A stretch of 64,000 nt of DNA from Myxococcales bacterium (GTDB lineage: Bacteria; Myxococcota_A; UBA9042; UBA3505). Positions 1 to 64,000 of the stretch are shown here, piece by piece. Within the stretch, counting starts at the first letter, position 1, and each line of letters opens with the position of its first letter. Below the pieces are notes generated by a model, which saw only the letters and a program-made list of their open reading frames with translations, searched no databases and was not told the origin of the DNA. The position numbers and the translations under genes are program-made. The DNA lies in the NCBI GenBank assembly GCA_002728755.1, contig PBVT01000047.1, positions 186,001 to 250,000 on the forward strand, in the 5' to 3' direction.

Positions 1-708
1 GCTATCGACCAACTTGACTCCAATACCAGGACTTCGTTCCTGGGGGGACTCCATCGGACCAGTCAAGCGTGTAGCCTCAAACCAATCCTACACCTCATGC
101 ATCGCCTCTTATCGGCATCGACGGAAAATCGAAACGGCTTAGATTCCGCACTACGTTCCTTTGGGGATCTGATGGCGAACTCCGATGCCGACGCTTGGTT
201 CGAGAGCCTATCTGCCCTATTGCCAATTCTAGCGCATGTCGATGAACACCCCGAAGCTCTCGAAGATTTCGTGGCGATAATTTCCGAAGGCCCCGACGAT
301 CCATCGAATGATGTTTTAGAGCTCCTGCAAGACCCCGAGTTTGTGTCTTCATTGAGCGCACTCGGTCAGTGTATGGAGTTGGTGGAGCAAAGCCAGGACT
401 TTGCTCTCCTACATGGTCTTTCGCAGATGCTCGCCTCTGGACACCTGGCAATGGAAACGTCCACTTCCTCCGAGCCAGAGGGGGCCCCATCCACCAGTTC
501 TATTCTGGGTTTTCTCAGCGCGATTCTAGAACAGGACACTCTCGTAACAAATATGCAGATGGCCCTTGGTTGGCTGCTTGAACCGAGCCGATTCGAGGTC
601 TTGTTGGCGGACATCAGAACCCTCATAAACTCCGGCGCCGTCGAAGAGTTGATTGGCCTGAGCACCGCTATCAACTCTGGCGATTGCCATGTGGAACCCT
701 CCCCATGA
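1..708 (+). CDS. Unknown protein, 5' end outside window
   Basis: The reading frame is open from the first base of the window, so the start lies upstream and only the last 235 residues are visible. An internal ATG at 97 exists but nothing marks it as the true start. The visible part is acidic, rich in Leu, Ser and Ala and looks mainly alpha-helical, with no transmembrane segment and no motif I recognise. Its stop codon overlaps the ATG of the next gene (ATGA at 705-708), so it is probably translationally coupled to the outer-membrane protein downstream. Function unknown. Confidence 0.6.
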   Translation, partial: AIDQLDSNTRTSFLGGLHRTSQACSLKPILHLMHRLLSASTENRNGLDSALRSFGDLMANSDADAWFESLSALLPILAHVDEHPEALEDFVAIISEGPDDPSNDVLELLQDPEFVSSLSALGQCMELVEQSQDFALLHGLSQMLASGHLAMETSTSSEPEGAPSTSSILGFLSAILEQDTLVTNMQMALGWLLEPSRFEVLLADIRTLINSGAVEELIGLSTAINSGDCHVEPSP

Positions 709-2096
709 TGACCTTACGTGCATCGGACAGACGATTCGCCCGTATCGCCGCCCTATTCCTGGCGATGGGTATTCTGTATCAGGTCCCAAGTACAGCAAAG
801 GCTTCCCCGATAACGATTTACGGATTCTGGCCACAAGACATCTCCATGGGAGGTACAACCGTAGCCACCGAGCCGGGGCCAGGTGCGGCATTCCATAATC
901 CGGCGAGCGCTGCCTTTTCGGATAGTCATCTCGTCGCTTTTGGTGTCAGTGGCTTCTTCCCTCAATTGGATATTCAAAGAAGCAAACCATTTTGTGATGC
1001 CACGATCGCACCCTGTGACGCCATGTACCCAAATGGCTATTCCGAACGCGGTGTACTACTGCCCGAGTCGAACGTCGGCAGCCTATTCGGTTGGCTACGC
1101 CGGATACAAGGCCCGTTTAAGCAGAAGTTGGGCGTGGCCCTCTCGATGTATCTTCCGGATGAAACACTGTTCAAAGTAGAAGGCATCGATAGCGGTACAC
1201 CCCACTATCTCCTCTACCAGGATCTGACACGTAAGTTGGTGATCGCATCGTCTATCGCCTGGAGACCCGTCGACTGGCTGTCCATCGGCGTAGGCGCCCA
1301 GATGTTCATGGACGTGTCATCACAAATAAAACTCCGTGTGGACCTTGTGAACCAAACCCTGACGCATAATGAGTTCATTATGGATCTGGAACCCAGCTAT
1401 GGGGCCACCGCTGGGATCTATCTTCGACCGACGGAAAACGTGACCATCGGTGCGGCCTTTCGTCAGGAGCTACCTCTGGAGTTCTCCTCGCCAACAGATA
1501 TCTCCTTCGATGAATCGGCTCGGCTTATTCTGGAGCTTGGAGGCACCGTGCTGTTCACACCACACCAATTCGATCTGGGTGCGTCATTCAAGATTCCCAG
1601 CCTCAACCTGGAGTTATCCGCCCAGGGCTCCCTCGAATTATGGTCAAGAATGCGTAGCGTCGCCCCAGCAATCGTATTTAATATAACGGGTGTAATCCCA
1701 GAAGGACTGGGCCTCAACGATACATTAGACGTAGACCAATCCCATCACCCGCTGAACCTGGGGCTCTCGGATATCTGGCGCATCCACTTTGGAGCCCAAT
1801 GGGCCCTACGGGACAACCTGCAATTCCGCGGTGGCTACCAGTGGCGCTTCACACCGGTTCCCCGGCAAGCCGGCATGACCAACCTATTAGATAATCATGT
1901 GTCGGCCTATAGCCTGGGCATGCGCTATAGCCTTGGCAACACCGCAACGAAACAGGTTGTACACCTGGACCTGGCGTTCTCACTGATGCACCTTATCCGT
2001 AGAACCGTAGAAAAACCCGCCAATGACCCCACAGGAACGCTGAGTCATGGTGGATTTATCTTTGGTACCGCAGGCTCGGCCACCTACAATTTCTAG
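705..2096 (+). CDS. FadL/OmpP1-type outer-membrane transport protein
   Basis: Predicted beta-barrel of the OmpP1/FadL/TodX family, which passes long-chain fatty acids or other hydrophobic compounds across the outer membrane. After a signal peptide ending near AKA comes the family's typical N-terminal pattern: GFWPQDISMGGTTVA followed by GAAFHNPASAAF, like the G-A-x-x-x-x-NPA segment of FadL. Alternating polar/hydrophobic strands follow, and the chain ends in an aromatic residue (TYNF). The length of 463 residues fits the family. The ATG at 705 overlaps the previous stop by four bases and is preferred over the upstream codon at 684. The substrate cannot be read from sequence. Confidence 0.85.
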   Translation: MMTLRASDRRFARIAALFLAMGILYQVPSTAKASPITIYGFWPQDISMGGTTVATEPGPGAAFHNPASAAFSDSHLVAFGVSGFFPQLDIQRSKPFCDATIAPCDAMYPNGYSERGVLLPESNVGSLFGWLRRIQGPFKQKLGVALSMYLPDETLFKVEGIDSGTPHYLLYQDLTRKLVIASSIAWRPVDWLSIGVGAQMFMDVSSQIKLRVDLVNQTLTHNEFIMDLEPSYGATAGIYLRPTENVTIGAAFRQELPLEFSSPTDISFDESARLILELGGTVLFTPHQFDLGASFKIPSLNLELSAQGSLELWSRMRSVAPAIVFNITGVIPEGLGLNDTLDVDQSHHPLNLGLSDIWRIHFGAQWALRDNLQFRGGYQWRFTPVPRQAGMTNLLDNHVSAYSLGMRYSLGNTATKQVVHLDLAFSLMHLIRRTVEKPANDPTGTLSHGGFIFGTAGSATYNF

Positions 2097-2101
2097 AACG
2101 T

Positions 2102-2992
2102 TCAGGGACCGTCTAAGATCTCAACGAGGCGCGCACGCGTTTTGGGATTGGCAGGAACAAGAGGAAGGCGAAGTACTTCCTCAATCAGACCAATATGTGC
2201 CAATGCGGCCTTGATCGGGATGGGGTTCGATTCCCAGAAGATCGCCTCCATCAACGGAAGAAGCCCTGCCTGGAGTGTACGAGCCTCCGTCATATTCTCG
2301 GCCGCTAGCGCCTCTACCAAACGCTTCATCTCTCCTGGAACCACGTTAGAGGCAACGCCAACCACTCCCGATGCTCCCATTGCCATCATCGCAAAAGTGA
2401 GTGCGTCGTCTCCCGAAAGAACCGAGAAACCTTCTGGTGCGTTAAAGATAATCTCCTGAATCTGCGAAAGATTACCACTGGCCTCTTTAACCGCGATGCA
2501 CTTGGGGTGCTGCGATAACGCCAGGGTTGTCGCTGCTGAGATATTCGAAGCGGTTCGACCCGGAACATTATAGAGGACCACCGGAATGTTTACCGCGTCC
2601 ATGACCGCTTCATAATGACGCCGTAATCCTTCCTGTGTCGGCTTGTTATAATACGGAGCTACTACGAGCAGACCATCGACTCCAAGGTCTTCCGCGATCA
2701 GGGACGTCTCTACGACATGCCCTGTATTATTGCTTCCACTACCCGCGATCACAGGTACCCGGCCGGCCACATTTTCCACACACTGCCGAACCACTGCACG
2801 GTATTCGGAATCGCTGAGTGTCGAAGCTTCACCGGTTGTACCACAGACAACAATACCATCTGTACCATGCTGGATTTGCCGTTCGATAAGGACCTCGAAA
2901 GCCGCTCTATCGACAGCCCCCTTACTATCAAATGGTGTAACGATAGCTACAAGGCTACCGGACAAACCCGCTTCAAAGGATAATTGCACCAT
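2102..2992 (-). CDS. dapA: 4-hydroxy-tetrahydrodipicolinate synthase
   Basis: Condenses pyruvate with aspartate semialdehyde, the first committed step of the diaminopimelate/lysine pathway (cytoplasmic). The 296 residues match the usual length. Visible active-site features are the GTTGE loop (Thr52-Thr53), Tyr141 in VVLYNVPGRT and the Schiff-base Lys169 in CIAVKEASGN. It is the last gene of a minus-strand series and is convergent with the FadL-like gene, with only five bases between the stops. No other lysine-pathway gene is nearby. The 93-bp gap on its 5' side holds a short hairpin (3060-3078) but no clear promoter. Confidence 0.96.
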   Translation of the reverse strand: MVQLSFEAGLSGSLVAIVTPFDSKGAVDRAAFEVLIERQIQHGTDGIVVCGTTGEASTLSDSEYRAVVRQCVENVAGRVPVIAGSGSNNTGHVVETSLIAEDLGVDGLLVVAPYYNKPTQEGLRRHYEAVMDAVNIPVVLYNVPGRTASNISAATTLALSQHPKCIAVKEASGNLSQIQEIIFNAPEGFSVLSGDDALTFAMMAMGASGVVGVASNVVPGEMKRLVEALAAENMTEARTLQAGLLPLMEAIFWESNPIPIKAALAHIGLIEEVLRLPLVPANPKTRARLVEILDGP

Positions 2993-3085
2993 GACTTACT
3001 CCAGTCGTTTCCAGACGTTCTGCCCGATTACGAAAAATCGAGCAACTCGTTCCTTTTTGCCCGCATCGTCAATGCGGGATCCGCT

Positions 3086-3754
3086 TTATAGTTTATCTCG
3101 TTGATCGGGCCCAGTTAGAGAATCCGTATTCGTGCCTGTTGGGATTGGATGATGGGGCAGCTTATATGGCTCCTGGGGCTTCTTCTGCAGTTTAGAGCGC
3201 ATCTTCAACGCACGCTCCACCGCAGCTCGCACTGTCATATTCTTTTCATGTTGCAGATAATATCCGAGTAAGAGCTCCACGGACTTATCGCGGACATGAA
3301 CAAGGGCCAGAGCCGCCGCCTCGCGTATATGGACATCTCCCTCTCGTAATTGATCCCTGAGCGGGACAAACGCGCTATCTGGAAAGGCGATAGCCATGCT
3401 GTAGAGCGCCTGCCTACGCACTCCTCTCGGCGTCTCTTTACGAGAGATCAAGGCTCGAAGAGTTTTCTTCGTGCGGTCGGTTGGAATCTCACTCAAAGCC
3501 AAGGCCGCTCGCGTACGTAAACGGGTCTTACGCGAAATATCGAGGGCTATCTCCGACAGGATATCATTCACAGTTTCTAGACCCCAACGCTTCCAAAGTT
3601 CGGGGTTCGTCTTGTACTCGTAGGCCTTCAAGACCATCATCACACGCTCTTGAACAGCCTTCTTATCCGTCTGCGCAGAGGCCGTAGAGAAGGAAAGACC
3701 TATGACGAGCAATACGCCGATCAGGGTGGCGGAAAACCATTGTTTCTGTGTCAT
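3086..3754 (-). CDS. Exported HEAT-repeat protein
   Basis: A 222-residue protein with an N-terminal signal peptide (MTQKQWFSATLIGVLLVIGL, cleavage probably after ASA). It then has three to four HEAT/PBS-lyase-like helical repeats, for example LRTRAALALSEIP, RRQALYSMAIAFPD, IREAAALALVHVRD and VRAAVERALKMR. HEAT repeats form protein-binding solenoids; no catalytic residues are seen. It lies five bases downstream of the metalloprotease lipoprotein on the same strand and is probably co-transcribed with it, so a periplasmic scaffolding role is possible (inference). The tail is low in complexity and polar. Confidence 0.75.
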   Translation of the reverse strand: MTQKQWFSATLIGVLLVIGLSFSTASAQTDKKAVQERVMMVLKAYEYKTNPELWKRWGLETVNDILSEIALDISRKTRLRTRAALALSEIPTDRTKKTLRALISRKETPRGVRRQALYSMAIAFPDSAFVPLRDQLREGDVHIREAAALALVHVRDKSVELLLGYYLQHEKNMTVRAAVERALKMRSKLQKKPQEPYKLPHHPIPTGTNTDSLTGPDQRDKL

Positions 3755-3759
3755 AGTCT

Positions 3760-5943
3760 TTACTCCTCGGAACCGTAGGTCTGTGGGTTGCCGCGTAATA
3801 CTGTTCCTTGTTGCGCGCTCAACATGGTGCTCCCACTTGCACTCCAGAACATCAAATTATCCACGTCTATTCCGTGGCAGTCGTCAGCACCGGCCAATCC
3901 ATCATCATTCGAATCACTACACTCCAAGGTGTCCGTTAAGGGGTCATGCAGAGTGCCCGTCTTTTCGGTCGTATGAAATAGACCAAGATAATGGCCAACC
4001 TCATGTGCCATCGTATGGGCTACCAACGTCGTGGAGAAATCGGCCGGTAAGGCCACCACAACCCCGCTGGATTGCGTGCCCTGGAATAAGGGGGGGCCCG
4101 GTATTCCCCCCGAGATTCCAAGCGTGTGGAACGTATCAATATTGGCAATATTCTGCACAAAGAAGAGGTTTAACGCATTGCTCGCTGGGTGCATTTCACT
4201 CAGAGCCAGAAGCTCCGGTAACTCGCCGAGCCCATTCACGCTCTTGTCGAGGTAGGTGTATTTCTGGGCATCGTCTCCCGTGATGTCATACGCAGTGATC
4301 GTACCAGGGACAATGCCAGCCTGCGCGATGACATTGAAGAATCGCTCCAGGGTCTTCGAAAACTTCACGTGGTCTGCATGGTTCTGTGCGTTGATATCGG
4401 GAATTCCAACGAAATGAATATTGATATCGAGCTTCTGCGGGTCTTCGAACATCTGTAGGGCTCCGATGACGGAGAATCCCCAGCTCCCGTGGTATTCATC
4501 AATCAGATCGATCGTATAGGTCTCGTCCTCGGCATCCGATGCGATGAGTTCTGCTATCTCAGTCGGCTGTAGCGAAACAAATCGATAGGTGTTCCCATTG
4601 CCCGGCCGACGTCGACTCTCCAGATACGAACCATCGCTGACTCGCCGTAAGGCCAACCCCATAAAGTCATCTTCGGTCGAATCGATTGGATTGGTATCCA
4701 TGGCGTCTCGTGGCGATCCTGCGCCGCCGCGCCCACCGCCCATAGCTCCGACAATCACTTCCTTACCTGTGAGCGTAAATGGATCGGACCGTACCAATAG
4801 AGATTCATGCGGCAGATCTCTCATATCCCAGGGAACCGCCGTATTCAGGCTTCCAGTAAATACATCCACATCGTCGGTACCCCAGGCCAAAGTACCATAG
4901 GTGGACTCCAGAATGGACAGCCAACCCGTCGTATTACCATCATCAAAATCGGAGGAGAGCGCCTCCACCGTTGAAACCGCCCCCTTAGTCAAGATGACGA
5001 TCGGAACCTGAACATAGGAGCCCTGACGAAGCACAGACACAGTGTATGTCCCAGCCACCGGCAGATAGGTTGCCGGAGCGTTGGGAACTATTGCTGTGAC
5101 AGCTCCTTGCGACGGCAACACCCGCACTACGGACTGGTACGGCGCGTCGACATTAATCAAGGACAAGCCGTTCGGGTCCTCAAATTTGGTGAGCAGCAGA
5201 TAGGATTCGTCGTCCCCCAGAACAATCAAAGTAAAGGATTCCACATCCGGCCCAATCTCAAATTCGACATCAGGACTTGTTAATCCAGCTCCCGTACCGA
5301 CGATCCCCAAATCCAAGAGTTCTACTCCCGGCGGCAGATCTACGTAGAGGAAACATCCTTCGTCGACGTAGTTGTCACAATCATCATCAAGACCATTGCA
5401 CTCCTCAGAAGACGGTACACACTCCGTGGAGGTCGAATCGCATTGACCCGTCTCAAAGTTGCAGATGTAGCCTTCGGGACAATCGCCTAGTTTGCAATTG
5501 GGATTACAAATACCGTCGCCACACCATTGGTCCTCTCTACATTCCTGGTCGGAGGCGCAATTCTTATAACAGAAAGTCATCTCCTGACCGGTCGCCTGCA
5601 CACAGGAAGAATCCGCTGGACAGGGAGTCGCATCATCACAAAGCTGTGTGCAATACCCGCCAGGAGGATGCGTGTAGCAAAGTCCCGTCAGACAATCCTG
5701 ATTCGCTGTACATGGCTCCCCAACACCGGACCCTACAGACTCGGTCTCATCCGGAAAGCTACTATCCAAAATCACATCTGCATCCACCGGCGTGGTGTCG
5801 GCAAGAACATCACTTCCATTGACCTCAGACACATCGACTGCAACATCGGGCTCAACCTCAGGCGACCCACCGCAATGGGCAAGAAGCACTGGAATCCAAC
5901 AAAGGGTCATCAAACATCGGATTCTGGCGGTCATACCTCCCAT
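3760..5943 (-). CDS. Cys-rich zinc metalloprotease lipoprotein (M43-like)
   Basis: A 727-residue lipoprotein with a signal peptide and lipobox LAHC near residue 24. An acidic linker leads to a cysteine-rich block (about 80-195) of EGF-like spacing, which ends in a MopE-type metal-binding motif, ECNGLDDDCDNYVDEGC. Beta-rich domains follow. The C-terminal protease domain carries HEVGHYLGLFH (about 647-657), the HExxHxxGxxH zinc site of metzincins, and a later Met-turn candidate (DNLMFW), as in pappalysin-like M43 enzymes. Its ATG overlaps the ffh stop codon (TAATG), implying translational coupling to a housekeeping gene, which is odd. Substrate unknown. Confidence 0.85.
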   Translation of the reverse strand: MGGMTARIRCLMTLCWIPVLLAHCGGSPEVEPDVAVDVSEVNGSDVLADTTPVDADVILDSSFPDETESVGSGVGEPCTANQDCLTGLCYTHPPGGYCTQLCDDATPCPADSSCVQATGQEMTFCYKNCASDQECREDQWCGDGICNPNCKLGDCPEGYICNFETGQCDSTSTECVPSSEECNGLDDDCDNYVDEGCFLYVDLPPGVELLDLGIVGTGAGLTSPDVEFEIGPDVESFTLIVLGDDESYLLLTKFEDPNGLSLINVDAPYQSVVRVLPSQGAVTAIVPNAPATYLPVAGTYTVSVLRQGSYVQVPIVILTKGAVSTVEALSSDFDDGNTTGWLSILESTYGTLAWGTDDVDVFTGSLNTAVPWDMRDLPHESLLVRSDPFTLTGKEVIVGAMGGGRGGAGSPRDAMDTNPIDSTEDDFMGLALRRVSDGSYLESRRRPGNGNTYRFVSLQPTEIAELIASDAEDETYTIDLIDEYHGSWGFSVIGALQMFEDPQKLDINIHFVGIPDINAQNHADHVKFSKTLERFFNVIAQAGIVPGTITAYDITGDDAQKYTYLDKSVNGLGELPELLALSEMHPASNALNLFFVQNIANIDTFHTLGISGGIPGPPLFQGTQSSGVVVALPADFSTTLVAHTMAHEVGHYLGLFHTTEKTGTLHDPLTDTLECSDSNDDGLAGADDCHGIDVDNLMFWSASGSTMLSAQQGTVLRGNPQTYGSEE

Positions 5944-7490
5944 TACCGCCTCCGACGTTTCGATTTCTTCATCTTCTTTTTTGCACGCTTACGTGCTTTA
6001 CGAACTGCATCCAGATTGGCCCCATGCATCGCGACCGGCGCGGCCTTGGGTTTGCGCTTGGGCGCATCCATACCTGGCATTCCGCCCATCAGTTGCGACA
6101 TATCCATATTCTTCATGCGACCAAGCTGACCCATCTGTTTGAACCCGGGAAGATTTCCCAGGAGACCTGGTTGCTTTCCGACCGCTCCCATGAGATCGCG
6201 CATCATTTTGAACCGGCCATAGAGATCGACAACATCCTTCTCGGTCCGACCAGAACCTTTCGCGATACGTCGGCAACGAGAGTTGCTCTGCAAAAGCTCG
6301 GGCTTATCGCGCTCTCCTCGTGTCATCGATTGAATCATCGCCTCGACACGCACCAATTCGCGGTCATCAACCATGGCACCTGCGGGCATCATATCGTTGA
6401 AGAAGGGTAACTTCTCGAACACATCCTTCAGAGGCCCCATCTTCTTGATGGTCTTGAGCTGTTCAACAAAGTCCGTGAATGTAAACTGACCACTCAACAT
6501 ACGAGCGGCGTCTTCTTCGGCTTTCTCTGCGTCTACAACGCGCTCAAAATCCTCGACCAGACTGACGACATCACCAAAGCCAAGAATCCGATCCGCCATA
6601 CCTTCTGGTCGGAATCGTTCGAGCCTGTCGAGGCCTTCGCCCATACCGATAAATAAGATAGGACAACCTGTAACCGAACGAACAGATAACGCCGCCCCAC
6701 CACGAGCATCACCGTCCAACTTGGTGAGCACCACGCCATCAAGCGAGACCCGGTCATGGAAGGTGCGCGCCGTGCGGACCGAATCCTGACCGATCATGGC
6801 GTCGATGACCAAAAGAACATTTTCGGGGCTTGTACGGGAACGAATATCCCCAAGTTCGCCCATCAACTGCTCGTCGATAGTCAAACGACCGGCGGTATCA
6901 AAGATGACCACGTCATGGCCGTTGGCCTTTGCATAGTCAACCCCCTCGGAACAGAGGTCGGGTGGGCTGGCGCCAGCTCGATGATAGACAGAGACCGACA
7001 ACCGTTCGCCCAACACCTGAAGCTGATTCACGGCCGCAGGTCGATACACATCCGCCGCTACCAGTAGAGGACTCTTACCCTCTCTCTTCAACAGGTTCGC
7101 TAGTTTACCGGCCGTCGTGGTCTTACCAGAGCCCTGCAAACCGACCATCATTACCCGGGTTAGCCCATCACGACCTGGAGTCAGATCCAGCTCCTGACTT
7201 CCGCCCATTAAATCCACGAGCTCTTCGTGGCATATCTTTATGAACTGCTCGCCCGCCGTGACTTCGTGTTTTTCACCATCGTGCTTAACGCGGGTCTGAA
7301 CAACCTGTCCGAGAGCCTTTTCGCGGACCTGTGCCTGGAACTCGCGTACCACACCAAATTCAACATCCGCCTCCAGAAGGGAGTTGCGAATATCCTGCAG
7401 CACCGAATCGATCGTCGATTCATCCAGGGTTTTCTTACCCTGCAGTCGTTGGCGGGCATTTCTAAACCCGTTGGTCAGACCTTCAAGCAT
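5943..7490 (-). CDS. ffh: Signal recognition particle protein (SRP54 GTPase)
   Basis: Binds signal sequences and SRP RNA and, with FtsY, directs nascent membrane proteins to the translocon. The N domain is followed by the G domain with GLQGSGKTTTAGKLAN (P-loop), DTAGRLTIDEQ and TKLDGDARGG. The methionine-rich M domain includes the RNA-binding SNSRCRRIAKGSGR segment and a Met-rich stretch ending in MGGMPGMD. The C-terminal tail is extremely basic (Arg/Lys). I chose ATG 7490 (MLEGLTNGF), the usual family start; the frame extends to 7523. Length 515. The regulator gene lies 107 bases upstream on the same strand. Confidence 0.96.
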   Translation of the reverse strand: MLEGLTNGFRNARQRLQGKKTLDESTIDSVLQDIRNSLLEADVEFGVVREFQAQVREKALGQVVQTRVKHDGEKHEVTAGEQFIKICHEELVDLMGGSQELDLTPGRDGLTRVMMVGLQGSGKTTTAGKLANLLKREGKSPLLVAADVYRPAAVNQLQVLGERLSVSVYHRAGASPPDLCSEGVDYAKANGHDVVIFDTAGRLTIDEQLMGELGDIRSRTSPENVLLVIDAMIGQDSVRTARTFHDRVSLDGVVLTKLDGDARGGAALSVRSVTGCPILFIGMGEGLDRLERFRPEGMADRILGFGDVVSLVEDFERVVDAEKAEEDAARMLSGQFTFTDFVEQLKTIKKMGPLKDVFEKLPFFNDMMPAGAMVDDRELVRVEAMIQSMTRGERDKPELLQSNSRCRRIAKGSGRTEKDVVDLYGRFKMMRDLMGAVGKQPGLLGNLPGFKQMGQLGRMKNMDMSQLMGGMPGMDAPKRKPKAAPVAMHGANLDAVRKARKRAKKKMKKSKRRRR

Positions 7491-7597
7491 TCTTTCTTCC
7501 TGTAAACATACGCTTCCTGGCACCCTTATCAGGTCCGTATCCCATATGCACCCCCTAAGAGCTGTCTACACTCTTGCAGCACAGCTTTGACGGTACA

Positions 7598-8983
7598 TTA
7601 TGGCGACTGACCAAGTCGACGAAGCTCCTCTCGATCCAGCTTACGATAGATCGTTCGTGTCGCAATTCCCAAAAGGCGTGCTGCGGTCGTTTTATCACCA
7701 CGAGTCATTCGTAACGTCTCTCGAATCAACAATCGCTCAACATCTTCCAATGGTGTTCCGATCGGCACCGATAATGTCTGACGTTCCGCGGGTCCACGTG
7801 CAACATTCGGCGGTAATTCAGAGAGACCTATCTCAACATCTTTCGCTAGGATTACGGCTCTCTCAATCGCATTTTCGAGTTCTCGTACATTTCCCGGCCA
7901 GTCATAGTCCATCAACGAAGAGGTCGCCTCCTTCGAAAAGGATGCCGCCGCTTTCTGGTTCTTATCCGCAAATTTCGAAAGGAAATGGTGTGCTAATAAT
8001 GCGACGTCTTCTCGACGATCCCGTAACGGCGGAATCTCTACTGGAATGACATTCAGCCTATAAAATAGATCTTCTCGGAACCGACCCTCTCGAACTTCTT
8101 GTTCCAGATCTCGGTTCGTCGCGGCGATAACCCGAACATCTACGTGAATCGGCTGGGTTCCACCGAGGCGTTCAAATGTACCCTCCTGTAATACCCGAAG
8201 GAGTTTCACCTGCATGGACGGCGGTATTTCTCCGACTTCATCAAAAAACAACGTTCCGGTGTGCGCCAATTCAAACCGGCCCTGCTTCCGGCGTGTAGCA
8301 CCGGTAAAGGCACCCGACTCATAGCCAAAAAGCTCACTCTCCAGGATCGTTTCGGGTATCGCGGCACAATTCACCGCGATAAACGGCCGTTGTTTGCGAT
8401 CGCTTCGCGCATGCAACTGTCGGGCGAACAATTCTTTGCCAGTACCGCTCTCACCTAGAAGAAGAACCGTGGCCGTGGAAGGCGCTACCTGTTCCACCAA
8501 CTCTAGAACACCGCGAATCGCAGAACTCCGACCAATAATAGTCGTCTCGCGATCCACGCCAGCAAGCTGTTCTCGTAAACGACGGTTCTCGATAAGAAGC
8601 AGCTGCTTTTCCATCGCTCTTCGCACTCGGGCCAGAACATCCGCTCGCTTGAAAGGTTTCGTAATGAAATCGTACGCCCCTTCTTTCATCGCCTCGACGG
8701 CTCGCTCCACCGTTCCATATGCCGTAACGAGGATAAAATCGATATCGGGCTGAAGGGTTTTCACGGTCTTCAAGAGCTCGAGGCCGTCCATACGAGGCAT
8801 CATCAGATCCGAAATCACCACATTGACGACCTGCTCACGAACGATATCCAGACCTTCCTGGCCATCACTAGCCATACAAACCACGTATGGTTCTTTGGCA
8901 AAGATCCGCTCCAGGGTCTTCCGATTACTATCGTCATCCTCAACAATAAGAAGGGTAGGTCGTATCGACTCACTCTGTATCAT
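7598..8983 (-). CDS. NtrC-family sigma54-dependent response regulator
   Basis: A 461-residue bacterial enhancer-binding protein. The receiver domain has the acidic pocket EDDD, phospho-acceptor Asp59 in VISDLMMP and the conserved Lys in ITKPFK. The AAA+ domain (about 140-370) has Walker A GESGTGKE, the sigma54-contact loop GAFTGA and Walker B TLFFDEVGE. A Fis-type helix-turn-helix sits at the C-terminus (TAARLLGIATRTIYRKL). It should activate sigma54 promoters when phosphorylated. No histidine kinase is adjacent. The start ATG 8983 has a GGAG ribosome site (8992-8995). Upstream lie a sigma70-like promoter and three dyads that may be its own binding sites. Confidence 0.94.
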   Translation of the reverse strand: MIQSESIRPTLLIVEDDDSNRKTLERIFAKEPYVVCMASDGQEGLDIVREQVVNVVISDLMMPRMDGLELLKTVKTLQPDIDFILVTAYGTVERAVEAMKEGAYDFITKPFKRADVLARVRRAMEKQLLLIENRRLREQLAGVDRETTIIGRSSAIRGVLELVEQVAPSTATVLLLGESGTGKELFARQLHARSDRKQRPFIAVNCAAIPETILESELFGYESGAFTGATRRKQGRFELAHTGTLFFDEVGEIPPSMQVKLLRVLQEGTFERLGGTQPIHVDVRVIAATNRDLEQEVREGRFREDLFYRLNVIPVEIPPLRDRREDVALLAHHFLSKFADKNQKAAASFSKEATSSLMDYDWPGNVRELENAIERAVILAKDVEIGLSELPPNVARGPAERQTLSVPIGTPLEDVERLLIRETLRMTRGDKTTAARLLGIATRTIYRKLDREELRRLGQSP

Positions 8984-9009
8984 TCAACTCGCTCCAGAAA
9001 ACGATTGGG

Positions 9010-9059
9010 GACAACCTGTCAACAGTATAGACAATATGTCACACCGCTGACAAGTTGTC
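9010..9059. promoter_or_regulatory. Three tandem 11-bp dyads GACAANNTGTC
   Basis: Three copies of one palindromic element stand in a row: GACAACCTGTC (9010-9020), GACAATATGTC (9030-9040) and GACAAGTTGTC (9049-9059, a perfect palindrome). Start-to-start spacing is 20 and 19 bases, about two helical turns, so dimers would sit on the same face of the DNA. They lie upstream of the NtrC-type regulator and a divergent small gene and overlap the regulator's probable promoter. The likeliest reading is a set of operator/enhancer sites bound by the adjacent regulator's Fis-type helix-turn-helix (inference). Confidence 0.7.
9024..9053 (-). promoter_or_regulatory. Sigma70-like promoter for the NtrC-type regulator
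   Basis: Read on the minus strand: TTGTCA at 9053-9048, an 18-base spacer, and TATACT at 9029-9024. Each hexamer matches the consensus in five of six positions. Predicted transcription would start near 9017, leaving a leader of about 34 bases before the ATG at 8983. The -35 box overlaps dyad 3 and the spacer contains dyad 2, so factor binding could block it. This is a reading from sequence only. Confidence 0.45.
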
Positions 9060-9138
9060 GCAATTGTTTTTTGTTCTGGTCGCTCTTCTGTGCATGGTTC
9101 TTGCAGTTATTCGTTCCTATGTGAGGAGTAAAAACCCC

Positions 9139-9399
9139 ATGGTGCGTTTACCAAAGCATACGTTCGACACGAAAACCCGCGGCCGGTGTCGGTGGGATAA
9201 TCCGAACGTGAGTAATACTCTCGCCTTCCAGACAACAGCCCCGGATATCCAGGTTGTGGATACGGTAATTCTGTACGAGCGTTCCGCAAAGGAGTCGTCG
9301 TCACAGGACCGTATGAGACGGTTACATAAATTCCTTTTGATCGCCTCTGCATCGGGGCTTCTTGTCCTGGGAATAGTGCTGCTACACATACTGCTTTAA
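9139..9399 (+). CDS. Small tail-anchored membrane protein
   Basis: A hypothetical protein with no recognised family. I chose ATG 9139 because GAGGAG (9123-9128) lies ten bases before it. The frame is open from a TTG at 9055, but that codon lies inside a regulatory dyad; ATG 9094 is another option and would add a second hydrophobic segment at the N-terminus. The 86-residue form has a polar, basic N-terminal half and one C-terminal transmembrane helix (LLIASASGLLVLGIVLLHIL), as in tail-anchored proteins. It is divergent from the sigma54 activator and may be its target gene (inference). Confidence 0.5.
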   Translation: MVRLPKHTFDTKTRGRCRWDNPNVSNTLAFQTTAPDIQVVDTVILYERSAKESSSQDRMRRLHKFLLIASASGLLVLGIVLLHILL

Positions 9400-9543
9400 C
9401 ACTAGACAACCGCCACATAGATCTCGGGACGATGGGGATTGTTCCTTGACGCGGACCCCGTTAGCCGTGTTTCTTTGGACTCGTTGTATCCTTGGCCGTC
9501 CGAGGTGTCGTACCCCCGCTATACCAACCAGAGGAACGTTAAC

Positions 9544-10278
9544 GTGAAACGATATAGCCCGATTCTATTGGCCATCGCTATTCTCGCCTTTGCCATGCCA
9601 GCGATAGCTGCGCCTGGGAGTAGAGCCAGTAATACTGTGACCTATGATGGTCAGATGATTGGACCCGATAACCGCCCCGTATCCGGGATCTATCAACTCC
9701 AATTTTCTCTGCATCGTTCCGAGAAGGCGCGAAATTCCATCTGGAAAGAGAAACACGAGGTTGCGGTAACAAACGGATTCTACCGTATATCCCTTGGTGC
9801 TATGAAGCCGATCCCCAAACGTTTCAAACTGGAAAAGCTGTACTTATCTGTTGCAATGGTTGATGGACCAGAGCTGGTTCGAGAGCCTCTCAAACCATTG
9901 ATTCAGTCAGCAGCAGAGACGTCTCAGACTAGAATTGAACCAGTAAAACCCGCAGATAAACGGCCATCACGCACAGGTTTTGTTGCCGAGGCCGATCGAG
10001 CGGAGTTCGCAAATGAAGCCGAGGTAGCAGCCAACGCTACACGTCTAGAAGGAAAAACCCTGGATGAGGTCGTGACCTATGTGAAATCCACGATTGGGGG
10101 CCGAACGGTTCTAGTGAGTAAGAACCTTGAGCTCTCAGGACACGCGGGTGGAGTTGGTGGTAAGAAGCCGTTCGAGGTTATGTGCCCACGTGGTTACGTC
10201 GTTGTCGGAATTCAGGGACGTGCTGGACGCTTCATCGATGGGTTTGAGCTGATCTGTGCCTCGTTAAAGACACAGTAA
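9544..10278 (+). CDS. Secreted protein of unknown function
   Basis: GTG start at 9544 with an AGAGG ribosome site about nine bases upstream; the frame extends further up but without a signal peptide start. The signal peptide runs MKRYSPILLAIAILAF to a cleavage after AIA. An N-terminal beta-rich region (about 30-120; QLQFSLHRS, NGFYRISLG) resembles the small extracellular domains that recur in myxobacterial secreted proteins. After an alanine-rich linker, the C-terminal segment (CPRGYVVVGIQGRAGRFIDG to LICASL) has a two-cysteine pattern seen in secreted proteins of this lineage. 244 residues. No enzyme motif; function unknown. Confidence 0.65.
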   Translation: MKRYSPILLAIAILAFAMPAIAAPGSRASNTVTYDGQMIGPDNRPVSGIYQLQFSLHRSEKARNSIWKEKHEVAVTNGFYRISLGAMKPIPKRFKLEKLYLSVAMVDGPELVREPLKPLIQSAAETSQTRIEPVKPADKRPSRTGFVAEADRAEFANEAEVAANATRLEGKTLDEVVTYVKSTIGGRTVLVSKNLELSGHAGGVGGKKPFEVMCPRGYVVVGIQGRAGRFIDGFELICASLKTQ

Positions 10279-10292
10279 TCTGCAACCAGCGA

Positions 10293-11546
10293 TTAGAGCT
10301 TCCCAAGGATGAAATTGACGTAGAGTGGCAAGACCTGCCGCATCAAGACGCTCATATTCATCGGGGTATATTCCGGGTGGTAGGCGGAAAAAATATTGAA
10401 ACCAAAGCCGTTCCCGCTACTACCATAATCAAGCTGACATGAACCACAGTCCTGCACATCAGGAAGCGGCTGGTTCGGTGGTAAATCATTATATTGTCGG
10501 TAGATCCCGCTAGGTCCTGTCATCGCAAGATGATAGGCCTCTCGCCCACTCAGAGCCGACGGTAAGGCATGGTCGAACCGAAATTGTAGTCGCAAGTAGG
10601 TCGCCACAAGCGTCGGTAGAACAGCCGCCGCTTCGCGCTCCGCCCACCAGGGATCATCGGTACAGTCATGTCCACTGAGCCGAATTGGATCCGAGTTTTC
10701 GGCACAAACATACGCCGGTGGCGGCTGTTGAATATCGGGATTCACCGGATACTTACAGTCCCGGGGGAATTCCCTGAGCCCGCAATCCACGGCACCAGAC
10801 GGTTCACATTCACAATAGCCAGGGAACGTACCCGTGACACATTCTCCACCGCAGAGGTTACACCTCGATGGCGTTGGTCCGAGACCGTCCTGATTGATCA
10901 CATTGCCTGAGGGGGTAAATGGAGCCACGGTAATGTCGCATCGACTTACTGCACCCTCGACGTCTACAAGGAATTTGCCGACGTACCCGGCTGAACCTCG
11001 GTTGGCGTTCATGACACCAGCGGCGACAGAAAGCCCCCACCCGAACGACACAACACCCAATCGTTCTTCATCAACACTCTGCTTATTTCGAGCGCGCTGT
11101 AAGACCTCAGAGAGTAAGCCTTGATGGTCTTTACCATTATAGTCTTCCTCTCCCCCGGTCCGGTTTGAGCCCAGCCCACGACCTGGAGGATTATATACGA
11201 AAACAACAGCCGGAACCTCCGCTGCCAGCTCACTGGCGATGTCTGCAAAGTATTCTTCCCCGCTTTCCAGACCGGGCGGTACTAGAACGAGACCAGGGCA
11301 TGGATTCGCGGCCTGGCAGGTCACTGGCCGATGGATTTCCATGTAGAACTTGAGGTTGTTGTAGAGAGGACGCTCTACCGACATATCAACGGTCAGGGGT
11401 AATGGGCCCAGATCCGTGCCTGTCGTGCTGTCGTCGACTGTTTGAGTGTCAGGGACATCGGCGGCACCGCCACCCGAACTGCAGGCCAATCCAATGCCCG
11501 ACAAAATCGCTAGTAGTACACCGAGATATTTTCGCTTTGCCGACAT
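10293..11546 (-). CDS. Lipoprotein with alpha/beta-hydrolase-like fold
   Basis: A 417-residue lipoprotein: signal peptide beginning MSAKRKYLGVLL, lipobox LACS, then an acidic Thr/Asp-rich linker. The body resembles a serine-hydrolase fold: GLVLVPPGLESG looks like the strand and oxyanion region, and VVSFGWGLSVAAGVM sits where a nucleophile elbow would be, though the sequence FGWGLS does not fit GxSxG, so catalysis is doubtful. Several cysteines cluster in the middle (CNLCGGEC, CECEPS) and could bind metal or form disulfides. ATG 11546 is preferred over an upstream codon at 11624 because it has GGAG before it and begins the signal peptide directly. Confidence 0.6.
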   Translation of the reverse strand: MSAKRKYLGVLLAILSGIGLACSSGGGAADVPDTQTVDDSTTGTDLGPLPLTVDMSVERPLYNNLKFYMEIHRPVTCQAANPCPGLVLVPPGLESGEEYFADIASELAAEVPAVVFVYNPPGRGLGSNRTGGEEDYNGKDHQGLLSEVLQRARNKQSVDEERLGVVSFGWGLSVAAGVMNANRGSAGYVGKFLVDVEGAVSRCDITVAPFTPSGNVINQDGLGPTPSRCNLCGGECVTGTFPGYCECEPSGAVDCGLREFPRDCKYPVNPDIQQPPPAYVCAENSDPIRLSGHDCTDDPWWAEREAAAVLPTLVATYLRLQFRFDHALPSALSGREAYHLAMTGPSGIYRQYNDLPPNQPLPDVQDCGSCQLDYGSSGNGFGFNIFSAYHPEYTPMNMSVLMRQVLPLYVNFILGKL

Positions 11547-11650
11547 CAACTTTCGCTCCACGACGATAAATAGAAACAAAAACAACGCGCCCTCTATCGA
11601 CTCAACATCCCTGTTCCGTCGCAACAGGTCAAGCCGTAAAGGTCCATATC

Positions 11651-12715
11651 ATGGAGAAATTCCAGGACTCGAAAACCACCGATCTCTGCTCCGTTGACAC
11701 CCATGATCGTGCGCGGCTACAGGGTCATTTTCAAGGAACCCCTCGATCGTTTCGACGCTGGTTCCGAAACCAGGACCTGAACAATAGCGCACCTGGAATT
11801 TCAAAAGAAGAGCTCGCAAATACCCTTATCCCTGGAAAGATTTGGACCGTGGGCCCCGAGGATTGTGATTGGCCTTCCTCCGTCGGTGATCTTCTAGAAC
11901 CCCCCATCGTTCTATACGGCCGAGGAACTCCTCTTCCATCGGGTCCAAAGCTAGCGGTCGTCGGAAGTCGAACCGAAGATCCGTTTACCCATCGAATGTG
12001 TCGTCTGATAATCGACCATTGGGCTACCGTTCATCCCAATGGTGCAGTCATCTCCGGTGGAGGGCTCGGCGTAGATCAGGTTGCGTTATCTATGGCTCTC
12101 AAGACGGGCCTCCACCCCGTTGTGTGTCTCGCTGGCGACATATCCCGTCCCACCCCACGCAGCCTCACCAGCCTGTTTGAACAGGTGCTACACCATGGAA
12201 CACTCTTGAGCGAAGCGTTTCCCGGAACGCCTTCATTTCCCTACCTGTTCCCCGATCGTAACCGACTCATCGCTGCATTATCAGACGCAGTCGTTGTCGT
12301 TCGGGCCGCCAGGAAAAGCGGTAGCCTGAATACTCTAGAACACGCACTCACGATCGGTCGACCCGTGTATGGCATTCCGGGACCCATTGATGATCCCGGC
12401 TGGGCTGGACTACACGACGCCTTCGACAACCAGACCGCCATACCATTATTTAATATGGAGCGTCTTGGTACGCCCAGAATCAGGACACGAGCATCTACGT
12501 CAATGTGGTCCAAACTCACAAAAAACCACCGAATCCTGGTAAATCAATTGGAACGGGGACCCGCAACAATAGAAGCATTATCCGCAATCCTACGATTGAC
12601 AGTTACCGACGTGATGCAGATGATGCTGGACCTTGAGCTAGCCAACATTGTATGTAGGCGACGCGATGATACCTACGAGACCCGTCTCGAATCGGAGAAG
12701 GCATGTCAAAACTGA
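11651..12715 (+). CDS. dprA: DNA-processing protein DprA
   Basis: DprA loads RecA on incoming single-stranded DNA during natural transformation. The Rossmann-like core is visible: KLAVVGSR (about 104), ISGGGLGVDQVA (in place of the usual SGLARGID), HPVVCLAGD, and the RNRLIAALSDAVVVVRA segment. The C-terminal part (about 285-345) looks like a winged helix. Length 354, normal for the family. It overlaps topA by 13 bases; the dprA-topA order is common in bacteria. The N-terminal 50 residues are poorly conserved, so the start could lie further in. Confidence 0.88.
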   Translation: MEKFQDSKTTDLCSVDTHDRARLQGHFQGTPRSFRRWFRNQDLNNSAPGISKEELANTLIPGKIWTVGPEDCDWPSSVGDLLEPPIVLYGRGTPLPSGPKLAVVGSRTEDPFTHRMCRLIIDHWATVHPNGAVISGGGLGVDQVALSMALKTGLHPVVCLAGDISRPTPRSLTSLFEQVLHHGTLLSEAFPGTPSFPYLFPDRNRLIAALSDAVVVVRAARKSGSLNTLEHALTIGRPVYGIPGPIDDPGWAGLHDAFDNQTAIPLFNMERLGTPRIRTRASTSMWSKLTKNHRILVNQLERGPATIEALSAILRLTVTDVMQMMLDLELANIVCRRRDDTYETRLESEKACQN

Positions 12716-15249
12716 TTATTGTAGAATCCCCGGCCAAGGCGAGAACCATTAAGAAGATTCTCGGTTCCGACTACGAAGTAAAAGCTTCGATGGGACACAT
12801 CCGTGATTTACCGGAACGAACCAAGGGGATTGATCCAGAACAGGACTTTGCCCCCACCTACATCCCAATCAAGGGAAAGAATAAGGTGCTCAAAGATATC
12901 CGAAGCGCGACAAAGAGCGTAGACGAAATCCTCCTCGCAATGGACGGGGATCGCGAGGGTGAGTCCATTGCCTGGCACCTCTACGACGAATTGAAACCAG
13001 AGGTTCCGGTTCGAAGAATGGTATTCCGCGAGATTACCAAATCGGCGATCGAAACAGCTCTCGGTAATACTAGAGAGCTGGATATGAATCTCGTCGAGGC
13101 GCAGCGTGCCCGCCGTACCATCGATCGACTATACGGCTGGGATGTCAGCCCCATGTTATGGCGAAAGATAAAGCCAGGACTGAGCGCGGGACGCGTACAG
13201 TCCGTAGCCCTGCGGCTCCTGGTAGAACGAGAGAACGAGCGTATTGCATTCGAATCGACAAACCTTCATGACCTCCGGGCCAGCTTTACGGTTACGGACG
13301 ACGATGCCGCCCCCTTTGATGCCACCCTGGTCCGAGTCGACGAGCGCGTTATCGCCAGTCTACGCGACTTCGATTCCACAACGGGTAAGCGGAAAAACAC
13401 CAAATCCTGGGCCCTGACCAAAGAGGAAGCCGAACAGCTTCTGGAACGGCTTAAAGAAAAATCGGGCGAGATTCTGAGTGTCGAAGTAAAGCCGCAGGTT
13501 CTTCGTCCCTCCCCTCCGTTCACTACATCGACAATGCAGCAAGAAGCTGTACGACGTCTCCGTTTTTCGGCACGTCGCACGATGCAGATTGCGCAACGAC
13601 TCTACGAAGCGGGCTACATCACCTACATGCGTACAGATTCGACCAAATTGTCGGACCAGGCCATCGATGCAGCCCGAAACCTGATCTCGAATGAGTTCGG
13701 ACCGGACCTTCTTCCGCAAACTCCAAGATCCTATGACACCAAAACCCGTAACGCGCAGGAAGCCCACGAAGCGATTCGGCCAGCCGGTGAAGTGTTCCCG
13801 TCGATCGTGGATATGAAACGCACCCTCGACACGGATGAATATCGCCTCTATGAGCTCATCTGGAGACGAACCGTATCATCCCAGATGGTGGACGCACACG
13901 TCGACCAGACTACACTGCAGATCGGTGTCGATAATGCGGTCTTTCGTGCCTCGGGCCGAACCGTTCGGCTTCCCGGGTATACGTTAGCGTATAAGGCCTT
14001 TCGTGAAGACGAGGACAACACATCTGGAGAGCGGAATCTACCCAACGTGATCACCGGCACGACAGTCGTATGGGCCGATGGAGAATCTCTCACACTTCGG
14101 GAACAAAACACGCGCCCCCCTGCACGTTTCAACGACGCGTCTCTGGTAAAATCACTCGAAGAGAAGGGTATCGGGCGACCCAGTACCTACGCGAACATTA
14201 TCCAGCATCTACTGGACAAAGGGTACTGCTTCCGACGTAGCGGCCGTATGATCATTCCCACCTTCATGGGCATCGCCGTTGTTTCTCTACTCAAAGAGTT
14301 CATGCCCCACCTGGTGGACTATAACTTCACGGCCGACATGGAATCACAACTGGATTCCATCGCACGTGGAGAATACGACACGACTCTGTATCTATCGCAA
14401 TTCTACAACGATGGATTTGGCGAAAGTAAAGGTGAAGAGACCGTCCCTGGTCTGGTAGATCTTCTGAACCAGGTAAAAGATGAAATCGATCCTCGAAAAG
14501 CTTGCACAATAGCCATCGGTGAAAACGATGCTGGGGTCGTTGTTCAGGTACGTATCGGGCGCTACGGCCCATTCGTGCAGGTCGGTGAAGCAACATCACC
14601 GATCCCAGATGACCAGGCCCCAGACGAATTGACTCTCGAGGTTGTAGCCGAGCTGATCGCCGCTCGTGAACGAGGGGAAACCCCGTTAGGCCATGACGAT
14701 CAGGAACGACCCATCTATCTTCGTAACGGTCGATTCGGCTGGTATGTTGAGCTTGGTGATGATGAGGCGGAGAAACCCAAACGAGTCAGCCTTTCTCAAG
14801 GAATGGATCCAGAATCCGTTGATCTGGAAACAGCAATACGGCAGTTGAGTCTACCTCGACCTCTAGGTGTCTATCCAAGTACCGACGAAGAGATCACTGC
14901 AGCCGTAGGCCGTTATGGCGACTATATTCGCTGCGGGAAGCAAACACGCTCGTTAAAGAACATCAGCTTCGCCATCGATGTTACTCTCGAGCAGGCTATC
15001 AAGGCTCTCGACGAAGAAGTCCGTAAGAAAGAAGGCGTCGTTCTTGGGAAAGATCCTGAAACAGATGCTGAGGTTCGCCTGATGGATGGGCGCTATGGTC
15101 CATACCTGACCAACGGAGAGCTCAACGCCTCCGTTCCAAAGAATCAAGCGACAGATGAAATCACCCTCGAATTTGCCCTCGAATATTTGAAAGAGAAGGG
15201 TAAGGCTCCAAAACGTCGGGGAAAGAAAAAGCAGGCCAAACGCGCCTGA
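12703..15249 (+). CDS. topA: DNA topoisomerase I
   Basis: Type IA topoisomerase that relaxes negative supercoils through a 5'-phosphotyrosine intermediate. The Toprim domain begins SKLIIVESPAKARTIKKILG, with acidic triad MDGDREGES. The catalytic Tyr is Tyr308 in YITYMRTDST. Instead of the zinc fingers of the E. coli enzyme, the C-terminus has about four GRYGPY-type repeats (GRYGPFVQ, GRFGWYVE, GRYGDYIR, GRYGPYLT) and a lysine-rich tail. 848 residues. It sits between dprA and trmFO and is probably in one operon with them. Confidence 0.97.
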   Translation: MSKLIIVESPAKARTIKKILGSDYEVKASMGHIRDLPERTKGIDPEQDFAPTYIPIKGKNKVLKDIRSATKSVDEILLAMDGDREGESIAWHLYDELKPEVPVRRMVFREITKSAIETALGNTRELDMNLVEAQRARRTIDRLYGWDVSPMLWRKIKPGLSAGRVQSVALRLLVERENERIAFESTNLHDLRASFTVTDDDAAPFDATLVRVDERVIASLRDFDSTTGKRKNTKSWALTKEEAEQLLERLKEKSGEILSVEVKPQVLRPSPPFTTSTMQQEAVRRLRFSARRTMQIAQRLYEAGYITYMRTDSTKLSDQAIDAARNLISNEFGPDLLPQTPRSYDTKTRNAQEAHEAIRPAGEVFPSIVDMKRTLDTDEYRLYELIWRRTVSSQMVDAHVDQTTLQIGVDNAVFRASGRTVRLPGYTLAYKAFREDEDNTSGERNLPNVITGTTVVWADGESLTLREQNTRPPARFNDASLVKSLEEKGIGRPSTYANIIQHLLDKGYCFRRSGRMIIPTFMGIAVVSLLKEFMPHLVDYNFTADMESQLDSIARGEYDTTLYLSQFYNDGFGESKGEETVPGLVDLLNQVKDEIDPRKACTIAIGENDAGVVVQVRIGRYGPFVQVGEATSPIPDDQAPDELTLEVVAELIAARERGETPLGHDDQERPIYLRNGRFGWYVELGDDEAEKPKRVSLSQGMDPESVDLETAIRQLSLPRPLGVYPSTDEEITAAVGRYGDYIRCGKQTRSLKNISFAIDVTLEQAIKALDEEVRKKEGVVLGKDPETDAEVRLMDGRYGPYLTNGELNASVPKNQATDEITLEFALEYLKEKGKAPKRRGKKKQAKRA

Positions 15250-15265
15250 ACGTCTTGTTAAAGAT

Positions 15266-16666
15266 ATGGACTCCGGAACCAACAACGCCAGTGCACCTGG
15301 ATCTGTCGCAATTATCGGCGGTGGTCTCGCTGGTTGTGAATGTGCCCATCAATTAGCGAAAGCGGGCATCCGTACCACTATCTTCGAAATGAGACCCGGC
15401 AAAAGAAGCCAGGCGCATAAGACAGATCATCTAGCCGAGCTCGTCTGCAGTAATTCCTTTCGAGCTGCGAGTATTGAAAACGCTGTGGGGCTCATCAAGG
15501 AAGAGATGAGACGACTTGGTTCCTTGATTATGGAGGTAGCGGACGTCTCAAAAGTACCGGCTGGCGGGGCCCATGCCGTGGATCGAGATCGATTTGCTGA
15601 AGGCGTAACAACGCAGATTCATAACAACCCGAACATTCAGATCGATCGCACGGAGATAACCTCCCTGGATGCCGATGAACTGTCCTCGTTCGATACCATC
15701 GTGGTTGCCACCGGCCCTCTTACATCGGAAGGCCTGGCCGCAGATCTTGTGCAGCGAACAGATAAAGAGCGTCTCTATTTCTATGATGCGATCGCTCCCG
15801 TGGTAGAAGCAGACTCCATTGACTATTCGATCGTATTCGCAGCATCCAGATACGGTAAAGGTGGAGACGATTACCTGAACTGCCCCATGGATGAGCCGAC
15901 GTATTATGCGTTTATAGAGGAACTCCTCGCAGCCGAGAAAATACCGCTTCACGAAATGGATGACCCCCGATTTTTTCCGGGCTGCCAACCCATCGAAGAA
16001 ATCGCGAGACAAGGACCGCTATCTCCAGCATATGGCCCCATGAAACCCGTGGGCTTAACCGATCCGCAAACGGGCAAGCGACCATTCGCTGTGGTCCAAC
16101 TCCGTACGGAAAACACAGCCTGCACGGCATATAATCTTGTGGGTTTCCAGACCCGGTTGAAATATCCGGAACAAAAACGTGTTCTCTCTCAGATCCCTGG
16201 TCTATCGGAAGCTGTCTTCTTGCGTATGGGGTCAGTCCACCGAAACACATATCTCGATAGCCCTCGAATACTGGACGACAGGTTACGGCTTGCCCATACG
16301 CCCCGAATTCGGTTTGCGGGTCAGATTACCGGTGTCGAAGGGTACGTAGAGAGTACAGCCTGTGGTTTGTTGCAGGGAATTTTCACGGCTGCAGAGCTCC
16401 TGGGAAAGGACCTTAATCCTCCACCGCCCGCATCCGCTCTAGGCTCCATGCTAGCTCATCTACGGTCGACGGTAACCGATGACTTTCAGCCCTCGAATAT
16501 CCATTGGGGCCATTTCCCACCGCTCACCGGAAAACTACCCCGCGGTCGACGAGGTCGAAGAGAACGCCGTGCGTTGATGGCAGAGCGTTCGCTGAACGCT
16601 CTGGAAGTATGGCGTAAATCCATAACCGAGATCGTGCCACAACAAATTGGCGAATTCGAGCGGTAG
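15266..16666 (+). CDS. trmFO: tRNA (uracil-54-C5)-methyltransferase, folate-dependent
   Basis: FAD enzyme that makes ribothymidine at tRNA position 54 using methylene-tetrahydrofolate. The FAD-binding glycine motif IIGGGLAGCECAHQLA (about 12-27) is followed by the TrmFO signature MRPGKRSQAHKTDHLAELV and CSNSFRA; the Cys of the latter is a family hallmark. TGVEGYVESTACGLLQGI near residue 355 is also typical. Length 466 is normal. It starts 16 bases after topA. Confidence 0.95.
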   Translation: MDSGTNNASAPGSVAIIGGGLAGCECAHQLAKAGIRTTIFEMRPGKRSQAHKTDHLAELVCSNSFRAASIENAVGLIKEEMRRLGSLIMEVADVSKVPAGGAHAVDRDRFAEGVTTQIHNNPNIQIDRTEITSLDADELSSFDTIVVATGPLTSEGLAADLVQRTDKERLYFYDAIAPVVEADSIDYSIVFAASRYGKGGDDYLNCPMDEPTYYAFIEELLAAEKIPLHEMDDPRFFPGCQPIEEIARQGPLSPAYGPMKPVGLTDPQTGKRPFAVVQLRTENTACTAYNLVGFQTRLKYPEQKRVLSQIPGLSEAVFLRMGSVHRNTYLDSPRILDDRLRLAHTPRIRFAGQITGVEGYVESTACGLLQGIFTAAELLGKDLNPPPPASALGSMLAHLRSTVTDDFQPSNIHWGHFPPLTGKLPRGRRGRRERRALMAERSLNALEVWRKSITEIVPQQIGEFER

Positions 16667-16735
16667 CATCCCCGCCATCAATCGATCAGACCGAATCCTC
16701 ACTATGGGAATTCAATACGTGTTCGGTCCACAAGC

Positions 16736-16764
16736 TTGACGGTTATGCAGACCAACTCTACCAT
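16736..16764 (+). promoter_or_regulatory. Sigma70-like promoter for the pilus operon
   Basis: TTGACG (16736-16741), a 17-base spacer, then TACCAT (16759-16764). A start point near 16771 would give a leader of about 60 bases before pilB. The preceding trmFO gene ends at 16666, so this 164-base gap is a natural place for the promoter. Spacing is optimal; the -10 box is only moderate. The remainder of the gap shows nothing else. Confidence 0.4.
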
Positions 16765-16830
16765 TCCAATGGGGCTCGGATCGTCAATGTCTGCCTCATT
16801 CACCTATTCGATAGCCAGGATCGACTCAAT

Positions 16831-18606
16831 ATGGCGAAGAAAACGAAGGCAGGTAGCGACGGGAAGAAGGGCAAAAAGAAACAAGCCGGTGCAGAAAATC
16901 TTCCCGCCGTATTAAGCGAAAAAGGTCTTGGAGATATTCTTCTACGCGAGAAGATTGTCGATCCCGAGAGACTCGATAAGGCGAAGCGAGAGGTTGAGCG
17001 CCGCGGTGGGCGATTGACTGGTACTCTGGCCAAACTGGGGCTCGTAGAGGAAACCAAACTGGTGGACTTTATGAGTCGACACTACGGTGTCCCCTCTGTT
17101 GCGCTCAAAGAAGCAGCCGTAGACCCTACCGTTATTGAACTGATCCCACGAGAGGTCTGTGAACGTCACTGCCTGTTGCCCATTCGACAACAGGGCTCGT
17201 CTCTGATTGTGGCGATGAGTGACCCGTCGAATATCTACGCTATCGACGACATCAAATTCCTTACAGGCCTTAGCGTTGAAGTAGTCTGTGCCGCAGATAC
17301 GGAGATCCGAGCTGCGATTGAAAGACATTATGGCACCAACGAATATGCATCGATGTTGGAGGAGCTCGAAGCCACAGAAGTCGAGTTCCTACAAGATGAC
17401 GATGAGCTGGACATCGACGAACTGGAGAGCGCATCGCAGGAAGCACCTGTCGTCCGATTGGTGAACCTAATCCTCGTAGACGCTATTACTCGTGGTGCTA
17501 GTGATATTCATATCGAGCCCTACGAAAAGAACTTTCGCGTACGATATCGCGTTGATGGAGTGTTGTCTGAGGTGATGGCACCACCGATCAAGTTAAAAAA
17601 CGCGATCACAAGTCGTCTAAAAATCATGTCCGAAATGGATATCGCGGAACGACGTCTTCCGCAGGATGGACGCATCAAGCTGGTCATGGGTCGCCAGAAA
17701 GAAGTCGACTTCCGTGTCTCAGTGCTTCCCTGTCTCCATGGCGAAAAAATCGTCATGCGTATTCTGGATAAGAGTGCCCTCCAGTTGGACATGACAAAAC
17801 TGGGGTTTGAGGAAGTGCAGCTAGCCTCCTTTAAGGATTCCATCCACCAACCGTATGGCATGGTACTCGTTACCGGTCCGACCGGGTCGGGAAAAACAAC
17901 GACTCTTTATTCTGCGCTTATGGACCTGAATAAAGTCAGTGAAAATATCTCTACGGCCGAAGACCCGGTCGAAATGACAATGGAAGGTATCAACCAGGTT
18001 GCCATTCATGACACCATCGGGCTCAACTTCGCATCTGTGCTCCGCTCGTTCTTGCGGCAGGATCCGGACATTATCATGGTCGGGGAGATTCGAGACTTCG
18101 AGACTGCTGAGATCGCGGTAAAAGCGGCGCTTACCGGTCACCTTGTGTTGTCTACCATCCATACCAATGATGCACCTTCAACAGTCAATCGTCTGCTGAA
18201 TATGGGTGTAGAGCCATTTCTTGTCACAGCATCGCTCAACTCAATTCTTGCACAACGTCTCGCTAGACGAATTTGTTCTGGGTGTGCCGAGCCAACGGAA
18301 ATACCGCCCGAAGCATTAATCGCTGCTGGGATGTCCGAATCGGATATTGAAGACTGCATGCCTATGAAGGGAAAGGGGTGCCATGTTTGTAACGAGACAG
18401 GCTACAAAGGACGCGTAGCTCTGTACGAAATTATGCCGATGTCAGAAGAGCTGAAAGAAGCCGTCCTTCAAGGGTATTCTGCTATTGAACTGAAACGTGA
18501 AGCTATCCGACTCGGAATGCGAACACTTCGAGCCTCTGGTCTTACGAAGGTTGCCGAAGGGATGACCACCTTGGATGAAATCATTCGAGTGACTCGAGCG
18601 GATTAA
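16831..18606 (+). CDS. pilB: Type IV pilus assembly ATPase PilB
   Basis: Hexameric ATPase that powers pilus extension from the cytoplasmic face. A lysine-rich N-terminal tail is followed by the MshEN/GspE_N domain (LGDILLREKIV; IVAMSDPSNIYAIDDIKFLTG), then the ATPase core with Walker A GPTGSGKTTT (about 348), Asp box (SDIHIEPYEKN), Walker B LRQDPDIIMVGEIRD and His box TIHTND. A zinc-binding insert has CSGC (about 482) and CHVC. 591 residues, close to the family norm. It begins a same-strand run with pilT, pilC, pilS and pilR. Confidence 0.93.
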   Translation: MAKKTKAGSDGKKGKKKQAGAENLPAVLSEKGLGDILLREKIVDPERLDKAKREVERRGGRLTGTLAKLGLVEETKLVDFMSRHYGVPSVALKEAAVDPTVIELIPREVCERHCLLPIRQQGSSLIVAMSDPSNIYAIDDIKFLTGLSVEVVCAADTEIRAAIERHYGTNEYASMLEELEATEVEFLQDDDELDIDELESASQEAPVVRLVNLILVDAITRGASDIHIEPYEKNFRVRYRVDGVLSEVMAPPIKLKNAITSRLKIMSEMDIAERRLPQDGRIKLVMGRQKEVDFRVSVLPCLHGEKIVMRILDKSALQLDMTKLGFEEVQLASFKDSIHQPYGMVLVTGPTGSGKTTTLYSALMDLNKVSENISTAEDPVEMTMEGINQVAIHDTIGLNFASVLRSFLRQDPDIIMVGEIRDFETAEIAVKAALTGHLVLSTIHTNDAPSTVNRLLNMGVEPFLVTASLNSILAQRLARRICSGCAEPTEIPPEALIAAGMSESDIEDCMPMKGKGCHVCNETGYKGRVALYEIMPMSEELKEAVLQGYSAIELKREAIRLGMRTLRASGLTKVAEGMTTLDEIIRVTRAD

Positions 18607-18625
18607 GCGGTAGAGGAGAATACAC

Positions 18626-19747
18626 ATGGACATCCATCAACTGCTCAATACGATGCTGAAGATGGGTGCAAGTGATTTACATATTTCCGCAGATTCTCCA
18701 CCTGTATTGCGGATAAACGGTCGAATCTACCCACTTAAGGCGGCGGTCTTGACCCCCGAACTTACCCGCGCCCTGGCTTATAATCTTTTAGACGAACCGC
18801 AGAAGCAAAAGTTCGAAAACGATAACGAAATCGATCTATCGTTTTCCTGGAAAGGGCGAAGTCGCTTTCGGGCCAACTTCTTTATGCAACGAGGAGCTGT
18901 ATCTGGGACCGTTCGGCAGATACCAAATGATATCCCAAGCATAGACACTCTCGGATTACCTCCTATTGTGGAGGAGTTGGCGAATCGGCCAAATGGATTG
19001 ATTCTGGTTACTGGGCCCACAGGTTCCGGTAAGTCGACAACTCTCGCAGCCATTATTGATCAGATCAATCGTTCGCAGAGAGGGCATATTCTGACGATAG
19101 AAGACCCTATCGAATTCGTACATACACACCGCAATTGCATCGTCAATCAGCGAGAGGTCGGTTCCGATACGGAGTCTTTTAAGAACGCTCTACGGTATAT
19201 CCTACGGCAAGATCCGGATTTTGTTCTTCTAGGAGAGATACGGGACCTCAACTCCATGGAAGCGGCCCTTCGGATTAGCGAAACCGGTCACCTGGTTCTC
19301 GCCACATTACATACAAACAATACAATACAGACCATCCATCGAATCATTGACTTCTTTCCTTCCAGTCAACAGGAAACCGTTCGGACTCAATTGTCATTCG
19401 TTCTCGCAGCCGTCATTAGCCAGCAACTTATTGTTAATCATGATGGGCGGGGCAGATCCCTTGCTTCCGAGATCATGATCCCAAACGCTGCCATCCGAAA
19501 TCTGATTCGAGAAGATAAGACGCATCAGATTTATTCACAAATGCAGATGGGACAGCTCCAGTTCGGTATGCAGACAATGAACCAGAGCCTGGTAAGCCTG
19601 GTAAAGACGGGCAAGGTCAGTCGAGACGAAGCATTAGACGCAACCCTGGAGCCCGAGGAATTGGAACTAATGTTTGATGGAAAAATCCCCTCCGCCGCCG
19701 GAAAAGCCGGCATGCGAAGAAAAACTGGTTCCGAGGAATCGAATTAA
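18626..19747 (+). CDS. pilT: Type IV pilus retraction ATPase PilT
   Basis: Drives pilus depolymerisation for twitching motility and DNA uptake. It begins with the PilT-type SDLHISADSPPVLRINGR segment and has Walker A GPTGSGKSTT (about 130), Walker B LRQDPDFVLLGEIRD and His box TLHTNN. The family's AIRNLIRE motif appears as NAAIRNLIREDKTHQIYSQM, characteristic of PilT over PilB. 373 residues. Good ribosome site (AGAGGAG) in the 19-base gap after pilB. Confidence 0.95.
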   Translation: MDIHQLLNTMLKMGASDLHISADSPPVLRINGRIYPLKAAVLTPELTRALAYNLLDEPQKQKFENDNEIDLSFSWKGRSRFRANFFMQRGAVSGTVRQIPNDIPSIDTLGLPPIVEELANRPNGLILVTGPTGSGKSTTLAAIIDQINRSQRGHILTIEDPIEFVHTHRNCIVNQREVGSDTESFKNALRYILRQDPDFVLLGEIRDLNSMEAALRISETGHLVLATLHTNNTIQTIHRIIDFFPSSQQETVRTQLSFVLAAVISQQLIVNHDGRGRSLASEIMIPNAAIRNLIREDKTHQIYSQMQMGQLQFGMQTMNQSLVSLVKTGKVSRDEALDATLEPEELELMFDGKIPSAAGKAGMRRKTGSEESN

Positions 19748-19830
19748 CTTATTTTTTGCCTTATCTTCAGAACCCGGCTCAATCAGGTATAAGATGACTT
19801 TGTTGGCTACACCGGTACAATGGTTAGGTC

Positions 19831-21051
19831 ATGCCTGAATTTAATTGGGAAGCAAGAAGCGCCGATGGCGATCTGAGAAGCGGAATCATGCAGGGAAATT
19901 CCCGTGCAGACGTAGAAAAACGTCTTAAAGGGATGCGGCTGATTCCCATTCAGATCAAGAAGAAGTCGAAAGAAATTGTCCTCGTTCTTCCATGGCAGGA
20001 TCCGGTTCCGGTAAAAACCAAAGTGGTATTTACCCGACAATTGGCCACCATGATCGACGCCGGGTTGCCATTGGTTCAATGCCTTGAGGTTCTGGCCCAA
20101 GCCGAACCACATGCATTTTTCCGACCGGTTCTATACAAAGTCAAACAGAGCGTTGAGTCTGGGTCGACATTTGCCGACGCGTTGAAGGAACATCCTCGTG
20201 TATTCGACGAACTCTTTGTCAATCTGGTCGCTGCTGGTGAGGCTGGTGGTCTACTCGACACCATTTTGAACCGTCTTGCTGTGTACATGGAAAAAGCCAT
20301 GGCATTGAAGAATCGGGTTAAGAGCGCCATGCGATATCCTGTGATCGTTGTAAGTGCATCGTCTCTAATTATCGGTGTCCTTCTGGTCAAGGTTATCCCG
20401 TCCTTTGCAGGGATCTACGGCTCTCTGGGTGATAAAAAGCTCCCTGGGCTTACACAGACCGTTATTGATGTCTCGAATATGGTCGTAGCCAAGTTGCCTT
20501 TTGTTCTGACCATACTAACGATCTTCATCGTAGGACTGGCCATGTTGGTTCGAACCCAATGGGGTCGTTATCGAGTGGACTGGATCCTGCTGAACGCACC
20601 CGCGATCGGACCTCTCGTAAAAAAAGCGGCTATTGCCCGTTTTACCCGTACTCTTGGTACACTGGTCGCCTCGGGGGTACCCATCCTTGATGGATTGAAT
20701 ATCGTCGCCAAAACCAGTGGGAACAAGGTGATCGAGAAGGGGCTTCTCTATGCTCGAGATCGTATCGCGGAAGGGAAAAACATCTCTGCGCCATTGATGG
20801 AAATAAACATCTTTCCCAAGATGGTTGTGCAGATGATCTCCGTCGGGGAAAACACAGGCGCACTGGATGTTATGCTTACAAAGATCGCGGACTTCTATGA
20901 AGACGAGGTAGACACTGCGGTAGAAGGCCTAACATCGATCATTGAGCCGATCCTCATGATCGGCGTTGGTGGTTCGGTCGCCGTCGTTCTGATCGCCATG
21001 TATCTACCAATCTTCGGTATGGCCGACACCGTTGGCGGGCATGGAAAATAA
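19831..21051 (+). CDS. pilC: Type IV pilus inner-membrane platform protein PilC
   Basis: Polytopic GspF/PilC-family protein that links the ATPases to pilin assembly. Two GspF domains are visible: the first begins TRQLATMIDAGLPLVQCLEV, the second TRTLGTLVASGVPILDGLNI. Each is followed by hydrophobic helices (VVSASSLIIGVLLVKVIPSF; PFVLTILTIFIVGLAMLV; a last one near the C-terminus). 406 residues, as expected. The end overlaps the sensor kinase start by eleven bases. An 83-base gap after pilT shows no clear promoter. Confidence 0.94.
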   Translation: MPEFNWEARSADGDLRSGIMQGNSRADVEKRLKGMRLIPIQIKKKSKEIVLVLPWQDPVPVKTKVVFTRQLATMIDAGLPLVQCLEVLAQAEPHAFFRPVLYKVKQSVESGSTFADALKEHPRVFDELFVNLVAAGEAGGLLDTILNRLAVYMEKAMALKNRVKSAMRYPVIVVSASSLIIGVLLVKVIPSFAGIYGSLGDKKLPGLTQTVIDVSNMVVAKLPFVLTILTIFIVGLAMLVRTQWGRYRVDWILLNAPAIGPLVKKAAIARFTRTLGTLVASGVPILDGLNIVAKTSGNKVIEKGLLYARDRIAEGKNISAPLMEINIFPKMVVQMISVGENTGALDVMLTKIADFYEDEVDTAVEGLTSIIEPILMIGVGGSVAVVLIAMYLPIFGMADTVGGHGK

Positions 21052-22942
21052 CGTCGGGGAAAACAACGTCCCGATGAACGCTGACAGTTCGGAGATAAAG
21101 TCGTCGAACTCCCTGGAAAAGGATGAGCTTTCTCTACCGCCGGGAAGAGACGAGACCACAGTGCTCGTGCAGGATAACGAAGGCTCGAGTCGTACACCCA
21201 ACCTGGAAGAAATAACCGCAGAAGAGATGTCGTCGGTTCTGGATCCAAAGATCCGACTGGTTACTCTACTTCGGGTTCTGCTTGTCAGTGTCGTTGTTGC
21301 CCTTACCCTTATGTTGCCCGATCAACACTCCGAAGATGGGTCTCCTCTCGCACGGAGTACATCAGCAGTCTACCTCCTTGCCATGGTAGTTTACTGCGCA
21401 TCAGCACTCTATTTGTGGGTGCTTGTTCGATACCATGGATCCCGATCCCGTATCGGTTTGATATGGACTCAAATTGGAATCGATCTTGTCTTTTCACTGG
21501 GGCTTACCCTTCATACAGGTGGTACCGAGAGCATCTTTTCGTTCTTCTTTTCTCTGGCCGTCATCAACTCCGCAATTCTCTTATACCGCCGTGGCTCATT
21601 GGTGGTTGCCTGTCTCTCGACGGTTTTCTTTGGAATCGTCGCCTTTATCGAAACCAACCCATCCATTCATGAAATGGTTGCCACGAATTGGCTGATTCCG
21701 ACGAACCTGTATCAACACGCTGCAACACGCACGACCATTCAAAACCTGGGCATGCACGCTATCGCTTTCTTCGCGATCGCATTTCTTGCGTCGTATCTAT
21801 CGGAGCAGCTACGTGCGGCCGGTGAGACATTGCAGGCCCAGAAGAGCACGATTCTCAATCTGGAGGATCTCCTCAACAGCATTATCTCGTCGATTCCTAT
21901 TGGAGTGATCGTTGTAGAAGGCTCAGGCTCCATCTCCTTCATGAATAATGAAGCACTTGGTATCTGTGGAACGGATCTTCCCGATGTCCTGGGTAAGCCG
22001 GTCGCCAACCTATTCCCAGATCTACGACATATCCGTGCAAACCGAGACAAAGCCGGTCGTGTCGCGAATGAGATTACAAGCCAGGTAATGGGGAGAGAAA
22101 TTCGTCTACTCCGTTGGACAATTACCCCACTAAAAGGAACCCACGATGGCTCCAACGACGAGCTCTTGATCTTCGAAGACATTACGAGTCTCGTTGCCCT
22201 CCAACGAGAGATGCAGGAAAGCCGCCAACTCGTACGAGTAGGAAAGCTAGCCGCCGGTGTGGCCCACGAAATCCGAAACCCACTCGGAGCCATAAGCGGA
22301 TGTGCACAACTGCTGAAGTCTGACCAGTACGGTGGTACGCCTTCTCCGGAGCAGGATCGTTTGATGAACATCATCATGAGAGAGACCGATCAGCTCAACA
22401 CCTGGATTGGTGAATTTCTTGCCTACGCCCGCCCTAAACCACCCGATTTGGAGGATATTGATCTTCTACAGGCCGTACGGGACTCCATCGCTGTCTTGAA
22501 AACGGATCCAGCCTTTGACTCCGCCAATATCAATTTCGAAATAAAGGGATTCGGACCGGTGGGAATACGCGCCGACAAAGTACAGCTCCGCCAATGCCTA
22601 TGGAATCTCGTTAAGAACTCATACCAGGCACTTGGTGAGACCAAGAACCCCAAAGTAATACTCTCCATAGACCAGCTATCGACGGCAACAGCTTCCTATA
22701 TAACCCTTTCCATCACCGATAATGGGCCGGGCATTCCGTTATCGGACCAGGCATCCATATTTGAACCATTCGTCTCGCTTCGGAAAGGCGGTACAGGTCT
22801 GGGACTAGCCATCGTACACCGAATTGTGGAACAACACGGTGCACAGATCAGACTTCATAGTGAACCTGGCTCTGGAGCTACATTCGAGATCCTCTTTCCA
22901 GCCCAATCAAAGCAAGAAATAGAGAAGATGGCCTCATCATGA
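21041..22942 (+). CDS. pilS: Sensor histidine kinase, PilS-like
   Basis: Membrane kinase partner of the following regulator. An acidic cytoplasmic N-terminus leads to about six transmembrane helices (about 80-250), then a PAS domain (LNSIISSIPIGVIVVEGSG), the HisKA box VAHEIRNPLGAISG with the phospho-His near residue 409, and the ATPase domain with NLVKNSYQAL, DNGPGIP and GTGLGLAIVHRI. 633 residues from ATG 21041, which is preferred to a TTG at 21032. It overlaps both pilC and pilR, consistent with one operon. In known pil loci PilS/PilR controls pilA; no pilA is in the window. Confidence 0.85.
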   Translation: MENNVGENNVPMNADSSEIKSSNSLEKDELSLPPGRDETTVLVQDNEGSSRTPNLEEITAEEMSSVLDPKIRLVTLLRVLLVSVVVALTLMLPDQHSEDGSPLARSTSAVYLLAMVVYCASALYLWVLVRYHGSRSRIGLIWTQIGIDLVFSLGLTLHTGGTESIFSFFFSLAVINSAILLYRRGSLVVACLSTVFFGIVAFIETNPSIHEMVATNWLIPTNLYQHAATRTTIQNLGMHAIAFFAIAFLASYLSEQLRAAGETLQAQKSTILNLEDLLNSIISSIPIGVIVVEGSGSISFMNNEALGICGTDLPDVLGKPVANLFPDLRHIRANRDKAGRVANEITSQVMGREIRLLRWTITPLKGTHDGSNDELLIFEDITSLVALQREMQESRQLVRVGKLAAGVAHEIRNPLGAISGCAQLLKSDQYGGTPSPEQDRLMNIIMRETDQLNTWIGEFLAYARPKPPDLEDIDLLQAVRDSIAVLKTDPAFDSANINFEIKGFGPVGIRADKVQLRQCLWNLVKNSYQALGETKNPKVILSIDQLSTATASYITLSITDNGPGIPLSDQASIFEPFVSLRKGGTGLGLAIVHRIVEQHGAQIRLHSEPGSGATFEILFPAQSKQEIEKMASS

Positions 22943-24330
22943 ACGCGCAAAGAATCCTGGTAATCGATGACGAGCGTAGTATGCGCGACATGCTGGAACT
23001 CTTCCTCAAGGGCGAAGGCTATGAGGTTACATTGGCGGAAGATGGCCGCGATGGCATGGAATTCCTGAAGGTCAACAACTACGATCTGGTCCTTACCGAT
23101 CTAAAGATGCCAAACGCGAGCGGGCTGGATGTTCTAGAGTTCGTAAAAGCCAGCAGCCCAGCAACACAGGTAATTCTACTGACCGCCTTTGGCACGCATC
23201 TATCTGCATTGGGTGCCATGGCCGAAGGGGCATTCGACTTTATCGAAAAGCCGTTCAAAATGGACGAGCTCAAATTTCAGATCCAACGAGCGTTACGTGT
23301 CAGCGAACTCGTAACCAATCAAATCGCCCCGCAAGGTGAAGACCTGGGTTTTCTACCCTTGCCAATGGTAGGTCGATCCCCGGCCATCAACCGCGTATTC
23401 GACGTAATACGAAAGGTGGCACAATCACCGACAAGCGTCTTGATCACCGGGGAAAGTGGGACTGGTAAAGAGTTGGCGGCCCGGGCCATTCACGAGTCTA
23501 GTAATCGAGCCAAAGGACCATTTGTCGTCATCAACTGTGGAGCTATTCCTGAGAACCTACTGGAGAGCGAACTCTTTGGTTACTCAGCCGGAGCATTCAC
23601 AGGGGCCGTCGCAACCAAAACTGGTTTAATACCGTCGGCACAGGGTGGAACGTTGATGCTCGACGAGATCGGAGAGCTGCCCCAGCATATGCAGGTTAAG
23701 ATCCTACGCACTATTCAAGAGCGCAAGGTTCTAGCTGTCGGATCCGTGGAGGAAATCCATGTGGATGTACGACTCATCACAGCGACCAATCAGAACCTGG
23801 AAAACATGGTGCGACGAGGGACTTTCCGAGAAGATCTCTACTATCGTCTGAACGTAGTTGAAATTGAGATGCCACCACTCCGTGACCGAAGGGAAGACAT
23901 TCCGCTACTTGCAGGATACTTCCTTCGACGATTCTCCCATCAAACGGGAAAAACGATTCGTGCCATGGAGAAGGAAACTCTTGAAGCACTTCTTCAATAT
24001 CCCTTTCCTGGAAACGTCCGCGAACTTGAAAATATCATCGAACGAGCTGTGGCATTCGAGACACAGGATCGCCTGAGTATTGACCACCTCCCCCCCCATG
24101 TTCTCCGAGGCCATGGACTTGGTCATGGCCCCCTACCTACAGAAATTCCACTACCACCGGAGGGGATGGATCTGGAGGAAACCCTGGCTAGTATCGAAAG
24201 AAGTCTGATCTTCGATGCCCTTCGACGTACGAGCGGTAACCAGACCGATGCGGCGGAATTACTGGGCATATCGTTCCGTTCTATTCGTTATAAAATCCAG
24301 AAATACGGCGTCGATCTGGCGGACATCTGA
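22939..24330 (+). CDS. pilR: Sigma54-dependent response regulator, PilR-like
   Basis: Two-component activator paired with the upstream kinase (ATGA overlap). The receiver domain has ILVIDDERSM, phospho-acceptor Asp54 in VLTDLKMP and Lys in IEKPFK. The AAA+ domain has Walker A GESGTGKELA, GAFTGA for sigma54 contact and the GGTLMLDEIGELP Walker B. The C-terminal Fis-type helix-turn-helix reads QTDAAELLGISFRSIRYKI. 463 residues. By position and domain layout it is the PilR orthologue; a role in other sigma54 promoters of the window cannot be excluded. Confidence 0.86.
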   Translation: MNAQRILVIDDERSMRDMLELFLKGEGYEVTLAEDGRDGMEFLKVNNYDLVLTDLKMPNASGLDVLEFVKASSPATQVILLTAFGTHLSALGAMAEGAFDFIEKPFKMDELKFQIQRALRVSELVTNQIAPQGEDLGFLPLPMVGRSPAINRVFDVIRKVAQSPTSVLITGESGTGKELAARAIHESSNRAKGPFVVINCGAIPENLLESELFGYSAGAFTGAVATKTGLIPSAQGGTLMLDEIGELPQHMQVKILRTIQERKVLAVGSVEEIHVDVRLITATNQNLENMVRRGTFREDLYYRLNVVEIEMPPLRDRREDIPLLAGYFLRRFSHQTGKTIRAMEKETLEALLQYPFPGNVRELENIIERAVAFETQDRLSIDHLPPHVLRGHGLGHGPLPTEIPLPPEGMDLEETLASIERSLIFDALRRTSGNQTDAAELLGISFRSIRYKIQKYGVDLADI

Positions 24331-24396
24331 GAATCCGAGAATAAAGGTTCGGTGCGAAAACTCGCCTAGCCCGAAAAAGCGCATAAAATCAATGCG

Positions 24397-25614
24397 ATGG
24401 CTACACGCACCTCCCACTTTCTACTGCTGGGTTCACTTGGGATTCTAGCGACTGCCGCCGGACTCGCCGGGTTACGACCAGTGCAATCGAGTCCTGGAGA
24501 GCAAAAGGCATCGGTTACATTGGCAATCCATGCAGCAACTCCTGATGACCTGCATGGCTCTACGAAACTGAGCCAAAGTCTATCGGCCTCGATGCAATTA
24601 CCCTTTGAATGGGAAGGCGATTCCAAATTACATACCGCCGCATGGAGCGTCCTCCGTTTTACCCATGGAATCGACCACCTACATGTTGACGGTGTGTTAC
24701 AGGAAGCACTCGAAGGTGCAGGTGTTGTGGACGCGATGGTCATTCCCATTCAAGCAACAGGCCATTCTCAAGAAGATATCCTGGCGCAGATGGAAATACT
24801 GATTCGTAGAAAGTTTCATCATCTCCAATTCAACCGGTTGGGGATCGCATGTGAAAAAACAGACTCCACTTGGCGGGCATTGGTTCTCCTAACTCGTAGG
24901 CAGCTCGAACTCCCCCCGCCTAAGCAACAGATCGACAAAGAGGGCGTCTATCGTCTTCGTGGAACGCTTCTTGTGCCGACAAGCAACGTACAGGTCCTCG
25001 TATTACAGCCCGACGGGCTGATTACAGAGCGAACTGCCGAAGTGTTCGGAAGTATTGTTTCCACGGACATCATCTTTCCTATGCCAGGGCGTTATCAAGT
25101 CGAAGTCATCTTGCCAGATCTCCACGGCGCTATCCCCGCCGCCCTTACAAGTGTGGACTGGCAGGTGGCACAACAAAAGCATGGGACGAAGCCCAAGTTC
25201 ACGGTTCTTCCCACGAACGCAACCGCAAGCCCTGGAGACTCGGCACAACTACAGATTATCCAAGCAACGAATCAACTGCGTGCAGATTATGATCGACCAC
25301 CACTAACACGTGACCAACGGTTGGAAACTCTCGCTCATCAGCACGCACGAGAACTATCCAACCGGCGACTAATAAGCCACTTAGATGACAGCGGCCGAGA
25401 TGTGGCCACCAGGCTTCGAGCCGCCGGTATTCATTCGAAACAAGTTGGGGAGAACGTCGCCGCGGGACTTACACTCGCGTCAATTCATCGGTCGCTTGTT
25501 CAAAGCCCTAGCCACCGCCGTGAGCTTCTTCGAGCTAATTTCGATAAGATCGGTGTGGGCATAGTTCGAAGGAACGGTGTGTTATTTGTAGTTGAACTAC
25601 TAACTGGCCTCTAA
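24397..25614 (+). CDS. Exported CAP/SCP-domain protein
   Basis: A 405-residue protein with an N-terminal hydrophobic signal segment (FLLLGSLGILATAAGLAGL). The first 270 residues have no recognised motif and include a beta-rich stretch. The last 120 residues form a CAP domain (SCP/PR-1/YkwD type): QATNQLRADYDRPPLTRDQR, LAHQHARELSNRRLISHLD, VGENVAAG and VQSPSHRRELLRANFDKIGV, with the expected His and Glu positions. CAP domains bind lipids or act as extracellular enzymes in different families; the bacterial role is unclear. It lies 66 bases after pilR and may simply be read through from the pil operon. Confidence 0.8.
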   Translation: MATRTSHFLLLGSLGILATAAGLAGLRPVQSSPGEQKASVTLAIHAATPDDLHGSTKLSQSLSASMQLPFEWEGDSKLHTAAWSVLRFTHGIDHLHVDGVLQEALEGAGVVDAMVIPIQATGHSQEDILAQMEILIRRKFHHLQFNRLGIACEKTDSTWRALVLLTRRQLELPPPKQQIDKEGVYRLRGTLLVPTSNVQVLVLQPDGLITERTAEVFGSIVSTDIIFPMPGRYQVEVILPDLHGAIPAALTSVDWQVAQQKHGTKPKFTVLPTNATASPGDSAQLQIIQATNQLRADYDRPPLTRDQRLETLAHQHARELSNRRLISHLDDSGRDVATRLRAAGIHSKQVGENVAAGLTLASIHRSLVQSPSHRRELLRANFDKIGVGIVRRNGVLFVVELLTGL

Positions 25615-25780
25615 CGGTGATGCCCCAGAAAGCCGGATGGTCATACGATAAACAGGCAAGAAGAAACGGAATCTTGAACATTAAATTTTGGTCTTTCCCG
25701 TTCCGCGGGCAGAGTTCGATTGACAACCCCTAGAAGCCTACGAAAAACTTCCATTTACTGCGATTCTGATTGGTACGATT

Positions 25781-28357
25781 ATGAGCGATACAAAAAAACC
25801 CGAAGGTCCAGAAAACACTTCGCCCGGCACCGACGGTCATATGGTGCAATCTCTTATGGATGAGATGACGGAAGACGAAGCATCAAAATCTGCGGACAAT
25901 ACAGATGTGTCCGATGGACCCGCTCCTCCCCCAATCCCGTCGGACACAGAAGATCTCGAAGAAGACGACGAATCGACCAAGGCGATGGAAGCTCCCGATT
26001 TTGATGACGAAGATGATTACAACGAGGATGACGAAAAGACGATAAGTGCCGACCCGATCGCCGTCGCGCCGACTCTTGCTAACGAGAATCTGTCTACACT
26101 CGAATCCCCCACGATCGCCAACGCACCCGTTCTCGACACCGATCCGGGAGAAGATGAAGAACTACGTGAAGAGTTGAGCGAGCTGCGCGAAGAGCCAAGA
26201 CTTGAGGCTCCTGTCGATAGCGCTGAGGCTACTGAAAGCCCCGAAAGTGCTGAGCCGCCTTCCGCAGAAAAGACGATGATGCTGGATATAAGCGGGGGGC
26301 TCAGTCCGGAACAACAGGTCCCCAGGGGTCGTATTCGTATTCTGCACGGGAATGATACAGGAGAGGTTATCGATCTGCCGGTCGGAACCTATACCGTTGG
26401 CCGCCACGAGGAAGCTGAAATTACTCTTAGCGATCCAGCTATCAGCCGAGAACATTTCCGTTTGATTGTCTCCGACACCGGCTCCCGGCTGGAAGATCTG
26501 GGAAGCGGTAATGGGACAAAAGTAAATGGTATCCGAACACCGGACGCGCTGCTTGAACACGGTGTCCAGATCGAAGCAGGCACGAGTGTGCTCCGCTATG
26601 AAGACCCGATGCGACCCGACTCCAGCTTTGCTGGTGGTAGTTCGGATAGCCTCCCTACGCAGGGTATGCAGCCTATCATTAATGTGGCGGCCCCCAAACG
26701 CAGCCCTCTGGTCTACGTTGTAAGCGCGCTCTTTATCGTCTTCCTCGGCGGAGCGTTTGTGGCGGGAGAGATGCTCTTTGGTTTCTACAACATCATGGAC
26801 ATGAGTCCGCAAGCGCGTAAAGAGCGCCGCATCGAAAAGGCAAATATGAAAGAAGCCGCTTCGGTTGTCGACGCTGTAGAGGAGCGCTTCAAAGCCGGTA
26901 AGCTAACCAATACCAACGTCTCCGAACTCCTTGCGGACCTCGAACAAGCCGTGCGTTTAGATCCAAGAGAGCCTCGTATCCCCCCCCTGGGAAGAAAACT
27001 TCAGAGACTGGAAGAAGCACTGGAAGAAATCCCGATTCATATTGAAGCGCAGGAATGGACCAATGCAAAGATCTCGGCCAAGAAAGCTCTAAAACTTGAT
27101 CGTAAGAATGTTGCTGCTCTCAAGCAGTTCCAAGACGCAGATACGGAAGAAAAACGACGACAAATCGTGGACGAGGCGAACACCCTGGCGGAAGGGGGAG
27201 CGTTGCCCGAACACATTGTAGCTCAGCTGGAAAAGATTCCCGAGAGTAGCACCTACCATGTTCGCGCTGGCTTCATTCTACTCAAAGCCAAAAAGGCATC
27301 CGAACAAGAGTTGCTGACAAAATTCCAGGAGGCCAAAAGGAAACGTAAAATCTCGGTCGCCGGGGAATTGGTAAAGCTGCTCAAGAGGGACCACCCTGGA
27401 AGTCCATACATTGCCCAAGCCCAAAAAGATGTCGAAGAGCTAGAACGTAAGATCGAAGAACGTCGTAGAAGAAGGCGTGCCGCGCGTGCCAATGCTGCAC
27501 GAAAGAGAAAAGAGCGAGCGTCGCTCCTTCGCACCGATTCGATTGAATCCAGTGTTGCCGTTCGCCCCACCCGAACTGAGCCGAAACCAACGCCACCGAA
27601 GAGCAAGCCCGAGAAGATCGTTGTGACAGCGCCAGTGATCGCTCCGACTCCAGCGCCAGTAGTAACACCAACACCAGAACCGGTGAAAGAGGCCGAGGTC
27701 GTTGTCGAGACAAAACCAATGGTTGAGCCAACGCCTGCAAGAGAGGTTGTACCTCTGCCTACGCCAGCGTCGGCCAACAATATCAAAGGTGATCTTGCCA
27801 CGGGTAAAAGCCTCTACCAACGGGGTGAGTACGACCAAGCTATCGATTACTTTGAGAGGTTGAGCACGAGCACACGGGTACGTGATTCGGTACGCCGAAA
27901 AGCCCAGAAGGCCGCGACGGATGTTGCGAAATATCGTTCCAACTTCACGGAAGGGAAGAAGGCGTTAGCCAACTACCAATCACGGAAAGCAATTCAACGC
28001 CTGAACACCGCTAGAAAAGCAGATAAGCGACTTGGTGGTACGAACGCCAGTATTGTGAACCCACTCCTTGCCAAAGCCTATATCCGTGCAGCGCAAGAGC
28101 AGATGACCCGGAAAGAATACGGTCGTGCAACTACGTATGTCCGCCGTGCGCAGGCGCTTGATCCAACCAATCCGGAAGCGTCCAGCCTAAACCAGATCTT
28201 GCTTCCCAAGGCTTCAAAGATGCTTCAAGACGCGATCGCAGCCCGGGACAATGGCGACAAAGACAAAGCTCGACGACTCTTGCAGCAGGTCTTGGAGATG
28301 GTCCCTGAAGACGATCCCAATTACGAAAAAGCCTACAAGATCTTGTCTCGCCTTTAG
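25781..28357 (+). CDS. FHA-domain membrane protein with TPR repeats
   Basis: An 858-residue multidomain protein. The N-terminal 165 residues are very acidic and probably disordered. An FHA domain (about 185-275) has VGRHEEAEITLSDPAISREH and GSGNGTKVNGI, the phosphothreonine-binding hallmarks. One transmembrane helix follows (LVYVVSALFIVFLGGAFVAG, about 305-330). The remainder has TPR-like helices, a highly charged coiled coil (EELERKIEERRRRRRAARAN) and a Pro/Thr-rich linker, then C-terminal TPRs. It may organise phospho-dependent complexes at the membrane. The 166-base gap before it has no convincing promoter. Confidence 0.82.
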   Translation: MSDTKKPEGPENTSPGTDGHMVQSLMDEMTEDEASKSADNTDVSDGPAPPPIPSDTEDLEEDDESTKAMEAPDFDDEDDYNEDDEKTISADPIAVAPTLANENLSTLESPTIANAPVLDTDPGEDEELREELSELREEPRLEAPVDSAEATESPESAEPPSAEKTMMLDISGGLSPEQQVPRGRIRILHGNDTGEVIDLPVGTYTVGRHEEAEITLSDPAISREHFRLIVSDTGSRLEDLGSGNGTKVNGIRTPDALLEHGVQIEAGTSVLRYEDPMRPDSSFAGGSSDSLPTQGMQPIINVAAPKRSPLVYVVSALFIVFLGGAFVAGEMLFGFYNIMDMSPQARKERRIEKANMKEAASVVDAVEERFKAGKLTNTNVSELLADLEQAVRLDPREPRIPPLGRKLQRLEEALEEIPIHIEAQEWTNAKISAKKALKLDRKNVAALKQFQDADTEEKRRQIVDEANTLAEGGALPEHIVAQLEKIPESSTYHVRAGFILLKAKKASEQELLTKFQEAKRKRKISVAGELVKLLKRDHPGSPYIAQAQKDVEELERKIEERRRRRRAARANAARKRKERASLLRTDSIESSVAVRPTRTEPKPTPPKSKPEKIVVTAPVIAPTPAPVVTPTPEPVKEAEVVVETKPMVEPTPAREVVPLPTPASANNIKGDLATGKSLYQRGEYDQAIDYFERLSTSTRVRDSVRRKAQKAATDVAKYRSNFTEGKKALANYQSRKAIQRLNTARKADKRLGGTNASIVNPLLAKAYIRAAQEQMTRKEYGRATTYVRRAQALDPTNPEASSLNQILLPKASKMLQDAIAARDNGDKDKARRLLQQVLEMVPEDDPNYEKAYKILSRL

Positions 28358-28380
28358 ACTCGACCCACTCGTCGAATCAT

Positions 28381-28779
28381 CTAGCCAGCCGTTCTCTGCG
28401 AGACGGTGTCCAATACACGATCGACTGCGGCATTTAGCGCTTCGATCTCAAAAGGCTTATCCAGATATTCATCGGCCCCATAGAGCGGAGACGTCATATC
28501 ATTTAACGTCTCTCCGATACCGGTAAGAATCAGTATCCCCATCTGCTCGAATTCCGGCTTAGACCGGAAGTAACGGGCCAACTCCCAGCCGTTCAAGCCC
28601 GGCATCATCACATCCAGAATGACCATGTCCGGCTTTTCTATTACGGCCATCTCTAAGGCTTCATCACCGTCATAGGCTTCAACCAGATGAAACGTACGTT
28701 GCTTGAGGGCCGCTTGAATCAGACGGTGAATATCTTCATCGTCATCAGCAATCAGGATTGTGGGTTTGGGGTCGGACAT
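28381..28779 (-). CDS. Single-domain response regulator (CheY-like)
   Basis: A 132-residue receiver domain with no output domain: ILIADDDEDIH (acidic pocket), phospho-acceptor Asp56 in MVILDVMMPG, Thr/Ser switch in ILILTGIGE and Lys in YLDKPFE. ATG 28779 has AGAGG at the right distance; a GTG at 28788 is less likely. Such proteins act by protein contact in chemotaxis, motility or phosphorelays. No partner kinase is adjacent. It is convergent with the FHA protein. Confidence 0.88.
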   Translation of the reverse strand: MSDPKPTILIADDDEDIHRLIQAALKQRTFHLVEAYDGDEALEMAVIEKPDMVILDVMMPGLNGWELARYFRSKPEFEQMGILILTGIGETLNDMTSPLYGADEYLDKPFEIEALNAAVDRVLDTVSQRTAG

Positions 28780-28869
28780 AAGCCACACCTCTCAATTCAA
28801 CGTATTCGATCAACTCAACTAAGAACAACATCTAGAACACGTAGTTCTACTCGTCAATGGAACCGTGCT

Positions 28870-29700
28870 CTAAGTCACAAGCCACGGGTATAGGGAAAAA
28901 ACCGGTGCTGCAAACAAAATTGCATCCAGTCGGTCGAGAAAGCCCCCATGTCCGGGGAAAAAAGTTCCCGAATCTTTCACACCAGCATTTCTCTTAATTG
29001 CGGATTCGAAAAGATCGCCCAGCTGTTCAATCGCTCCACCCACAAGTCCAAAGACTACGATCCATAGCCACGACCCCGGCAAATCCAGGAGCAGTTTCAT
29101 CCCGACCATAGCTCCCACACTTCCCACTAAACCACCAAGGGATCCCTCAATGGTTTTGTTTGGGCTCAACTGTGGAGCAAGCTTATGAGCTCCAATCGCA
29201 CGTCCAACAAAGTACGCCCCTGAATCGCCCAACCAGACAACAAAAAGCATTGCCAGAACAACACGACGGCCCACGCGTTCCCCATCGGGTTCACCGGCCG
29301 TATGCACCATAAGAGCGACAAGCGCAGCTACGTAAAATATCGCCAACAGGTCAAATGCTATCTGAGCAGCACATTTATCCACGGACTTTGACGAGTAGAA
29401 CCGGATCGCGACGAGCGATAAGAGAGCACAAAAACCAATCTGAAGATGGTGTGCTGCAGGACAATAAATCCAACCGGCGTATGCCCCCAATCCTACAAGA
29501 ACTGGTAGAAAACGTATTATCGGAGAAGAGGGCTCCACTCCTACAGTGGACTCACCTAGCAAGCACATTTCGTAGAGGCCACCGGCAACGAAAAACCCCA
29601 GAACACAGGCAATGGACCAAAGGGGGCCCCACCAGACCAGTGCGATCAGCGGAGGAACGAGAACCAACGCTGTTGCCAGACGTTTCGCCAACTCTGACAT
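28870..29700 (-). CDS. cdsA: Phosphatidate cytidylyltransferase
   Basis: Makes CDP-diacylglycerol from phosphatidate and CTP, the branch point of phospholipid synthesis, in the inner membrane. 276 residues with about seven to eight hydrophobic helices. The C-terminal family signature is complete: SAIKRNAGVKDSG then FPGHGGFLDRLD. The start codon overlaps the uppS stop (TAATG), the usual uppS-cdsA pairing. Confidence 0.95.
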   Translation of the reverse strand: MSELAKRLATALVLVPPLIALVWWGPLWSIACVLGFFVAGGLYEMCLLGESTVGVEPSSPIIRFLPVLVGLGAYAGWIYCPAAHHLQIGFCALLSLVAIRFYSSKSVDKCAAQIAFDLLAIFYVAALVALMVHTAGEPDGERVGRRVVLAMLFVVWLGDSGAYFVGRAIGAHKLAPQLSPNKTIEGSLGGLVGSVGAMVGMKLLLDLPGSWLWIVVFGLVGGAIEQLGDLFESAIKRNAGVKDSGTFFPGHGGFLDRLDAILFAAPVFSLYPWLVT

Positions 29701-30479
29701 TATTTTTTCCTTCGCCCGACTCTACGTTCGGTTAGTTGAGCCGTTTGTGCCGGCGTCTGACCGTACCGCCGCTGCCGCGTTTGGTAGTCATTAAAGATAG
29801 ACTCAAGCTCTGTTCTCCGAAAAGACGGCCAGGGTGTATCTGTAAAGAACAACTCTGCGTAGGAAGCTTGCCATAGCAGGAAGTTCGAGAGACGTAGCTC
29901 ACCACCGGTTCGAAGAATGAGATCTGGGTCACCATAGGGAGCCGTGTCGAGATACCCGGAGAGCATGGCTGGAGTCCAATGCTCTGGATTGGTCCCCTCC
30001 GCCGCCAGCTTCTTCGCCGCTCGAATCAATTCGTCTCTGGCACCATAGGATATCGCTAACACCAGATTCATTTCACGACAGTGCTTGGTCGCTTCCATGG
30101 CTTGATTGAGTGCGCGAAGGGTATTGCTGGGTAAGAGGGTCTTATCTCCCATTACTCCAAGCTTTATGCCGTTTTCACGCATCGTTGGGATCTCCTGCCA
30201 GAGATACTCTTCAAGAAGAGTCATCAAGGCTTGTACTTCGTCCGCCGGACGATCCCAGTTCTGCTGACTAAACGCATATAGATATAGGTTTCGTACACCC
30301 ACTTCGCGACAATATTCCGTAATGTCCCGTACTACCTTTGCACCATGACGATGCCCCTCAACTCTGGGGAGACCACATGCCTGTGCCCAGCGCCCGTTTC
30401 CATCCATTATGATGGCAACATTCGCCGGAGGAATTACTTTGGTGCAATCCAGTAGATCTTGTTTGTCGTGAACAGTCAT
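29700..30479 (-). CDS. uppS: Isoprenyl transferase (undecaprenyl-PP synthase)
   Basis: Cis-prenyltransferase that makes the C55 lipid carrier for cell-wall synthesis. Visible motifs are AIIMDGNGRWAQ with the catalytic Asp, GHRHGAKVVRDI, LYAFSQQNWDRP, AISYGARDEL, and DLILRTGGELRLSNFLLWQ followed by YAELFFTD. ATG 30479 gives 259 residues, the family length; the frame extends to 30518. It heads the uppS-cdsA pair and is divergent from the glycosyltransferase gene. Confidence 0.95.
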   Translation of the reverse strand: MTVHDKQDLLDCTKVIPPANVAIIMDGNGRWAQACGLPRVEGHRHGAKVVRDITEYCREVGVRNLYLYAFSQQNWDRPADEVQALMTLLEEYLWQEIPTMRENGIKLGVMGDKTLLPSNTLRALNQAMEATKHCREMNLVLAISYGARDELIRAAKKLAAEGTNPEHWTPAMLSGYLDTAPYGDPDLILRTGGELRLSNFLLWQASYAELFFTDTPWPSFRRTELESIFNDYQTRQRRYGQTPAQTAQLTERRVGRRKK

Positions 30480-30629
30480 TACGGTCGGACCCCTACCACG
30501 GCAGACGTGAACAAACAATCCGCAAACGTATTAGGCCCTTACTTTCGATGGCAAATAACTACAAGTGATTTCCACCAAAGGTGACAAATTCAAATACGTG
30601 AATCAATTTCGATGGAGGTTAAACGGACT

Positions 30630-30658
30630 TTGACCTGAGCTAAAACGAGGACTATCTT
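30630..30658 (+). promoter_or_regulatory. Sigma70-like promoter for glycosyltransferase-asnB
   Basis: TTGACC (30630-30635), a 17-base spacer and TATCTT (30653-30658). A start near 30665 leaves a leader of about 32 bases with GGTGG before the ATG at 30697. It is the only good hexamer pair found in this 217-base divergent gap. Confidence 0.45.
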
Positions 30659-30696
30659 CGAGATGAAAAGCAACGTTAAAAGGTGGAAATAGATCA

Positions 30697-31680
30697 ATGG
30701 AAGGTGTGGAGTTAAGCGTTGTTGTGCCGGTTTTTAACGAAGGCGATGCGCTCCCCCATCTGATCGCGAGTATCCAAACCGTTTTGGACGATCTGGATCT
30801 GGAATCAGAAGTCATTCTCTGCGATGACGGCTCGACCGATGACGGACCGACGATCATGGATCGCGCGGCGGAGTTGGATTCCCGGATCCGTGTACTTCAT
30901 TTTCGACGAAATTTTGGTCAAACAGCGGCCCTCGATGCCGGCTTCAAACATGCAAGAGGGGAGTTCGTTGTCGCGATGGATGCCGACCTCCAAAACGACC
31001 CGTCGGATATCCCTACGATGCTTGATAAAGCCAGGGAAGGCTTTGATGTCGTGAAGGGATGGCGTCGCCAAAGAAAAGACAACTGGCTTACTCGAACCCT
31101 ACCTTCGCGAGTCGCAAACTGGATTATCGGGTGGGTCACGGGCCTCAAGCTCCGAGACTATGGCTGTACGCTCACAGTCTATCGTAAAGAGGTGCTAGGC
31201 GAGATCAACCTATATGGTGAGATGCACCGTTTTATCCCAGTTTACGCCGATTCCGTGGGAGCACGTATCGTTGAGCTACCCGTCCAACACCACAAACGTA
31301 GTTACGGAACGAGCAAATACAACCTTACTCGTACGGTTCGTGTTCTGTTCGACTTGATGACGGTACGGTTCCTTCTGGTCTACAACACCAAGCCACTATA
31401 TTTCTTCGGTAAATTCGCAGTCCTGGCGCTGTTATCAGGCTTCGGATGTTGGATCTGGACCATCGTCAAACGTGTCGCCTGGGAAGAGCCATTATTTACC
31501 GACCCGTTCTTCAGTTTTGGTGGAGTGCTCGTTATTGTCGGTATTCAGCTTCTGCTACTCGGCCTATTGGCTGAACTCACAGTTCGCACCTATTTTGAAA
31601 GCCAGGGGAAAAGCTCCTGGATACTTCGGGCACCTAATCCGTCGACTTCGGAGCCTCCTGATCCAACCACGGGTTCCTGA
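30697..31680 (+). CDS. Family 2 glycosyltransferase (DPM1/GtrB-like)
   Basis: Membrane-bound GT-A enzyme, probably transferring a sugar to undecaprenyl phosphate. The catalytic domain has VVVPVFNEGDAL, ILCDDGSTDDG, AMDADLQNDP (DxD-type metal site) and a GYG-containing RDYGCTLTVY segment. Two C-terminal transmembrane helices follow (YFFGKFAVLALLSGFGCWIW; GVLVIVGIQLLLLGLLAEL), the layout of the ArnC/GtrB group. 327 residues. asnB starts two bases after its stop, so the pair likely serves one surface-glycan pathway (inference). Confidence 0.88.
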   Translation: MEGVELSVVVPVFNEGDALPHLIASIQTVLDDLDLESEVILCDDGSTDDGPTIMDRAAELDSRIRVLHFRRNFGQTAALDAGFKHARGEFVVAMDADLQNDPSDIPTMLDKAREGFDVVKGWRRQRKDNWLTRTLPSRVANWIIGWVTGLKLRDYGCTLTVYRKEVLGEINLYGEMHRFIPVYADSVGARIVELPVQHHKRSYGTSKYNLTRTVRVLFDLMTVRFLLVYNTKPLYFFGKFAVLALLSGFGCWIWTIVKRVAWEEPLFTDPFFSFGGVLVIVGIQLLLLGLLAELTVRTYFESQGKSSWILRAPNPSTSEPPDPTTGS

Positions 31681-31682
31681 TC

Positions 31683-33614
31683 ATGTGTGGAATCGTCGGT
31701 CTTGTCCGTAGGTCTGGAGCCTCGACCACAGATGACCGGAACGAAATAGAACGCATGCGAAACAGCCTGCGACACCGTGGCCCCGACGGTGCGGGCCTCT
31801 CAACACTGGGCCGTTCGGTTCTGGGGCACCAACGTTTGGCAGTTGTGGATATCGATGGGGGCCATCAACCGATGGAGCATGCCCATAAACCTATCCAGGT
31901 TGTGTTCAACGGTGAGATCTATAATCACGCGAAACTGCGTCAGGAATTGGAAGCGGATGGTGTCGTGTTTCGTACCTCGTCCGACACCGAGGTAATCCCC
32001 TATCTGTATGAACGGCTCGGCCCCGACTTTGTAGAGCATCTCGACGGTATGTTCGCTCTAGCCGTCTGGGATAACGAAAACGAAACGCTAGTATTGGCGC
32101 GAGATCGCGTCGGTCAGAAACCACTCTACTGGACGCAAACAACACACGGCGTCTATTTCGCGTCCGAACTTCGCGCATTATTGGAATCCAACCGGGTGGA
32201 ACGCAGCGTAGACCAGACGGGAATGCGCCTATTTCTTCGACACGATTCCATCCCTGCTCCTCACACAATCTACGCTGGCGTCTTCAAGGTAGAACCCGGT
32301 GCACACCTTGTATTTACACATCCCACCGATCCTCCGCAGGTTCGCTACCATTATAATGTTCCGCTCCATTCGGACCTGCAGGTAGAGACCGATCCCAAAA
32401 GACGCCAGGAAACCCTTTGGAATCATATTGTCTCGTCCGTCGATCACCGTCTAATGGCCGACGTCCCCTTGGGAATGTTCCTCTCGGGAGGTATCGACTC
32501 GACCGTAATTCTGGCCGCTATGGCTGAATGTCTACCGGCCCACCAGATCAAGTCCTTCTCTATTGGTTTTGAGGACGAATCCTACGATGAGTCTGATTTT
32601 GCGAAAGAGGTCGCGCAACATTTTGGAGTCAGCCACCAACTCTCTACCATCACAGGTGAGGAAGCCGTAAACCTTGTGCCAGAGGTTCTAGGGCAAATCG
32701 ATGAACCCTTTGCAGACCCATCGATTGTTCCCACCTGGATTCTATCTGCCTTTGCTAGAGAGCAAGTCACAGTAGCGCTATCCGGTGATGGCGGTGATGA
32801 ACTCTTTCGGGGATACCCCACGTTTCGACTGGACCCAATGGTGCAGCATCTGAAACAGATTCCACAGTTCCTCCGAGGAGCTCTCCCACAAAAGATGGCG
32901 CAACTTATTCCCCAGTCGCCAGGCAATCAATCGGCATCCTTTCTGGCAGACCGGTTCTCATCGGCCCTTCAACTGGACTGGCCGCATATACACTTCGCAT
33001 GGATTACAGGTCTTCGCCCTCCTGTTCTCGATTCGGTCCTACACGAGACGTTTCGGGGAGATGCCCAACAGATAACAGACAGCACCTTCCAGGCTGTAAA
33101 CGCCATTCTTCAACGACTCGATCCAGACGATCAGAAACCCCTGGGGTTGGTGGCGGCTCTCTACGTCTATCTCTACCTCTCTTGCTGTGTTCTCCAAAAG
33201 GTCGACCGAGCATCCATGGCCCATGGACTGGAAGCACGTGCCCCCTTATTGTCTCCCGACGTGATTGCGAACGCATTCACCCTCCCCAACGAAGATCTGA
33301 TGAAGCGAGGGTCTTCAAAACGTATCTTACGGAATATCGTCCAGTCGTACGGATTATCCGATCGGATTATTTCGAGACCCAAAAAAGGGTTCGGAATTCC
33401 CGTTGCAGACTGGCTGCGTGGGCCACTTCGCACTTTCGCCGAGGATTTGCTGACCGGGTCAGAGATCAAAAGCTCTACAGTTCTCGACGCTGACACCATC
33501 GCGAACCTATGGGGGGAACACCTGTCCGGGGCGCGCGACCACCGTAAAGAGCTCTGGGCCCTGCTCGCTTACAGAGTCTGGGAACAAGGCCCCTACGGAC
33601 CGCTCCACTCATAA
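31683..33614 (+). CDS. asnB: Asparagine synthase (glutamine-hydrolysing)
   Basis: The N-terminal glutaminase begins MCGIVGLV with nucleophile Cys2, followed by RHRGPDGAG and FNGEIYNH. The synthetase domain has the PP-loop LSGGIDST (about 268) and SGDGGDELFRGY. 643 residues, typical of the class often found in glycan or secondary-metabolite clusters rather than only primary metabolism. Its proximity to a membrane glycosyltransferase supports amidation of a surface glycan as an alternative to asparagine supply. The 3' end overlaps the convergent pseudouridine synthase by six bases. Confidence 0.93.
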   Translation: MCGIVGLVRRSGASTTDDRNEIERMRNSLRHRGPDGAGLSTLGRSVLGHQRLAVVDIDGGHQPMEHAHKPIQVVFNGEIYNHAKLRQELEADGVVFRTSSDTEVIPYLYERLGPDFVEHLDGMFALAVWDNENETLVLARDRVGQKPLYWTQTTHGVYFASELRALLESNRVERSVDQTGMRLFLRHDSIPAPHTIYAGVFKVEPGAHLVFTHPTDPPQVRYHYNVPLHSDLQVETDPKRRQETLWNHIVSSVDHRLMADVPLGMFLSGGIDSTVILAAMAECLPAHQIKSFSIGFEDESYDESDFAKEVAQHFGVSHQLSTITGEEAVNLVPEVLGQIDEPFADPSIVPTWILSAFAREQVTVALSGDGGDELFRGYPTFRLDPMVQHLKQIPQFLRGALPQKMAQLIPQSPGNQSASFLADRFSSALQLDWPHIHFAWITGLRPPVLDSVLHETFRGDAQQITDSTFQAVNAILQRLDPDDQKPLGLVAALYVYLYLSCCVLQKVDRASMAHGLEARAPLLSPDVIANAFTLPNEDLMKRGSSKRILRNIVQSYGLSDRIISRPKKGFGIPVADWLRGPLRTFAEDLLTGSEIKSSTVLDADTIANLWGEHLSGARDHRKELWALLAYRVWEQGPYGPLHS

Positions 33615-34475
33615 ATCCCAGGACGGTAGCGACTCAAACTGAACGCGTTCCCCAGACGATGTCGTAAACGCTAGTTGAGCTGCGTGTAGATACAACCGCT
33701 CGGCCCTCGGCCCCCCATAGCGGACATCGCCGACAATAGGGGCATCGATATGGGACATATGCATTCGTATTTGATGAAAGCGACCGGTCTCGAGATGAAC
33801 GAGCACCTCATCAAAGCTTGCGCCTCTCCGCAGAACACGCACACGAGTCCGTGCCTTTTTACCTGCTTGATCAACCCACACTTTTCCCTGGCGATGGATA
33901 AGAGGCGCGTCAATGAGCTCCTCCTCATCCACCTCGATGGAAAGAATATCCGAGAGACGTGCTCGATACGCACGCCCAACCGTTCGCTCTTGAAACTGCG
34001 TACCCAGCTCGTAAGCCACTAGTGGGTTCTTCGCAAAAACGACTAAGCCACTCGCGGGTACATCCAATCGGTGTACTGGATGCAATGGGGGCTCTCCAGA
34101 CCAGGCCTGCCACCATGCCAGTACGTGAGGGATGCTGTTCTTTTTTGCTTCCTGACAGGCCATGCCAGAGGGCTTATCAATGACGATATACTCATCCGTT
34201 TCGGCAACAATTTCTGGGATCATCACCTTTGAGCTTGGCTCCACCGCAGCAGCCATATCATCGCTATACCACCACCCCCAGTCTCCGGTTCGAATGGTTT
34301 GAGTCGCCTCTACAGATCGGGATCCATTATAGAAGAGGCGACCCTCCTGAATCAGTACCTCGATGGTCTCACTAACGGGGTTCAAGTCCGAGTTCACCGC
34401 ATTCAGTGGCTGTCCGACGGCCCCATCAGGCATAACAAAAGCCGAGAATTTCTTTTCCGGAAAACGATTGGGCAT
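33609..34475 (-). CDS. RluA-family RNA pseudouridine synthase
   Basis: Isomerises uridine to pseudouridine in rRNA or tRNA. The catalytic motif is HRLDVPASGLVVFAK (usual HRLDxxTSG), with the catalytic Asp. Other family elements are VIDKPSGM, RAYRARL, TGRFHQIRMHMSHI and PIVGDVRYGG. The N-terminal part resembles a degenerate S4-like RNA-binding domain. ATG 34475 is chosen; a TTG at 34544 would add 23 residues. Target site cannot be assigned. Confidence 0.88.
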   Translation of the reverse strand: MPNRFPEKKFSAFVMPDGAVGQPLNAVNSDLNPVSETIEVLIQEGRLFYNGSRSVEATQTIRTGDWGWWYSDDMAAAVEPSSKVMIPEIVAETDEYIVIDKPSGMACQEAKKNSIPHVLAWWQAWSGEPPLHPVHRLDVPASGLVVFAKNPLVAYELGTQFQERTVGRAYRARLSDILSIEVDEEELIDAPLIHRQGKVWVDQAGKKARTRVRVLRRGASFDEVLVHLETGRFHQIRMHMSHIDAPIVGDVRYGGPRAERLYLHAAQLAFTTSSGERVQFESLPSWDL

Positions 34476-34536
34476 TGTTCTGTGCCAGTTGTACTCCCCG
34501 ACCACTCCATCGTGGTGAGGGGGAAACCCACATGGT

Positions 34537-34564
34537 TTGCGCAATAATATGGATTAGTTATACG
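34537..34564 (+). promoter_or_regulatory. Possible sigma70 promoter for the RiPP operon
   Basis: TTGCGC (34537-34542), a 16-base spacer and TATACG (34559-34564), within the divergent gap upstream of the precursor gene. The leader would be about 83 bases. Both hexamers match the consensus in four of six positions, so this is only a candidate. No metal-responsive operator was recognised. Confidence 0.3.
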
Positions 34565-34653
34565 TTACTAGCTTCCGGATGTCGCCAATGATGTCCAGGG
34601 CCCGCCCTTGAATTGGGCCGATCCTTCTTTCAACTCAAACCTCGGAGTTAGAT

Positions 34654-34896
34654 ATGAACGCCAAACCATTGAAGGTAATGCTAGCCGGAATCAGTCTTGC
34701 TGGGCTCGTCGCGGGTTCTGCCCTCGCTGATACGTCTCCTGCACAAACAAGCGAAGCACAAATGGGTGTACGCGGCTGTGGTGGCGCAGGCGGCTGTGGC
34801 AAAGGCAAATGCGGTAAGAAAGACGACAAGAAAGACGAGAAAAAAGACGAAAAGAAAGGCGGCGACAAGAAGTGCGGTAAAGGCTCCTGCGGTTGA
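34654..34896 (+). CDS. HvfA/BufA-like copper-RiPP precursor
   Basis: An 80-residue precursor with a Sec signal peptide (MNAKPLKVMLAGISLAGLVA, cleavage after ALA near residue 25). The mature part is tiny and made almost only of Gly, Lys, Asp, Glu and five Cys (42, 48, 53, 74, 79). The motifs GCGGAGGCGKGKCG and KKCGKGSCG flank a KKDEKK-type spacer. Known HvfA-type precursors carry repeated EGKCG motifs whose Cys are turned into oxazolone-thioamide copper ligands by a DUF692 enzyme; here the motif is KGKCG/KGSCG. The next gene is that enzyme. GGAG ribosome site before ATG. Likely an exported copper-binding peptide (inference). Confidence 0.8.
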   Translation: MNAKPLKVMLAGISLAGLVAGSALADTSPAQTSEAQMGVRGCGGAGGCGKGKCGKKDDKKDEKKDEKKGGDKKCGKGSCG

Positions 34897-34907
34897 TCCG
34901 TGAGGTC

Positions 34908-34942
34908 GGTAGGAGCTCGGCTGAAAGGGACGAGCTCCTACC
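34908..34942 (+). terminator. Hairpin between precursor and maturation gene
   Basis: A perfect 12-bp stem (34908-34919 with 34931-34942) and an 11-base loop, eleven bases after the precursor stop codon. It is followed by CCCACTTCTTTAC rather than a long T run, so it is more likely a partial terminator or an mRNA-end stabiliser that keeps precursor transcript above enzyme transcript than a full stop. Such intercistronic hairpins are common in RiPP operons. Confidence 0.55.
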
Positions 34943-35002
34943 CCCACTTCTTTACATATTGGTTCACCATGATGTGTTCCATTTCCACACGTGACTTCGC
35001 TC

Positions 35003-36643
35003 ATGATTGAACGTACATGGGGTCAACATCTGCCGGATCTCGGCATTGGGGTTGGTCTGCGTCGGCAACATTTTGACGTCGTCGAGACGACCGACAGAAT
35101 CCCAGAATGGTTTGAAGTTCTGCCAGAGAACTTCTTCCGGTTTGGAGGACGGCCTCGATCTGTCCTACGTTCCCTGAAAGAAACGCACCCCATCGTTTCA
35201 CACGGTGTTAGTCTGAATGTGGGTGGACCGGATCCAGTACGTCAGGAATATCTGGACGACCTGGCCCGGTTCTTCGACGAAGTGCAGCCCAAGTGGTTTA
35301 CGGACCATCTATGTTTTTCTGGGGCTCATGGCCTGGAATACCAAGACCTGATTCCACTCCCGTTCAATGAAGAAGCGGCCGATCATGTCGCTTCCCGGAT
35401 TCGCCAGATCCAATCCTTCATCGGGCTCCCGTTCGCTCTAGAGAACCCGTCGTATTATACGGTAATGCCAGGATCTACCATGCATGAAGGTGCGTTCCTT
35501 CGGGCTGTCACCGAGAGAGCAGACTGCGGCGTGCTCCTCGACGTAAACAACGTCTACGTGAACGCTACAAATCACGGCTACGATCCAATCCGGTTTATGG
35601 AATCACTGCCCTTAGAACGTGTAATTCAGACGCATCTGGCCGGTCATGAGGTGATGGATGATGGAATGTTGTTCGATACCCATGGCACGTATGTCCCCCA
35701 GAAGGTCTGGGATCTTTTTGAATGGCTCTGCCAGAGAATTGGGCGTGTACCCACCCTTATTGAATGGGACAACAACATCCCCGAATGGTCCGTGTTGATG
35801 GACGAGGCCGATAAGGCCTCGGAGATTATGCGTCGTGCGCTCGCCTCGACTGAGACCGTCAAACCGCCACACGAATCGCAGCCAATAAGCCTTTCTACAC
35901 AGCAGAAAAATGAGCTTGAGTACGTCTCTTTGCCAGATTTCTTCGAGCAGATGGGGGCTGCCCTGGAAGGTCGACGAGCCGTTGACCAGGTTACGGAGCA
36001 CTTCAACCTGAACGAGCTCGCACAGAAGCGAATCGAGTTCTATCGCTCCATGATCCATCATCACTCCACTGAGATTCTGACGCTGGTCTATCCCGATACA
36101 CAAAGAGCCCTCGGCACGGAACTCTTCGAGCAACTATCCGAAGCCTATGTAAAGGCACACCCGATGCGAGATTACGAATGGAACGCGACGGCTGAAGCGT
36201 TTCCTCGTTTCTTGGCGAGTGCCTGTTCGGAGAAGACGTTCACTCTGGCTCCATGGTCGGTCGAATTGGCCCAGCTCGAATGGGATTGGTTCGCTACCTA
36301 TACTCACCGAGAAGAGATGCCTTCCGTCAACGAAGGGCTCGCGGTGAACCCCACATTGTTATGGCACCAATTCCAATACCAGGTAGCGAGTTGGATGCTA
36401 GAGAAGGATAACGGCACCGACCCGAAGGAAGGGAACGAATCCGTCCTGTTGTTCCGGCACCCTGTCGATATGAAGACCAAACTGGTTCCGGCAACATCGG
36501 AGCGGCTCCTGGTTCTAAAAATGGTCAGTGAAAACCAATCTGTGGATGCGGTAGTAGAACAAACCAGCGCCGACCCAGACTTCATTCGAACCGCCATCGA
36601 ACAAGGTCTTGAAGAAGGTCTGCTCCTGGGGCCGGCCCTTTAG
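35003..36643 (+). CDS. Fused DUF692 (MNIO) and DUF2063 RiPP maturase
   Basis: The first ~285 residues are a DUF692 multinuclear non-haem iron oxidase (MbnB/HvfB type). Metal-ligand positions are visible in SHGVSLNVGG, FTDHLCFSG, FALENPSYY, LLDVNNVYVNA, THLAGH, DTHG and LIEWD. The last ~240 residues match the partner DUF2063 (MbnC/HvfC) family: RIEFYRSMIHHHSTEILTLV, LGTELFEQLSEAYVKAHP, LAQLEWDW. These two are normally separate proteins forming a complex; here they are fused through a short linker. With the cysteine-rich precursor upstream, it should convert Cys to oxazolone/thioamide copper ligands. ATG 35003 chosen; a GTG at 34991 is possible. Confidence 0.9.
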   Translation: MIERTWGQHLPDLGIGVGLRRQHFDVVETTDRIPEWFEVLPENFFRFGGRPRSVLRSLKETHPIVSHGVSLNVGGPDPVRQEYLDDLARFFDEVQPKWFTDHLCFSGAHGLEYQDLIPLPFNEEAADHVASRIRQIQSFIGLPFALENPSYYTVMPGSTMHEGAFLRAVTERADCGVLLDVNNVYVNATNHGYDPIRFMESLPLERVIQTHLAGHEVMDDGMLFDTHGTYVPQKVWDLFEWLCQRIGRVPTLIEWDNNIPEWSVLMDEADKASEIMRRALASTETVKPPHESQPISLSTQQKNELEYVSLPDFFEQMGAALEGRRAVDQVTEHFNLNELAQKRIEFYRSMIHHHSTEILTLVYPDTQRALGTELFEQLSEAYVKAHPMRDYEWNATAEAFPRFLASACSEKTFTLAPWSVELAQLEWDWFATYTHREEMPSVNEGLAVNPTLLWHQFQYQVASWMLEKDNGTDPKEGNESVLLFRHPVDMKTKLVPATSERLLVLKMVSENQSVDAVVEQTSADPDFIRTAIEQGLEEGLLLGPAL

Positions 36644-36660
36644 GCGAATCCAGATACGTA

Positions 36661-37437
36661 TTACCGGGTAACTCCGGGACGTAAGACCTGTGCTTCGGCA
36701 ATGCCCGAACGAAATACCACCAGTACGTCTTCCGCTAGTACATCGAATAGTGGCGGCCTGCTATAACGAAAGAGAAAGATATAGGAGTCGTCGCCGGGCC
36801 CGCGAAAGACGTCCTTTAACAATAGCGCAGCACGTTTACGTTTCCCCTGATAGCGTAACTCTACATCCTGGTGGGGTATCTCCGCCGTCCGAACCGTATC
36901 CCCTCCTAAAACGACTCGTGTTACCTCTGGGCCAGCGTCAACTCGTACCCATAGAGGCTCCTTCCCTGCCCCTAGGGCTAACCAGCATTGCCAACTAACA
37001 AATGTCTTCTCGTCTACAGGATCGAGAAGGGCATACATGGTTTTTACGGTGCTTTCGTAACCGAGACAAACAAGTGGTTCTGGTCGATCAAACCCCGCTA
37101 GTTCTGTGGAGTCCATGAACTTCTGCTGCGTCGCCCGTAACTCGAACCGGTACAAATCCAGGAGGCCGGCGCGCTGGCATTTTCGTGCATAGCCAACCGA
37201 TACGCCAGGAACTCGGCGGACCTGCCCGTTAGCCGTCATCTCGACCTCGAGCATATCGAGGCCGTGGAGGCTCCGGGAATTCTCCACTCCGCGAATCAAA
37301 GCCCGAAACATAGCGGGCGATCCCTGGTGTATCCCGATAATCTCGAATGTAGTCGCGCTGGCAAAGCTCGTCAGCCCTGCGAGCACCAACAGAACCAGCA
37401 AGAGAGCAAATTTGGTCACGAATCCTCGGTGAAACAT
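36661..37437 (-). CDS. Exported protein of unknown function
   Basis: A 258-residue protein with a clear signal peptide (FALLLVLLVLAGLTSFASA). The mature part is beta-rich with paired cysteines (CQRAGLL, CLGYES, CWLALGAG) and no recognised domain. It is convergent with the fused RiPP enzyme (17 bases apart) and divergent from the VKOR fusion gene. Its location between a copper-RiPP pair and a disulfide-forming protein suggests a periplasmic life but gives no specific function. Confidence 0.6.
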   Translation of the reverse strand: MFHRGFVTKFALLLVLLVLAGLTSFASATTFEIIGIHQGSPAMFRALIRGVENSRSLHGLDMLEVEMTANGQVRRVPGVSVGYARKCQRAGLLDLYRFELRATQQKFMDSTELAGFDRPEPLVCLGYESTVKTMYALLDPVDEKTFVSWQCWLALGAGKEPLWVRVDAGPEVTRVVLGGDTVRTAEIPHQDVELRYQGKRKRAALLLKDVFRGPGDDSYIFLFRYSRPPLFDVLAEDVLVVFRSGIAEAQVLRPGVTR

Positions 37438-37604
37438 CTCTACGGTCCTACGTCCGACCTCTTCTTCGGCACTCTATCTCTGTAAGCTAGCCCCTACAAA
37501 TCCCAGGGTCAACGGAATGGCCTACATTAGAAACAACCGGATCACCCTTGTCGAAGACCGTTCACGGTGATAGTTCATCTGCAAAAGTCGATTCGAAGAG
37601 ATTC

Positions 37605-40487
37605 ATGACCCTAGACAATACCAGACAGGAAGCAGCGGTTCGTAGGACTCCTCTCCTGCTTATCTTTCCAGCGCTATGGATAGGTTTAGCTATTGCTGTC
37701 TATCTCGCGATCATGAAGAGTGAGCTAGACGCCAATATCTTAAACACTGCCAAAGCATGTGGGATTGATGGTGGTGGCTGCGCGAAGAACCAGCTTTCAA
37801 GCTATTCGTCCGTATTTGGTGTTCCGATCGCCATCTGGGCGATACCCACATATATCGTAGCCGCCTTTCTGACTGGGCATGCTCTTATCAAGCAGAAACA
37901 CGAGGAATTCCTTGCACGGAAAACCGTATCGCTAGTCGTCGTCATTGGCCTGATGACGACGCTTTACAGCCTCTTTTTGGCCTACATCTCCTTCTTCGTG
38001 CTCGAACCATGTAAGTTCTGTATGGGGCTCTACGCAGTCAACGGCTCGATACTCGTTTTGAGTTTCATGGCGTTGCACGGCTCGATACCTACTGTGGTCC
38101 AATCTCTCACCGGCCGGAATCTCGCAACGATTCGTCCGCAGCTAACTCCGATTCCCCAGGCTGGCCTGATATTTGTTCTAGCGCTAGGGGCCGCCCTCGT
38201 CTGGTTCCAACGAGCCGACGGCAACATGAAACAAAAGAAAGCTGCCATGGTGCAACAGGCACGCCAGGACACAGCGGCACGAATAAAGGCCCTGAAGAGC
38301 CTTCCTTTAGATGATGTCGAATACTCGGTATGGGGCCCAAAAGATGCGGCCGTGACCCTCGTAGAATTCGCGGACTTTAAATGTGGACACTGCGCCCTGA
38401 TGGCGAAGCATACGCTTGGGCCGTTAAAGCAGAAATATAAGGATAAAATACGTGTAGTCTTTCGGCACTATCCATTGGACTCCGAATGTAATGCTGGAGC
38501 CAATAGTCATCCTGGAGCCTGTGAGGCCGCCCGGGCTGCCCATTGTGCAGGTAAACAAGGTCGTTTCTGGCAGATGCACGACCTTCTTTTTGAGAACCAG
38601 GACAACCTCAAATCGAGCCTCATTCCCAAGCTTGCGAAGAAAGCTGGTGTGCAAATGGCAACCTGGGAAGCGTGTCTGGATGATCCAGCAACGTCCAAAA
38701 GGATTGCACTCGATATCGATATCGCAAACCAGGCGTTCATTCAGGGAACCCCGTACATAATCGTAGATCGAGTTCCCATGGATGGATGGTCCGATCTAGA
38801 GAAGATAGAAGCCTTAATCGACTCGGCATTGGGCGAACCACCGACCGAGGCGAACAAGTCCATTGCCAGTAGCGGTGGCGCGAACCAATGGGGACCAGAT
38901 GATGCGCCAGTAACATTGATCGAATACTCTGACTTTGAGTGTTCGTTCTGCCGAATGCTTGCGCATAACCTAAAGGCCATAAAGAAGAAATATGACGACG
39001 GTCAGCTCCGAATAATTTTCCGGAACTTCCCTCTAAATAATGAATGCAATCCCTTTACCGGTGGGGCCCGCCATAAGAACGCATGCAGTGCAGCAAGAGC
39101 TGCCCATTGTGCCGGCGAACAGGGTAAATTCTGGGAGATGCATGACCTCCTATTTGAGAAGCAATCGAAACTTTCTGCGAAAGATCTAGAATCCTATGCC
39201 CAGAAGATTGGCGTAGATGTGAAGCAATGGAACACATGTCTGACATCTACAGAGACAAACCAGAAGATTCGACTCGATGCTGCCAAAGGGGCAAAGAAAC
39301 GCATCGATAGTACGCCCAAAGTGTTCATTAACGATCGACCGATGGAAGGTGCGGGGAGCCTCTCGATCTTGGAATACATGATCGACAATGCCCTCAAATC
39401 TTCTGACTCCGGCTCTAATACCAATACAAAGGTTGTTCGGGCCGACGACACGACTCCTACCCAGGTAAAGATCACATCCCTCCCATCCCCATTCTATATT
39501 GATGCCTTTGAGGCTTCCGTGGACGGGGCTGGCAAAGCCATGAGCATTCCGAATGCGCTTCCTGCACAGCTTTCCTGGTTTGAAGCGAAGGAGGCCTGCG
39601 AAAAGGCGTCGAAGAGGCTTTGTACGGAGAAGGAATGGGTGACCGCCTGCGCAGGAAAGGCCGCTATCGATAATAACGGGAACGGTTATTTCGCCGACGA
39701 CACCGTGGAAGGAACGATGTACCCCTACGGGCTCTACTACGAAGCGAGCCGCTGTCGCGCCAATGAAGACCGAAAAACGGGGGGCGTGGTGAATACCGGA
39801 AGCCTGGCAGGCTGTCGTACTGCATCCGGCATCTATGATATTGTGGGGAATCGGGCCGAATGGGTCGGGACCGACCCCAAGAAGGCTACTCTCGTCGGTG
39901 GAAGCTACAGCTCCCGCTCTCGTGCCGCCTGCAACTATAGACGCGCCTCCTACGGACCAGGTTACCGCAACGCAACGACAGGTGTTCGCTGCTGTGCAGA
40001 TGAGCCGGTAAAGGGCAAAGCTGACCGGTCACAGGTCGATGAATCCAATACAAACGATGTAGTGGGACGTGCTCTACCAGCCAAGCTACGGTTAAACACA
40101 GAAGACAGTCAGGTACTTGAGTCCGCCTGGTTCAAGAATAAAGTCACCTATATCACCTTCTTTGCTTCCTGGTGTGGCAGCTGTAAACGAGAGCTACCTT
40201 TCCTTCGCAAATTGCAGGAAGAGTTTGGGCCCAAAGGTTTCCACGTCGTGGCAATTGGTACCGATAGGCTAAAGAAACGAACTCTGGACTTCGTGAATCA
40301 GTTCGACCCCAACTATGTCGTAGTTCACGATCAGGATTCGAGCGCAATGGGGCTGTTCAATATTGACTCCATGCCGGCCTCATTCCTCGTCGACCGAAAA
40401 GGCGTAGTTCAGCATCGCTCCATTGGCTTCAATGTGGACGAGATTCCGGAGATTCGAGAGCGAGTAGAAAAACTACTGAACCAATAA
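37605..40487 (+). CDS. VKOR-DsbA-DsbA-FGE-thioredoxin fusion protein
   Basis: A 960-residue fusion with five recognisable parts. (1) A membrane VKOR domain (about 12-200) with loop cysteines in CGIDGGGC and active site CKFC, which would re-oxidise thiol oxidases using quinone. (2) A DsbA-like domain with CGHC (about 260). (3) A second DsbA-like domain with CSFC (about 446). (4) An FGE/SUMF1-like domain (about 630-800) with PFYIDAFEASVDG, RLCTEKEWVTAC and GGSYSSRS. (5) A TlpA-like thioredoxin with WCGSCKRELPF (CGSC about 857). It probably makes or edits disulfides in the periplasm. ATG 37605 chosen over a TTG at 37548; neither has a strong ribosome site. Confidence 0.88.
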   Translation: MTLDNTRQEAAVRRTPLLLIFPALWIGLAIAVYLAIMKSELDANILNTAKACGIDGGGCAKNQLSSYSSVFGVPIAIWAIPTYIVAAFLTGHALIKQKHEEFLARKTVSLVVVIGLMTTLYSLFLAYISFFVLEPCKFCMGLYAVNGSILVLSFMALHGSIPTVVQSLTGRNLATIRPQLTPIPQAGLIFVLALGAALVWFQRADGNMKQKKAAMVQQARQDTAARIKALKSLPLDDVEYSVWGPKDAAVTLVEFADFKCGHCALMAKHTLGPLKQKYKDKIRVVFRHYPLDSECNAGANSHPGACEAARAAHCAGKQGRFWQMHDLLFENQDNLKSSLIPKLAKKAGVQMATWEACLDDPATSKRIALDIDIANQAFIQGTPYIIVDRVPMDGWSDLEKIEALIDSALGEPPTEANKSIASSGGANQWGPDDAPVTLIEYSDFECSFCRMLAHNLKAIKKKYDDGQLRIIFRNFPLNNECNPFTGGARHKNACSAARAAHCAGEQGKFWEMHDLLFEKQSKLSAKDLESYAQKIGVDVKQWNTCLTSTETNQKIRLDAAKGAKKRIDSTPKVFINDRPMEGAGSLSILEYMIDNALKSSDSGSNTNTKVVRADDTTPTQVKITSLPSPFYIDAFEASVDGAGKAMSIPNALPAQLSWFEAKEACEKASKRLCTEKEWVTACAGKAAIDNNGNGYFADDTVEGTMYPYGLYYEASRCRANEDRKTGGVVNTGSLAGCRTASGIYDIVGNRAEWVGTDPKKATLVGGSYSSRSRAACNYRRASYGPGYRNATTGVRCCADEPVKGKADRSQVDESNTNDVVGRALPAKLRLNTEDSQVLESAWFKNKVTYITFFASWCGSCKRELPFLRKLQEEFGPKGFHVVAIGTDRLKKRTLDFVNQFDPNYVVVHDQDSSAMGLFNIDSMPASFLVDRKGVVQHRSIGFNVDEIPEIRERVEKLLNQ

Positions 40488-40494
40488 TCTGGGT

Positions 40495-41640
40495 TCAGGA
40501 GCCTCCTAATAGTTCATCGATGCTCACCTCGGGCGCCGCTTTTTCATTCTCCCACTCGAGAAGTCCCAACTTCTCATAGTGAGGACGAATTCGATCCGAC
40601 AACAGATTGATGCGGCGGAGATTCGGAACAATGCGCTTGAATAGCGTGCTTCGGAAAAACTTCATGAATGGAGAACCGAGCACAAGAGCATCCCACTCTT
40701 TGCGATTCATTGTATGCGCCCAGTGTTCCTCATAGAACTCGTGCGCAAGGAATCGGTTCCTCAATAAGACGGAGACCTCAAACGCCCAGTCTTCTCGTTC
40801 GCGGCGCTCTTTTTCCGAGAGGTTCTCTTGATAATGAGTACGTAACGCCAAAACTCCGTAGTGTACGTGACGGGCTTCATCCATGATCACATACTTCAGG
40901 AGCTCTTTCAGTAGTGGCTCACGAGTCACCATTCGCATGGTCCCAAATGCGCCCAAAGCCAACCCCTCAATCATGATCTGCATGCCAAGGAATTTCATGT
41001 CCCATCGGCCGTCACGCATAAGGGCATCTATAATCACATAAAGGTTGTCATTGATGTCGTAGAGCTTCTCGAGCTTTTCGTTAAGATACCGGCCGAACAC
41101 CTCGACATGACGCCCCTCATCCACAACCTGGGTGGAACCGTAGAGTTTGCCATCCATCCAGCCCACCGAATTGGTGACCTGGCACGCCGCAAACAGCGCT
41201 CCCTGCTCGCCATGAAGAAACTGGCTTAGAAGCCAGGCCATCAGATCATAGCGTTGGATCTCGCGCTCTTTCTTGGTCAGTTTCTTATAGCCCTGAAACT
41301 CAACCAACGGCAGATATTGTTCAGGAAAGAGATCGTGTTCCGTGTTGTGCGGATCTACATCTATGGACCAATCTAAATCGGTCTCTGCGTTCCATTGCGA
41401 GGTCTTGGCAATATCATACAAGCGGCGTAGTTCGGGACGATCCGAGCGATAATCCCACTTGAAGTGCGCATCGCCACGGGTTCGCATTGTAAGCTCTGGA
41501 TTCTTCTTGGCCACCTTCAAGATGAATCCGCGCACAGCCGGTCCCAACATCGACAGATACACCTTGGGGTTCCGAGTACCCTTCACATCATGAGCTAGAT
41601 CGCTCACATCATGCTTTCCGTTGGATTTGGATTCAGCCAT
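40495..41640 (-). CDS. Ferritin-like diiron protein
   Basis: A 381-residue all-helical protein with two Glu/His pairs typical of diiron carboxylate enzymes: LHGEQGA and VDEGRHVEVF in the first half, MIEGLALGAF and IMDEARHVHYG in the second. The ExxH pattern matches ribonucleotide-reductase R2-like oxidases, AurF-type N-oxygenases and fatty-acid desaturases. There is no signal peptide or membrane helix. The substrate is unknown. The zinc-ribbon gene lies 21 bases upstream on the same strand, so they are probably one operon. It is convergent with the VKOR fusion. Confidence 0.75.
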   Translation of the reverse strand: MAESKSNGKHDVSDLAHDVKGTRNPKVYLSMLGPAVRGFILKVAKKNPELTMRTRGDAHFKWDYRSDRPELRRLYDIAKTSQWNAETDLDWSIDVDPHNTEHDLFPEQYLPLVEFQGYKKLTKKEREIQRYDLMAWLLSQFLHGEQGALFAACQVTNSVGWMDGKLYGSTQVVDEGRHVEVFGRYLNEKLEKLYDINDNLYVIIDALMRDGRWDMKFLGMQIMIEGLALGAFGTMRMVTREPLLKELLKYVIMDEARHVHYGVLALRTHYQENLSEKERREREDWAFEVSVLLRNRFLAHEFYEEHWAHTMNRKEWDALVLGSPFMKFFRSTLFKRIVPNLRRINLLSDRIRPHYEKLGLLEWENEKAAPEVSIDELLGGS

Positions 41641-41661
41641 CAGAGCCTACTTTTTCCTTCC

Positions 41662-42204
41662 TTACTTCTTTTCCGGAGATTTCGATTTCTTTCCAGGAGA
41701 CGATTCCGTTTGCGAACCATCCACAGTCAGAGAGAACTGCTTTCGAATGGTCTTGGACATTGTCTTCTTCTTCTCGTAACGGTCCGATAGAGCTTCTTTA
41801 TCAACATCATCTGAATCATCGACGAGTTGGTCCCCGTCTAAACCAGACATAAACCACATTGTCTCACTGAACTTTCTCTTTTCATCGGCACTTGTTCGTT
41901 TCTTCGCCGGTTTCGGAGACACTGCGGGTGTGGTTTCTGGCACATTCGTGCCGGCCTCAATTTCTACAGTCGGTGTCTCACGTAACTCCTTAAGACGCTG
42001 CTCGATCTCTTCTCTTGGGATGACCTCGGTAGTCATCGCCCGTCCTCCAGGATTAGCAGCCGACTTTTTTGTCACCATATCAGCAACAGCCGCCTGTTCA
42101 TCTGTTGACGAAAGACTGTTCTCCGCCACAGCTTCACCACACATAGGGCAATACAAAGCTTCGGACGGTATCTTTTCGTATGAACAGCCAGAACAGCGAA
42201 TCAT
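41662..42204 (-). CDS. Zinc-ribbon protein of unknown function
   Basis: 180 residues. The first 25 form a zinc ribbon, CSGCSYEKIPSEALYCPMCG, with CxxC pairs. The rest is charged, low in complexity and probably disordered, with many Lys, Glu, Ser and Thr residues and a basic C-terminus. The layout (zinc ribbon plus disordered tail) recurs in deltaproteobacterial hypothetical proteins. Co-oriented with the ferritin-like gene. Confidence 0.65.
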   Translation of the reverse strand: MIRCSGCSYEKIPSEALYCPMCGEAVAENSLSSTDEQAAVADMVTKKSAANPGGRAMTTEVIPREEIEQRLKELRETPTVEIEAGTNVPETTPAVSPKPAKKRTSADEKRKFSETMWFMSGLDGDQLVDDSDDVDKEALSDRYEKKKTMSKTIRKQFSLTVDGSQTESSPGKKSKSPEKK

Positions 42205-42236
42205 AAGAGAGCTCCAAAAGGGAATCTGGCATCTAT

Positions 42237-42249
42237 CCTATCGGATAGG
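42237..42249. promoter_or_regulatory. 13-bp palindrome in divergent gap
   Basis: CCTATCGGATAGG, a perfect odd palindrome (6-bp arms around G42243), lies 33 bases upstream of the zinc-ribbon gene in a 204-base divergent region. It may be an operator. No convincing promoter hexamers were found in the rest of the gap. Confidence 0.3.
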
Positions 42250-42408
42250 CCTGATTCTTACCATGACCAATCCGGTATGACCAGACGAGGCGGGAGGCTT
42301 TAATCGCTTCTTTGAGCCGATTTGTAAAGTATATCCGGCTTGCATCGGCAATTATGTCTGTCCTAGGATGCCGCCAGGTTTCCTCGTTCGTAAGCAGATC
42401 CTATCCAT

Positions 42409-44604
42409 ATGATTGGTAAACGCTCCATATCCATCCTGGTTGCCACGCTCCTTGCGGCGCTGTCGTTTGGCACCATTATGAGCACCAACGATATGGGGTA
42501 TAGCCGTGATGAGTCGTTCTATTTCTCGAACGCCGAAATCTACCAGGAATGGTTTGACCAACTCGATAGTAAGAAAGCGTTCGAGCGAGGGGAGATCCTT
42601 CGAATATGGCGAAGAAACTACGAGCATCCGCCCCTTGTGAAGGTGCTGATGGGTGGGTTCTGGCGAACATTCGGAACGATCGAACGAAACGTCAGAGTGC
42701 ACCCTCCAACATCCAAAAGGCCCGGGGGTGTTACATTAACCGTCCAGGGGCTGGCTCCGAGTCACCCATTCTCGAAAGGCACGACTGTATCGGTTCTAGG
42801 ACCGCAGGCCATCGACCAGGTGGCCGGAGATCCAAGACGAAACCTCGGGACCGGCAAAGTAATTAAACGTGGGCCAAGAACTGCGACAGTAGAATTCAAA
42901 ACATCCGATCCAGCGGGGATCATACAGCGGTGTAATACGCTCTATCACGCCGGCCCAGAGTATATGCGAGGTTGTACGGTCCGCCGTGACGGGCCTCTTC
43001 GAGAAGGTACAGCCATGCGATTGGTTGGACCGTTCTTCACAGCCCTGCTCATATTCGCCATGGTTCTTTTCGGATGGCATCAACTGCATCCGGTCGTCGG
43101 TATCACAGCACCGCTGCTCTTTCTTACCAGTCCGCGCTGGTTCTACCATGCGCATCTCGCGGCCTTCGATATGCCAGTTACGGCCATGATATTTCTGATC
43201 GCCGCCGCGTTCTGGATGTCGCTTGAGCGCCCCAAATGGGCCTGGGCAACCGGGGTGTTATGGGGCATTGGTCTGCTCACTAAACATAACGCACTCTTTT
43301 TACCGATCCCCTTCATCGCCTTCTGGTTATTGACGCATCGGCGTGAGTTTTCACTAAAATCAAAATCCATGAGCCGCGTGCAGATGACCCTGACCGCTAT
43401 AGCGTGTCTCGCGGTCCTCATCCTGGGACTCCGTCAACCCATCTGGGGTTTTCTTCTCGCTCTCATCGTAGCGCTGACCCTCACGCGTACCCGTATTCGC
43501 TTTCCACGTATACCCCTGGCGTTTCTGGTCATGCCACCGATTGGTCTAGGAATGTTATTTGTGTTCTGGCCCAAGCTCTGGGTCGATCCCTTCGTAGCGA
43601 TTGAAGCCTATCTGAACTTCCATCTCGACCATGAACACTACCTTCAATACTACATGGGGCAGATCCTGGAAGTCCCCCCTTTCCCAGCAGAATACCCCTT
43701 CGTAGTAACCGCCCTAACGGTCCCCGTGTTGACATTGGTCGTCTGCCTATTCGGTGGGCTCGACTTATTTCGACCTGGCGTCAGACATTCCATCCAGGCT
43801 CTTCGAAAGACTCCAAGAAAGCCGCTTACTGCCATCAACGCACACCTGTTCCGTCTCGGGACATTTCTCGCGTTTCTTACCCTATTCCCCGTAGTCCTCA
43901 TCGCGGTCCCCAGCACGCCGGTCTTCGGGGGAGTCAAACATTGGATGACCGGTATGCCATTCTTCTGCATTCTGGGTGGCTGGGGCATCTGGAGACTCTC
44001 TATCATATCTGTACAGTTGCTTGCCCTTCCCTCCGATCATCTACGCAAACAGATGTCGATATTGGCTGCCATTATACTGTCCATCGCGGTCCTGATTCCG
44101 GCTACCCTGGCGACTGCCAACAGTATTCCAGTGGGAAACACCTACTATAATGAGTTGGCTGGCGGCATCTCTGGGGCCGCAGATAAAAAGCTCACCCGAA
44201 TATATTGGGGATATGCCAGTAAACAGGCCTTGGACCAGCTCAACACGCGTCTTTCCCCCAGGGCGACCGTATGGCTACATGACACCACGCCCACGGCATT
44301 CAATATGTACAAGCGAGAGGGACGTGTTCGAAGTGACCTGAATCTCCTCGGGACAGGTCATGTCTTCGCCAGAAACTGCCGTGATGGCAGCGTCGGTTGC
44401 GGTATCGCCAATGTACTCGACAAAGCAGATGCTGCCCTTTTCGAAGAGCAGAAATTCTTCGGAGCCGCACAGTTACACCTCCAACGAGCCTTCAACGCTC
44501 CCGGGCCCAGCTGGGCTTGGAGAGCAGACGGCGTGCCGATGATTAGTCTGTACGAGAAGACTCCGGCGCCGACAAAGAAACCGTCTGTCGACGGACCGAA
44601 ATAG
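42409..44604 (+). CDS. Membrane glycosyltransferase (GT39/ArnT-like)
   Basis: A 731-residue polytopic membrane protein with ten or more hydrophobic helices. The first periplasmic loop has YSRDESFYFSNAEIY, whose Asp-Glu pair matches the catalytic acidic motif of GT-C enzymes (dolichyl/undecaprenyl-phosphate sugar transferases such as PMT and ArnT). An unusual insertion of about 100 residues follows (residues about 85-200), then a membrane core containing LLTKHNALFLPIPF and a GVKHWMTGMPFFCILGGWG segment. It probably glycosylates a protein or lipid. The 3' end overlaps a convergent gene by 62 bases. Confidence 0.78.
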   Translation: MIGKRSISILVATLLAALSFGTIMSTNDMGYSRDESFYFSNAEIYQEWFDQLDSKKAFERGEILRIWRRNYEHPPLVKVLMGGFWRTFGTIERNVRVHPPTSKRPGGVTLTVQGLAPSHPFSKGTTVSVLGPQAIDQVAGDPRRNLGTGKVIKRGPRTATVEFKTSDPAGIIQRCNTLYHAGPEYMRGCTVRRDGPLREGTAMRLVGPFFTALLIFAMVLFGWHQLHPVVGITAPLLFLTSPRWFYHAHLAAFDMPVTAMIFLIAAAFWMSLERPKWAWATGVLWGIGLLTKHNALFLPIPFIAFWLLTHRREFSLKSKSMSRVQMTLTAIACLAVLILGLRQPIWGFLLALIVALTLTRTRIRFPRIPLAFLVMPPIGLGMLFVFWPKLWVDPFVAIEAYLNFHLDHEHYLQYYMGQILEVPPFPAEYPFVVTALTVPVLTLVVCLFGGLDLFRPGVRHSIQALRKTPRKPLTAINAHLFRLGTFLAFLTLFPVVLIAVPSTPVFGGVKHWMTGMPFFCILGGWGIWRLSIISVQLLALPSDHLRKQMSILAAIILSIAVLIPATLATANSIPVGNTYYNELAGGISGAADKKLTRIYWGYASKQALDQLNTRLSPRATVWLHDTTPTAFNMYKREGRVRSDLNLLGTGHVFARNCRDGSVGCGIANVLDKADAALFEEQKFFGAAQLHLQRAFNAPGPSWAWRADGVPMISLYEKTPAPTKKPSVDGPK

Positions 44605-45676
44605 CTGACGGCTCTTCTCCATGCCGATGACCGTAACCAAGGGGGCCCCAATCAGCCCAGCCGGCTCCCATAACGTACAGGTCGAAACAGAGCTGCCGAC
44701 CACCACCAGTTGGCCCGGTTAAACGCACAGCAATACTATGAGAGCTGTTCCCTTCTAAGCTGGACTCAACGTTCACAGCCCAGGGGATCCACACATTGTC
44801 GTATCGGTGAAAGTCATCAACCACCACAGACTTTCCGTCCACAGAAAGCTCCACCTGAATGCGACCAGGTTTCGGCTTACGTGCCGGCCCATAGCGCGTG
44901 TCATCACGAAGAGCATTCCCTGCTCGCAACAGAATCGTATCCCCGCCATGCAAAGGAACGGATGGGAACGTAAACTGATAGACTGGATGGCTCTTCGAGG
45001 GCTCGAAGAAGACACACTCTCGAGGCACATCTCCAACATCCACCATACGTAGCTGAACAATATCGGTGAGCGGTTGCCGCGACAATCGACCTGATCTGCT
45101 CGCCCCGCAGACAAACGAGTCCTTTCTTTCTCGCGACCGTTTGCACCGTTCGGACTTGCCAGCTTCGCTTATTCGATTCACCTCGATTGATCCTGAGGTC
45201 AATGTATCGCGTCCATTCCAACGAATGGGAGAGGGAGGCAGCTCTATGGCCTCTGCCAAAAGTCGGCCCGACTGCACCAGAGTCTGCCACTTCGTACCAA
45301 GCCCTTTACGTCGCTTCTGCTCCTTCAAAACATAGTCTTTCCATCCAACCAGAACCAATCGTTCAAAGCCCATCCACGCAATAGGATCACCTGGTTCGCG
45401 CCAATCCAAAGCCCGAAAGGGCCAGTCTTCACTGCCGGCTACCGCACCACGGAACACCGTGCGCCCAAGATTATCCCAAGCCGGGACGATGCGGATCAGG
45501 TCACCCGTCGTCAGATGCGAGCTCGTCTGGGTACGTAGTTCATTCCATTGCTGATGGGTCGGAACCCGTTCTGCTCGTTGGCGCTGCCCTTGTACAAGCA
45601 ACACCGAAACAGCCACGAGCCCCAAGACCAGGCCACCACCAAGAATGCGGTTTAGAATCGTTTCCGACAATTTCAT
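44543..45676 (-). CDS. Membrane-anchored protein of unknown function
   Basis: ATG 45676 starts an N-terminal membrane anchor (LNRILGGGLVLGLVAVSVLL), followed by a soluble, presumably periplasmic region of about 340 residues that is beta-rich, with a few cysteines. No domain is recognised. The frame continues upstream to 45799, but that part overlaps the divergent lipoprotein gene. It shares 62 bases with the convergent glycosyltransferase gene. Confidence 0.55.
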   Translation of the reverse strand: MKLSETILNRILGGGLVLGLVAVSVLLVQGQRQRAERVPTHQQWNELRTQTSSHLTTGDLIRIVPAWDNLGRTVFRGAVAGSEDWPFRALDWREPGDPIAWMGFERLVLVGWKDYVLKEQKRRKGLGTKWQTLVQSGRLLAEAIELPPSPIRWNGRDTLTSGSIEVNRISEAGKSERCKRSRERKDSFVCGASRSGRLSRQPLTDIVQLRMVDVGDVPRECVFFEPSKSHPVYQFTFPSVPLHGGDTILLRAGNALRDDTRYGPARKPKPGRIQVELSVDGKSVVVDDFHRYDNVWIPWAVNVESSLEGNSSHSIAVRLTGPTGGGRQLCFDLYVMGAGWADWGPLGYGHRHGEEPSAISVRRQTVSLSAPESSRTD

Positions 45677-45775
45677 AACGGCTGCTTTGTTGGCACAGTC
45701 GTGGGCACAGAGCAAGGTTTGAAGAGTATAGACAGAGCCTTGACAGGGTTTTCCCCAATGATACCGTCCTGCCTC

Positions 45776-46246
45776 ATGAGGGCGTTGAATTGGGTACAAG
45801 TGGCATTATTAACGGTTCCGTTTATGGCCGGATGCGCATCATCATTCGATTCTAAATCGGGTGGCGACAACACGATCTCCACAGCCCAAAGCCTGGCCTT
45901 ATCCCAACCCGTCACCGATCGGGTAAGTAATCGAACCCACGATAATGTGGACTGGAAGAGCTTTACGTTCGATGACCAGAATGGACGTGTCCATGTGGAC
46001 GTATATTGGGACAACCCCAAAGTACAGGCCACCATCAGCGTATACGACCAGATGGCTCAAAAGATTACGTCTCTTACGCACCAGGTCGGACAACAACGTG
46101 ACCGTATTGCCAATCTGCCCGTGCGCGAAGGGCGATACTTTGTGGTTATACGCTGCATTGGACACGAGAGCGTGTACACCCTCGAAGTTCTCGATAGCGC
46201 GGGCGGGAACGGCTCTGGCGGCAGCTCTGCCCCGCCACCAATCTAA
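45776..46246 (+). CDS. Lipoprotein with PPC-like beta domain
   Basis: A 156-residue lipoprotein: signal segment MRALNWVQVALLTVPF and lipobox MAGC. The mature part resembles a pre-peptidase C-terminal (PPC) beta-sandwich: NTISTAQSLAL, HDNVDWKSFTF, VHVDVYWDNP, ISVYDQMAQKI and EGRYFVVIRC ending in YTLEVLD. The tail is Gly/Ser/Pro-rich. ATG 45776 is preferred over ATG 45758 and a GTG at 45701 because it begins the signal peptide. It directly precedes the CIS genes on the same strand, but a promoter stands between them, so membership in the CIS locus is open. Confidence 0.65.
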   Translation: MRALNWVQVALLTVPFMAGCASSFDSKSGGDNTISTAQSLALSQPVTDRVSNRTHDNVDWKSFTFDDQNGRVHVDVYWDNPKVQATISVYDQMAQKITSLTHQVGQQRDRIANLPVREGRYFVVIRCIGHESVYTLEVLDSAGGNGSGGSSAPPPI

Positions 46247-46259
46247 CACTGGGGAACCA

Positions 46260-46278
46260 AGACCCCGACCCGGGGTTT
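46260..46278 (+). terminator. Weak terminator-like hairpin after lipoprotein gene
   Basis: An eight-pair stem (46260-46267 with 46271-46278, one G-T pair) and a three-base loop, ending in TTT only. It lies 14 bases after the lipoprotein stop codon and could partly end transcription before the CIS promoter. Confidence 0.3.
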
Positions 46279-46321
46279 CGATACCCCTCATTCTTCAACA
46301 CCGAATTTTGAACCTCCACGA

Positions 46322-46350
46322 TTGACAGCCATGCACCTACTCGTTACATG
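46322..46350 (+). promoter_or_regulatory. Sigma70-like promoter for the first CIS unit
   Basis: A perfect TTGACA (46322-46327), a 17-base spacer and TACATG (46345-46350; three of six). A start near 46357 would place the DUF4255 gene's ATG (46380) 23 bases downstream. The -35 box and spacing are ideal and the -10 box weak, which often means activator help. Confidence 0.4.
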
Positions 46351-46379
46351 TTTTGCAGTTCAACGGGAATTGCCTACAG

Positions 46380-46973
46380 ATGGCTCAGTTCGAGGTCATT
46401 CGGGATATTGGGGAAACGATCAAGGAAATCTTGAAGGATTCCTTCGAGACCAATGGGTTTACAACCGTGCATATAAGCACCGAAAAACCCAAGAAGGACA
46501 ACATCAAGAATCTTCCTACGGTCAACGCATACCTGTATCACGTGTCCTTTGCGCCCAACTACCGGGAGCGCTCCGAAAACCTCGTCTCCGAATACACCGA
46601 GGATGGCGGCATCGTAGAATTTTACAAAGCCGCACCGGTGTATTTCTATGCTCATCTGATTATCAACGTCTGGGGAAATACTCCCAGCGAAGAGAACCTG
46701 TTGATGGGCCTCGCAATCAAAACCCTGTTGGACAAACCAATGGTGACCGGAGAAGAGCTCTCCGGAAATTCGTTCTACCCGGACGACCAACTCAATATCT
46801 ATCCAAACCTTCAGGCGGACTACAACGACACGCTCTCATTCTGGCGTTCATTAAACGAAGAAGTTCGCCCCTCAATGTACTACCACGTCAAATTTCGGAT
46901 CGAATCCGATCGGGTCAGTCGGCCCGTACGCAGAGTGCTTGGCAAGGAGTTTGCAGTGGACAGAAAGCCCTGA
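46380..46973 (+). CDS. CIS DUF4255 protein (Pvc16-like)
   Basis: A 197-residue protein of the DUF4255 family, represented in extracellular contractile injection systems by Pvc16/Afp16, which caps the end of the tube and sheath. Visible family elements are the N-terminal helix MAQFEVIRDIGETIKEIL, LPTVNAYLYHVSFAPNYRER and the late YYHVKFRIES strand. ATG 46380 is chosen because the conserved domain begins there; the frame extends to a TTG at 46353. It is the first structural gene of the CIS locus, followed at 104 bases by sheath 1. An overlapping frame is not the real gene. Confidence 0.85.
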   Translation: MAQFEVIRDIGETIKEILKDSFETNGFTTVHISTEKPKKDNIKNLPTVNAYLYHVSFAPNYRERSENLVSEYTEDGGIVEFYKAAPVYFYAHLIINVWGNTPSEENLLMGLAIKTLLDKPMVTGEELSGNSFYPDDQLNIYPNLQADYNDTLSFWRSLNEEVRPSMYYHVKFRIESDRVSRPVRRVLGKEFAVDRKP

Positions 46974-47077
46974 GGTCTTAACGTCCCAATTCAATCTTTG
47001 TATTCGTACTCTTCGGCTTGCCCGACTCATCCAAAGTTCATGTCTCTCAAATCGAAAACTAGGGAAAGGAGTTAACA

Positions 47078-48250
47078 ATGGCCACATCTTATCTGTCGCC
47101 TGGCGTATACGTCGAAGAGGTCGACCGTGGGACAAAGCCCCTGGAAATGGTGGGCACAAGTACGGTCGCATTTATTGGTGAAAGTAGCGTAGGCCCGGTC
47201 AACGAGCCGGTCTTCATCACCAACTGGTCACAGTTCGTAAAGACATTTGGAGATTTCCAGAATAGCGAACATCTGGCCCATGCCCTGTATGGTTTCTTCA
47301 ACAACGGTGGAGCGCGTGCATTCGTTCTTAACGTAGGCACCGACGACGCCGATGGAGACTCCAAAAAGGAAAAAGGTGGCGGCGGAAAGGCTGCCCGTTA
47401 CGTGGGGGCAGACAAGGGCCCTGGCGCACGTACTGGTCTCAAGGCCTTTGAAGAGATCGACGACATCAATATCGTCTGTGCACCCGGCCAGACCGATCCC
47501 GTAATCTGGGATGCCGTCCTCTCGCATTGTGAAAATATGCGATATCGCTTCGCTATCCTCGATTGCCCCGAGGTCATCGACAAGGGTGGCGTGAATAAGC
47601 TCGTGAAGCCCCGCGACTCCAAGTATGGATCCTATTACTTCCCGTGGGTACAGGTATATGACCCATACAAGGGTAATATCTTCCAGCCCCCGAGTGGCTA
47701 TATGGCTGGCGTCTATGCCCGCTCCGATGCCGAGCGCGGTGTACATAAAGCACCTGCCAACGAAATTGTTCGAGGTGCACTCGAACTTCGATACAACATC
47801 ACCAAAGGGGAACAGGATATCCTTAACCCGAAAGGTATCAACTGCATCCGCGCGTTCCCCAACCGTGGTATTCGCGTATGGGGTGCACGTACAATCTCGT
47901 CCGACGCTTCCTGGCGTTATGTGAACGTTCGTCGCTTGTTCAACATGGTCGAACAGTCTATCGAGATTGGAACCCAGTGGGTTGTATTCGAACCAAACGA
48001 CCAGAAACTCTGGAAACGTATTACCCGCGACATCTCTGCGTTCCTGCTTCGCCTCTGGCGGCAGGGCGCCCTGTTCGGCAAGACTCCGGAAGAGGCGTTC
48101 TTCGTCAAATGTGACGATGAAACCAATCCTCCTGAGGTCATTGATGCTGGCCAGGTCGTTATCGAAATCGGCATGTGCCCAGTGAAGCCCGCCGAATTCG
48201 TAATCTTCCGTATCGGTCAGATGCAAGCAGGAGGAGATATCTCCGAATAA
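47078..48250 (+). CDS. CIS tail sheath protein 1
   Basis: Contractile sheath subunit of a phage-tail-like injection system, 390 residues. It starts with the family pattern YLSPGVYVEEVDRGTKPLEM and ends with the conserved sheath core: IFQPPSGYMAGVYARSD, GVHKAPANE, GIRVWGARTISS, WVVFEPNDQKLW, EAFFVKCDD and CPVKPAEFVIFRI. It has an excellent ribosome site (AAAGGAG, seven bases before ATG). It is shorter than sheath 2 (588) because it lacks the latter's inserted beta domain, so it probably forms the bulk of the sheath. An 11-bp hairpin separates it from tube 1. Confidence 0.94.
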   Translation: MATSYLSPGVYVEEVDRGTKPLEMVGTSTVAFIGESSVGPVNEPVFITNWSQFVKTFGDFQNSEHLAHALYGFFNNGGARAFVLNVGTDDADGDSKKEKGGGGKAARYVGADKGPGARTGLKAFEEIDDINIVCAPGQTDPVIWDAVLSHCENMRYRFAILDCPEVIDKGGVNKLVKPRDSKYGSYYFPWVQVYDPYKGNIFQPPSGYMAGVYARSDAERGVHKAPANEIVRGALELRYNITKGEQDILNPKGINCIRAFPNRGIRVWGARTISSDASWRYVNVRRLFNMVEQSIEIGTQWVVFEPNDQKLWKRITRDISAFLLRLWRQGALFGKTPEEAFFVKCDDETNPPEVIDAGQVVIEIGMCPVKPAEFVIFRIGQMQAGGDISE

Positions 48251-48278
48251 TCTGTACCGTACTCTACCTAGTTTCCGC

Positions 48279-48307
48279 GATCGGGGAGCTGATACCTCCC
48301 CGATCGT
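48279..48307 (+). promoter_or_regulatory. Strong hairpin between sheath 1 and tube 1
   Basis: A perfect 11-bp GC-rich stem (48279-48289 with 48297-48307) and a 7-base loop, 28 bases after the sheath stop codon. No T run follows, so it is not a standard terminator. It could protect the sheath transcript's 3' end or set the sheath-to-tube ratio. Confidence 0.5.
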
Positions 48308-48366
48308 GCCCTCCCGAAAGGGAACCCCAAGCTCTATCGACAGTTCAAAGAATGTAGGAGGCAAGA

Positions 48367-48798
48367 ATGCCTAATCGTAGACCAAGTGATCATATTGGTG
48401 CCTTTAACTTCAAAGTAGAAATCGAAGGCGTCACTGTAGGTGCGTTCCGTAATGTGGAAGGCATGGATTCCGAGACCGAGGTAATCGAATACCAGGATGG
48501 TGATGACACCATCGCCCGTAAGCGACCCGGCCGTACCAAGTACAGCAATGTAACCCTTAAGCGTGGGTATACGAATAGCGATGAGCTATGGACCTGGCGT
48601 AAGAAGGTCATCGACGGCGTAGTAGAGCGTAAGTCGGGCTCGGTAATCCTGTGCGACGATACAGGCGACGAGATCATGCGTTACAACTTCTACGAAGCGT
48701 GGCCCTGCAAATGGAAAGGCTTCACTCTCGACGGTCAAGGCAAAGACGTCATGGTCGAAGAGATCGAAATGGCGGTCGAGAAAATCGAGCGCGCATAA
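48367..48798 (+). CDS. CIS tail tube protein 1
   Basis: A 143-residue inner-tube subunit of the T4 gp19/Pvc1 family: SDHIGAFNFKVEIEGVTVGAF, VEGMDSETEVIEYQDGDD, VTLKRGYTNSDELWTWRKKV and YNFYEAWPCKWKGFTLDGQG. Length and motifs are standard. AGGAGG precedes the ATG at a good distance. An intrinsic terminator follows directly, closing the first CIS unit. Confidence 0.94.
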   Translation: MPNRRPSDHIGAFNFKVEIEGVTVGAFRNVEGMDSETEVIEYQDGDDTIARKRPGRTKYSNVTLKRGYTNSDELWTWRKKVIDGVVERKSGSVILCDDTGDEIMRYNFYEAWPCKWKGFTLDGQGKDVMVEEIEMAVEKIERA

Positions 48799-48812
48799 AC
48801 GTCATCTAACCG

Positions 48813-48847
48813 AAAAAAGGCCGAAGATTTCTTCGGCCTTTTTTTTT
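48813..48847 (+). terminator. Intrinsic terminator after tube 1
   Basis: An A-run, a perfect 8-bp stem GGCCGAAG/CTTCGGCC (48819-48826 with 48831-48838), a 4-base loop and nine T residues (48839-48847). The A-run can pair with the T-run, so it could work on both strands. It is the best terminator in the window and ends the DUF4255-sheath 1-tube 1 unit. Confidence 0.9.
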
Positions 48848-48958
48848 CACCTCAGGCCTTCGCATAAATCCGCTCCTACGGAACAAACGTCCGAGGTTGC
48901 ACCGTTTGGGCGTCTGGCCTAGCATCAAGATCCACTTCATTATCACGGGGAGTACAAA

Positions 48959-49330
48959 ATGGCCTTCAAGACCGAATTCGAGTTCACCTTGCCAAAGGGC
49001 TTCGTGGACAAGGATGGCAATGTTCATCAGAAGGGGGTCATGCGCCTGGCGACGGCGAAGGATGAAATCGTTCCTCTGCAAGACTATCGAGTCCAGAATA
49101 ACAGGGCCTATCTGGTCATCATTCTTCTTTCGCGCGTTATATCCAAGTTGGGCGATCTGACCGCTATCAATCCTGGGGTTATCGAGGGCTTGTATTCATC
49201 GGACCTCGCCTACCTCCAGGAATTCTACCGCAAGATCAACGAGGACGGCAGTGCTGCCGTACCAGTGTCGTGTCCCGAATGTAAGCATAAATTCGAGATC
49301 GACATGGGCAGTGACCTGGGGGAATTGTAA
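48959..49330 (+). CDS. CIS tail-assembly chaperone-like protein
   Basis: A 123-residue protein with no known catalytic motif: N-terminal beta part (FKTEFEFTLPKGFVDKDGNV, RLATAKDEIVPLQDYRVQ), a helical middle (LVIILLSRVISKLGDLTAIN, LAYLQEFYRKIN) and a C-terminal CPECKH half zinc site. Proteins of this size and pattern stand before DUF6760 genes in CIS and phage-tail loci, where they resemble tail-assembly chaperones. GGGGAG ribosome site upstream. Its end overlaps, in another frame, the start of the next small gene, with a run of five G at 49318-49322. Confidence 0.72.
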   Translation: MAFKTEFEFTLPKGFVDKDGNVHQKGVMRLATAKDEIVPLQDYRVQNNRAYLVIILLSRVISKLGDLTAINPGVIEGLYSSDLAYLQEFYRKINEDGSAAVPVSCPECKHKFEIDMGSDLGEL

Positions 49331-49338
49331 GCTATCCA

Positions 49339-49491
49339 TTGGACCGCCTGTACCAGGAAGTCGCCTATATCGCCTATCACTTTCACTGGCCTATCGACGA
49401 CATTCTGGACATGGAACACAAGGAGCGTCAGATCTGGATCAAAGAGATTTCGGAGATCAACAAAGAAATCAATCAATCAAGGTCCACCTGA
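49339..49491 (+). CDS. DUF6760-like small CIS protein
   Basis: A 50-codon frame starting at TTG 49339: LDRLYQEVAYIAYHFHWPID, then DILDMEHKERQIWIKEI. This compact helical pattern (YxEVAYIAYHFHW, then IxxxxHxER-W) is that of the small DUF6760 proteins found in CIS and phage-tail loci. There is no good ribosome site close to the TTG. The frame is open back to 49315, inside the end of the preceding gene, in the -1 frame, so it may be made as an extension of the chaperone-like protein by ribosomal frameshifting, as in phage G/GT proteins (inference). Confidence 0.7.
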   Translation: MDRLYQEVAYIAYHFHWPIDDILDMEHKERQIWIKEISEINKEINQSRST

Positions 49492-49499
49492 CAAACTGG

Positions 49500-49555
49500 T
49501 TCCGAGCCCCGCAGTGGGTAGCAAAAAAAATCATAGGAGAAATCGGGGCTCGGAA
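49500..49555. promoter_or_regulatory. 12-bp inverted repeat upstream of sigma54 promoter
   Basis: TTCCGAGCCCCG at 49500-49511 and its exact reverse complement at 49544-49555, with 32 bases between. Arm centres are 44 bases apart (about four helical turns) and the whole is centred near -73 from the predicted sigma54 start, the usual place for activator binding sites. It could also fold as an RNA hairpin if transcribed from upstream. Confidence 0.6.
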
Positions 49556-49574
49556 TTCAAGGACAGTACATACG

Positions 49575-49590
49575 TGGCATGTTTGTTGCT
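49575..49590 (+). promoter_or_regulatory. Sigma54 promoter before sheath 2
   Basis: TGGCATGTTTGTTGCT matches the sigma54 (RpoN) consensus TGGCACG-N4-TTGCW with a single change (C to T). The invariant GG (49576-49577) and GC (49588-49589) are exactly ten bases apart. Transcription would begin near 49601, with TTGGAG as ribosome site before ATG 49638. It should make the second CIS unit depend on an NtrC-type activator. Confidence 0.75.
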
Positions 49591-49637
49591 TACGATAATT
49601 ATCGCCTGGGTCGTATAGGACCCAACTTGGAGCCATA

Positions 49638-51404
49638 ATGTTCGATCCCACCTACAGACCACCTGGTATCTACGAACTAGAACCAGAATTAACGATTAGC
49701 CAACCGACGCTTCGAGAGCGTGGTCTCGTTGGCTTCATCGGCTTGGCCGAACGTGGTCCCCTGGACGTGCCGGTTCGAATCGTCGATATCAATCAGTTCT
49801 ACGATATCTACGGGAATCTCGACGAAAAGAGCTACCTGGAGCCTGCAGTACAGGCCTTCTTCAAGAATGGTGGTGCCGAGTGTTATGTGCTTCGAATCGC
49901 TCATACGGATCCACGTAAGCCTGGTGAGATAGCAACCCTTTCGTCCGACCGCTTTCTAAACGCAGACGGTAAACCCTCCATCGACGTATTCGCTATCAAC
50001 GAGGGAGCCTGGGGTAATGTGGTAAATGTAGAGACGTTCCAGTCCGCACAGATCGCACAGACGTTCCTTACCCTCGATCTCAAGAAAGGCCAGACCTCGG
50101 CGACGGTAAAATCGACGCATGGTATTGCAAGAGGGGCCATTCTTCGGGTCTACGATGAGGACGGAAACGAAGAGATCCTCGAAGTCGCCAATATCGAAGG
50201 TCGAGAGGTCCATTTCCAGCCGGGACAAAAGGCGAAGCTGAACCATTCCTCTTCAGCACCAACCTATCTCGAACCCATTGAGTTTGGGATTCGTGTTTCT
50301 TTTCTGGGTCGAGAAGAAATCTTCGACAATGTGAGTCCCGGCCCACGTGCTCAGAACTATTTCGAAACCGTTATCAATGGTCAGAGCTCCATCATCTATG
50401 TGGCAGACCTGAACGAATCGTCCCCTGGATTTGAAACCATTCCCGCGATGGACACCCGTCTGCAGCTCAGCGGGGGCCAGGACGGGCTTCATGGTGTAAG
50501 CCCAGATGACTTCATCGGGAAAAACCTGGGACCCGGAGACCGGTCAGGCATCGCCTCGTTCGAGGTTATTGAAGACGTGGACGTTCTCTGCGCCCCGGAC
50601 TTGATGTGGGCCTATTCCAATAGCACCGGCTTCAATTCCCTGAAGGATATCGAAGTCGTCCAGCAGGCCATGGTCACACAATGTGAAAACCAACGGGACC
50701 GCTTCTGCATACTCGACCTACCGGACGGAAGCTCTCCAAATACCGCCCTTCAATGGCGCCAGCTTTTTGATACAGCCTATGCAGCCTTTTATTTCCCCTG
50801 GGTACAGGTCGACGATGGCCAAGGCCCCTTGTTAATCCCACCTAGTGGCATCGTATCAGGGGTATATGCTCGTTGTGATCTGAACATTGGCCTGCATAAA
50901 GCACCTGCGAACGAGGAACTCCTCGGTGCGCTGGATGTGGCCATCAGCCTGAATGAGACAGACGTCGGCGTATTGAACAACCACGGTATCAACTGCATCC
51001 GTTCCTTTAATGCACGTGGAATACGAGTTTGGGGAGCCCGCACCACCAGTAGCGACCCAATGCAGCAATATATCACCGTACGCAGGGTGATGAGTGCGGC
51101 GATTCGTACACTTCAAACCGATCTCCAATGGGTGATGTTTGAACCCAATAACCCCGCACTCTGGAAGAAGATCCTCCGGAATATTTCCTACTTCCTGTAT
51201 ACTCTCTGGCAGAATGGTTACCTAAAGGGTGGTACGCCGGAGCAGGCCTTCTTTGTAAAATGCGACGAAGACAATAACCCCATTGAATCTCGGGATCGGG
51301 GATATGTCGTTGTAGATGTAGGCTTGGCACCGGTTCGTCCGGCCGAGTTCGTCTTCTTCCGCGTTGTACAAGAAAACGAACTCTCAACCGCTGGACATGC
51401 CTGA
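49638..51404 (+). CDS. CIS tail sheath protein 2 (long form)
   Basis: 588 residues. The N-terminus (YRPPGIYELEP; GLVGFIGLAERGPLDVPVRI) and C-terminal core (LIPPSGIVSGVYARCD, GLHKAPANE, GIRVWGARTTSS, WVMFEPNNPALW, EQAFFVKCDED, PVRPAEFVFFRV) match sheath 1. Between them (about 110-300) is an extra beta domain, as in the longer sheath proteins (Pvc2/Pvc3 type) of known systems, which is expected to face outward. In such systems the minor sheath proteins contact the baseplate. It is the first gene of the sigma54-driven unit. Confidence 0.93.
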   Translation: MFDPTYRPPGIYELEPELTISQPTLRERGLVGFIGLAERGPLDVPVRIVDINQFYDIYGNLDEKSYLEPAVQAFFKNGGAECYVLRIAHTDPRKPGEIATLSSDRFLNADGKPSIDVFAINEGAWGNVVNVETFQSAQIAQTFLTLDLKKGQTSATVKSTHGIARGAILRVYDEDGNEEILEVANIEGREVHFQPGQKAKLNHSSSAPTYLEPIEFGIRVSFLGREEIFDNVSPGPRAQNYFETVINGQSSIIYVADLNESSPGFETIPAMDTRLQLSGGQDGLHGVSPDDFIGKNLGPGDRSGIASFEVIEDVDVLCAPDLMWAYSNSTGFNSLKDIEVVQQAMVTQCENQRDRFCILDLPDGSSPNTALQWRQLFDTAYAAFYFPWVQVDDGQGPLLIPPSGIVSGVYARCDLNIGLHKAPANEELLGALDVAISLNETDVGVLNNHGINCIRSFNARGIRVWGARTTSSDPMQQYITVRRVMSAAIRTLQTDLQWVMFEPNNPALWKKILRNISYFLYTLWQNGYLKGGTPEQAFFVKCDEDNNPIESRDRGYVVVDVGLAPVRPAEFVFFRVVQENELSTAGHA

Positions 51405-51432
51405 TTGCCTGTACGGACCAAGGAGCTGAAAG

Positions 51433-52260
51433 ATGGCAGACGATAACACCAATAAACCCAACGTTGAGGTCACCGATGACGGCGGCGTTCGCGCCACCGC
51501 GGGACCCGTTACTGCAACTGCGGATGCGAACGCAGTCCAGGGCGCTGTAGGCAAAGCGACGGAGATCGCCAAAGAGGTTGGCAGTGAGGTGGGTGAAGCC
51601 ATCGGTGGCGCCCAACTCGGCGAAGCCCTCGGAAATATGGCCGCGCAAAAGGTCAATCAGTTCCTGGGTGGTATCTTTGGGCAGCAAGCTGCCAGTGCGC
51701 TGGGAGCCGTCAACGAGATGGTCTTTGGTCGCCCCGATCCGCAACTGGCATTCCAATACCTTCTGGAAATCGACGGCGTCGCCAGTGCCGGCTTTAAGGA
51801 ATGCAACGGAATCGAATGGGAGATGGAGGTAAAGAACATCCGATCCGGTGGCAATAACCTCTACGAACATCACCTGCTGGGTCCCGCCAAATTTAAACCT
51901 CTCGAGGTCAAGAGGGGCTTTATGGCGTCCAATGGCGAGTTCTATACCTGGCTAAAAAAATGTCTCAGCTCTGAGACCACCGAAGGTATTCGAACGAGCG
52001 TTTCGTTGGTTATCTATACCGATGGAATGCAAGAGGCCGGACGCTTCAATTTCTACAACGCGTTCATCTCCAAATGGACGGGACCATCTCTGGACGCCGG
52101 CAGTACCGAGATCGCTTTCGAGTCGGCCACCATCGTCTACGATTGGTTCGAATGGCTTCCTGGTGGGGCCATCGCAGAAGCCGCCAAGAAAGCAGGTGGA
52201 GCCGCCGCTGCAGCTGGCCGATCCATCTCTATTGATATTGGTGGCATCTTATCTATCTAG
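51433..52260 (+). CDS. CIS tube protein 2 with long N-terminal extension
   Basis: A 275-residue tube-family protein (gp19-like; Pvc5 position). The tube domain spans about 98-240: PQLAFQYLLEIDGVASAGF, ECNGIEWEMEVKNIRSGG, LEVKRGFMASNGEFYTWLKK and FYNAFISKWTGPSLDAG. Unlike tube 1 (143 residues), it carries about 95 extra N-terminal residues rich in Ala, Gly, Val and Glu with heptad-like helices (AKEVGSEVGEAIGG; AAQKVNQFLGGIFGQQAAS) and a C-terminal Ala/Gly hydrophobic tail. It is likely the first tube ring on the baseplate hub; the extension may fill or plug the lumen (inference). Confidence 0.85.
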   Translation: MADDNTNKPNVEVTDDGGVRATAGPVTATADANAVQGAVGKATEIAKEVGSEVGEAIGGAQLGEALGNMAAQKVNQFLGGIFGQQAASALGAVNEMVFGRPDPQLAFQYLLEIDGVASAGFKECNGIEWEMEVKNIRSGGNNLYEHHLLGPAKFKPLEVKRGFMASNGEFYTWLKKCLSSETTEGIRTSVSLVIYTDGMQEAGRFNFYNAFISKWTGPSLDAGSTEIAFESATIVYDWFEWLPGGAIAEAAKKAGGAAAAAGRSISIDIGGILSI

Positions 52261-52324
52261 CCATCCCACTCGCTCATATCTAAACCCAATTTCACCCTAC
52301 GTTTCACCCAAACCCAGATAACTC

Positions 52325-55252
52325 ATGGCCACTCTGAGTAAAGATCCCCGCGTTATCGACCTGCTCACGGAACTACAATCCGGTCAGCAGGATTGGGCTG
52401 ATCTACCGGGTGGCCAGATACTGGCACAGGCTCTCGCTCTCGCCGATCAGATGATCATGCGGACCGAGCCTTTGACCGCCCTTGTAGACCGAATCTCCCT
52501 GACGGGTGCTCCATTCGTCGATGATATCGGGCTCAAATACGAGAGCATCTCCTCCATCATCAAGGATATCTCTCCCATCGGATCGGCTTTCGAGCAAAGC
52601 CCACTTCTACAACGCTCCACGCGGGCGTTGAATCCCGTACAGCCAGGGTACCAGTTCTTCGATTTTGAAGGCTTGTTGATGGCTAGTCTCGATTGGGGCC
52701 TGGCAGAGGACGTGCACTCGTATGAGCAGGCAGCACAACAAACGCGACGAGAATGGACACTGTTCCAAAATGACCGTGGGAGCCAACAAGTACCGCAGGA
52801 TACACGGTCTCCGATTCTACAAACAGCAGGACGCCGGCCGTACCCCATCGTGCAAGGTTCCGACCCTATCCTGGTCGACGCGGAAGGCGTGGTGGACAGC
52901 CCCCAAATACAACATCGGGTAGATGACGTCCGATTACAGCGTAAGACCTTACCCGGACTATCCGCCGCTTTGGACACTATGGCGCGGTATGCAGATACAC
53001 CCGGCGACGAAGGCTCTCTTACCGCAACATATGGATTCCGGCCGTCTTCCTTTGGAATGAAACCATCGGTTCTCGATCAAACGTTCGTTCAACCCCAGAC
53101 CGAGTGGGAAGCCGAAAATGATCTACAGGCTGGCCCTTCGTCACAGGCACCGATTCGGCGCTGGTCTCTGGGCAAAGCCATAACAAAAGCCAGTACAGAG
53201 GAGGCGGGAAGCCGCCGGCTGCCCCTTTCCATCGAACCGCCAGTGCCTGGAGAGAGCCGAAGCCTCGAAGAGTTCTCCATCGATCGCTCCTTCCTACCCG
53301 CTCTAGTATCTGGACTGGATGAGGCTGCTCACCAGATCGGTGGAACGACTGGGCAGGAAAATGCAGCGTCCCGCTTCTCCATCGCAAACCTGGACTCGAT
53401 GGTGCAGGCTCTGAAACTCTCCTCGCCAACGGAAAGTCAGCTACCACTGTTGTTGGACACACCAGATATGAATCTGGTCATCCCCGCTACAGAGGACCTG
53501 GAGTCCGAACTGTCCATCGCCTCGCTCGTTCCGCAGACGACAAAGAAAGCGGTAGCAAGGCCGCTTGAGCAGGACATTCTGGTCCAACAGGCCCTCTCTA
53601 CCCGACTCGCACAAACGCTTGCTCCCGAGAGTGTCTCCGCCGAACCGACGGCCGTAATGGAGCAGCTTGGATTTGAGCCCCAGATTGGGAGTCCGATAGT
53701 ACAACGTCTACCCGATACGGTGGAACAGCGAGCCAATCTCGCAGGGATCACCCCTGAGGTACTATTCAGTCTCGTTACGCAGCCAGCTGTGGCCCAAGCA
53801 CTTGCCCAAGGCCCCGACGCATTCTTTTCTCGTCTAGAGCAACGGTCCGCGACGGGCGCGGGTGCAATCTATAAGGATGCTCCCTGGTCCTTGGACGCGA
53901 CCCTTCTGGATCTCGACGAGTACGATACCGACGATGCGATTCAAGAGACGACAATCTCCGAAACTACAGCAAAGCCTTCATTATTTGCCTCGAATTCCAT
54001 TCGCGACATCATAACCCGGGCAGCGCGGAAAGCGGGGCCGGGCGGCGACGAGTTGGCGCCTCGTCTAGTGCAGAGGATCGGAAGACAATTCGATCCAACA
54101 CAGGTAGCCAGCACCGTCACCAATATGTTGACAGCGCAAGAGTTAACGGAGCTCGTTTCTACCCCGGGACTCAGTGATCGGTTCTCCAACGCTCTCCGCC
54201 AGGAACTAAAAGCCAGCGGCATCCAAGACGCAGCTCTACTCTCTCTCCCAGAGGCCATTGCGGGCCAGAAGCAAATCGCTTCCCCTGCCTCCGATCTCCA
54301 ACCCCGAGAGTCGATTCAGATGGCGGCTAAACTAGCCCGCCGGGTTGGCCGAAACCTACGAAAAGTGATGTCGGAACGTATGGCTGGTTTACCGCTCGCA
54401 GGTTTTCAGTGGGAACATGGGCCGCGAGTGCAAACGCTTGAAACCACCATCCAACGGATGATGGAGCAGCGCCAGGCAGAATCACCTACGCGCTCCAGTC
54501 TACCCGGTGAAACAACCGCAGCGTGGATGGACTCGGAACCGACGACCTTCGTAGAGCCCTGGCTTGAGGAGGCCGTCGAATTCTCGATCTCCTCGGAAGT
54601 ACAACAGTCAGCGAAACAGGCGAAAGGCCAAGCCACACCAAGCGATGAGCTGGGCCTGGCCTTTGGGCGGGCATGGAAACGTCCAGGCGAAGTATCCATG
54701 CGGCTTCGCACCTTGATGGCCGCATCTGAAACGTCGGACTCTGCCCATCTCGATCAGATCTTCGGCTGGTCGGATCTGGCCCATGTAGACACGAAACCTT
54801 CTGGTCAAAAACCAGATGTATATGCACCCCTGGACTCAGGTGCCCGTCGCTCAAGCTTTGATTCCTCCAGTATGCCCATGCCCGATCTGGGCGAGCGAGT
54901 AGAAGCACGTGGCGAGGCGGTTCCCCTCGGTCTTACACCGACAGGAAGCAATATGGACCTTGGTCGACTGGCCCATGTCATGTTGCGGCCGACGGCCAAC
55001 ATCCAACGGGACCTGAACCTCGTCAGTCCTATTACCCAGGTAATGGCACAGGGAGCGCATTTGAAAGAGGCTGACGAACCTGTAGCAGAGGCTCAACCAG
55101 CGCAACAATCGGAACAAGGCGGAGAAAAAGGCGGTGGTGGTTCCGATAATCTTACGGACGAAGTGGTGGAGCTTTTGAGCCACCAAATCGCTTCAAAGAT
55201 CGGGCATCGTATCAAGCTCGACCGGGATCGTGGGGGATCGTGGGATCTCTAA
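52325..55252 (+). CDS. Large unknown CIS protein (975 residues)
   Basis: No homologous family recognised. The protein is rich in Ser, Gln, Pro, Leu and Ala, has no transmembrane helix, and looks largely disordered with short amphipathic helices, including repeated RIGRQF/LARRVGRNLRKV-type segments. The C-terminus (NLTDEVVELLSHQIASKIG, then HRIKLDRDRGG) resembles the short conserved tail of small proteins found between tube and LysM genes in other CIS loci. Position between tube 2 and the LysM protein fits an expanded version of that baseplate component. Tape measure or lumen cargo are alternatives. No ribosome site is obvious. Confidence 0.6.
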   Translation: MATLSKDPRVIDLLTELQSGQQDWADLPGGQILAQALALADQMIMRTEPLTALVDRISLTGAPFVDDIGLKYESISSIIKDISPIGSAFEQSPLLQRSTRALNPVQPGYQFFDFEGLLMASLDWGLAEDVHSYEQAAQQTRREWTLFQNDRGSQQVPQDTRSPILQTAGRRPYPIVQGSDPILVDAEGVVDSPQIQHRVDDVRLQRKTLPGLSAALDTMARYADTPGDEGSLTATYGFRPSSFGMKPSVLDQTFVQPQTEWEAENDLQAGPSSQAPIRRWSLGKAITKASTEEAGSRRLPLSIEPPVPGESRSLEEFSIDRSFLPALVSGLDEAAHQIGGTTGQENAASRFSIANLDSMVQALKLSSPTESQLPLLLDTPDMNLVIPATEDLESELSIASLVPQTTKKAVARPLEQDILVQQALSTRLAQTLAPESVSAEPTAVMEQLGFEPQIGSPIVQRLPDTVEQRANLAGITPEVLFSLVTQPAVAQALAQGPDAFFSRLEQRSATGAGAIYKDAPWSLDATLLDLDEYDTDDAIQETTISETTAKPSLFASNSIRDIITRAARKAGPGGDELAPRLVQRIGRQFDPTQVASTVTNMLTAQELTELVSTPGLSDRFSNALRQELKASGIQDAALLSLPEAIAGQKQIASPASDLQPRESIQMAAKLARRVGRNLRKVMSERMAGLPLAGFQWEHGPRVQTLETTIQRMMEQRQAESPTRSSLPGETTAAWMDSEPTTFVEPWLEEAVEFSISSEVQQSAKQAKGQATPSDELGLAFGRAWKRPGEVSMRLRTLMAASETSDSAHLDQIFGWSDLAHVDTKPSGQKPDVYAPLDSGARRSSFDSSSMPMPDLGERVEARGEAVPLGLTPTGSNMDLGRLAHVMLRPTANIQRDLNLVSPITQVMAQGAHLKEADEPVAEAQPAQQSEQGGEKGGGGSDNLTDEVVELLSHQIASKIGHRIKLDRDRGGSWDL

Positions 55253-55302
55253 CGAAAATCGTATGTGTTTCTTCAGTGGACACTATATTTTGAGGACATG
55301 AA

Positions 55303-56058
55303 ATGGCACGAGATATTATACCGACACGCAACACCATCCGAGATAAAGCCACCAAGGCCGGTAAAGACGCAGTCAACAAAGCGCTCGGCTCCAGTGGAAT
55401 CTTAAAGGGCTTTGCGCAAGCGACCCTGACGCCTATCGACGGCAAGGATCAAGAACCCTTTGTCTTCATGTTCAATCCCAACTCGATCCAGATGAGCAAG
55501 AAGGTCCAATGGGACGAAAAGCCGGAACAGGGAAACGATCAAGGACGCCAACAGTTCAAGTCAGGTATGGCCTGGGACTTAAAGCTTCCCGAAATCATCA
55601 TCGACACCTACGAAACCAAAGAAGATGTCAGTGGTGACCAGTACGTCGGTAAATTGGAGACCTTCCTATATGTCGAGGAAGAGACCCACGCGGCGCCGCG
55701 GCTCATGTTTGCCTTTGGGGAGTTTGCCCCAGACTTTGCCTTTGTGGCGACCGGTCTGGACGTTACCTATGAGATGTTCCTGGCCAACGGTACGCCCGTC
55801 CGAGCGAAGGCTTCGTTAACCCTGAAAAGTTACGAGACAAATAAGGAACGACAAGACGGGGCTGGAGATACCAGTAACGCATCACCCGATCATGCACGTA
55901 TCTACACGGTACGCCGTGGAGATACTCTGGCGATGATCTCTCAGTATGCCTATGACACTCCAAACAAATGGCGCCATATCGCGAGCTATAACGATATCGA
56001 AGACCCGCTCCGACTGAATCCGGGCACACGCCTCTTATTGCCCCCCATTCTGAAATAG
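55303..56058 (+). CDS. CIS baseplate LysM protein (Pvc7-like)
   Basis: 251 residues. The N-terminal beta domain starts near ATLTPIDGKDQEPFVFMFNP, with NSIQMSKKVQWDEK, and continues to LKSYETNK, the pattern of Pvc7/gp53-type baseplate proteins. A C-terminal LysM module (about 198-247) has YTVRRGDTLAMISQYAYDTP, then WRHIASYNDIEDPLRLNPG. In phage tails and CIS this protein clamps the tube to the hub, and LysM here is structural rather than peptidoglycan-binding. The hub gene begins 16 bases downstream. Confidence 0.88.
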   Translation: MARDIIPTRNTIRDKATKAGKDAVNKALGSSGILKGFAQATLTPIDGKDQEPFVFMFNPNSIQMSKKVQWDEKPEQGNDQGRQQFKSGMAWDLKLPEIIIDTYETKEDVSGDQYVGKLETFLYVEEETHAAPRLMFAFGEFAPDFAFVATGLDVTYEMFLANGTPVRAKASLTLKSYETNKERQDGAGDTSNASPDHARIYTVRRGDTLAMISQYAYDTPNKWRHIASYNDIEDPLRLNPGTRLLLPPILK

Positions 56059-56073
56059 GTAGAGGAGCCTCTA

Positions 56074-57297
56074 ATGGTCCGACCAAAGAGAGAAGAAACC
56101 CAAGCCGCACTCCTCAATATATCGATTGGGGGGACGGATATGTTTTCGATGTCCAAAGGGGAAGTCAGCTCGGATAAGCGTGCCATCAACCTTAAAGAGC
56201 TGGTCGTCGAACAAAAGCTGGATTCTCCGGACTATTTCCGTATCCGCTATGTGGCACAGGAGCTGGGAAAACGCATCGATCTGAACGCCATGAAACAAGG
56301 AGCTGAGGTCAACATCAATATTGGCTTTGATGAAGCCAAGCCGCTCTTTACCGGTGAGGTAAGCTACATCAACGCAGGGTTTGGCTCGAAGCTTGATTCC
56401 AGCATTGAAATTGGTGGGTTCGACAAACTCCATCGACTCACTCGCGGCAAAGAATCACGAACATGGGGCGATGCCCATATGATCCCAGCCGATCACGCAA
56501 GTGTTCTTGAAGAAGTAATTACTAAATCCGGACCAACGGACGCCGCCGGTGACGATGGCCTGACTTTCACTATGGAAGCAGAGCAGAGCCGTTCGGAAGC
56601 ATATCTTCCCCAATATAACGAAAATAATTACCAGTTCATTCGACGCTTGGGCGCAGACGACAACCAGCCATTCGACATGGACAGCAGCACAGACCCGACA
56701 ACAATTACCTACGGCAAACCAGAAGAACCGCCTTCACCGTTTCTGACCGTCTGCTTTGATAAAGTGGCGGACGAGCAATCTATACGTGGGGAGCGAGTCA
56801 ACTTTCGAGCATCGACGGTTCGCCAGGTATCCAAAGTCGTCGTACGAGGCTGGGATCCGAATCAGAAAAAGACAATCATCGGAACAGCCGAACAATCCTC
56901 TGTGAGTTACGGGGTTACTCCTGGCCACGAGGTCGCAGGCCAGGCGTATTGGGGTGCTACGAATGCAGGTAAGGTCCACATCATCAACGACCACCCGGTC
57001 TTCAGTGTGGACGAAGCAAACGCCCTGGCCCAGTCGGTATTTGACCAATTATCGATGGATTTCGTGACGGGTGACTGTGAAATACTCGGAACAGCAGAGC
57101 TCCGCCCCGGCATGTTTGTCGGTTTCCGAGGCTACGGTACGCAGTTTGATGGCACCTATCTGGTAACAGAAGTGTCTCATGTCTTTATGCCCGGCATAAT
57201 CAACTACCAGACCACGTTTTCCTTCGCTCGAAATGGGGGCGATGAAATGGTGGACGGTGCTACGGCTGCGGCCGGTGAGGAAAGTGTCGTTGCCTAG
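56074..57297 (+). CDS. CIS hub protein, gpD/gp27-like
   Basis: 407 residues of the phage late control D (gp27-like) hub family: the first barrel domain (LKELVVEQKLDSPDYFRIRY, INIGFDEAKPLFTGEV), then GFDKLHRLTRG and NYQFIRRLGADDNQPF, the usual hub transition (YxFIxRLA). The C-terminal part (CEILGTAELRPGMFVGFRGY, TYLVTEVSHVFMPG) completes the second barrel. It ends there, without the OB-fold and needle domains of VgrG, so the spike must be a separate protein; none is in the following genes of this window. Confidence 0.85.
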   Translation: MVRPKREETQAALLNISIGGTDMFSMSKGEVSSDKRAINLKELVVEQKLDSPDYFRIRYVAQELGKRIDLNAMKQGAEVNINIGFDEAKPLFTGEVSYINAGFGSKLDSSIEIGGFDKLHRLTRGKESRTWGDAHMIPADHASVLEEVITKSGPTDAAGDDGLTFTMEAEQSRSEAYLPQYNENNYQFIRRLGADDNQPFDMDSSTDPTTITYGKPEEPPSPFLTVCFDKVADEQSIRGERVNFRASTVRQVSKVVVRGWDPNQKKTIIGTAEQSSVSYGVTPGHEVAGQAYWGATNAGKVHIINDHPVFSVDEANALAQSVFDQLSMDFVTGDCEILGTAELRPGMFVGFRGYGTQFDGTYLVTEVSHVFMPGIINYQTTFSFARNGGDEMVDGATAAAGEESVVA

Positions 57298-57343
57298 CGA
57301 CGGTGCTGAAGTATCCTCTCCCCGCTTCCCCATCTACATTCGG

Positions 57344-57371
57344 TTGACACTACAGCCCTGTACGCTACACT
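57344..57371 (+). promoter_or_regulatory. Sigma70-like promoter before gp25
   Basis: Perfect TTGACA (57344-57349), a 16-base spacer and TACACT (57366-57371; four of six). A start near 57378 would give a leader of about 64 bases for the gp25-baseplate J genes. It lies in the 144-base gap after the hub gene. Confidence 0.45.
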
Positions 57372-57406
57372 CGCTCGGCGCCGTCGGCGGTGCGGTGGGT
57401 CATTTC

Positions 57407-57426
57407 TGCCCACTTCGTAGTGGGCA
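57407..57426 (+). promoter_or_regulatory. Leader hairpin before gp25
   Basis: A perfect 8-bp stem TGCCCACT/AGTGGGCA (57407-57414 with 57419-57426) with a TCGT loop, 15 bases before the gp25 ATG. There is no T run after it. It could affect translation of gp25 by covering or exposing the ribosome site region. Confidence 0.4.
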
Positions 57427-57441
57427 AAAGTTAGTACACGA

Positions 57442-57843
57442 ATGAAGAAGAATTTCCTCGGAAAAGGGCTCGGGTTTCCACTCCGCGTAACAAACCGCGG
57501 TGAGTTGGCATTATCCGAAGGCGAGCAATCCATAGCCGAAAGCATTCGGCTCATCATCGGTACGGCTCCCGGTGAGCGGGTTATGCGACCAGATTTCGGA
57601 TGCAGAATCCACGAGATTGTCTTCCACCCCAATAACCCAAGTACAGCTTCGCTCGCCGCCTATTATATTCAGGAAGCGCTGATCAAATGGGAACCCAGGA
57701 TTCGCCAGGTCAAAGTCGATGCCTATCCTGATCCGTCGTCAGAGAACGTGCTACAGCTGAGCATCCGGTATCAGATCATCACGACAAATAACGTGAAGAA
57801 CATGGTATATCCTTTCTATCTCCGTAGAGAGGAGGTCCTATGA
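57442..57843 (+). CDS. CIS baseplate wedge protein, gp25-like
   Basis: 133 residues of the gp25/GPW (Pvc9) family, a baseplate wedge protein that helps start sheath polymerisation. Family markers: LGKGLGFPLRV, a central SIRLIIGTAPGERVMRPDFG (with the typical EXR-like GERVMRPDFGC) and the late EPRIRQVKVDAYPDP. The ATG of the baseplate J gene overlaps its stop (ATGA), so they are coupled. Confidence 0.93.
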   Translation: MKKNFLGKGLGFPLRVTNRGELALSEGEQSIAESIRLIIGTAPGERVMRPDFGCRIHEIVFHPNNPSTASLAAYYIQEALIKWEPRIRQVKVDAYPDPSSENVLQLSIRYQIITTNNVKNMVYPFYLRREEVL

Positions 57844-60824
57844 TACCCAAGCCGAATCTAGATGATCGCACGTTTCAGGATATCGTAGACGAAGCAATTC
57901 GCTTGATTCCCCAGTATTGTCCCGAATGGAACAACCTGAACCCATCCGACCCTGGGGTAGCGCTCATCGAGCTCTTCGCATGGATGACGGAGATCATGCT
58001 CTATCGGCTCAATCGCGTGCCGGAGAAAAATCTTCTCACCTTCCTGGAGCTGATGGGTATCGAGCCACGCCCGCCGCAACCTGCGCATACGGTGTTAACC
58101 TTCGAGCTCAATGAACGAGCCGATAGTGTAGACATTCCCGCTCGCCTACCGGTCGAGACTCGGCCCACGGCAGAAGATCGGGCGGTGGTCTTTGAGACGG
58201 TGCGTGCTTTTACCGCAACAAACGCCAAAATTCAGGGTGCGTTTACGCAATACCACGATGACTTCTCGAACCACACCGAGGCCCTGGCGAACCCGACCGA
58301 GAGTATTGAACCCTTTCTAGGGGTTCGTACGATTGATCGCTTTATCTACATCGCGGACAGTCGTTTCCAATATCTGACCTCACCGTCTCTTCTGACGGTT
58401 GAATTCGAGGTCCCGGCGTCAAGCGATAAAGAAATCACGCGCTCACTCTCCTGGAGTTTCTGGGACGGCGAGCGATGGACGGAACTTGATGAAGCACCTA
58501 TCGACATGCCAGCAAATTTTGCAGCTTTCGAAGGGCCGATTCCAATCGAAACATCGGAACAAAATGGTCAGGAAGGGTATTGGATACGGGCCCAGCTTGC
58601 AGAAATCCCTGATGAGTCCGTCGTCCTTGAAGGCATCCGTGCCCGGGTCGAAGTGCGAGGCGATGGGCTGGTACCGGACAAGCTATTCCTGAATCCAGAA
58701 GAAACCCTTTTTGTCCCGCTAGATTCCGAACGGAATGTGCACGTCCTGGGTCGTGAACCATCCGTCGAAAGTACCCTGTATATTGCCGCAAACGACCTGT
58801 TCGCGATGCCCAATGTCATGGTCAAGATAGAGGCCTCCCTCGTAGAGCAATCCATTGCCCCCAGGCCAACCCCGTCGGAAGACCTGGAGCTGGCCTGGGA
58901 ATTCCACGATGGAAAACGGTGGCGTCCCCTCGGGAAAACCGGACCTGGCGTCAAAAAGACCGTCGACGCGTACGGGTTTGAGGACAATACGCAGGCCTTC
59001 ATGCAATCCGGAATCATTCGGTTTATGCGTCCCAAGACAATGAAAGCTGTGAAAGTAAACGGCATAGAAGCCATGTGGGTTCGATGTCGGATTCTTTCCG
59101 GTGATTATGGAGCTCCGGGAACATACGAGCTCGATGGGGACCGATGGGTATGGCACGAAGACCGACCTCTCACTCCTCCGGTGCTCAAGTATCTAGCGCT
59201 CAAATTCCAGGAAGAAGATCGATCGGTAGAAAACGTACTCTCCTACAACGACTTTCAACTGGTTGATCATTCACAGGACGCAGCACGTGAAGGACGTTCT
59301 ATCGAACCGTTCAGCGTGACATCGGAAGAATGTCCCACCTTCTACCTTTGTTTTGACCAGATGTTCCCACATGGTCAGAGCCATCTCTATGTTCGGGTCG
59401 ACGAGCATGACGAAAGTCGTGTGGGTGGTATCGCAGGTGAAGGTAACGCAGATCCAGACGCCTTGAACCTACAAGAGCAATCTCTCGTATGGGAATATTG
59501 GGACGGACGCCGCTGGCGTGACCTTCCCGTCGAAGACAACACTCGTAATCTAACGCAGAGTGGCTTCATCTCCTTCATCGCTCCGAAGAAACAAGGGGAA
59601 GGAAAGCGATTCGGAATAAGTGGTCATTGGTATCGTGTACGCCTGGAGATGGGTGGTTACCATGTGCCACCAAAGATTCAGGCCATCCAACTGAATGCGG
59701 TCGACGCCTACAATATGACCACGTTCGAGGAAAGCATACTTGGCAATAGCGAAGCACTGCCAAACCAAACATATAATTTCCCGAGAGGACCTGTTCTCGC
59801 TGGGCAACATGTTCATGTCATTGAAAAAGAAAAACCCTCGGCGAAGGAAACCCGGGTGGTTGAAGGTCACTTCGGAAAAAAGGCGATCGTGGAACACCCG
59901 GATGGTGGTTGGCGAGTGCCGTGGATCGAAGTCGACAACTTCTTTGAGTCCGAGGCGACTTCGCGACATTACGTAAAAGACACCATGACCAATGAAATCC
60001 GATTTGGTGATGGTATCAAGGGTAAGATTCCACCGAAGGGCGCTCGAAATATTCGAGCTCGTATGTACCAGGTCGGTGGAGGCGAGCGCGGAAACGTTGC
60101 CTCCCAGAGCATCGTCGTGATGCGTAAACCTCTGGCCTATGTAGAGGGAGTAACCAACCCCTATCCAGCTACGGGCGGGAGCGACATTGAGACGGTGGAA
60201 TCTGTAATTCAACGCGGTCCCTATATTCTGAAGAGCCGCCAGCGCGCCGTTACAGCCGAAGACTTCGAGTGGTTGTCAAAGCAAGCAAGCCCGAGCGTCG
60301 CTCGTGTGAAATGCCTGCCAACGAAAGACCGAGAGGGGGAAGTGAGCGTTGTCATCGTTCCTTCCATCCCAAAGGGTCACTCCGACTTTATGAATAAGCC
60401 GGTTCCGTCTCTCGCACTATTGCGCCAGGTAAAAAAGCAGTTGAACCGGCATAAATTGGTGACGACCATTCTGCACGTGCGGAAACCGCGCTACCGAGAG
60501 TTTGATGTCGAGGTTGAGGTCTACCGTCGAGCGACGGGACCTAGCCAGCGTCTAAATCGAGAGATCGACAGCTCCGTTCGCATGTTCACTCACCCCCTCG
60601 CAGGTGGACGTGATCAGATGGGCTGGCCCTTTGGACGGAGTATCTACAAGGTCGACCTGTTCCATGTAATCGAAGAGGTTCCAGACGTAGATCTCGTTCA
60701 CCGTATTCATATCTTTGATGTTCAGGAAGAACGTGAGGTTGATTACCTCCACCTGAACGAAGATGAACTTCCATTCGTTCGCAATATCAGCATCACCGAA
60801 CGTAGCCGCGAACAAATCCTTTAG
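57840..60824 (+). CDS. CIS baseplate J-like protein (Pvc11-like)
   Basis: A 994-residue baseplate wedge protein. The N-terminus is the standard one: LDDRTFQDIVDEAIRLIPQY, then WNNLNPSDPGVALIELFAWM and LYRLNRVPEKN. Central beta domains with repeated DGxRWxxL motifs (WEYWDGRRWRDL, WEFHDGKRWRPL, WSFWDGERWTEL) are visible. The C-terminal part includes LKSRQRAVTAEDFEWLSKQA and VARVKCLPTKDREGEVSVVI, the conserved J-like core. In known systems the family is Pvc11/gpJ and forms the baseplate ring. PASTA-gpI follows nine bases on. Confidence 0.92.
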   Translation: MIPKPNLDDRTFQDIVDEAIRLIPQYCPEWNNLNPSDPGVALIELFAWMTEIMLYRLNRVPEKNLLTFLELMGIEPRPPQPAHTVLTFELNERADSVDIPARLPVETRPTAEDRAVVFETVRAFTATNAKIQGAFTQYHDDFSNHTEALANPTESIEPFLGVRTIDRFIYIADSRFQYLTSPSLLTVEFEVPASSDKEITRSLSWSFWDGERWTELDEAPIDMPANFAAFEGPIPIETSEQNGQEGYWIRAQLAEIPDESVVLEGIRARVEVRGDGLVPDKLFLNPEETLFVPLDSERNVHVLGREPSVESTLYIAANDLFAMPNVMVKIEASLVEQSIAPRPTPSEDLELAWEFHDGKRWRPLGKTGPGVKKTVDAYGFEDNTQAFMQSGIIRFMRPKTMKAVKVNGIEAMWVRCRILSGDYGAPGTYELDGDRWVWHEDRPLTPPVLKYLALKFQEEDRSVENVLSYNDFQLVDHSQDAAREGRSIEPFSVTSEECPTFYLCFDQMFPHGQSHLYVRVDEHDESRVGGIAGEGNADPDALNLQEQSLVWEYWDGRRWRDLPVEDNTRNLTQSGFISFIAPKKQGEGKRFGISGHWYRVRLEMGGYHVPPKIQAIQLNAVDAYNMTTFEESILGNSEALPNQTYNFPRGPVLAGQHVHVIEKEKPSAKETRVVEGHFGKKAIVEHPDGGWRVPWIEVDNFFESEATSRHYVKDTMTNEIRFGDGIKGKIPPKGARNIRARMYQVGGGERGNVASQSIVVMRKPLAYVEGVTNPYPATGGSDIETVESVIQRGPYILKSRQRAVTAEDFEWLSKQASPSVARVKCLPTKDREGEVSVVIVPSIPKGHSDFMNKPVPSLALLRQVKKQLNRHKLVTTILHVRKPRYREFDVEVEVYRRATGPSQRLNREIDSSVRMFTHPLAGGRDQMGWPFGRSIYKVDLFHVIEEVPDVDLVHRIHIFDVQEEREVDYLHLNEDELPFVRNISITERSREQIL

Positions 60825-60832
60825 GCGACCCA

Positions 60833-61744
60833 ATGCCCACAACCCAGACACAAACGAACATATCCAAGAGAAGCGTCGTTCCCGACGTAAAGGATGTTCA
60901 TATGGCCTCGGCCATTCTTATGCTCCGGAATGCTGGGTTCGAGAGGTACACCTACCGCTTTACGGAAACGTATGCCCGAGATTATGCGGTCGTTCATCAA
61001 TCGCCTGCTGCCGGCTCTCTCATGGACATCCAAACCGAAGTGTCCCTGGACGTAGCCCAAACCAATTGGGTGAATTTTCTACCCACGGCGTTCCGGCAGA
61101 GCGATATGGAAAGTCCGGATTTTCTCCGGAACTTCCTATTCATTTTCCAACACCTGCACGCCCAGACCGAGATCAAGATCCAGGATCTTCATAAGATCTT
61201 CGATCCTCTCGAAACCGAGCCAGACTTTATTCCATGGTTGGCCGGTTGGGTGGGCCTGGTTATGGCTCCCGAATGGGATGAAGATACGCGCCGACGATGG
61301 GTGCGTGATGCACCACGACTGTACGCAAGACGTGGAACCCGCGATGCCCTGCTCGAACATATCCGAGTCTTTACGGGCCTAGAAGCTGACATCGAAGAAA
61401 ATCGTTGGCCATACCCAGGTTTTCGCGTTGGCGTTTTCGGTATGGTCGGCATCGACTCCATCGTCACCCCAACCATTGCAAGGGAACATGCATTTATCGT
61501 GCATATCCCCGTCCAATACGAAGAGATTTCAACCCAGAAACTTCTTCGGCTCCATCAGGTAATCCAGATGGAAAAGCCAGCCCATACAATCTACTTCGTC
61601 CAGTTCCAGAAAGATGAACATCACGAACGACAACGTGCCTTTCTGGCGGTGGGCGAACAGGCGATTGGCGTCAAAGCCGAAAGTGCCGAGACCCCCAATT
61701 CTGACAACACCGACTCGAACAATGCTGGAGGTCAAACCCAATGA
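60833..61744 (+). CDS. PASTA-gpI fusion, CIS baseplate wedge (Pvc12-like)
   Basis: 303 residues. The N-terminal part (about 15-80) looks like a PASTA domain: SVVPDVKDVHMASAILMLRN, then AGF, VVHQSPAAG and VSLDVAQ. After it comes the gpI tail-protein core: NFLPTAFRQSDMESPDFLRN, LFIFQHLHAQTEIKIQDLHK, FIPWLAGWVGLVM, YARRGTRDALLEHIRVFTG. PASTA domains bind cell-wall fragments in kinases and penicillin-binding proteins; I know of no such domain at the N-terminus of this wedge protein in the model systems. The tail is Asn/Ser-rich. The next gene overlaps by four bases. Confidence 0.85.
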   Translation: MPTTQTQTNISKRSVVPDVKDVHMASAILMLRNAGFERYTYRFTETYARDYAVVHQSPAAGSLMDIQTEVSLDVAQTNWVNFLPTAFRQSDMESPDFLRNFLFIFQHLHAQTEIKIQDLHKIFDPLETEPDFIPWLAGWVGLVMAPEWDEDTRRRWVRDAPRLYARRGTRDALLEHIRVFTGLEADIEENRWPYPGFRVGVFGMVGIDSIVTPTIAREHAFIVHIPVQYEEISTQKLLRLHQVIQMEKPAHTIYFVQFQKDEHHERQRAFLAVGEQAIGVKAESAETPNSDNTDSNNAGGQTQ

Positions 61745-63276
61745 CCGACCTGTCTAAAGCGTTTAAAAGAATAAACTTTTTCCGCGGTTTTCTGGCCACG
61801 GAGGAGGACTTTAACGACGCAACAGCCTATCACGTGGAAAAACATCGACTGCACAATCGCCTTTGCCATGGGCTCGGGATTGTCCCCGGATTCCTGGGAG
61901 ATCTTCGCGTTCAGGCGCGAGGTAAAGGAGAACTGGCCGTCGAAGTGCTGCCAGGTATCGCTGTCGATGGAAATGGTAATGAAATTCTGATCTCAGACCC
62001 CGAGATTAAAGCCATCAATCCACTCGACTACAAGCTCCCACAGACCATCTATATCGTGGCGAAGCATGTGGAAGAGTTAACCGACTTTATTACCTATAAA
62101 GAGAATCTTGAATTCAAAGGGCACAGGCGCATATCAGAACTCTCTCGGATCGAGGCACAAATCGTCGAACCGGATGCAGCAGATGGGGTTGAGCTCGCTC
62201 GTATTCAACTTGCTCCGGGCGTACGGCGCATAACCGATGCCAAGAACCCACAAGCCCCCGCCGAAAATGAAATAGACCTGCGATTCTCCCCCAAGGCCGG
62301 TGTTGTAGGGAGTCGACTATCCACGACGTTCCGAAATGACTTGATGGATCTTACGCTGGAGATGCAGGAGATCTACGCATTTCTTTTCCAGGTCCAGGGA
62401 ATTACCACGGCAGCAGACGTAGACCACTCCTTGATCACCCTGCGCATGCTATTCCATAGCCATCTTGTCGATGCCTGGAATCTATACCCGCTTCTCGGTG
62501 ATGTTCTACGCCTACAATGGACATTTATTGAAGATGTCGAGGCCAACTATGGCCAGTTCAGTAGCCGAAAAGAGTTCGTATCGTTAAAGCGTCATATCGA
62601 ACTTCTAGAGAGCTACCGAAAAGAAGGGCGACGCGACCAGGAATTCCTCGATACGTTCGTAGCGTATGAGCGAAAAGGCGTAGAGAATATGCGTGCCATC
62701 TTCTCTGAACGCCTCAAAAAGGTGGTTAAAGAAGCCGTCGCAGATACTCCATTGGCCCAGGTTGCTGAGAAGCTCAAAGTACACAGCAAGACATTCAAAA
62801 AGACCATGACTGTCGAAGGGGTGAAGCTCTCTCGTATCGACGAAATCGATATTCTAGAGCCCGATAGTGAAAAGGCTCATGGCTTCAAGATCATTGACGC
62901 CCGCGACAAATACCGGAGTCGTCAAAAGCTTAAATACCCCGACGGGACCGTTGTCGAAGATGTGGGTATTGCCTATGAAGGTGGAAAATGTGAGTTCAAG
63001 CTCACGAATGTGGTTCCTGGTCACCCCGTTCTCATATTCGTCCGAATGGATTATGTGCGAGGTGATTGGGAGGCCGACATGGAAGTCAATGGACGCAAAG
63101 CAGGTACCATGCGCTGTGCAGGAGAAGACGTAAAATACCGCTGGCGCAACTGGCCATTCCTCATCGAAAGCGATTACGTAAACGACGTGGAGTTGACCAT
63201 AACTCAGACACCGACGACCGAAGAGCGCGACATCAATTACTTCCATGTCTGGGCATACCAACCCGCGGGTAAATGA
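61741..63276 (+). CDS. CIS-associated accessory protein of unknown role
   Basis: A 511-residue protein in the CIS operon (ATGA overlap with the wedge gene). The first 90 residues have the pattern INFFRGFLATEEDFNDATAY, then EKHRLHNRLCHGLGIVPG, which recurs in accessory proteins beside phage-tail and CIS baseplate genes. A helical middle (about 200-350) and a C-terminal beta-sandwich (KCEFKLTNVVPGHPVLIFVR, NYFHVWAYQPAG) follow. Possible roles are a baseplate-attached receptor arm or collar. Function unproven. A gap of 143 bases to the next gene has no clear promoter. Confidence 0.72.
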   Translation: MTDLSKAFKRINFFRGFLATEEDFNDATAYHVEKHRLHNRLCHGLGIVPGFLGDLRVQARGKGELAVEVLPGIAVDGNGNEILISDPEIKAINPLDYKLPQTIYIVAKHVEELTDFITYKENLEFKGHRRISELSRIEAQIVEPDAADGVELARIQLAPGVRRITDAKNPQAPAENEIDLRFSPKAGVVGSRLSTTFRNDLMDLTLEMQEIYAFLFQVQGITTAADVDHSLITLRMLFHSHLVDAWNLYPLLGDVLRLQWTFIEDVEANYGQFSSRKEFVSLKRHIELLESYRKEGRRDQEFLDTFVAYERKGVENMRAIFSERLKKVVKEAVADTPLAQVAEKLKVHSKTFKKTMTVEGVKLSRIDEIDILEPDSEKAHGFKIIDARDKYRSRQKLKYPDGTVVEDVGIAYEGGKCEFKLTNVVPGHPVLIFVRMDYVRGDWEADMEVNGRKAGTMRCAGEDVKYRWRNWPFLIESDYVNDVELTITQTPTTEERDINYFHVWAYQPAGK

Positions 63277-63419
63277 CCATAACGGGTCAGCTTGAGGCTA
63301 GAACATGGCTTGCATGGGGATCAGGGAACGTGCGAAGATCAGATACTCTTCTTCCCGATATGCGAGTTTTCTATGCCAGATAGAGCTGCATTCAACCGTA
63401 TCCATCGAAAGGTGACGGT

Positions 63420-64000
63420 ATGAATCCATTCTCCGGCTTGAACCGCTGGTTCAAACAATTGGCTTTCGGGCGCGTTCGAGGAGCGAAGGCGTCAACGAAA
63501 GGAAAGCTGATGGGAAAACAAGCCCGCGCAAAAGGCAAGGTTGCGGGTTCATTCAATAAGGGTGTTGACGGAGCCGTCAAAGGAGCCAAGAATAAGGCTA
63601 CAGGCAAAGGAAAAGGAAAGAAGAACAAACAGGACAGCAGCAACACGGGAAGATCCGGCGCTGCGCCAAGAAAACAGGAAAGCCGGAAGCAAGAAAGCCG
63701 GAAGCAGGAACAGAAAATGGGTATTTTCGGTCGAAACAAAAATAAGCCTCCGGAACATGATGAATCCGAGGTCGCATCATCGGACGAAAAAACACAGATG
63801 GTAGATATGGGCGACGTATCCGCGCCTGTAGCAGAATGTGTCGGATGGGTCGTTATGTGGAATGGACCATTCCGAGGAAGAGACTTTCGGCTCGAGCCAG
63901 GAAAAAATGAAATGGGGACGGATGCCGATTGCGCAGTCGTTCTTACAGATCCCTATTCATCAGGAAAACATTGCGTCATTCGGTTTGATTCAGAGGACCA
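63420..64000 (+). CDS. FHA-domain protein, 3' end outside window
   Basis: ATG 63420 with AAAGGTG upstream; 193 residues are visible before the window ends. The first ~100 residues are strongly basic and low in complexity (MNPFSGLNRWFKQLAF, then Gly/Lys/Ala-rich and KQESRKQES repeats), then an acidic linker, then the start of an FHA domain: FRGRDFRLEPGKNEMGTDAD, VVLTDPYSSGKHCVI. FHA domains bind phosphothreonine; FHA proteins control firing or assembly in some type VI systems. Its position at the end of the CIS genes suggests a regulatory or anchoring role here (inference). Confidence 0.8.
   Translation, partial: MNPFSGLNRWFKQLAFGRVRGAKASTKGKLMGKQARAKGKVAGSFNKGVDGAVKGAKNKATGKGKGKKNKQDSSNTGRSGAAPRKQESRKQESRKQEQKMGIFGRNKNKPPEHDESEVASSDEKTQMVDMGDVSAPVAECVGWVVMWNGPFRGRDFRLEPGKNEMGTDADCAVVLTDPYSSGKHCVIRFDSED

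What the first reader, a model, noticed from the sequence alone, without database searches (positions are those of the whole stretch)
46380..64000. Contractile injection system with an unusual gene set
Seen: DUF4255, sheath 1, tube 1, chaperone-like plus DUF6760, sheath 2, extended tube 2, 975-residue unknown, LysM, hub, gp25, J-like, PASTA-gpI, accessory, FHA. The order follows extracellular CIS of the Pvc/Afp kind, but several parts are not in the model loci: the FHA protein, the PASTA fusion, the giant 975-residue protein and the chaperone-like pair. The AAA+ ATPase, tape measure, spike and fibre genes are not in the window. It may be a distinct CIS subtype, possibly tethered to or acting inside the producing cell.
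Basis: partly seen in the sequence, partly recalled or inferred. Interest (0 to 1): 0.8.

Follow-up and report, generated by a model that had tools for sequence, protein, structure and literature searches.

The report
Membrane-linked contractile injection system in Myxococcota
The stretch encodes a real, intact phage-tail-like injection machine found across almost a whole class of uncultured Myxococcota and, with the same extra inner-membrane genes, in Planctomycetota and Spirochaetota; the extra genes suggest a machine tied to its own cell's membrane rather than one released outside.

Summary
Confirmed, with corrections. Window 46380-64000 is an intact contractile injection system (CIS) whose last gene ends at 65672, outside the window. 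Closest solved relatives are the Streptomyces coelicolor (type IId) and haloarchaeal CIS, not Pvc/Afp. It is no prophage: 43 of 52 same-class genomes hold a sheath gene and 40 a J match.

Three of the "unusual" parts have explanations. The chaperone/DUF6760 pair is a phage-type tail-assembly chaperone, probably made by -1 ribosomal frameshifting at GGGGGAA. The 975-residue protein sits where the Streptomyces tape-measure-related effector lies. The 511-residue accessory has the TssK fold of type VI baseplates. Spike, PAAR, candidate AAA+ ATPases and eCIS_core (DUF4157) proteins are encoded elsewhere in the genome.

What is new is an FHA protein plus a vWA-TM-FHA inner-membrane protein after the baseplate genes in Myxococcota, with counterparts in Planctomycetota and Spirochaetota; five loci outside that J clade lack them. 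Small eCIS_core proteins also share the 975-residue protein's C-terminal helix (p about 1e-10 against control C-termini), a candidate docking signal.

Best reading: a membrane-docked CIS. Docking is inferred; firing direction is unknown.

The parts
46380..46973 (+). Cis16 / DUF4255 (Pvc16_N) tail terminator (cap)
   Evidence: Pfam PF14065 E 1.7e-19; homologues in the same place
47078..48250 (+). Sheath 1 (390 aa)
   Evidence: PF04984 E 1e-20; 454 bits to 8bky, S. coelicolor Cis2
48367..48798 (+). Tube 1 (gp19-like, TIGR02241)
   Evidence: PF06841 E 4e-41, TIGR02241 E 4.5e-36
48959..49330 (+). Tail assembly chaperone, zero-frame product
   Evidence: phrog_508 E 8.5e-6
49318..49324 (+). GGGGGAA, candidate -1 frameshift site just before the chaperone stop
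   Evidence: same heptamer in 34 of 38 chaperone rows of several phyla; known phage slippery motif
49318..49491 (+). DUF6760 in the -1 frame, C-terminal extension of the chaperone
   Evidence: PF20546 E 7e-15
49638..51404 (+). Sheath 2 (588 aa)
   Evidence: PF04984 E 2e-20; 308 bits to 8bky
51433..52260 (+). Tube 2 with N-terminal extension of about 100 aa
   Evidence: PF06841 E 6e-30 at residues 106-239
52325..55252 (+). 975-aa tape-measure-like lumen protein (BIG) with conserved C-terminal helix
   Evidence: no family hit; constant position, variable length; C-terminal helix
55303..56058 (+). Cis7, tube adaptor with LysM
   Evidence: CIS_tube E 5e-23, LysM E 9e-5
56074..57297 (+). Hub (GPD), without the OB-fold spike part
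   Evidence: PF05954 E 7e-9; matches residues 32-349 of the 643-aa S. coelicolor Cis8
57442..57843 (+). Cis9, gp25
   Evidence: PF04965 E 3.5e-27
57840..60824 (+). Cis11, J-like baseplate protein
   Evidence: TIGR02243 E 3.5e-104; 265 bits to 9gtp_1K
60833..61744 (+). Cis12, Tail_P2_I (TIGR02242) with N-terminal PASTA domain
   Evidence: PASTA in 21 of 29 homologues
61741..63276 (+). 511-aa TssK-fold baseplate protein (eBAP3-like)
   Evidence: model pLDDT 86; TssK top PDB hits, E 1.4e-7 and 3.5e-6
63420..64000 (+). FHA1, basic N-terminus plus FHA (gene ends at 64136; followed by the vWA-TM-FHA gene 64137-65672, outside the window)
   Evidence: FHA E 1.5e-18 and 1.3e-18; topology

Best explanation
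A chromosomal contractile injection system, conserved across its class and related to the Streptomyces (type IId) and haloarchaeal CIS. Shown from sequence: a full cap/sheath/tube/baseplate set; a T6SS-like baseplate (Tail_P2_I protein plus a protein predicted to have the TssK fold); a soluble FHA protein and a predicted bitopic vWA-TM-FHA protein encoded next to the baseplate genes, where Streptomyces encodes its membrane adaptor CisA; unlinked spike, PAAR, candidate AAA+ ATPase and eCIS_core genes. Inferred: the particle assembles in the cytoplasm, with the frameshifted chaperone guarding the 975-aa tape-measure-like lumen protein; eCIS_core cargo docks through the C-terminal helix it shares with that protein, helped by the ATPase; the baseplate is held at the cytoplasmic face of the inner membrane by contacts between the TssK-like protein, FHA1 and vWA-TM-FHA, and fires from that anchored state. 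The FHA domains most likely act as a scaffold (as in YscD or T6SS Fha), since the phosphate-binding arginine is often missing. Whether the shot crosses the cell's own envelope into a neighbour or breaches the producer is undecided; I slightly favour outward firing.
For: Gene order conserved in the class with sheath in 43/52 and J in 40/52 genomes. Both FHA1 and vWA-TM follow the 511-aa gene in 24/38 Myxococcota, 4/5 Planctomycetota and 4/5 Spirochaetota loci with room, and 0/5 loci outside the clade. Signal peptide plus single TM near residue 375 in class homologues. TssK is the only strong solved-fold match of the 511-aa N-terminal 345 residues, while canonical TssK (PF05936) is in only 2 of 52 class genomes and not in this one. 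CisA, in the same position in S. coelicolor, is a bitopic membrane protein needed for contraction (PMC12237407). eCIS_core follows sheath presence (Fisher p 7e-6) and shares the BIG C-terminal helix. Frameshift site.
Against: No interaction was tested. The TssK match is by predicted fold only, TM-score about 0.4; sequence profiles do not see it. A TssK-like fold is also reported for fibres of released eCIS, and the C-terminal domain resembles carbohydrate-binding modules. 13 of 38 Myxococcota-clade loci lack the module next door, though for most class genomes a homologue exists elsewhere. The vWA part is weak in the window's own copy (Pfam VWA E 0.054). Co-occurrence is not corrected for shared ancestry.
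Confidence: 0.58

Rival explanations
1. A released eCIS: the 511-aa protein is a short eBAP3-type tail fibre whose C-terminal beta-sandwich binds sugars on a target cell, and the FHA genes regulate expression or assembly without anchoring the particle.
For: eBAP3 fibres follow Tail_P2_I genes and resemble TssK (PMC12923769); weak CIS13 hit at the N-terminus; C-terminal domain matches CBM35/CBM6 folds.
Against: The C-terminal domain is conserved rather than diverse (52% mean pairwise identity in Myxococcota, invariant residues in three phyla); one such gene per locus in the clade, against several in 3 of 5 loci outside it; a conserved inner-membrane protein is encoded next to it.
Confidence: 0.2
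2. A Streptomyces-like cytoplasmic CIS that, on stress, contacts the producer's own membrane through the vWA-TM-FHA protein (a CisA analogue) and brings about regulated cell death or content release.
For: Nearest solved relatives are from S. coelicolor; positional analogue of CisA; no fibre array.
Against: Two sheaths, a hub without the spike domain and a TssK-fold protein with a conserved C-terminal domain differ from CISSc; homology with CisA was not tested; nothing here speaks for cell death.
Confidence: 0.2
3. A decayed prophage or tailocin.
For: Phage-like genes, including a chaperone with a frameshift site.
Against: All frames intact; no head, packaging or integrase gene recognised in the CIS stretch; conserved in most of a class and in other phyla, in part as two unlinked modules, with a PhaR-like gene downstream in G000, G008 and G012.
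Confidence: 0.02

Closest known systems
Streptomyces coelicolor CIS (CISSc, type IId; PDB 8BKY, 9GTP/9GTR/9GTS) with membrane protein CisA
   Same: Closest solved sheath, J, hub and Tail_P2_I protein; no tape-measure gene of the Afp14 kind; [quoted passage not shown]
   Different: Two sheath genes; hub lacks the OB-fold spike part; PASTA on Tail_P2_I; TssK-fold protein; membrane protein has vWA and FHA domains where CisA has a disordered N-terminus and a substrate-binding-like C-terminal domain; ATPase and spike unlinked
Haloarchaeal T6SS-like CIS (Halogeometricum borinquense, clade IIa, PDB 9EZM)
   Same: Sheath nearly as close (415 bits); no plug or tape-measure homologue; T6SS-like mode correlated with a clade-conserved membrane protein
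   Different: Its anchor candidate has six TM helices and lies upstream of the core genes; its ATPase, toxins and immunity genes are in the cluster
eBAP3-type eCIS with Tail_P2_I baseplate (PMC12923769)
   Same: Tail_P2_I gene followed by a protein with TssK-like fold
   Different: Single conserved C-terminal domain here; followed by the FHA / vWA-TM module; their domain profile was not run here
Type VI secretion system (TssK, Fha)
   Same: TssK-like fold at the baseplate; FHA protein; candidate membrane linkage
   Different: No PF05936 TssK in this genome; phage/eCIS-type sheath, cap and chaperone; membrane protein unlike TssJLM
Tme, tapemeasure-related effector of Streptomyces davawensis (PMC11126660)
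   Same: Largest ORF of the cluster up to the baseplate genes, directly upstream of the tube-adaptor/hub genes
   Different: The 975-aa protein has no eCIS_core/DUF4157 match and no recognised nuclease domain; here eCIS_core is on separate proteins that share its C-terminal helix

Membership tests
Contractile injection system (CIS) | Sheath, tube, hub, gp25, J-type baseplate and cap genes in one locus | tested here: met
   conserved order
Pvc/Afp-type eCIS | AAA+ ATPase, Afp14-type tape measure and fibre genes in the locus | tested here: not met
   none recognised in or next to the locus; two-AAA ATPases elsewhere in the genome
Pvc/Afp-type eCIS | Core proteins closest to Pvc/Afp | tested here: not met
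   sheath and J far closer to S. coelicolor
Pvc/Afp-type eCIS | Particle released to the outside | not testable with these tools
   needs microscopy
CISSc / type IId | Core proteins closest to S. coelicolor CIS | tested here: met
   no tree against dbeCIS subtypes could be made
CISSc / type IId | CisA homologue | not tested
   only position and single-pass topology compared
CISSc / type IId | One-piece VgrG-like Cis8 with OB-fold spike | tested here: not met
   hub covers residues 32-349 of 643; separate spike gene
Type VI secretion system i-iii | TssK by sequence family (PF05936) | tested here: not met
   absent from this genome; 2 of 52 class genomes
Type VI secretion system i-iii | TssK-type baseplate fold | tested here: met
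   predicted model only: E 1.4e-7 whole protein, 3.5e-6 N-terminal part
Type VI secretion system i-iii | TssJLM membrane complex | not tested
   not searched
Phage-type tail assembly chaperone with -1 frameshift | Slippery site in the overlap, second frame without its own start | tested here: met
   frameshifting itself not measured, no downstream RNA structure
Tape-measure protein | Length sets tube length | not testable with these tools
   position, size and chaperone only; composition not coiled-coil-like
Phospho-threonine-binding FHA | Conserved phosphate-binding arginine | tested here: inconclusive
   Arg in the vWA-TM-FHA protein of this genome and in 9 of 28 sequences where the motif was read; Ser or Ala in the others; never Arg in the 19 FHA1 sequences read

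The most novel reading that the evidence does not exclude
A CIS clade in Myxococcota, Planctomycetota and Spirochaetota has arrived on its own at a membrane-docked, T6SS-like way of working: a TssK-fold baseplate protein joined to a two-protein FHA / vWA-TM module that takes the place of fibres, with cargo proteins that dock in the tube by a C-terminal helix shared with the tape-measure-like protein.
Probability: 0.4. Interest if true: 0.82.

Novelty: new variant of a known kind. Interest (0 to 1): 0.64.

Why it matters
How a CIS is held (released outside, on a thylakoid, free in the cytoplasm, at the cell membrane) decides what it does, and few anchors are known. A conserved, testable anchor candidate present in cultured spirochaetes (Breznakiella homolactica, Alkalispirochaeta alkalica) would let anchoring be tested directly. 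The C-terminal helix shared by the lumen protein and eCIS_core proteins gives a concrete hypothesis for what the widespread eCIS_core (DUF4157) proteins attach to, a question the eCIS papers leave open. The conserved frameshift site links these bacterial machines to phage tail assembly.

Tried and rejected
Prophage/tailocin: rejected (no head genes recognised, conserved class-wide). 46322-46981 and 49251-49598 as genes: rejected, wrong frames over Cis16 and DUF6760. BIG C-terminal helix against solved structures for a Cis6 plug: only designed repeat proteins and chance hits, no CIS plug. BIG as a coiled-coil tape measure from composition: not supported, few amphipathic helical windows and 7% proline, so the tape-measure reading rests on position, length and the chaperone. 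TssK link by sequence profile: nothing (only three TssK sequences). RNA structure after the slippery site: none, folds worse than shuffles. Promoter and terminator scan: nothing above chance. A phospho-threonine switch as the general role of the FHA domains: weakened by the missing arginine. In the library searched I found no paper that describes FHA genes of CIS loci, frameshifting in CIS, or Treponema eCIS.
Full report
OBSERVATION. The window is G000:C37:186001-250000 of a 4.14 Mb, 133-contig genome. Reading the contig beyond the window shows that the locus ends at window coordinate 65672. It holds 16 collinear reading frames on the + strand from 46380, none of them broken: Cis16 (DUF4255), sheath 1, tube 1, chaperone, DUF6760, sheath 2, tube 2, a 975-aa protein ('BIG'), LysM adaptor, hub, gp25, J, PASTA-Tail_P2_I, a 511-aa protein, FHA1 and vWA-TM-FHA. 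Next come an unrelated pair on the other strand (one a PhaR-like regulator) and a DnaK gene.

NOT A PROPHAGE, AND NOT RARE. J matches are found in 40 of 52 genomes of the same class (most full length at 42-48% identity, a few partial), and PF04984 sheath in 43, mostly as two genes. The gene order is the same across families. In family f6 and in some other genomes the locus is cut into two modules on different contigs, Cis16...hub and gp25-J-gpI-511, for instance G019 contig C19 against C4. A tree of J puts Myxococcota, Planctomycetota and Spirochaetota copies, for the most part phylum by phylum, within one clade (support 97), with Acidobacteriota, Verrucomicrobiota, Chloroflexota and Actinomycetota copies and a few stray ones outside it (quick method, long branch of the window's own row).

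WHICH CIS. By sequence the nearest solved proteins are those of Streptomyces coelicolor (sheath 8bky 454 bits, J 9gtp_1K 265, hub 9gtr 49, gpI profile 9gtp_E), then the haloarchaeal sheath 9ezm (415 bits); Pvc2 scores 204 (entries identified).

THE CHAPERONE PAIR. In the typical case the chaperone gene ends CTG GGG GAA TCG TAA. DUF6760 lies in the -1 frame and reads on as GGG GGA ATC GTA = GGIVSYPL... GGGGGAA stands at this place in 34 of 38 chaperone rows (four rows are second views of the same genomes), including spirochaetes and distant CIS. Three of the four exceptions are second chaperone-like ORFs in spirochaetes; the fourth (L174) has a T-run there. In several relatives the -1 frame has a stop one to nine codons upstream and no ATG, GTG or TTG before the conserved domain. 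GGGGGAA is an observed slippery motif of phage frameshift genes (PMC10885494). I infer -1 programmed frameshifting, as in phage tail assembly chaperones. No downstream RNA structure was found, and the paper search showed none that ties CIS to frameshifting.

THE 975-RESIDUE PROTEIN. Its position is constant (tube 2 - BIG - LysM adaptor). Length runs from 975 to about 1,800 aa among intact copies of the class, and to 2,129 aa in L146. Sequence is hardly conserved except for a C-terminal helix (LxALAxKIARSVMxRIKRERERRG in one family) that also ends the equivalent protein in distant CIS. Position, size and a dedicated chaperone make it tape-measure-like; Streptomyces davawensis has a tapemeasure-related effector, Tme, immediately upstream of its baseplate genes (PMC11126660). 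A search of the whole genome with the helix profile returned BIG itself and, second (E 0.0087), the C-terminus of a 221-aa eCIS_core (DUF4157) protein at C8. Of 20 small eCIS_core proteins taken from other class genomes, most end in the same kind of helix. The 21 C-termini score above 681 control C-termini (p 1e-10) and above shuffles of themselves (p 3e-9); 11 of 21 exceed 99% of shuffles, against 7 of 681 controls, two of which are BIG copies. Reading this as a common docking signal is inference.

UNLINKED PARTS. A gp5-like spike (271 aa) lies about 105 kb upstream of the CIS genes on the same contig, which fits a hub that covers only the first half of Streptomyces Cis8. A PAAR protein is at C81. 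A two-AAA-domain ATPase at C52 sits directly upstream of a 729-aa eCIS_core protein; relatives of it lie in or near CIS loci of L166 and G076, and paralogues at C75 and C56. That any of these serves this CIS is inference. eCIS_core proteins are in 44 of 52 class genomes and in none of 14 control genomes; presence follows the sheath (41 both, 7 neither, 4 one only; Fisher p 7e-6, not corrected for ancestry).

THE BASEPLATE END. The 511-aa protein is predicted (pLDDT 86) as a beta shoulder, a helical bundle and a C-terminal beta-sandwich. Foldseek against the PDB gives TssK of the T6SS first (5y0e, E 1.4e-7). With residues 1-345 alone the first 14 hits are TssK or Francisella IglD (E 3.5e-6 to 3.6e-4); below them come only weaker TssK chains and the Anabaena CIS baseplate, then nothing under E 0.6. 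TM-scores are about 0.4, and profile comparison with three TssK sequences finds nothing, so this is a fold-level statement. A TssK-like fold in Tail_P2_I-type CIS was reported for eBAP3 fibres (PMC12923769), so this is a known kind of part. In Myxococcota its C-terminal domain is conserved (52% mean pairwise identity, against 61% for the shoulder and 33% for the bundle) and carries invariant residues across three phyla, which speaks for a fixed partner rather than a changing target.

THE FHA MODULE. FHA1 has a basic N-terminus in this class and a Cys-rich, zinc-ribbon-like one in Planctomycetota and Spirochaetota, followed by FHA. The second protein has an N-terminal signal-like segment, a vWA domain (weak in the window's own copy), one TM near residue 375 and a cytoplasmic FHA; in spirochaetes the tail after the TM is a zinc-ribbon-like segment without FHA. 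In Planctomycetota the second protein is longer, with two or three hydrophobic segments, so the likeness there is looser. Both genes follow the 511-aa gene in 24 of 38 Myxococcota-clade loci with room, 4 of 5 Planctomycetota and 4 of 5 Spirochaetota, and in none of 5 loci outside the clade; homologues elsewhere in the genome were found for most class genomes without the adjacent pair. The same place holds CisA in S. coelicolor, a bitopic protein needed for contraction (PMC12237407). The pThr-binding arginine is often absent, and the FHA-bearing copies also match the YscD cytoplasmic-domain family, so a scaffold role is likelier than a phospho-switch for most members. In the T6SS of Acidovorax citrulli, Fha is an assembly scaffold acted on by an inner-membrane kinase (PMC12607579).

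VERDICT. Shown: an intact, conserved CIS; a conserved frameshift signature; a predicted TssK fold; a conserved FHA / vWA-TM module; co-occurrence with eCIS_core proteins and a shared C-terminal helix. Inferred: membrane docking (about 0.6), tape-measure role of BIG, helix as docking signal, direction of firing. The system is a new variant of a known kind.

Noticed in passing
G022:C118, G018:C119, G030:C23, G004:C14, G040:C12, G028:C478, G043:C890 and others: Many genomes of family f5 hold an eCIS_core protein in a giant open frame of about 3,700 to 4,650 aa, besides a small eCIS_core protein of about 270-350 aa.
   Followed up: no
L145, L139, L140: Cultured spirochaetes carry a rearranged form of this CIS: Treponema lecithinolyticum, Breznakiella homolactica and Alkalispirochaeta alkalica. 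The paper search found no description of an eCIS in Treponema.
   Followed up: partly
L133, L135: Metagenome bins titled 'Klebsiella pneumoniae' and 'Anaeromyxobacter dehalogenans' carry class-type copies of this locus; the titles are probably wrong or the bins mixed.
   Followed up: no
L004:9098-13140 (window coordinates 71098-75140, outside the window): Two neighbouring paralogues, predicted secreted, with EGF-like segments and CxxCH motifs; the second has a long run of TTTGED-type repeats.
   Followed up: no
L177:6467-9778 (G000:C81): PAAR protein of 105 aa beside a 668-aa protein whose N-terminus looks like DUF2169 (from memory, not tested), a possible separate effector-loading pair.
   Followed up: no
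G002:C126, C271, C13: One class genome has five sheath matches on three contigs, so it probably holds more than one CIS.
   Followed up: no
45701-46246: A 181-aa, probably secreted protein just upstream of the CIS has a counterpart in the same place in G015.
   Followed up: no
L174:171-560: In this distant planctomycete CIS the chaperone ends in CTTTTTTGG instead of GGGGGAA, another slippery-looking run.
   Followed up: no
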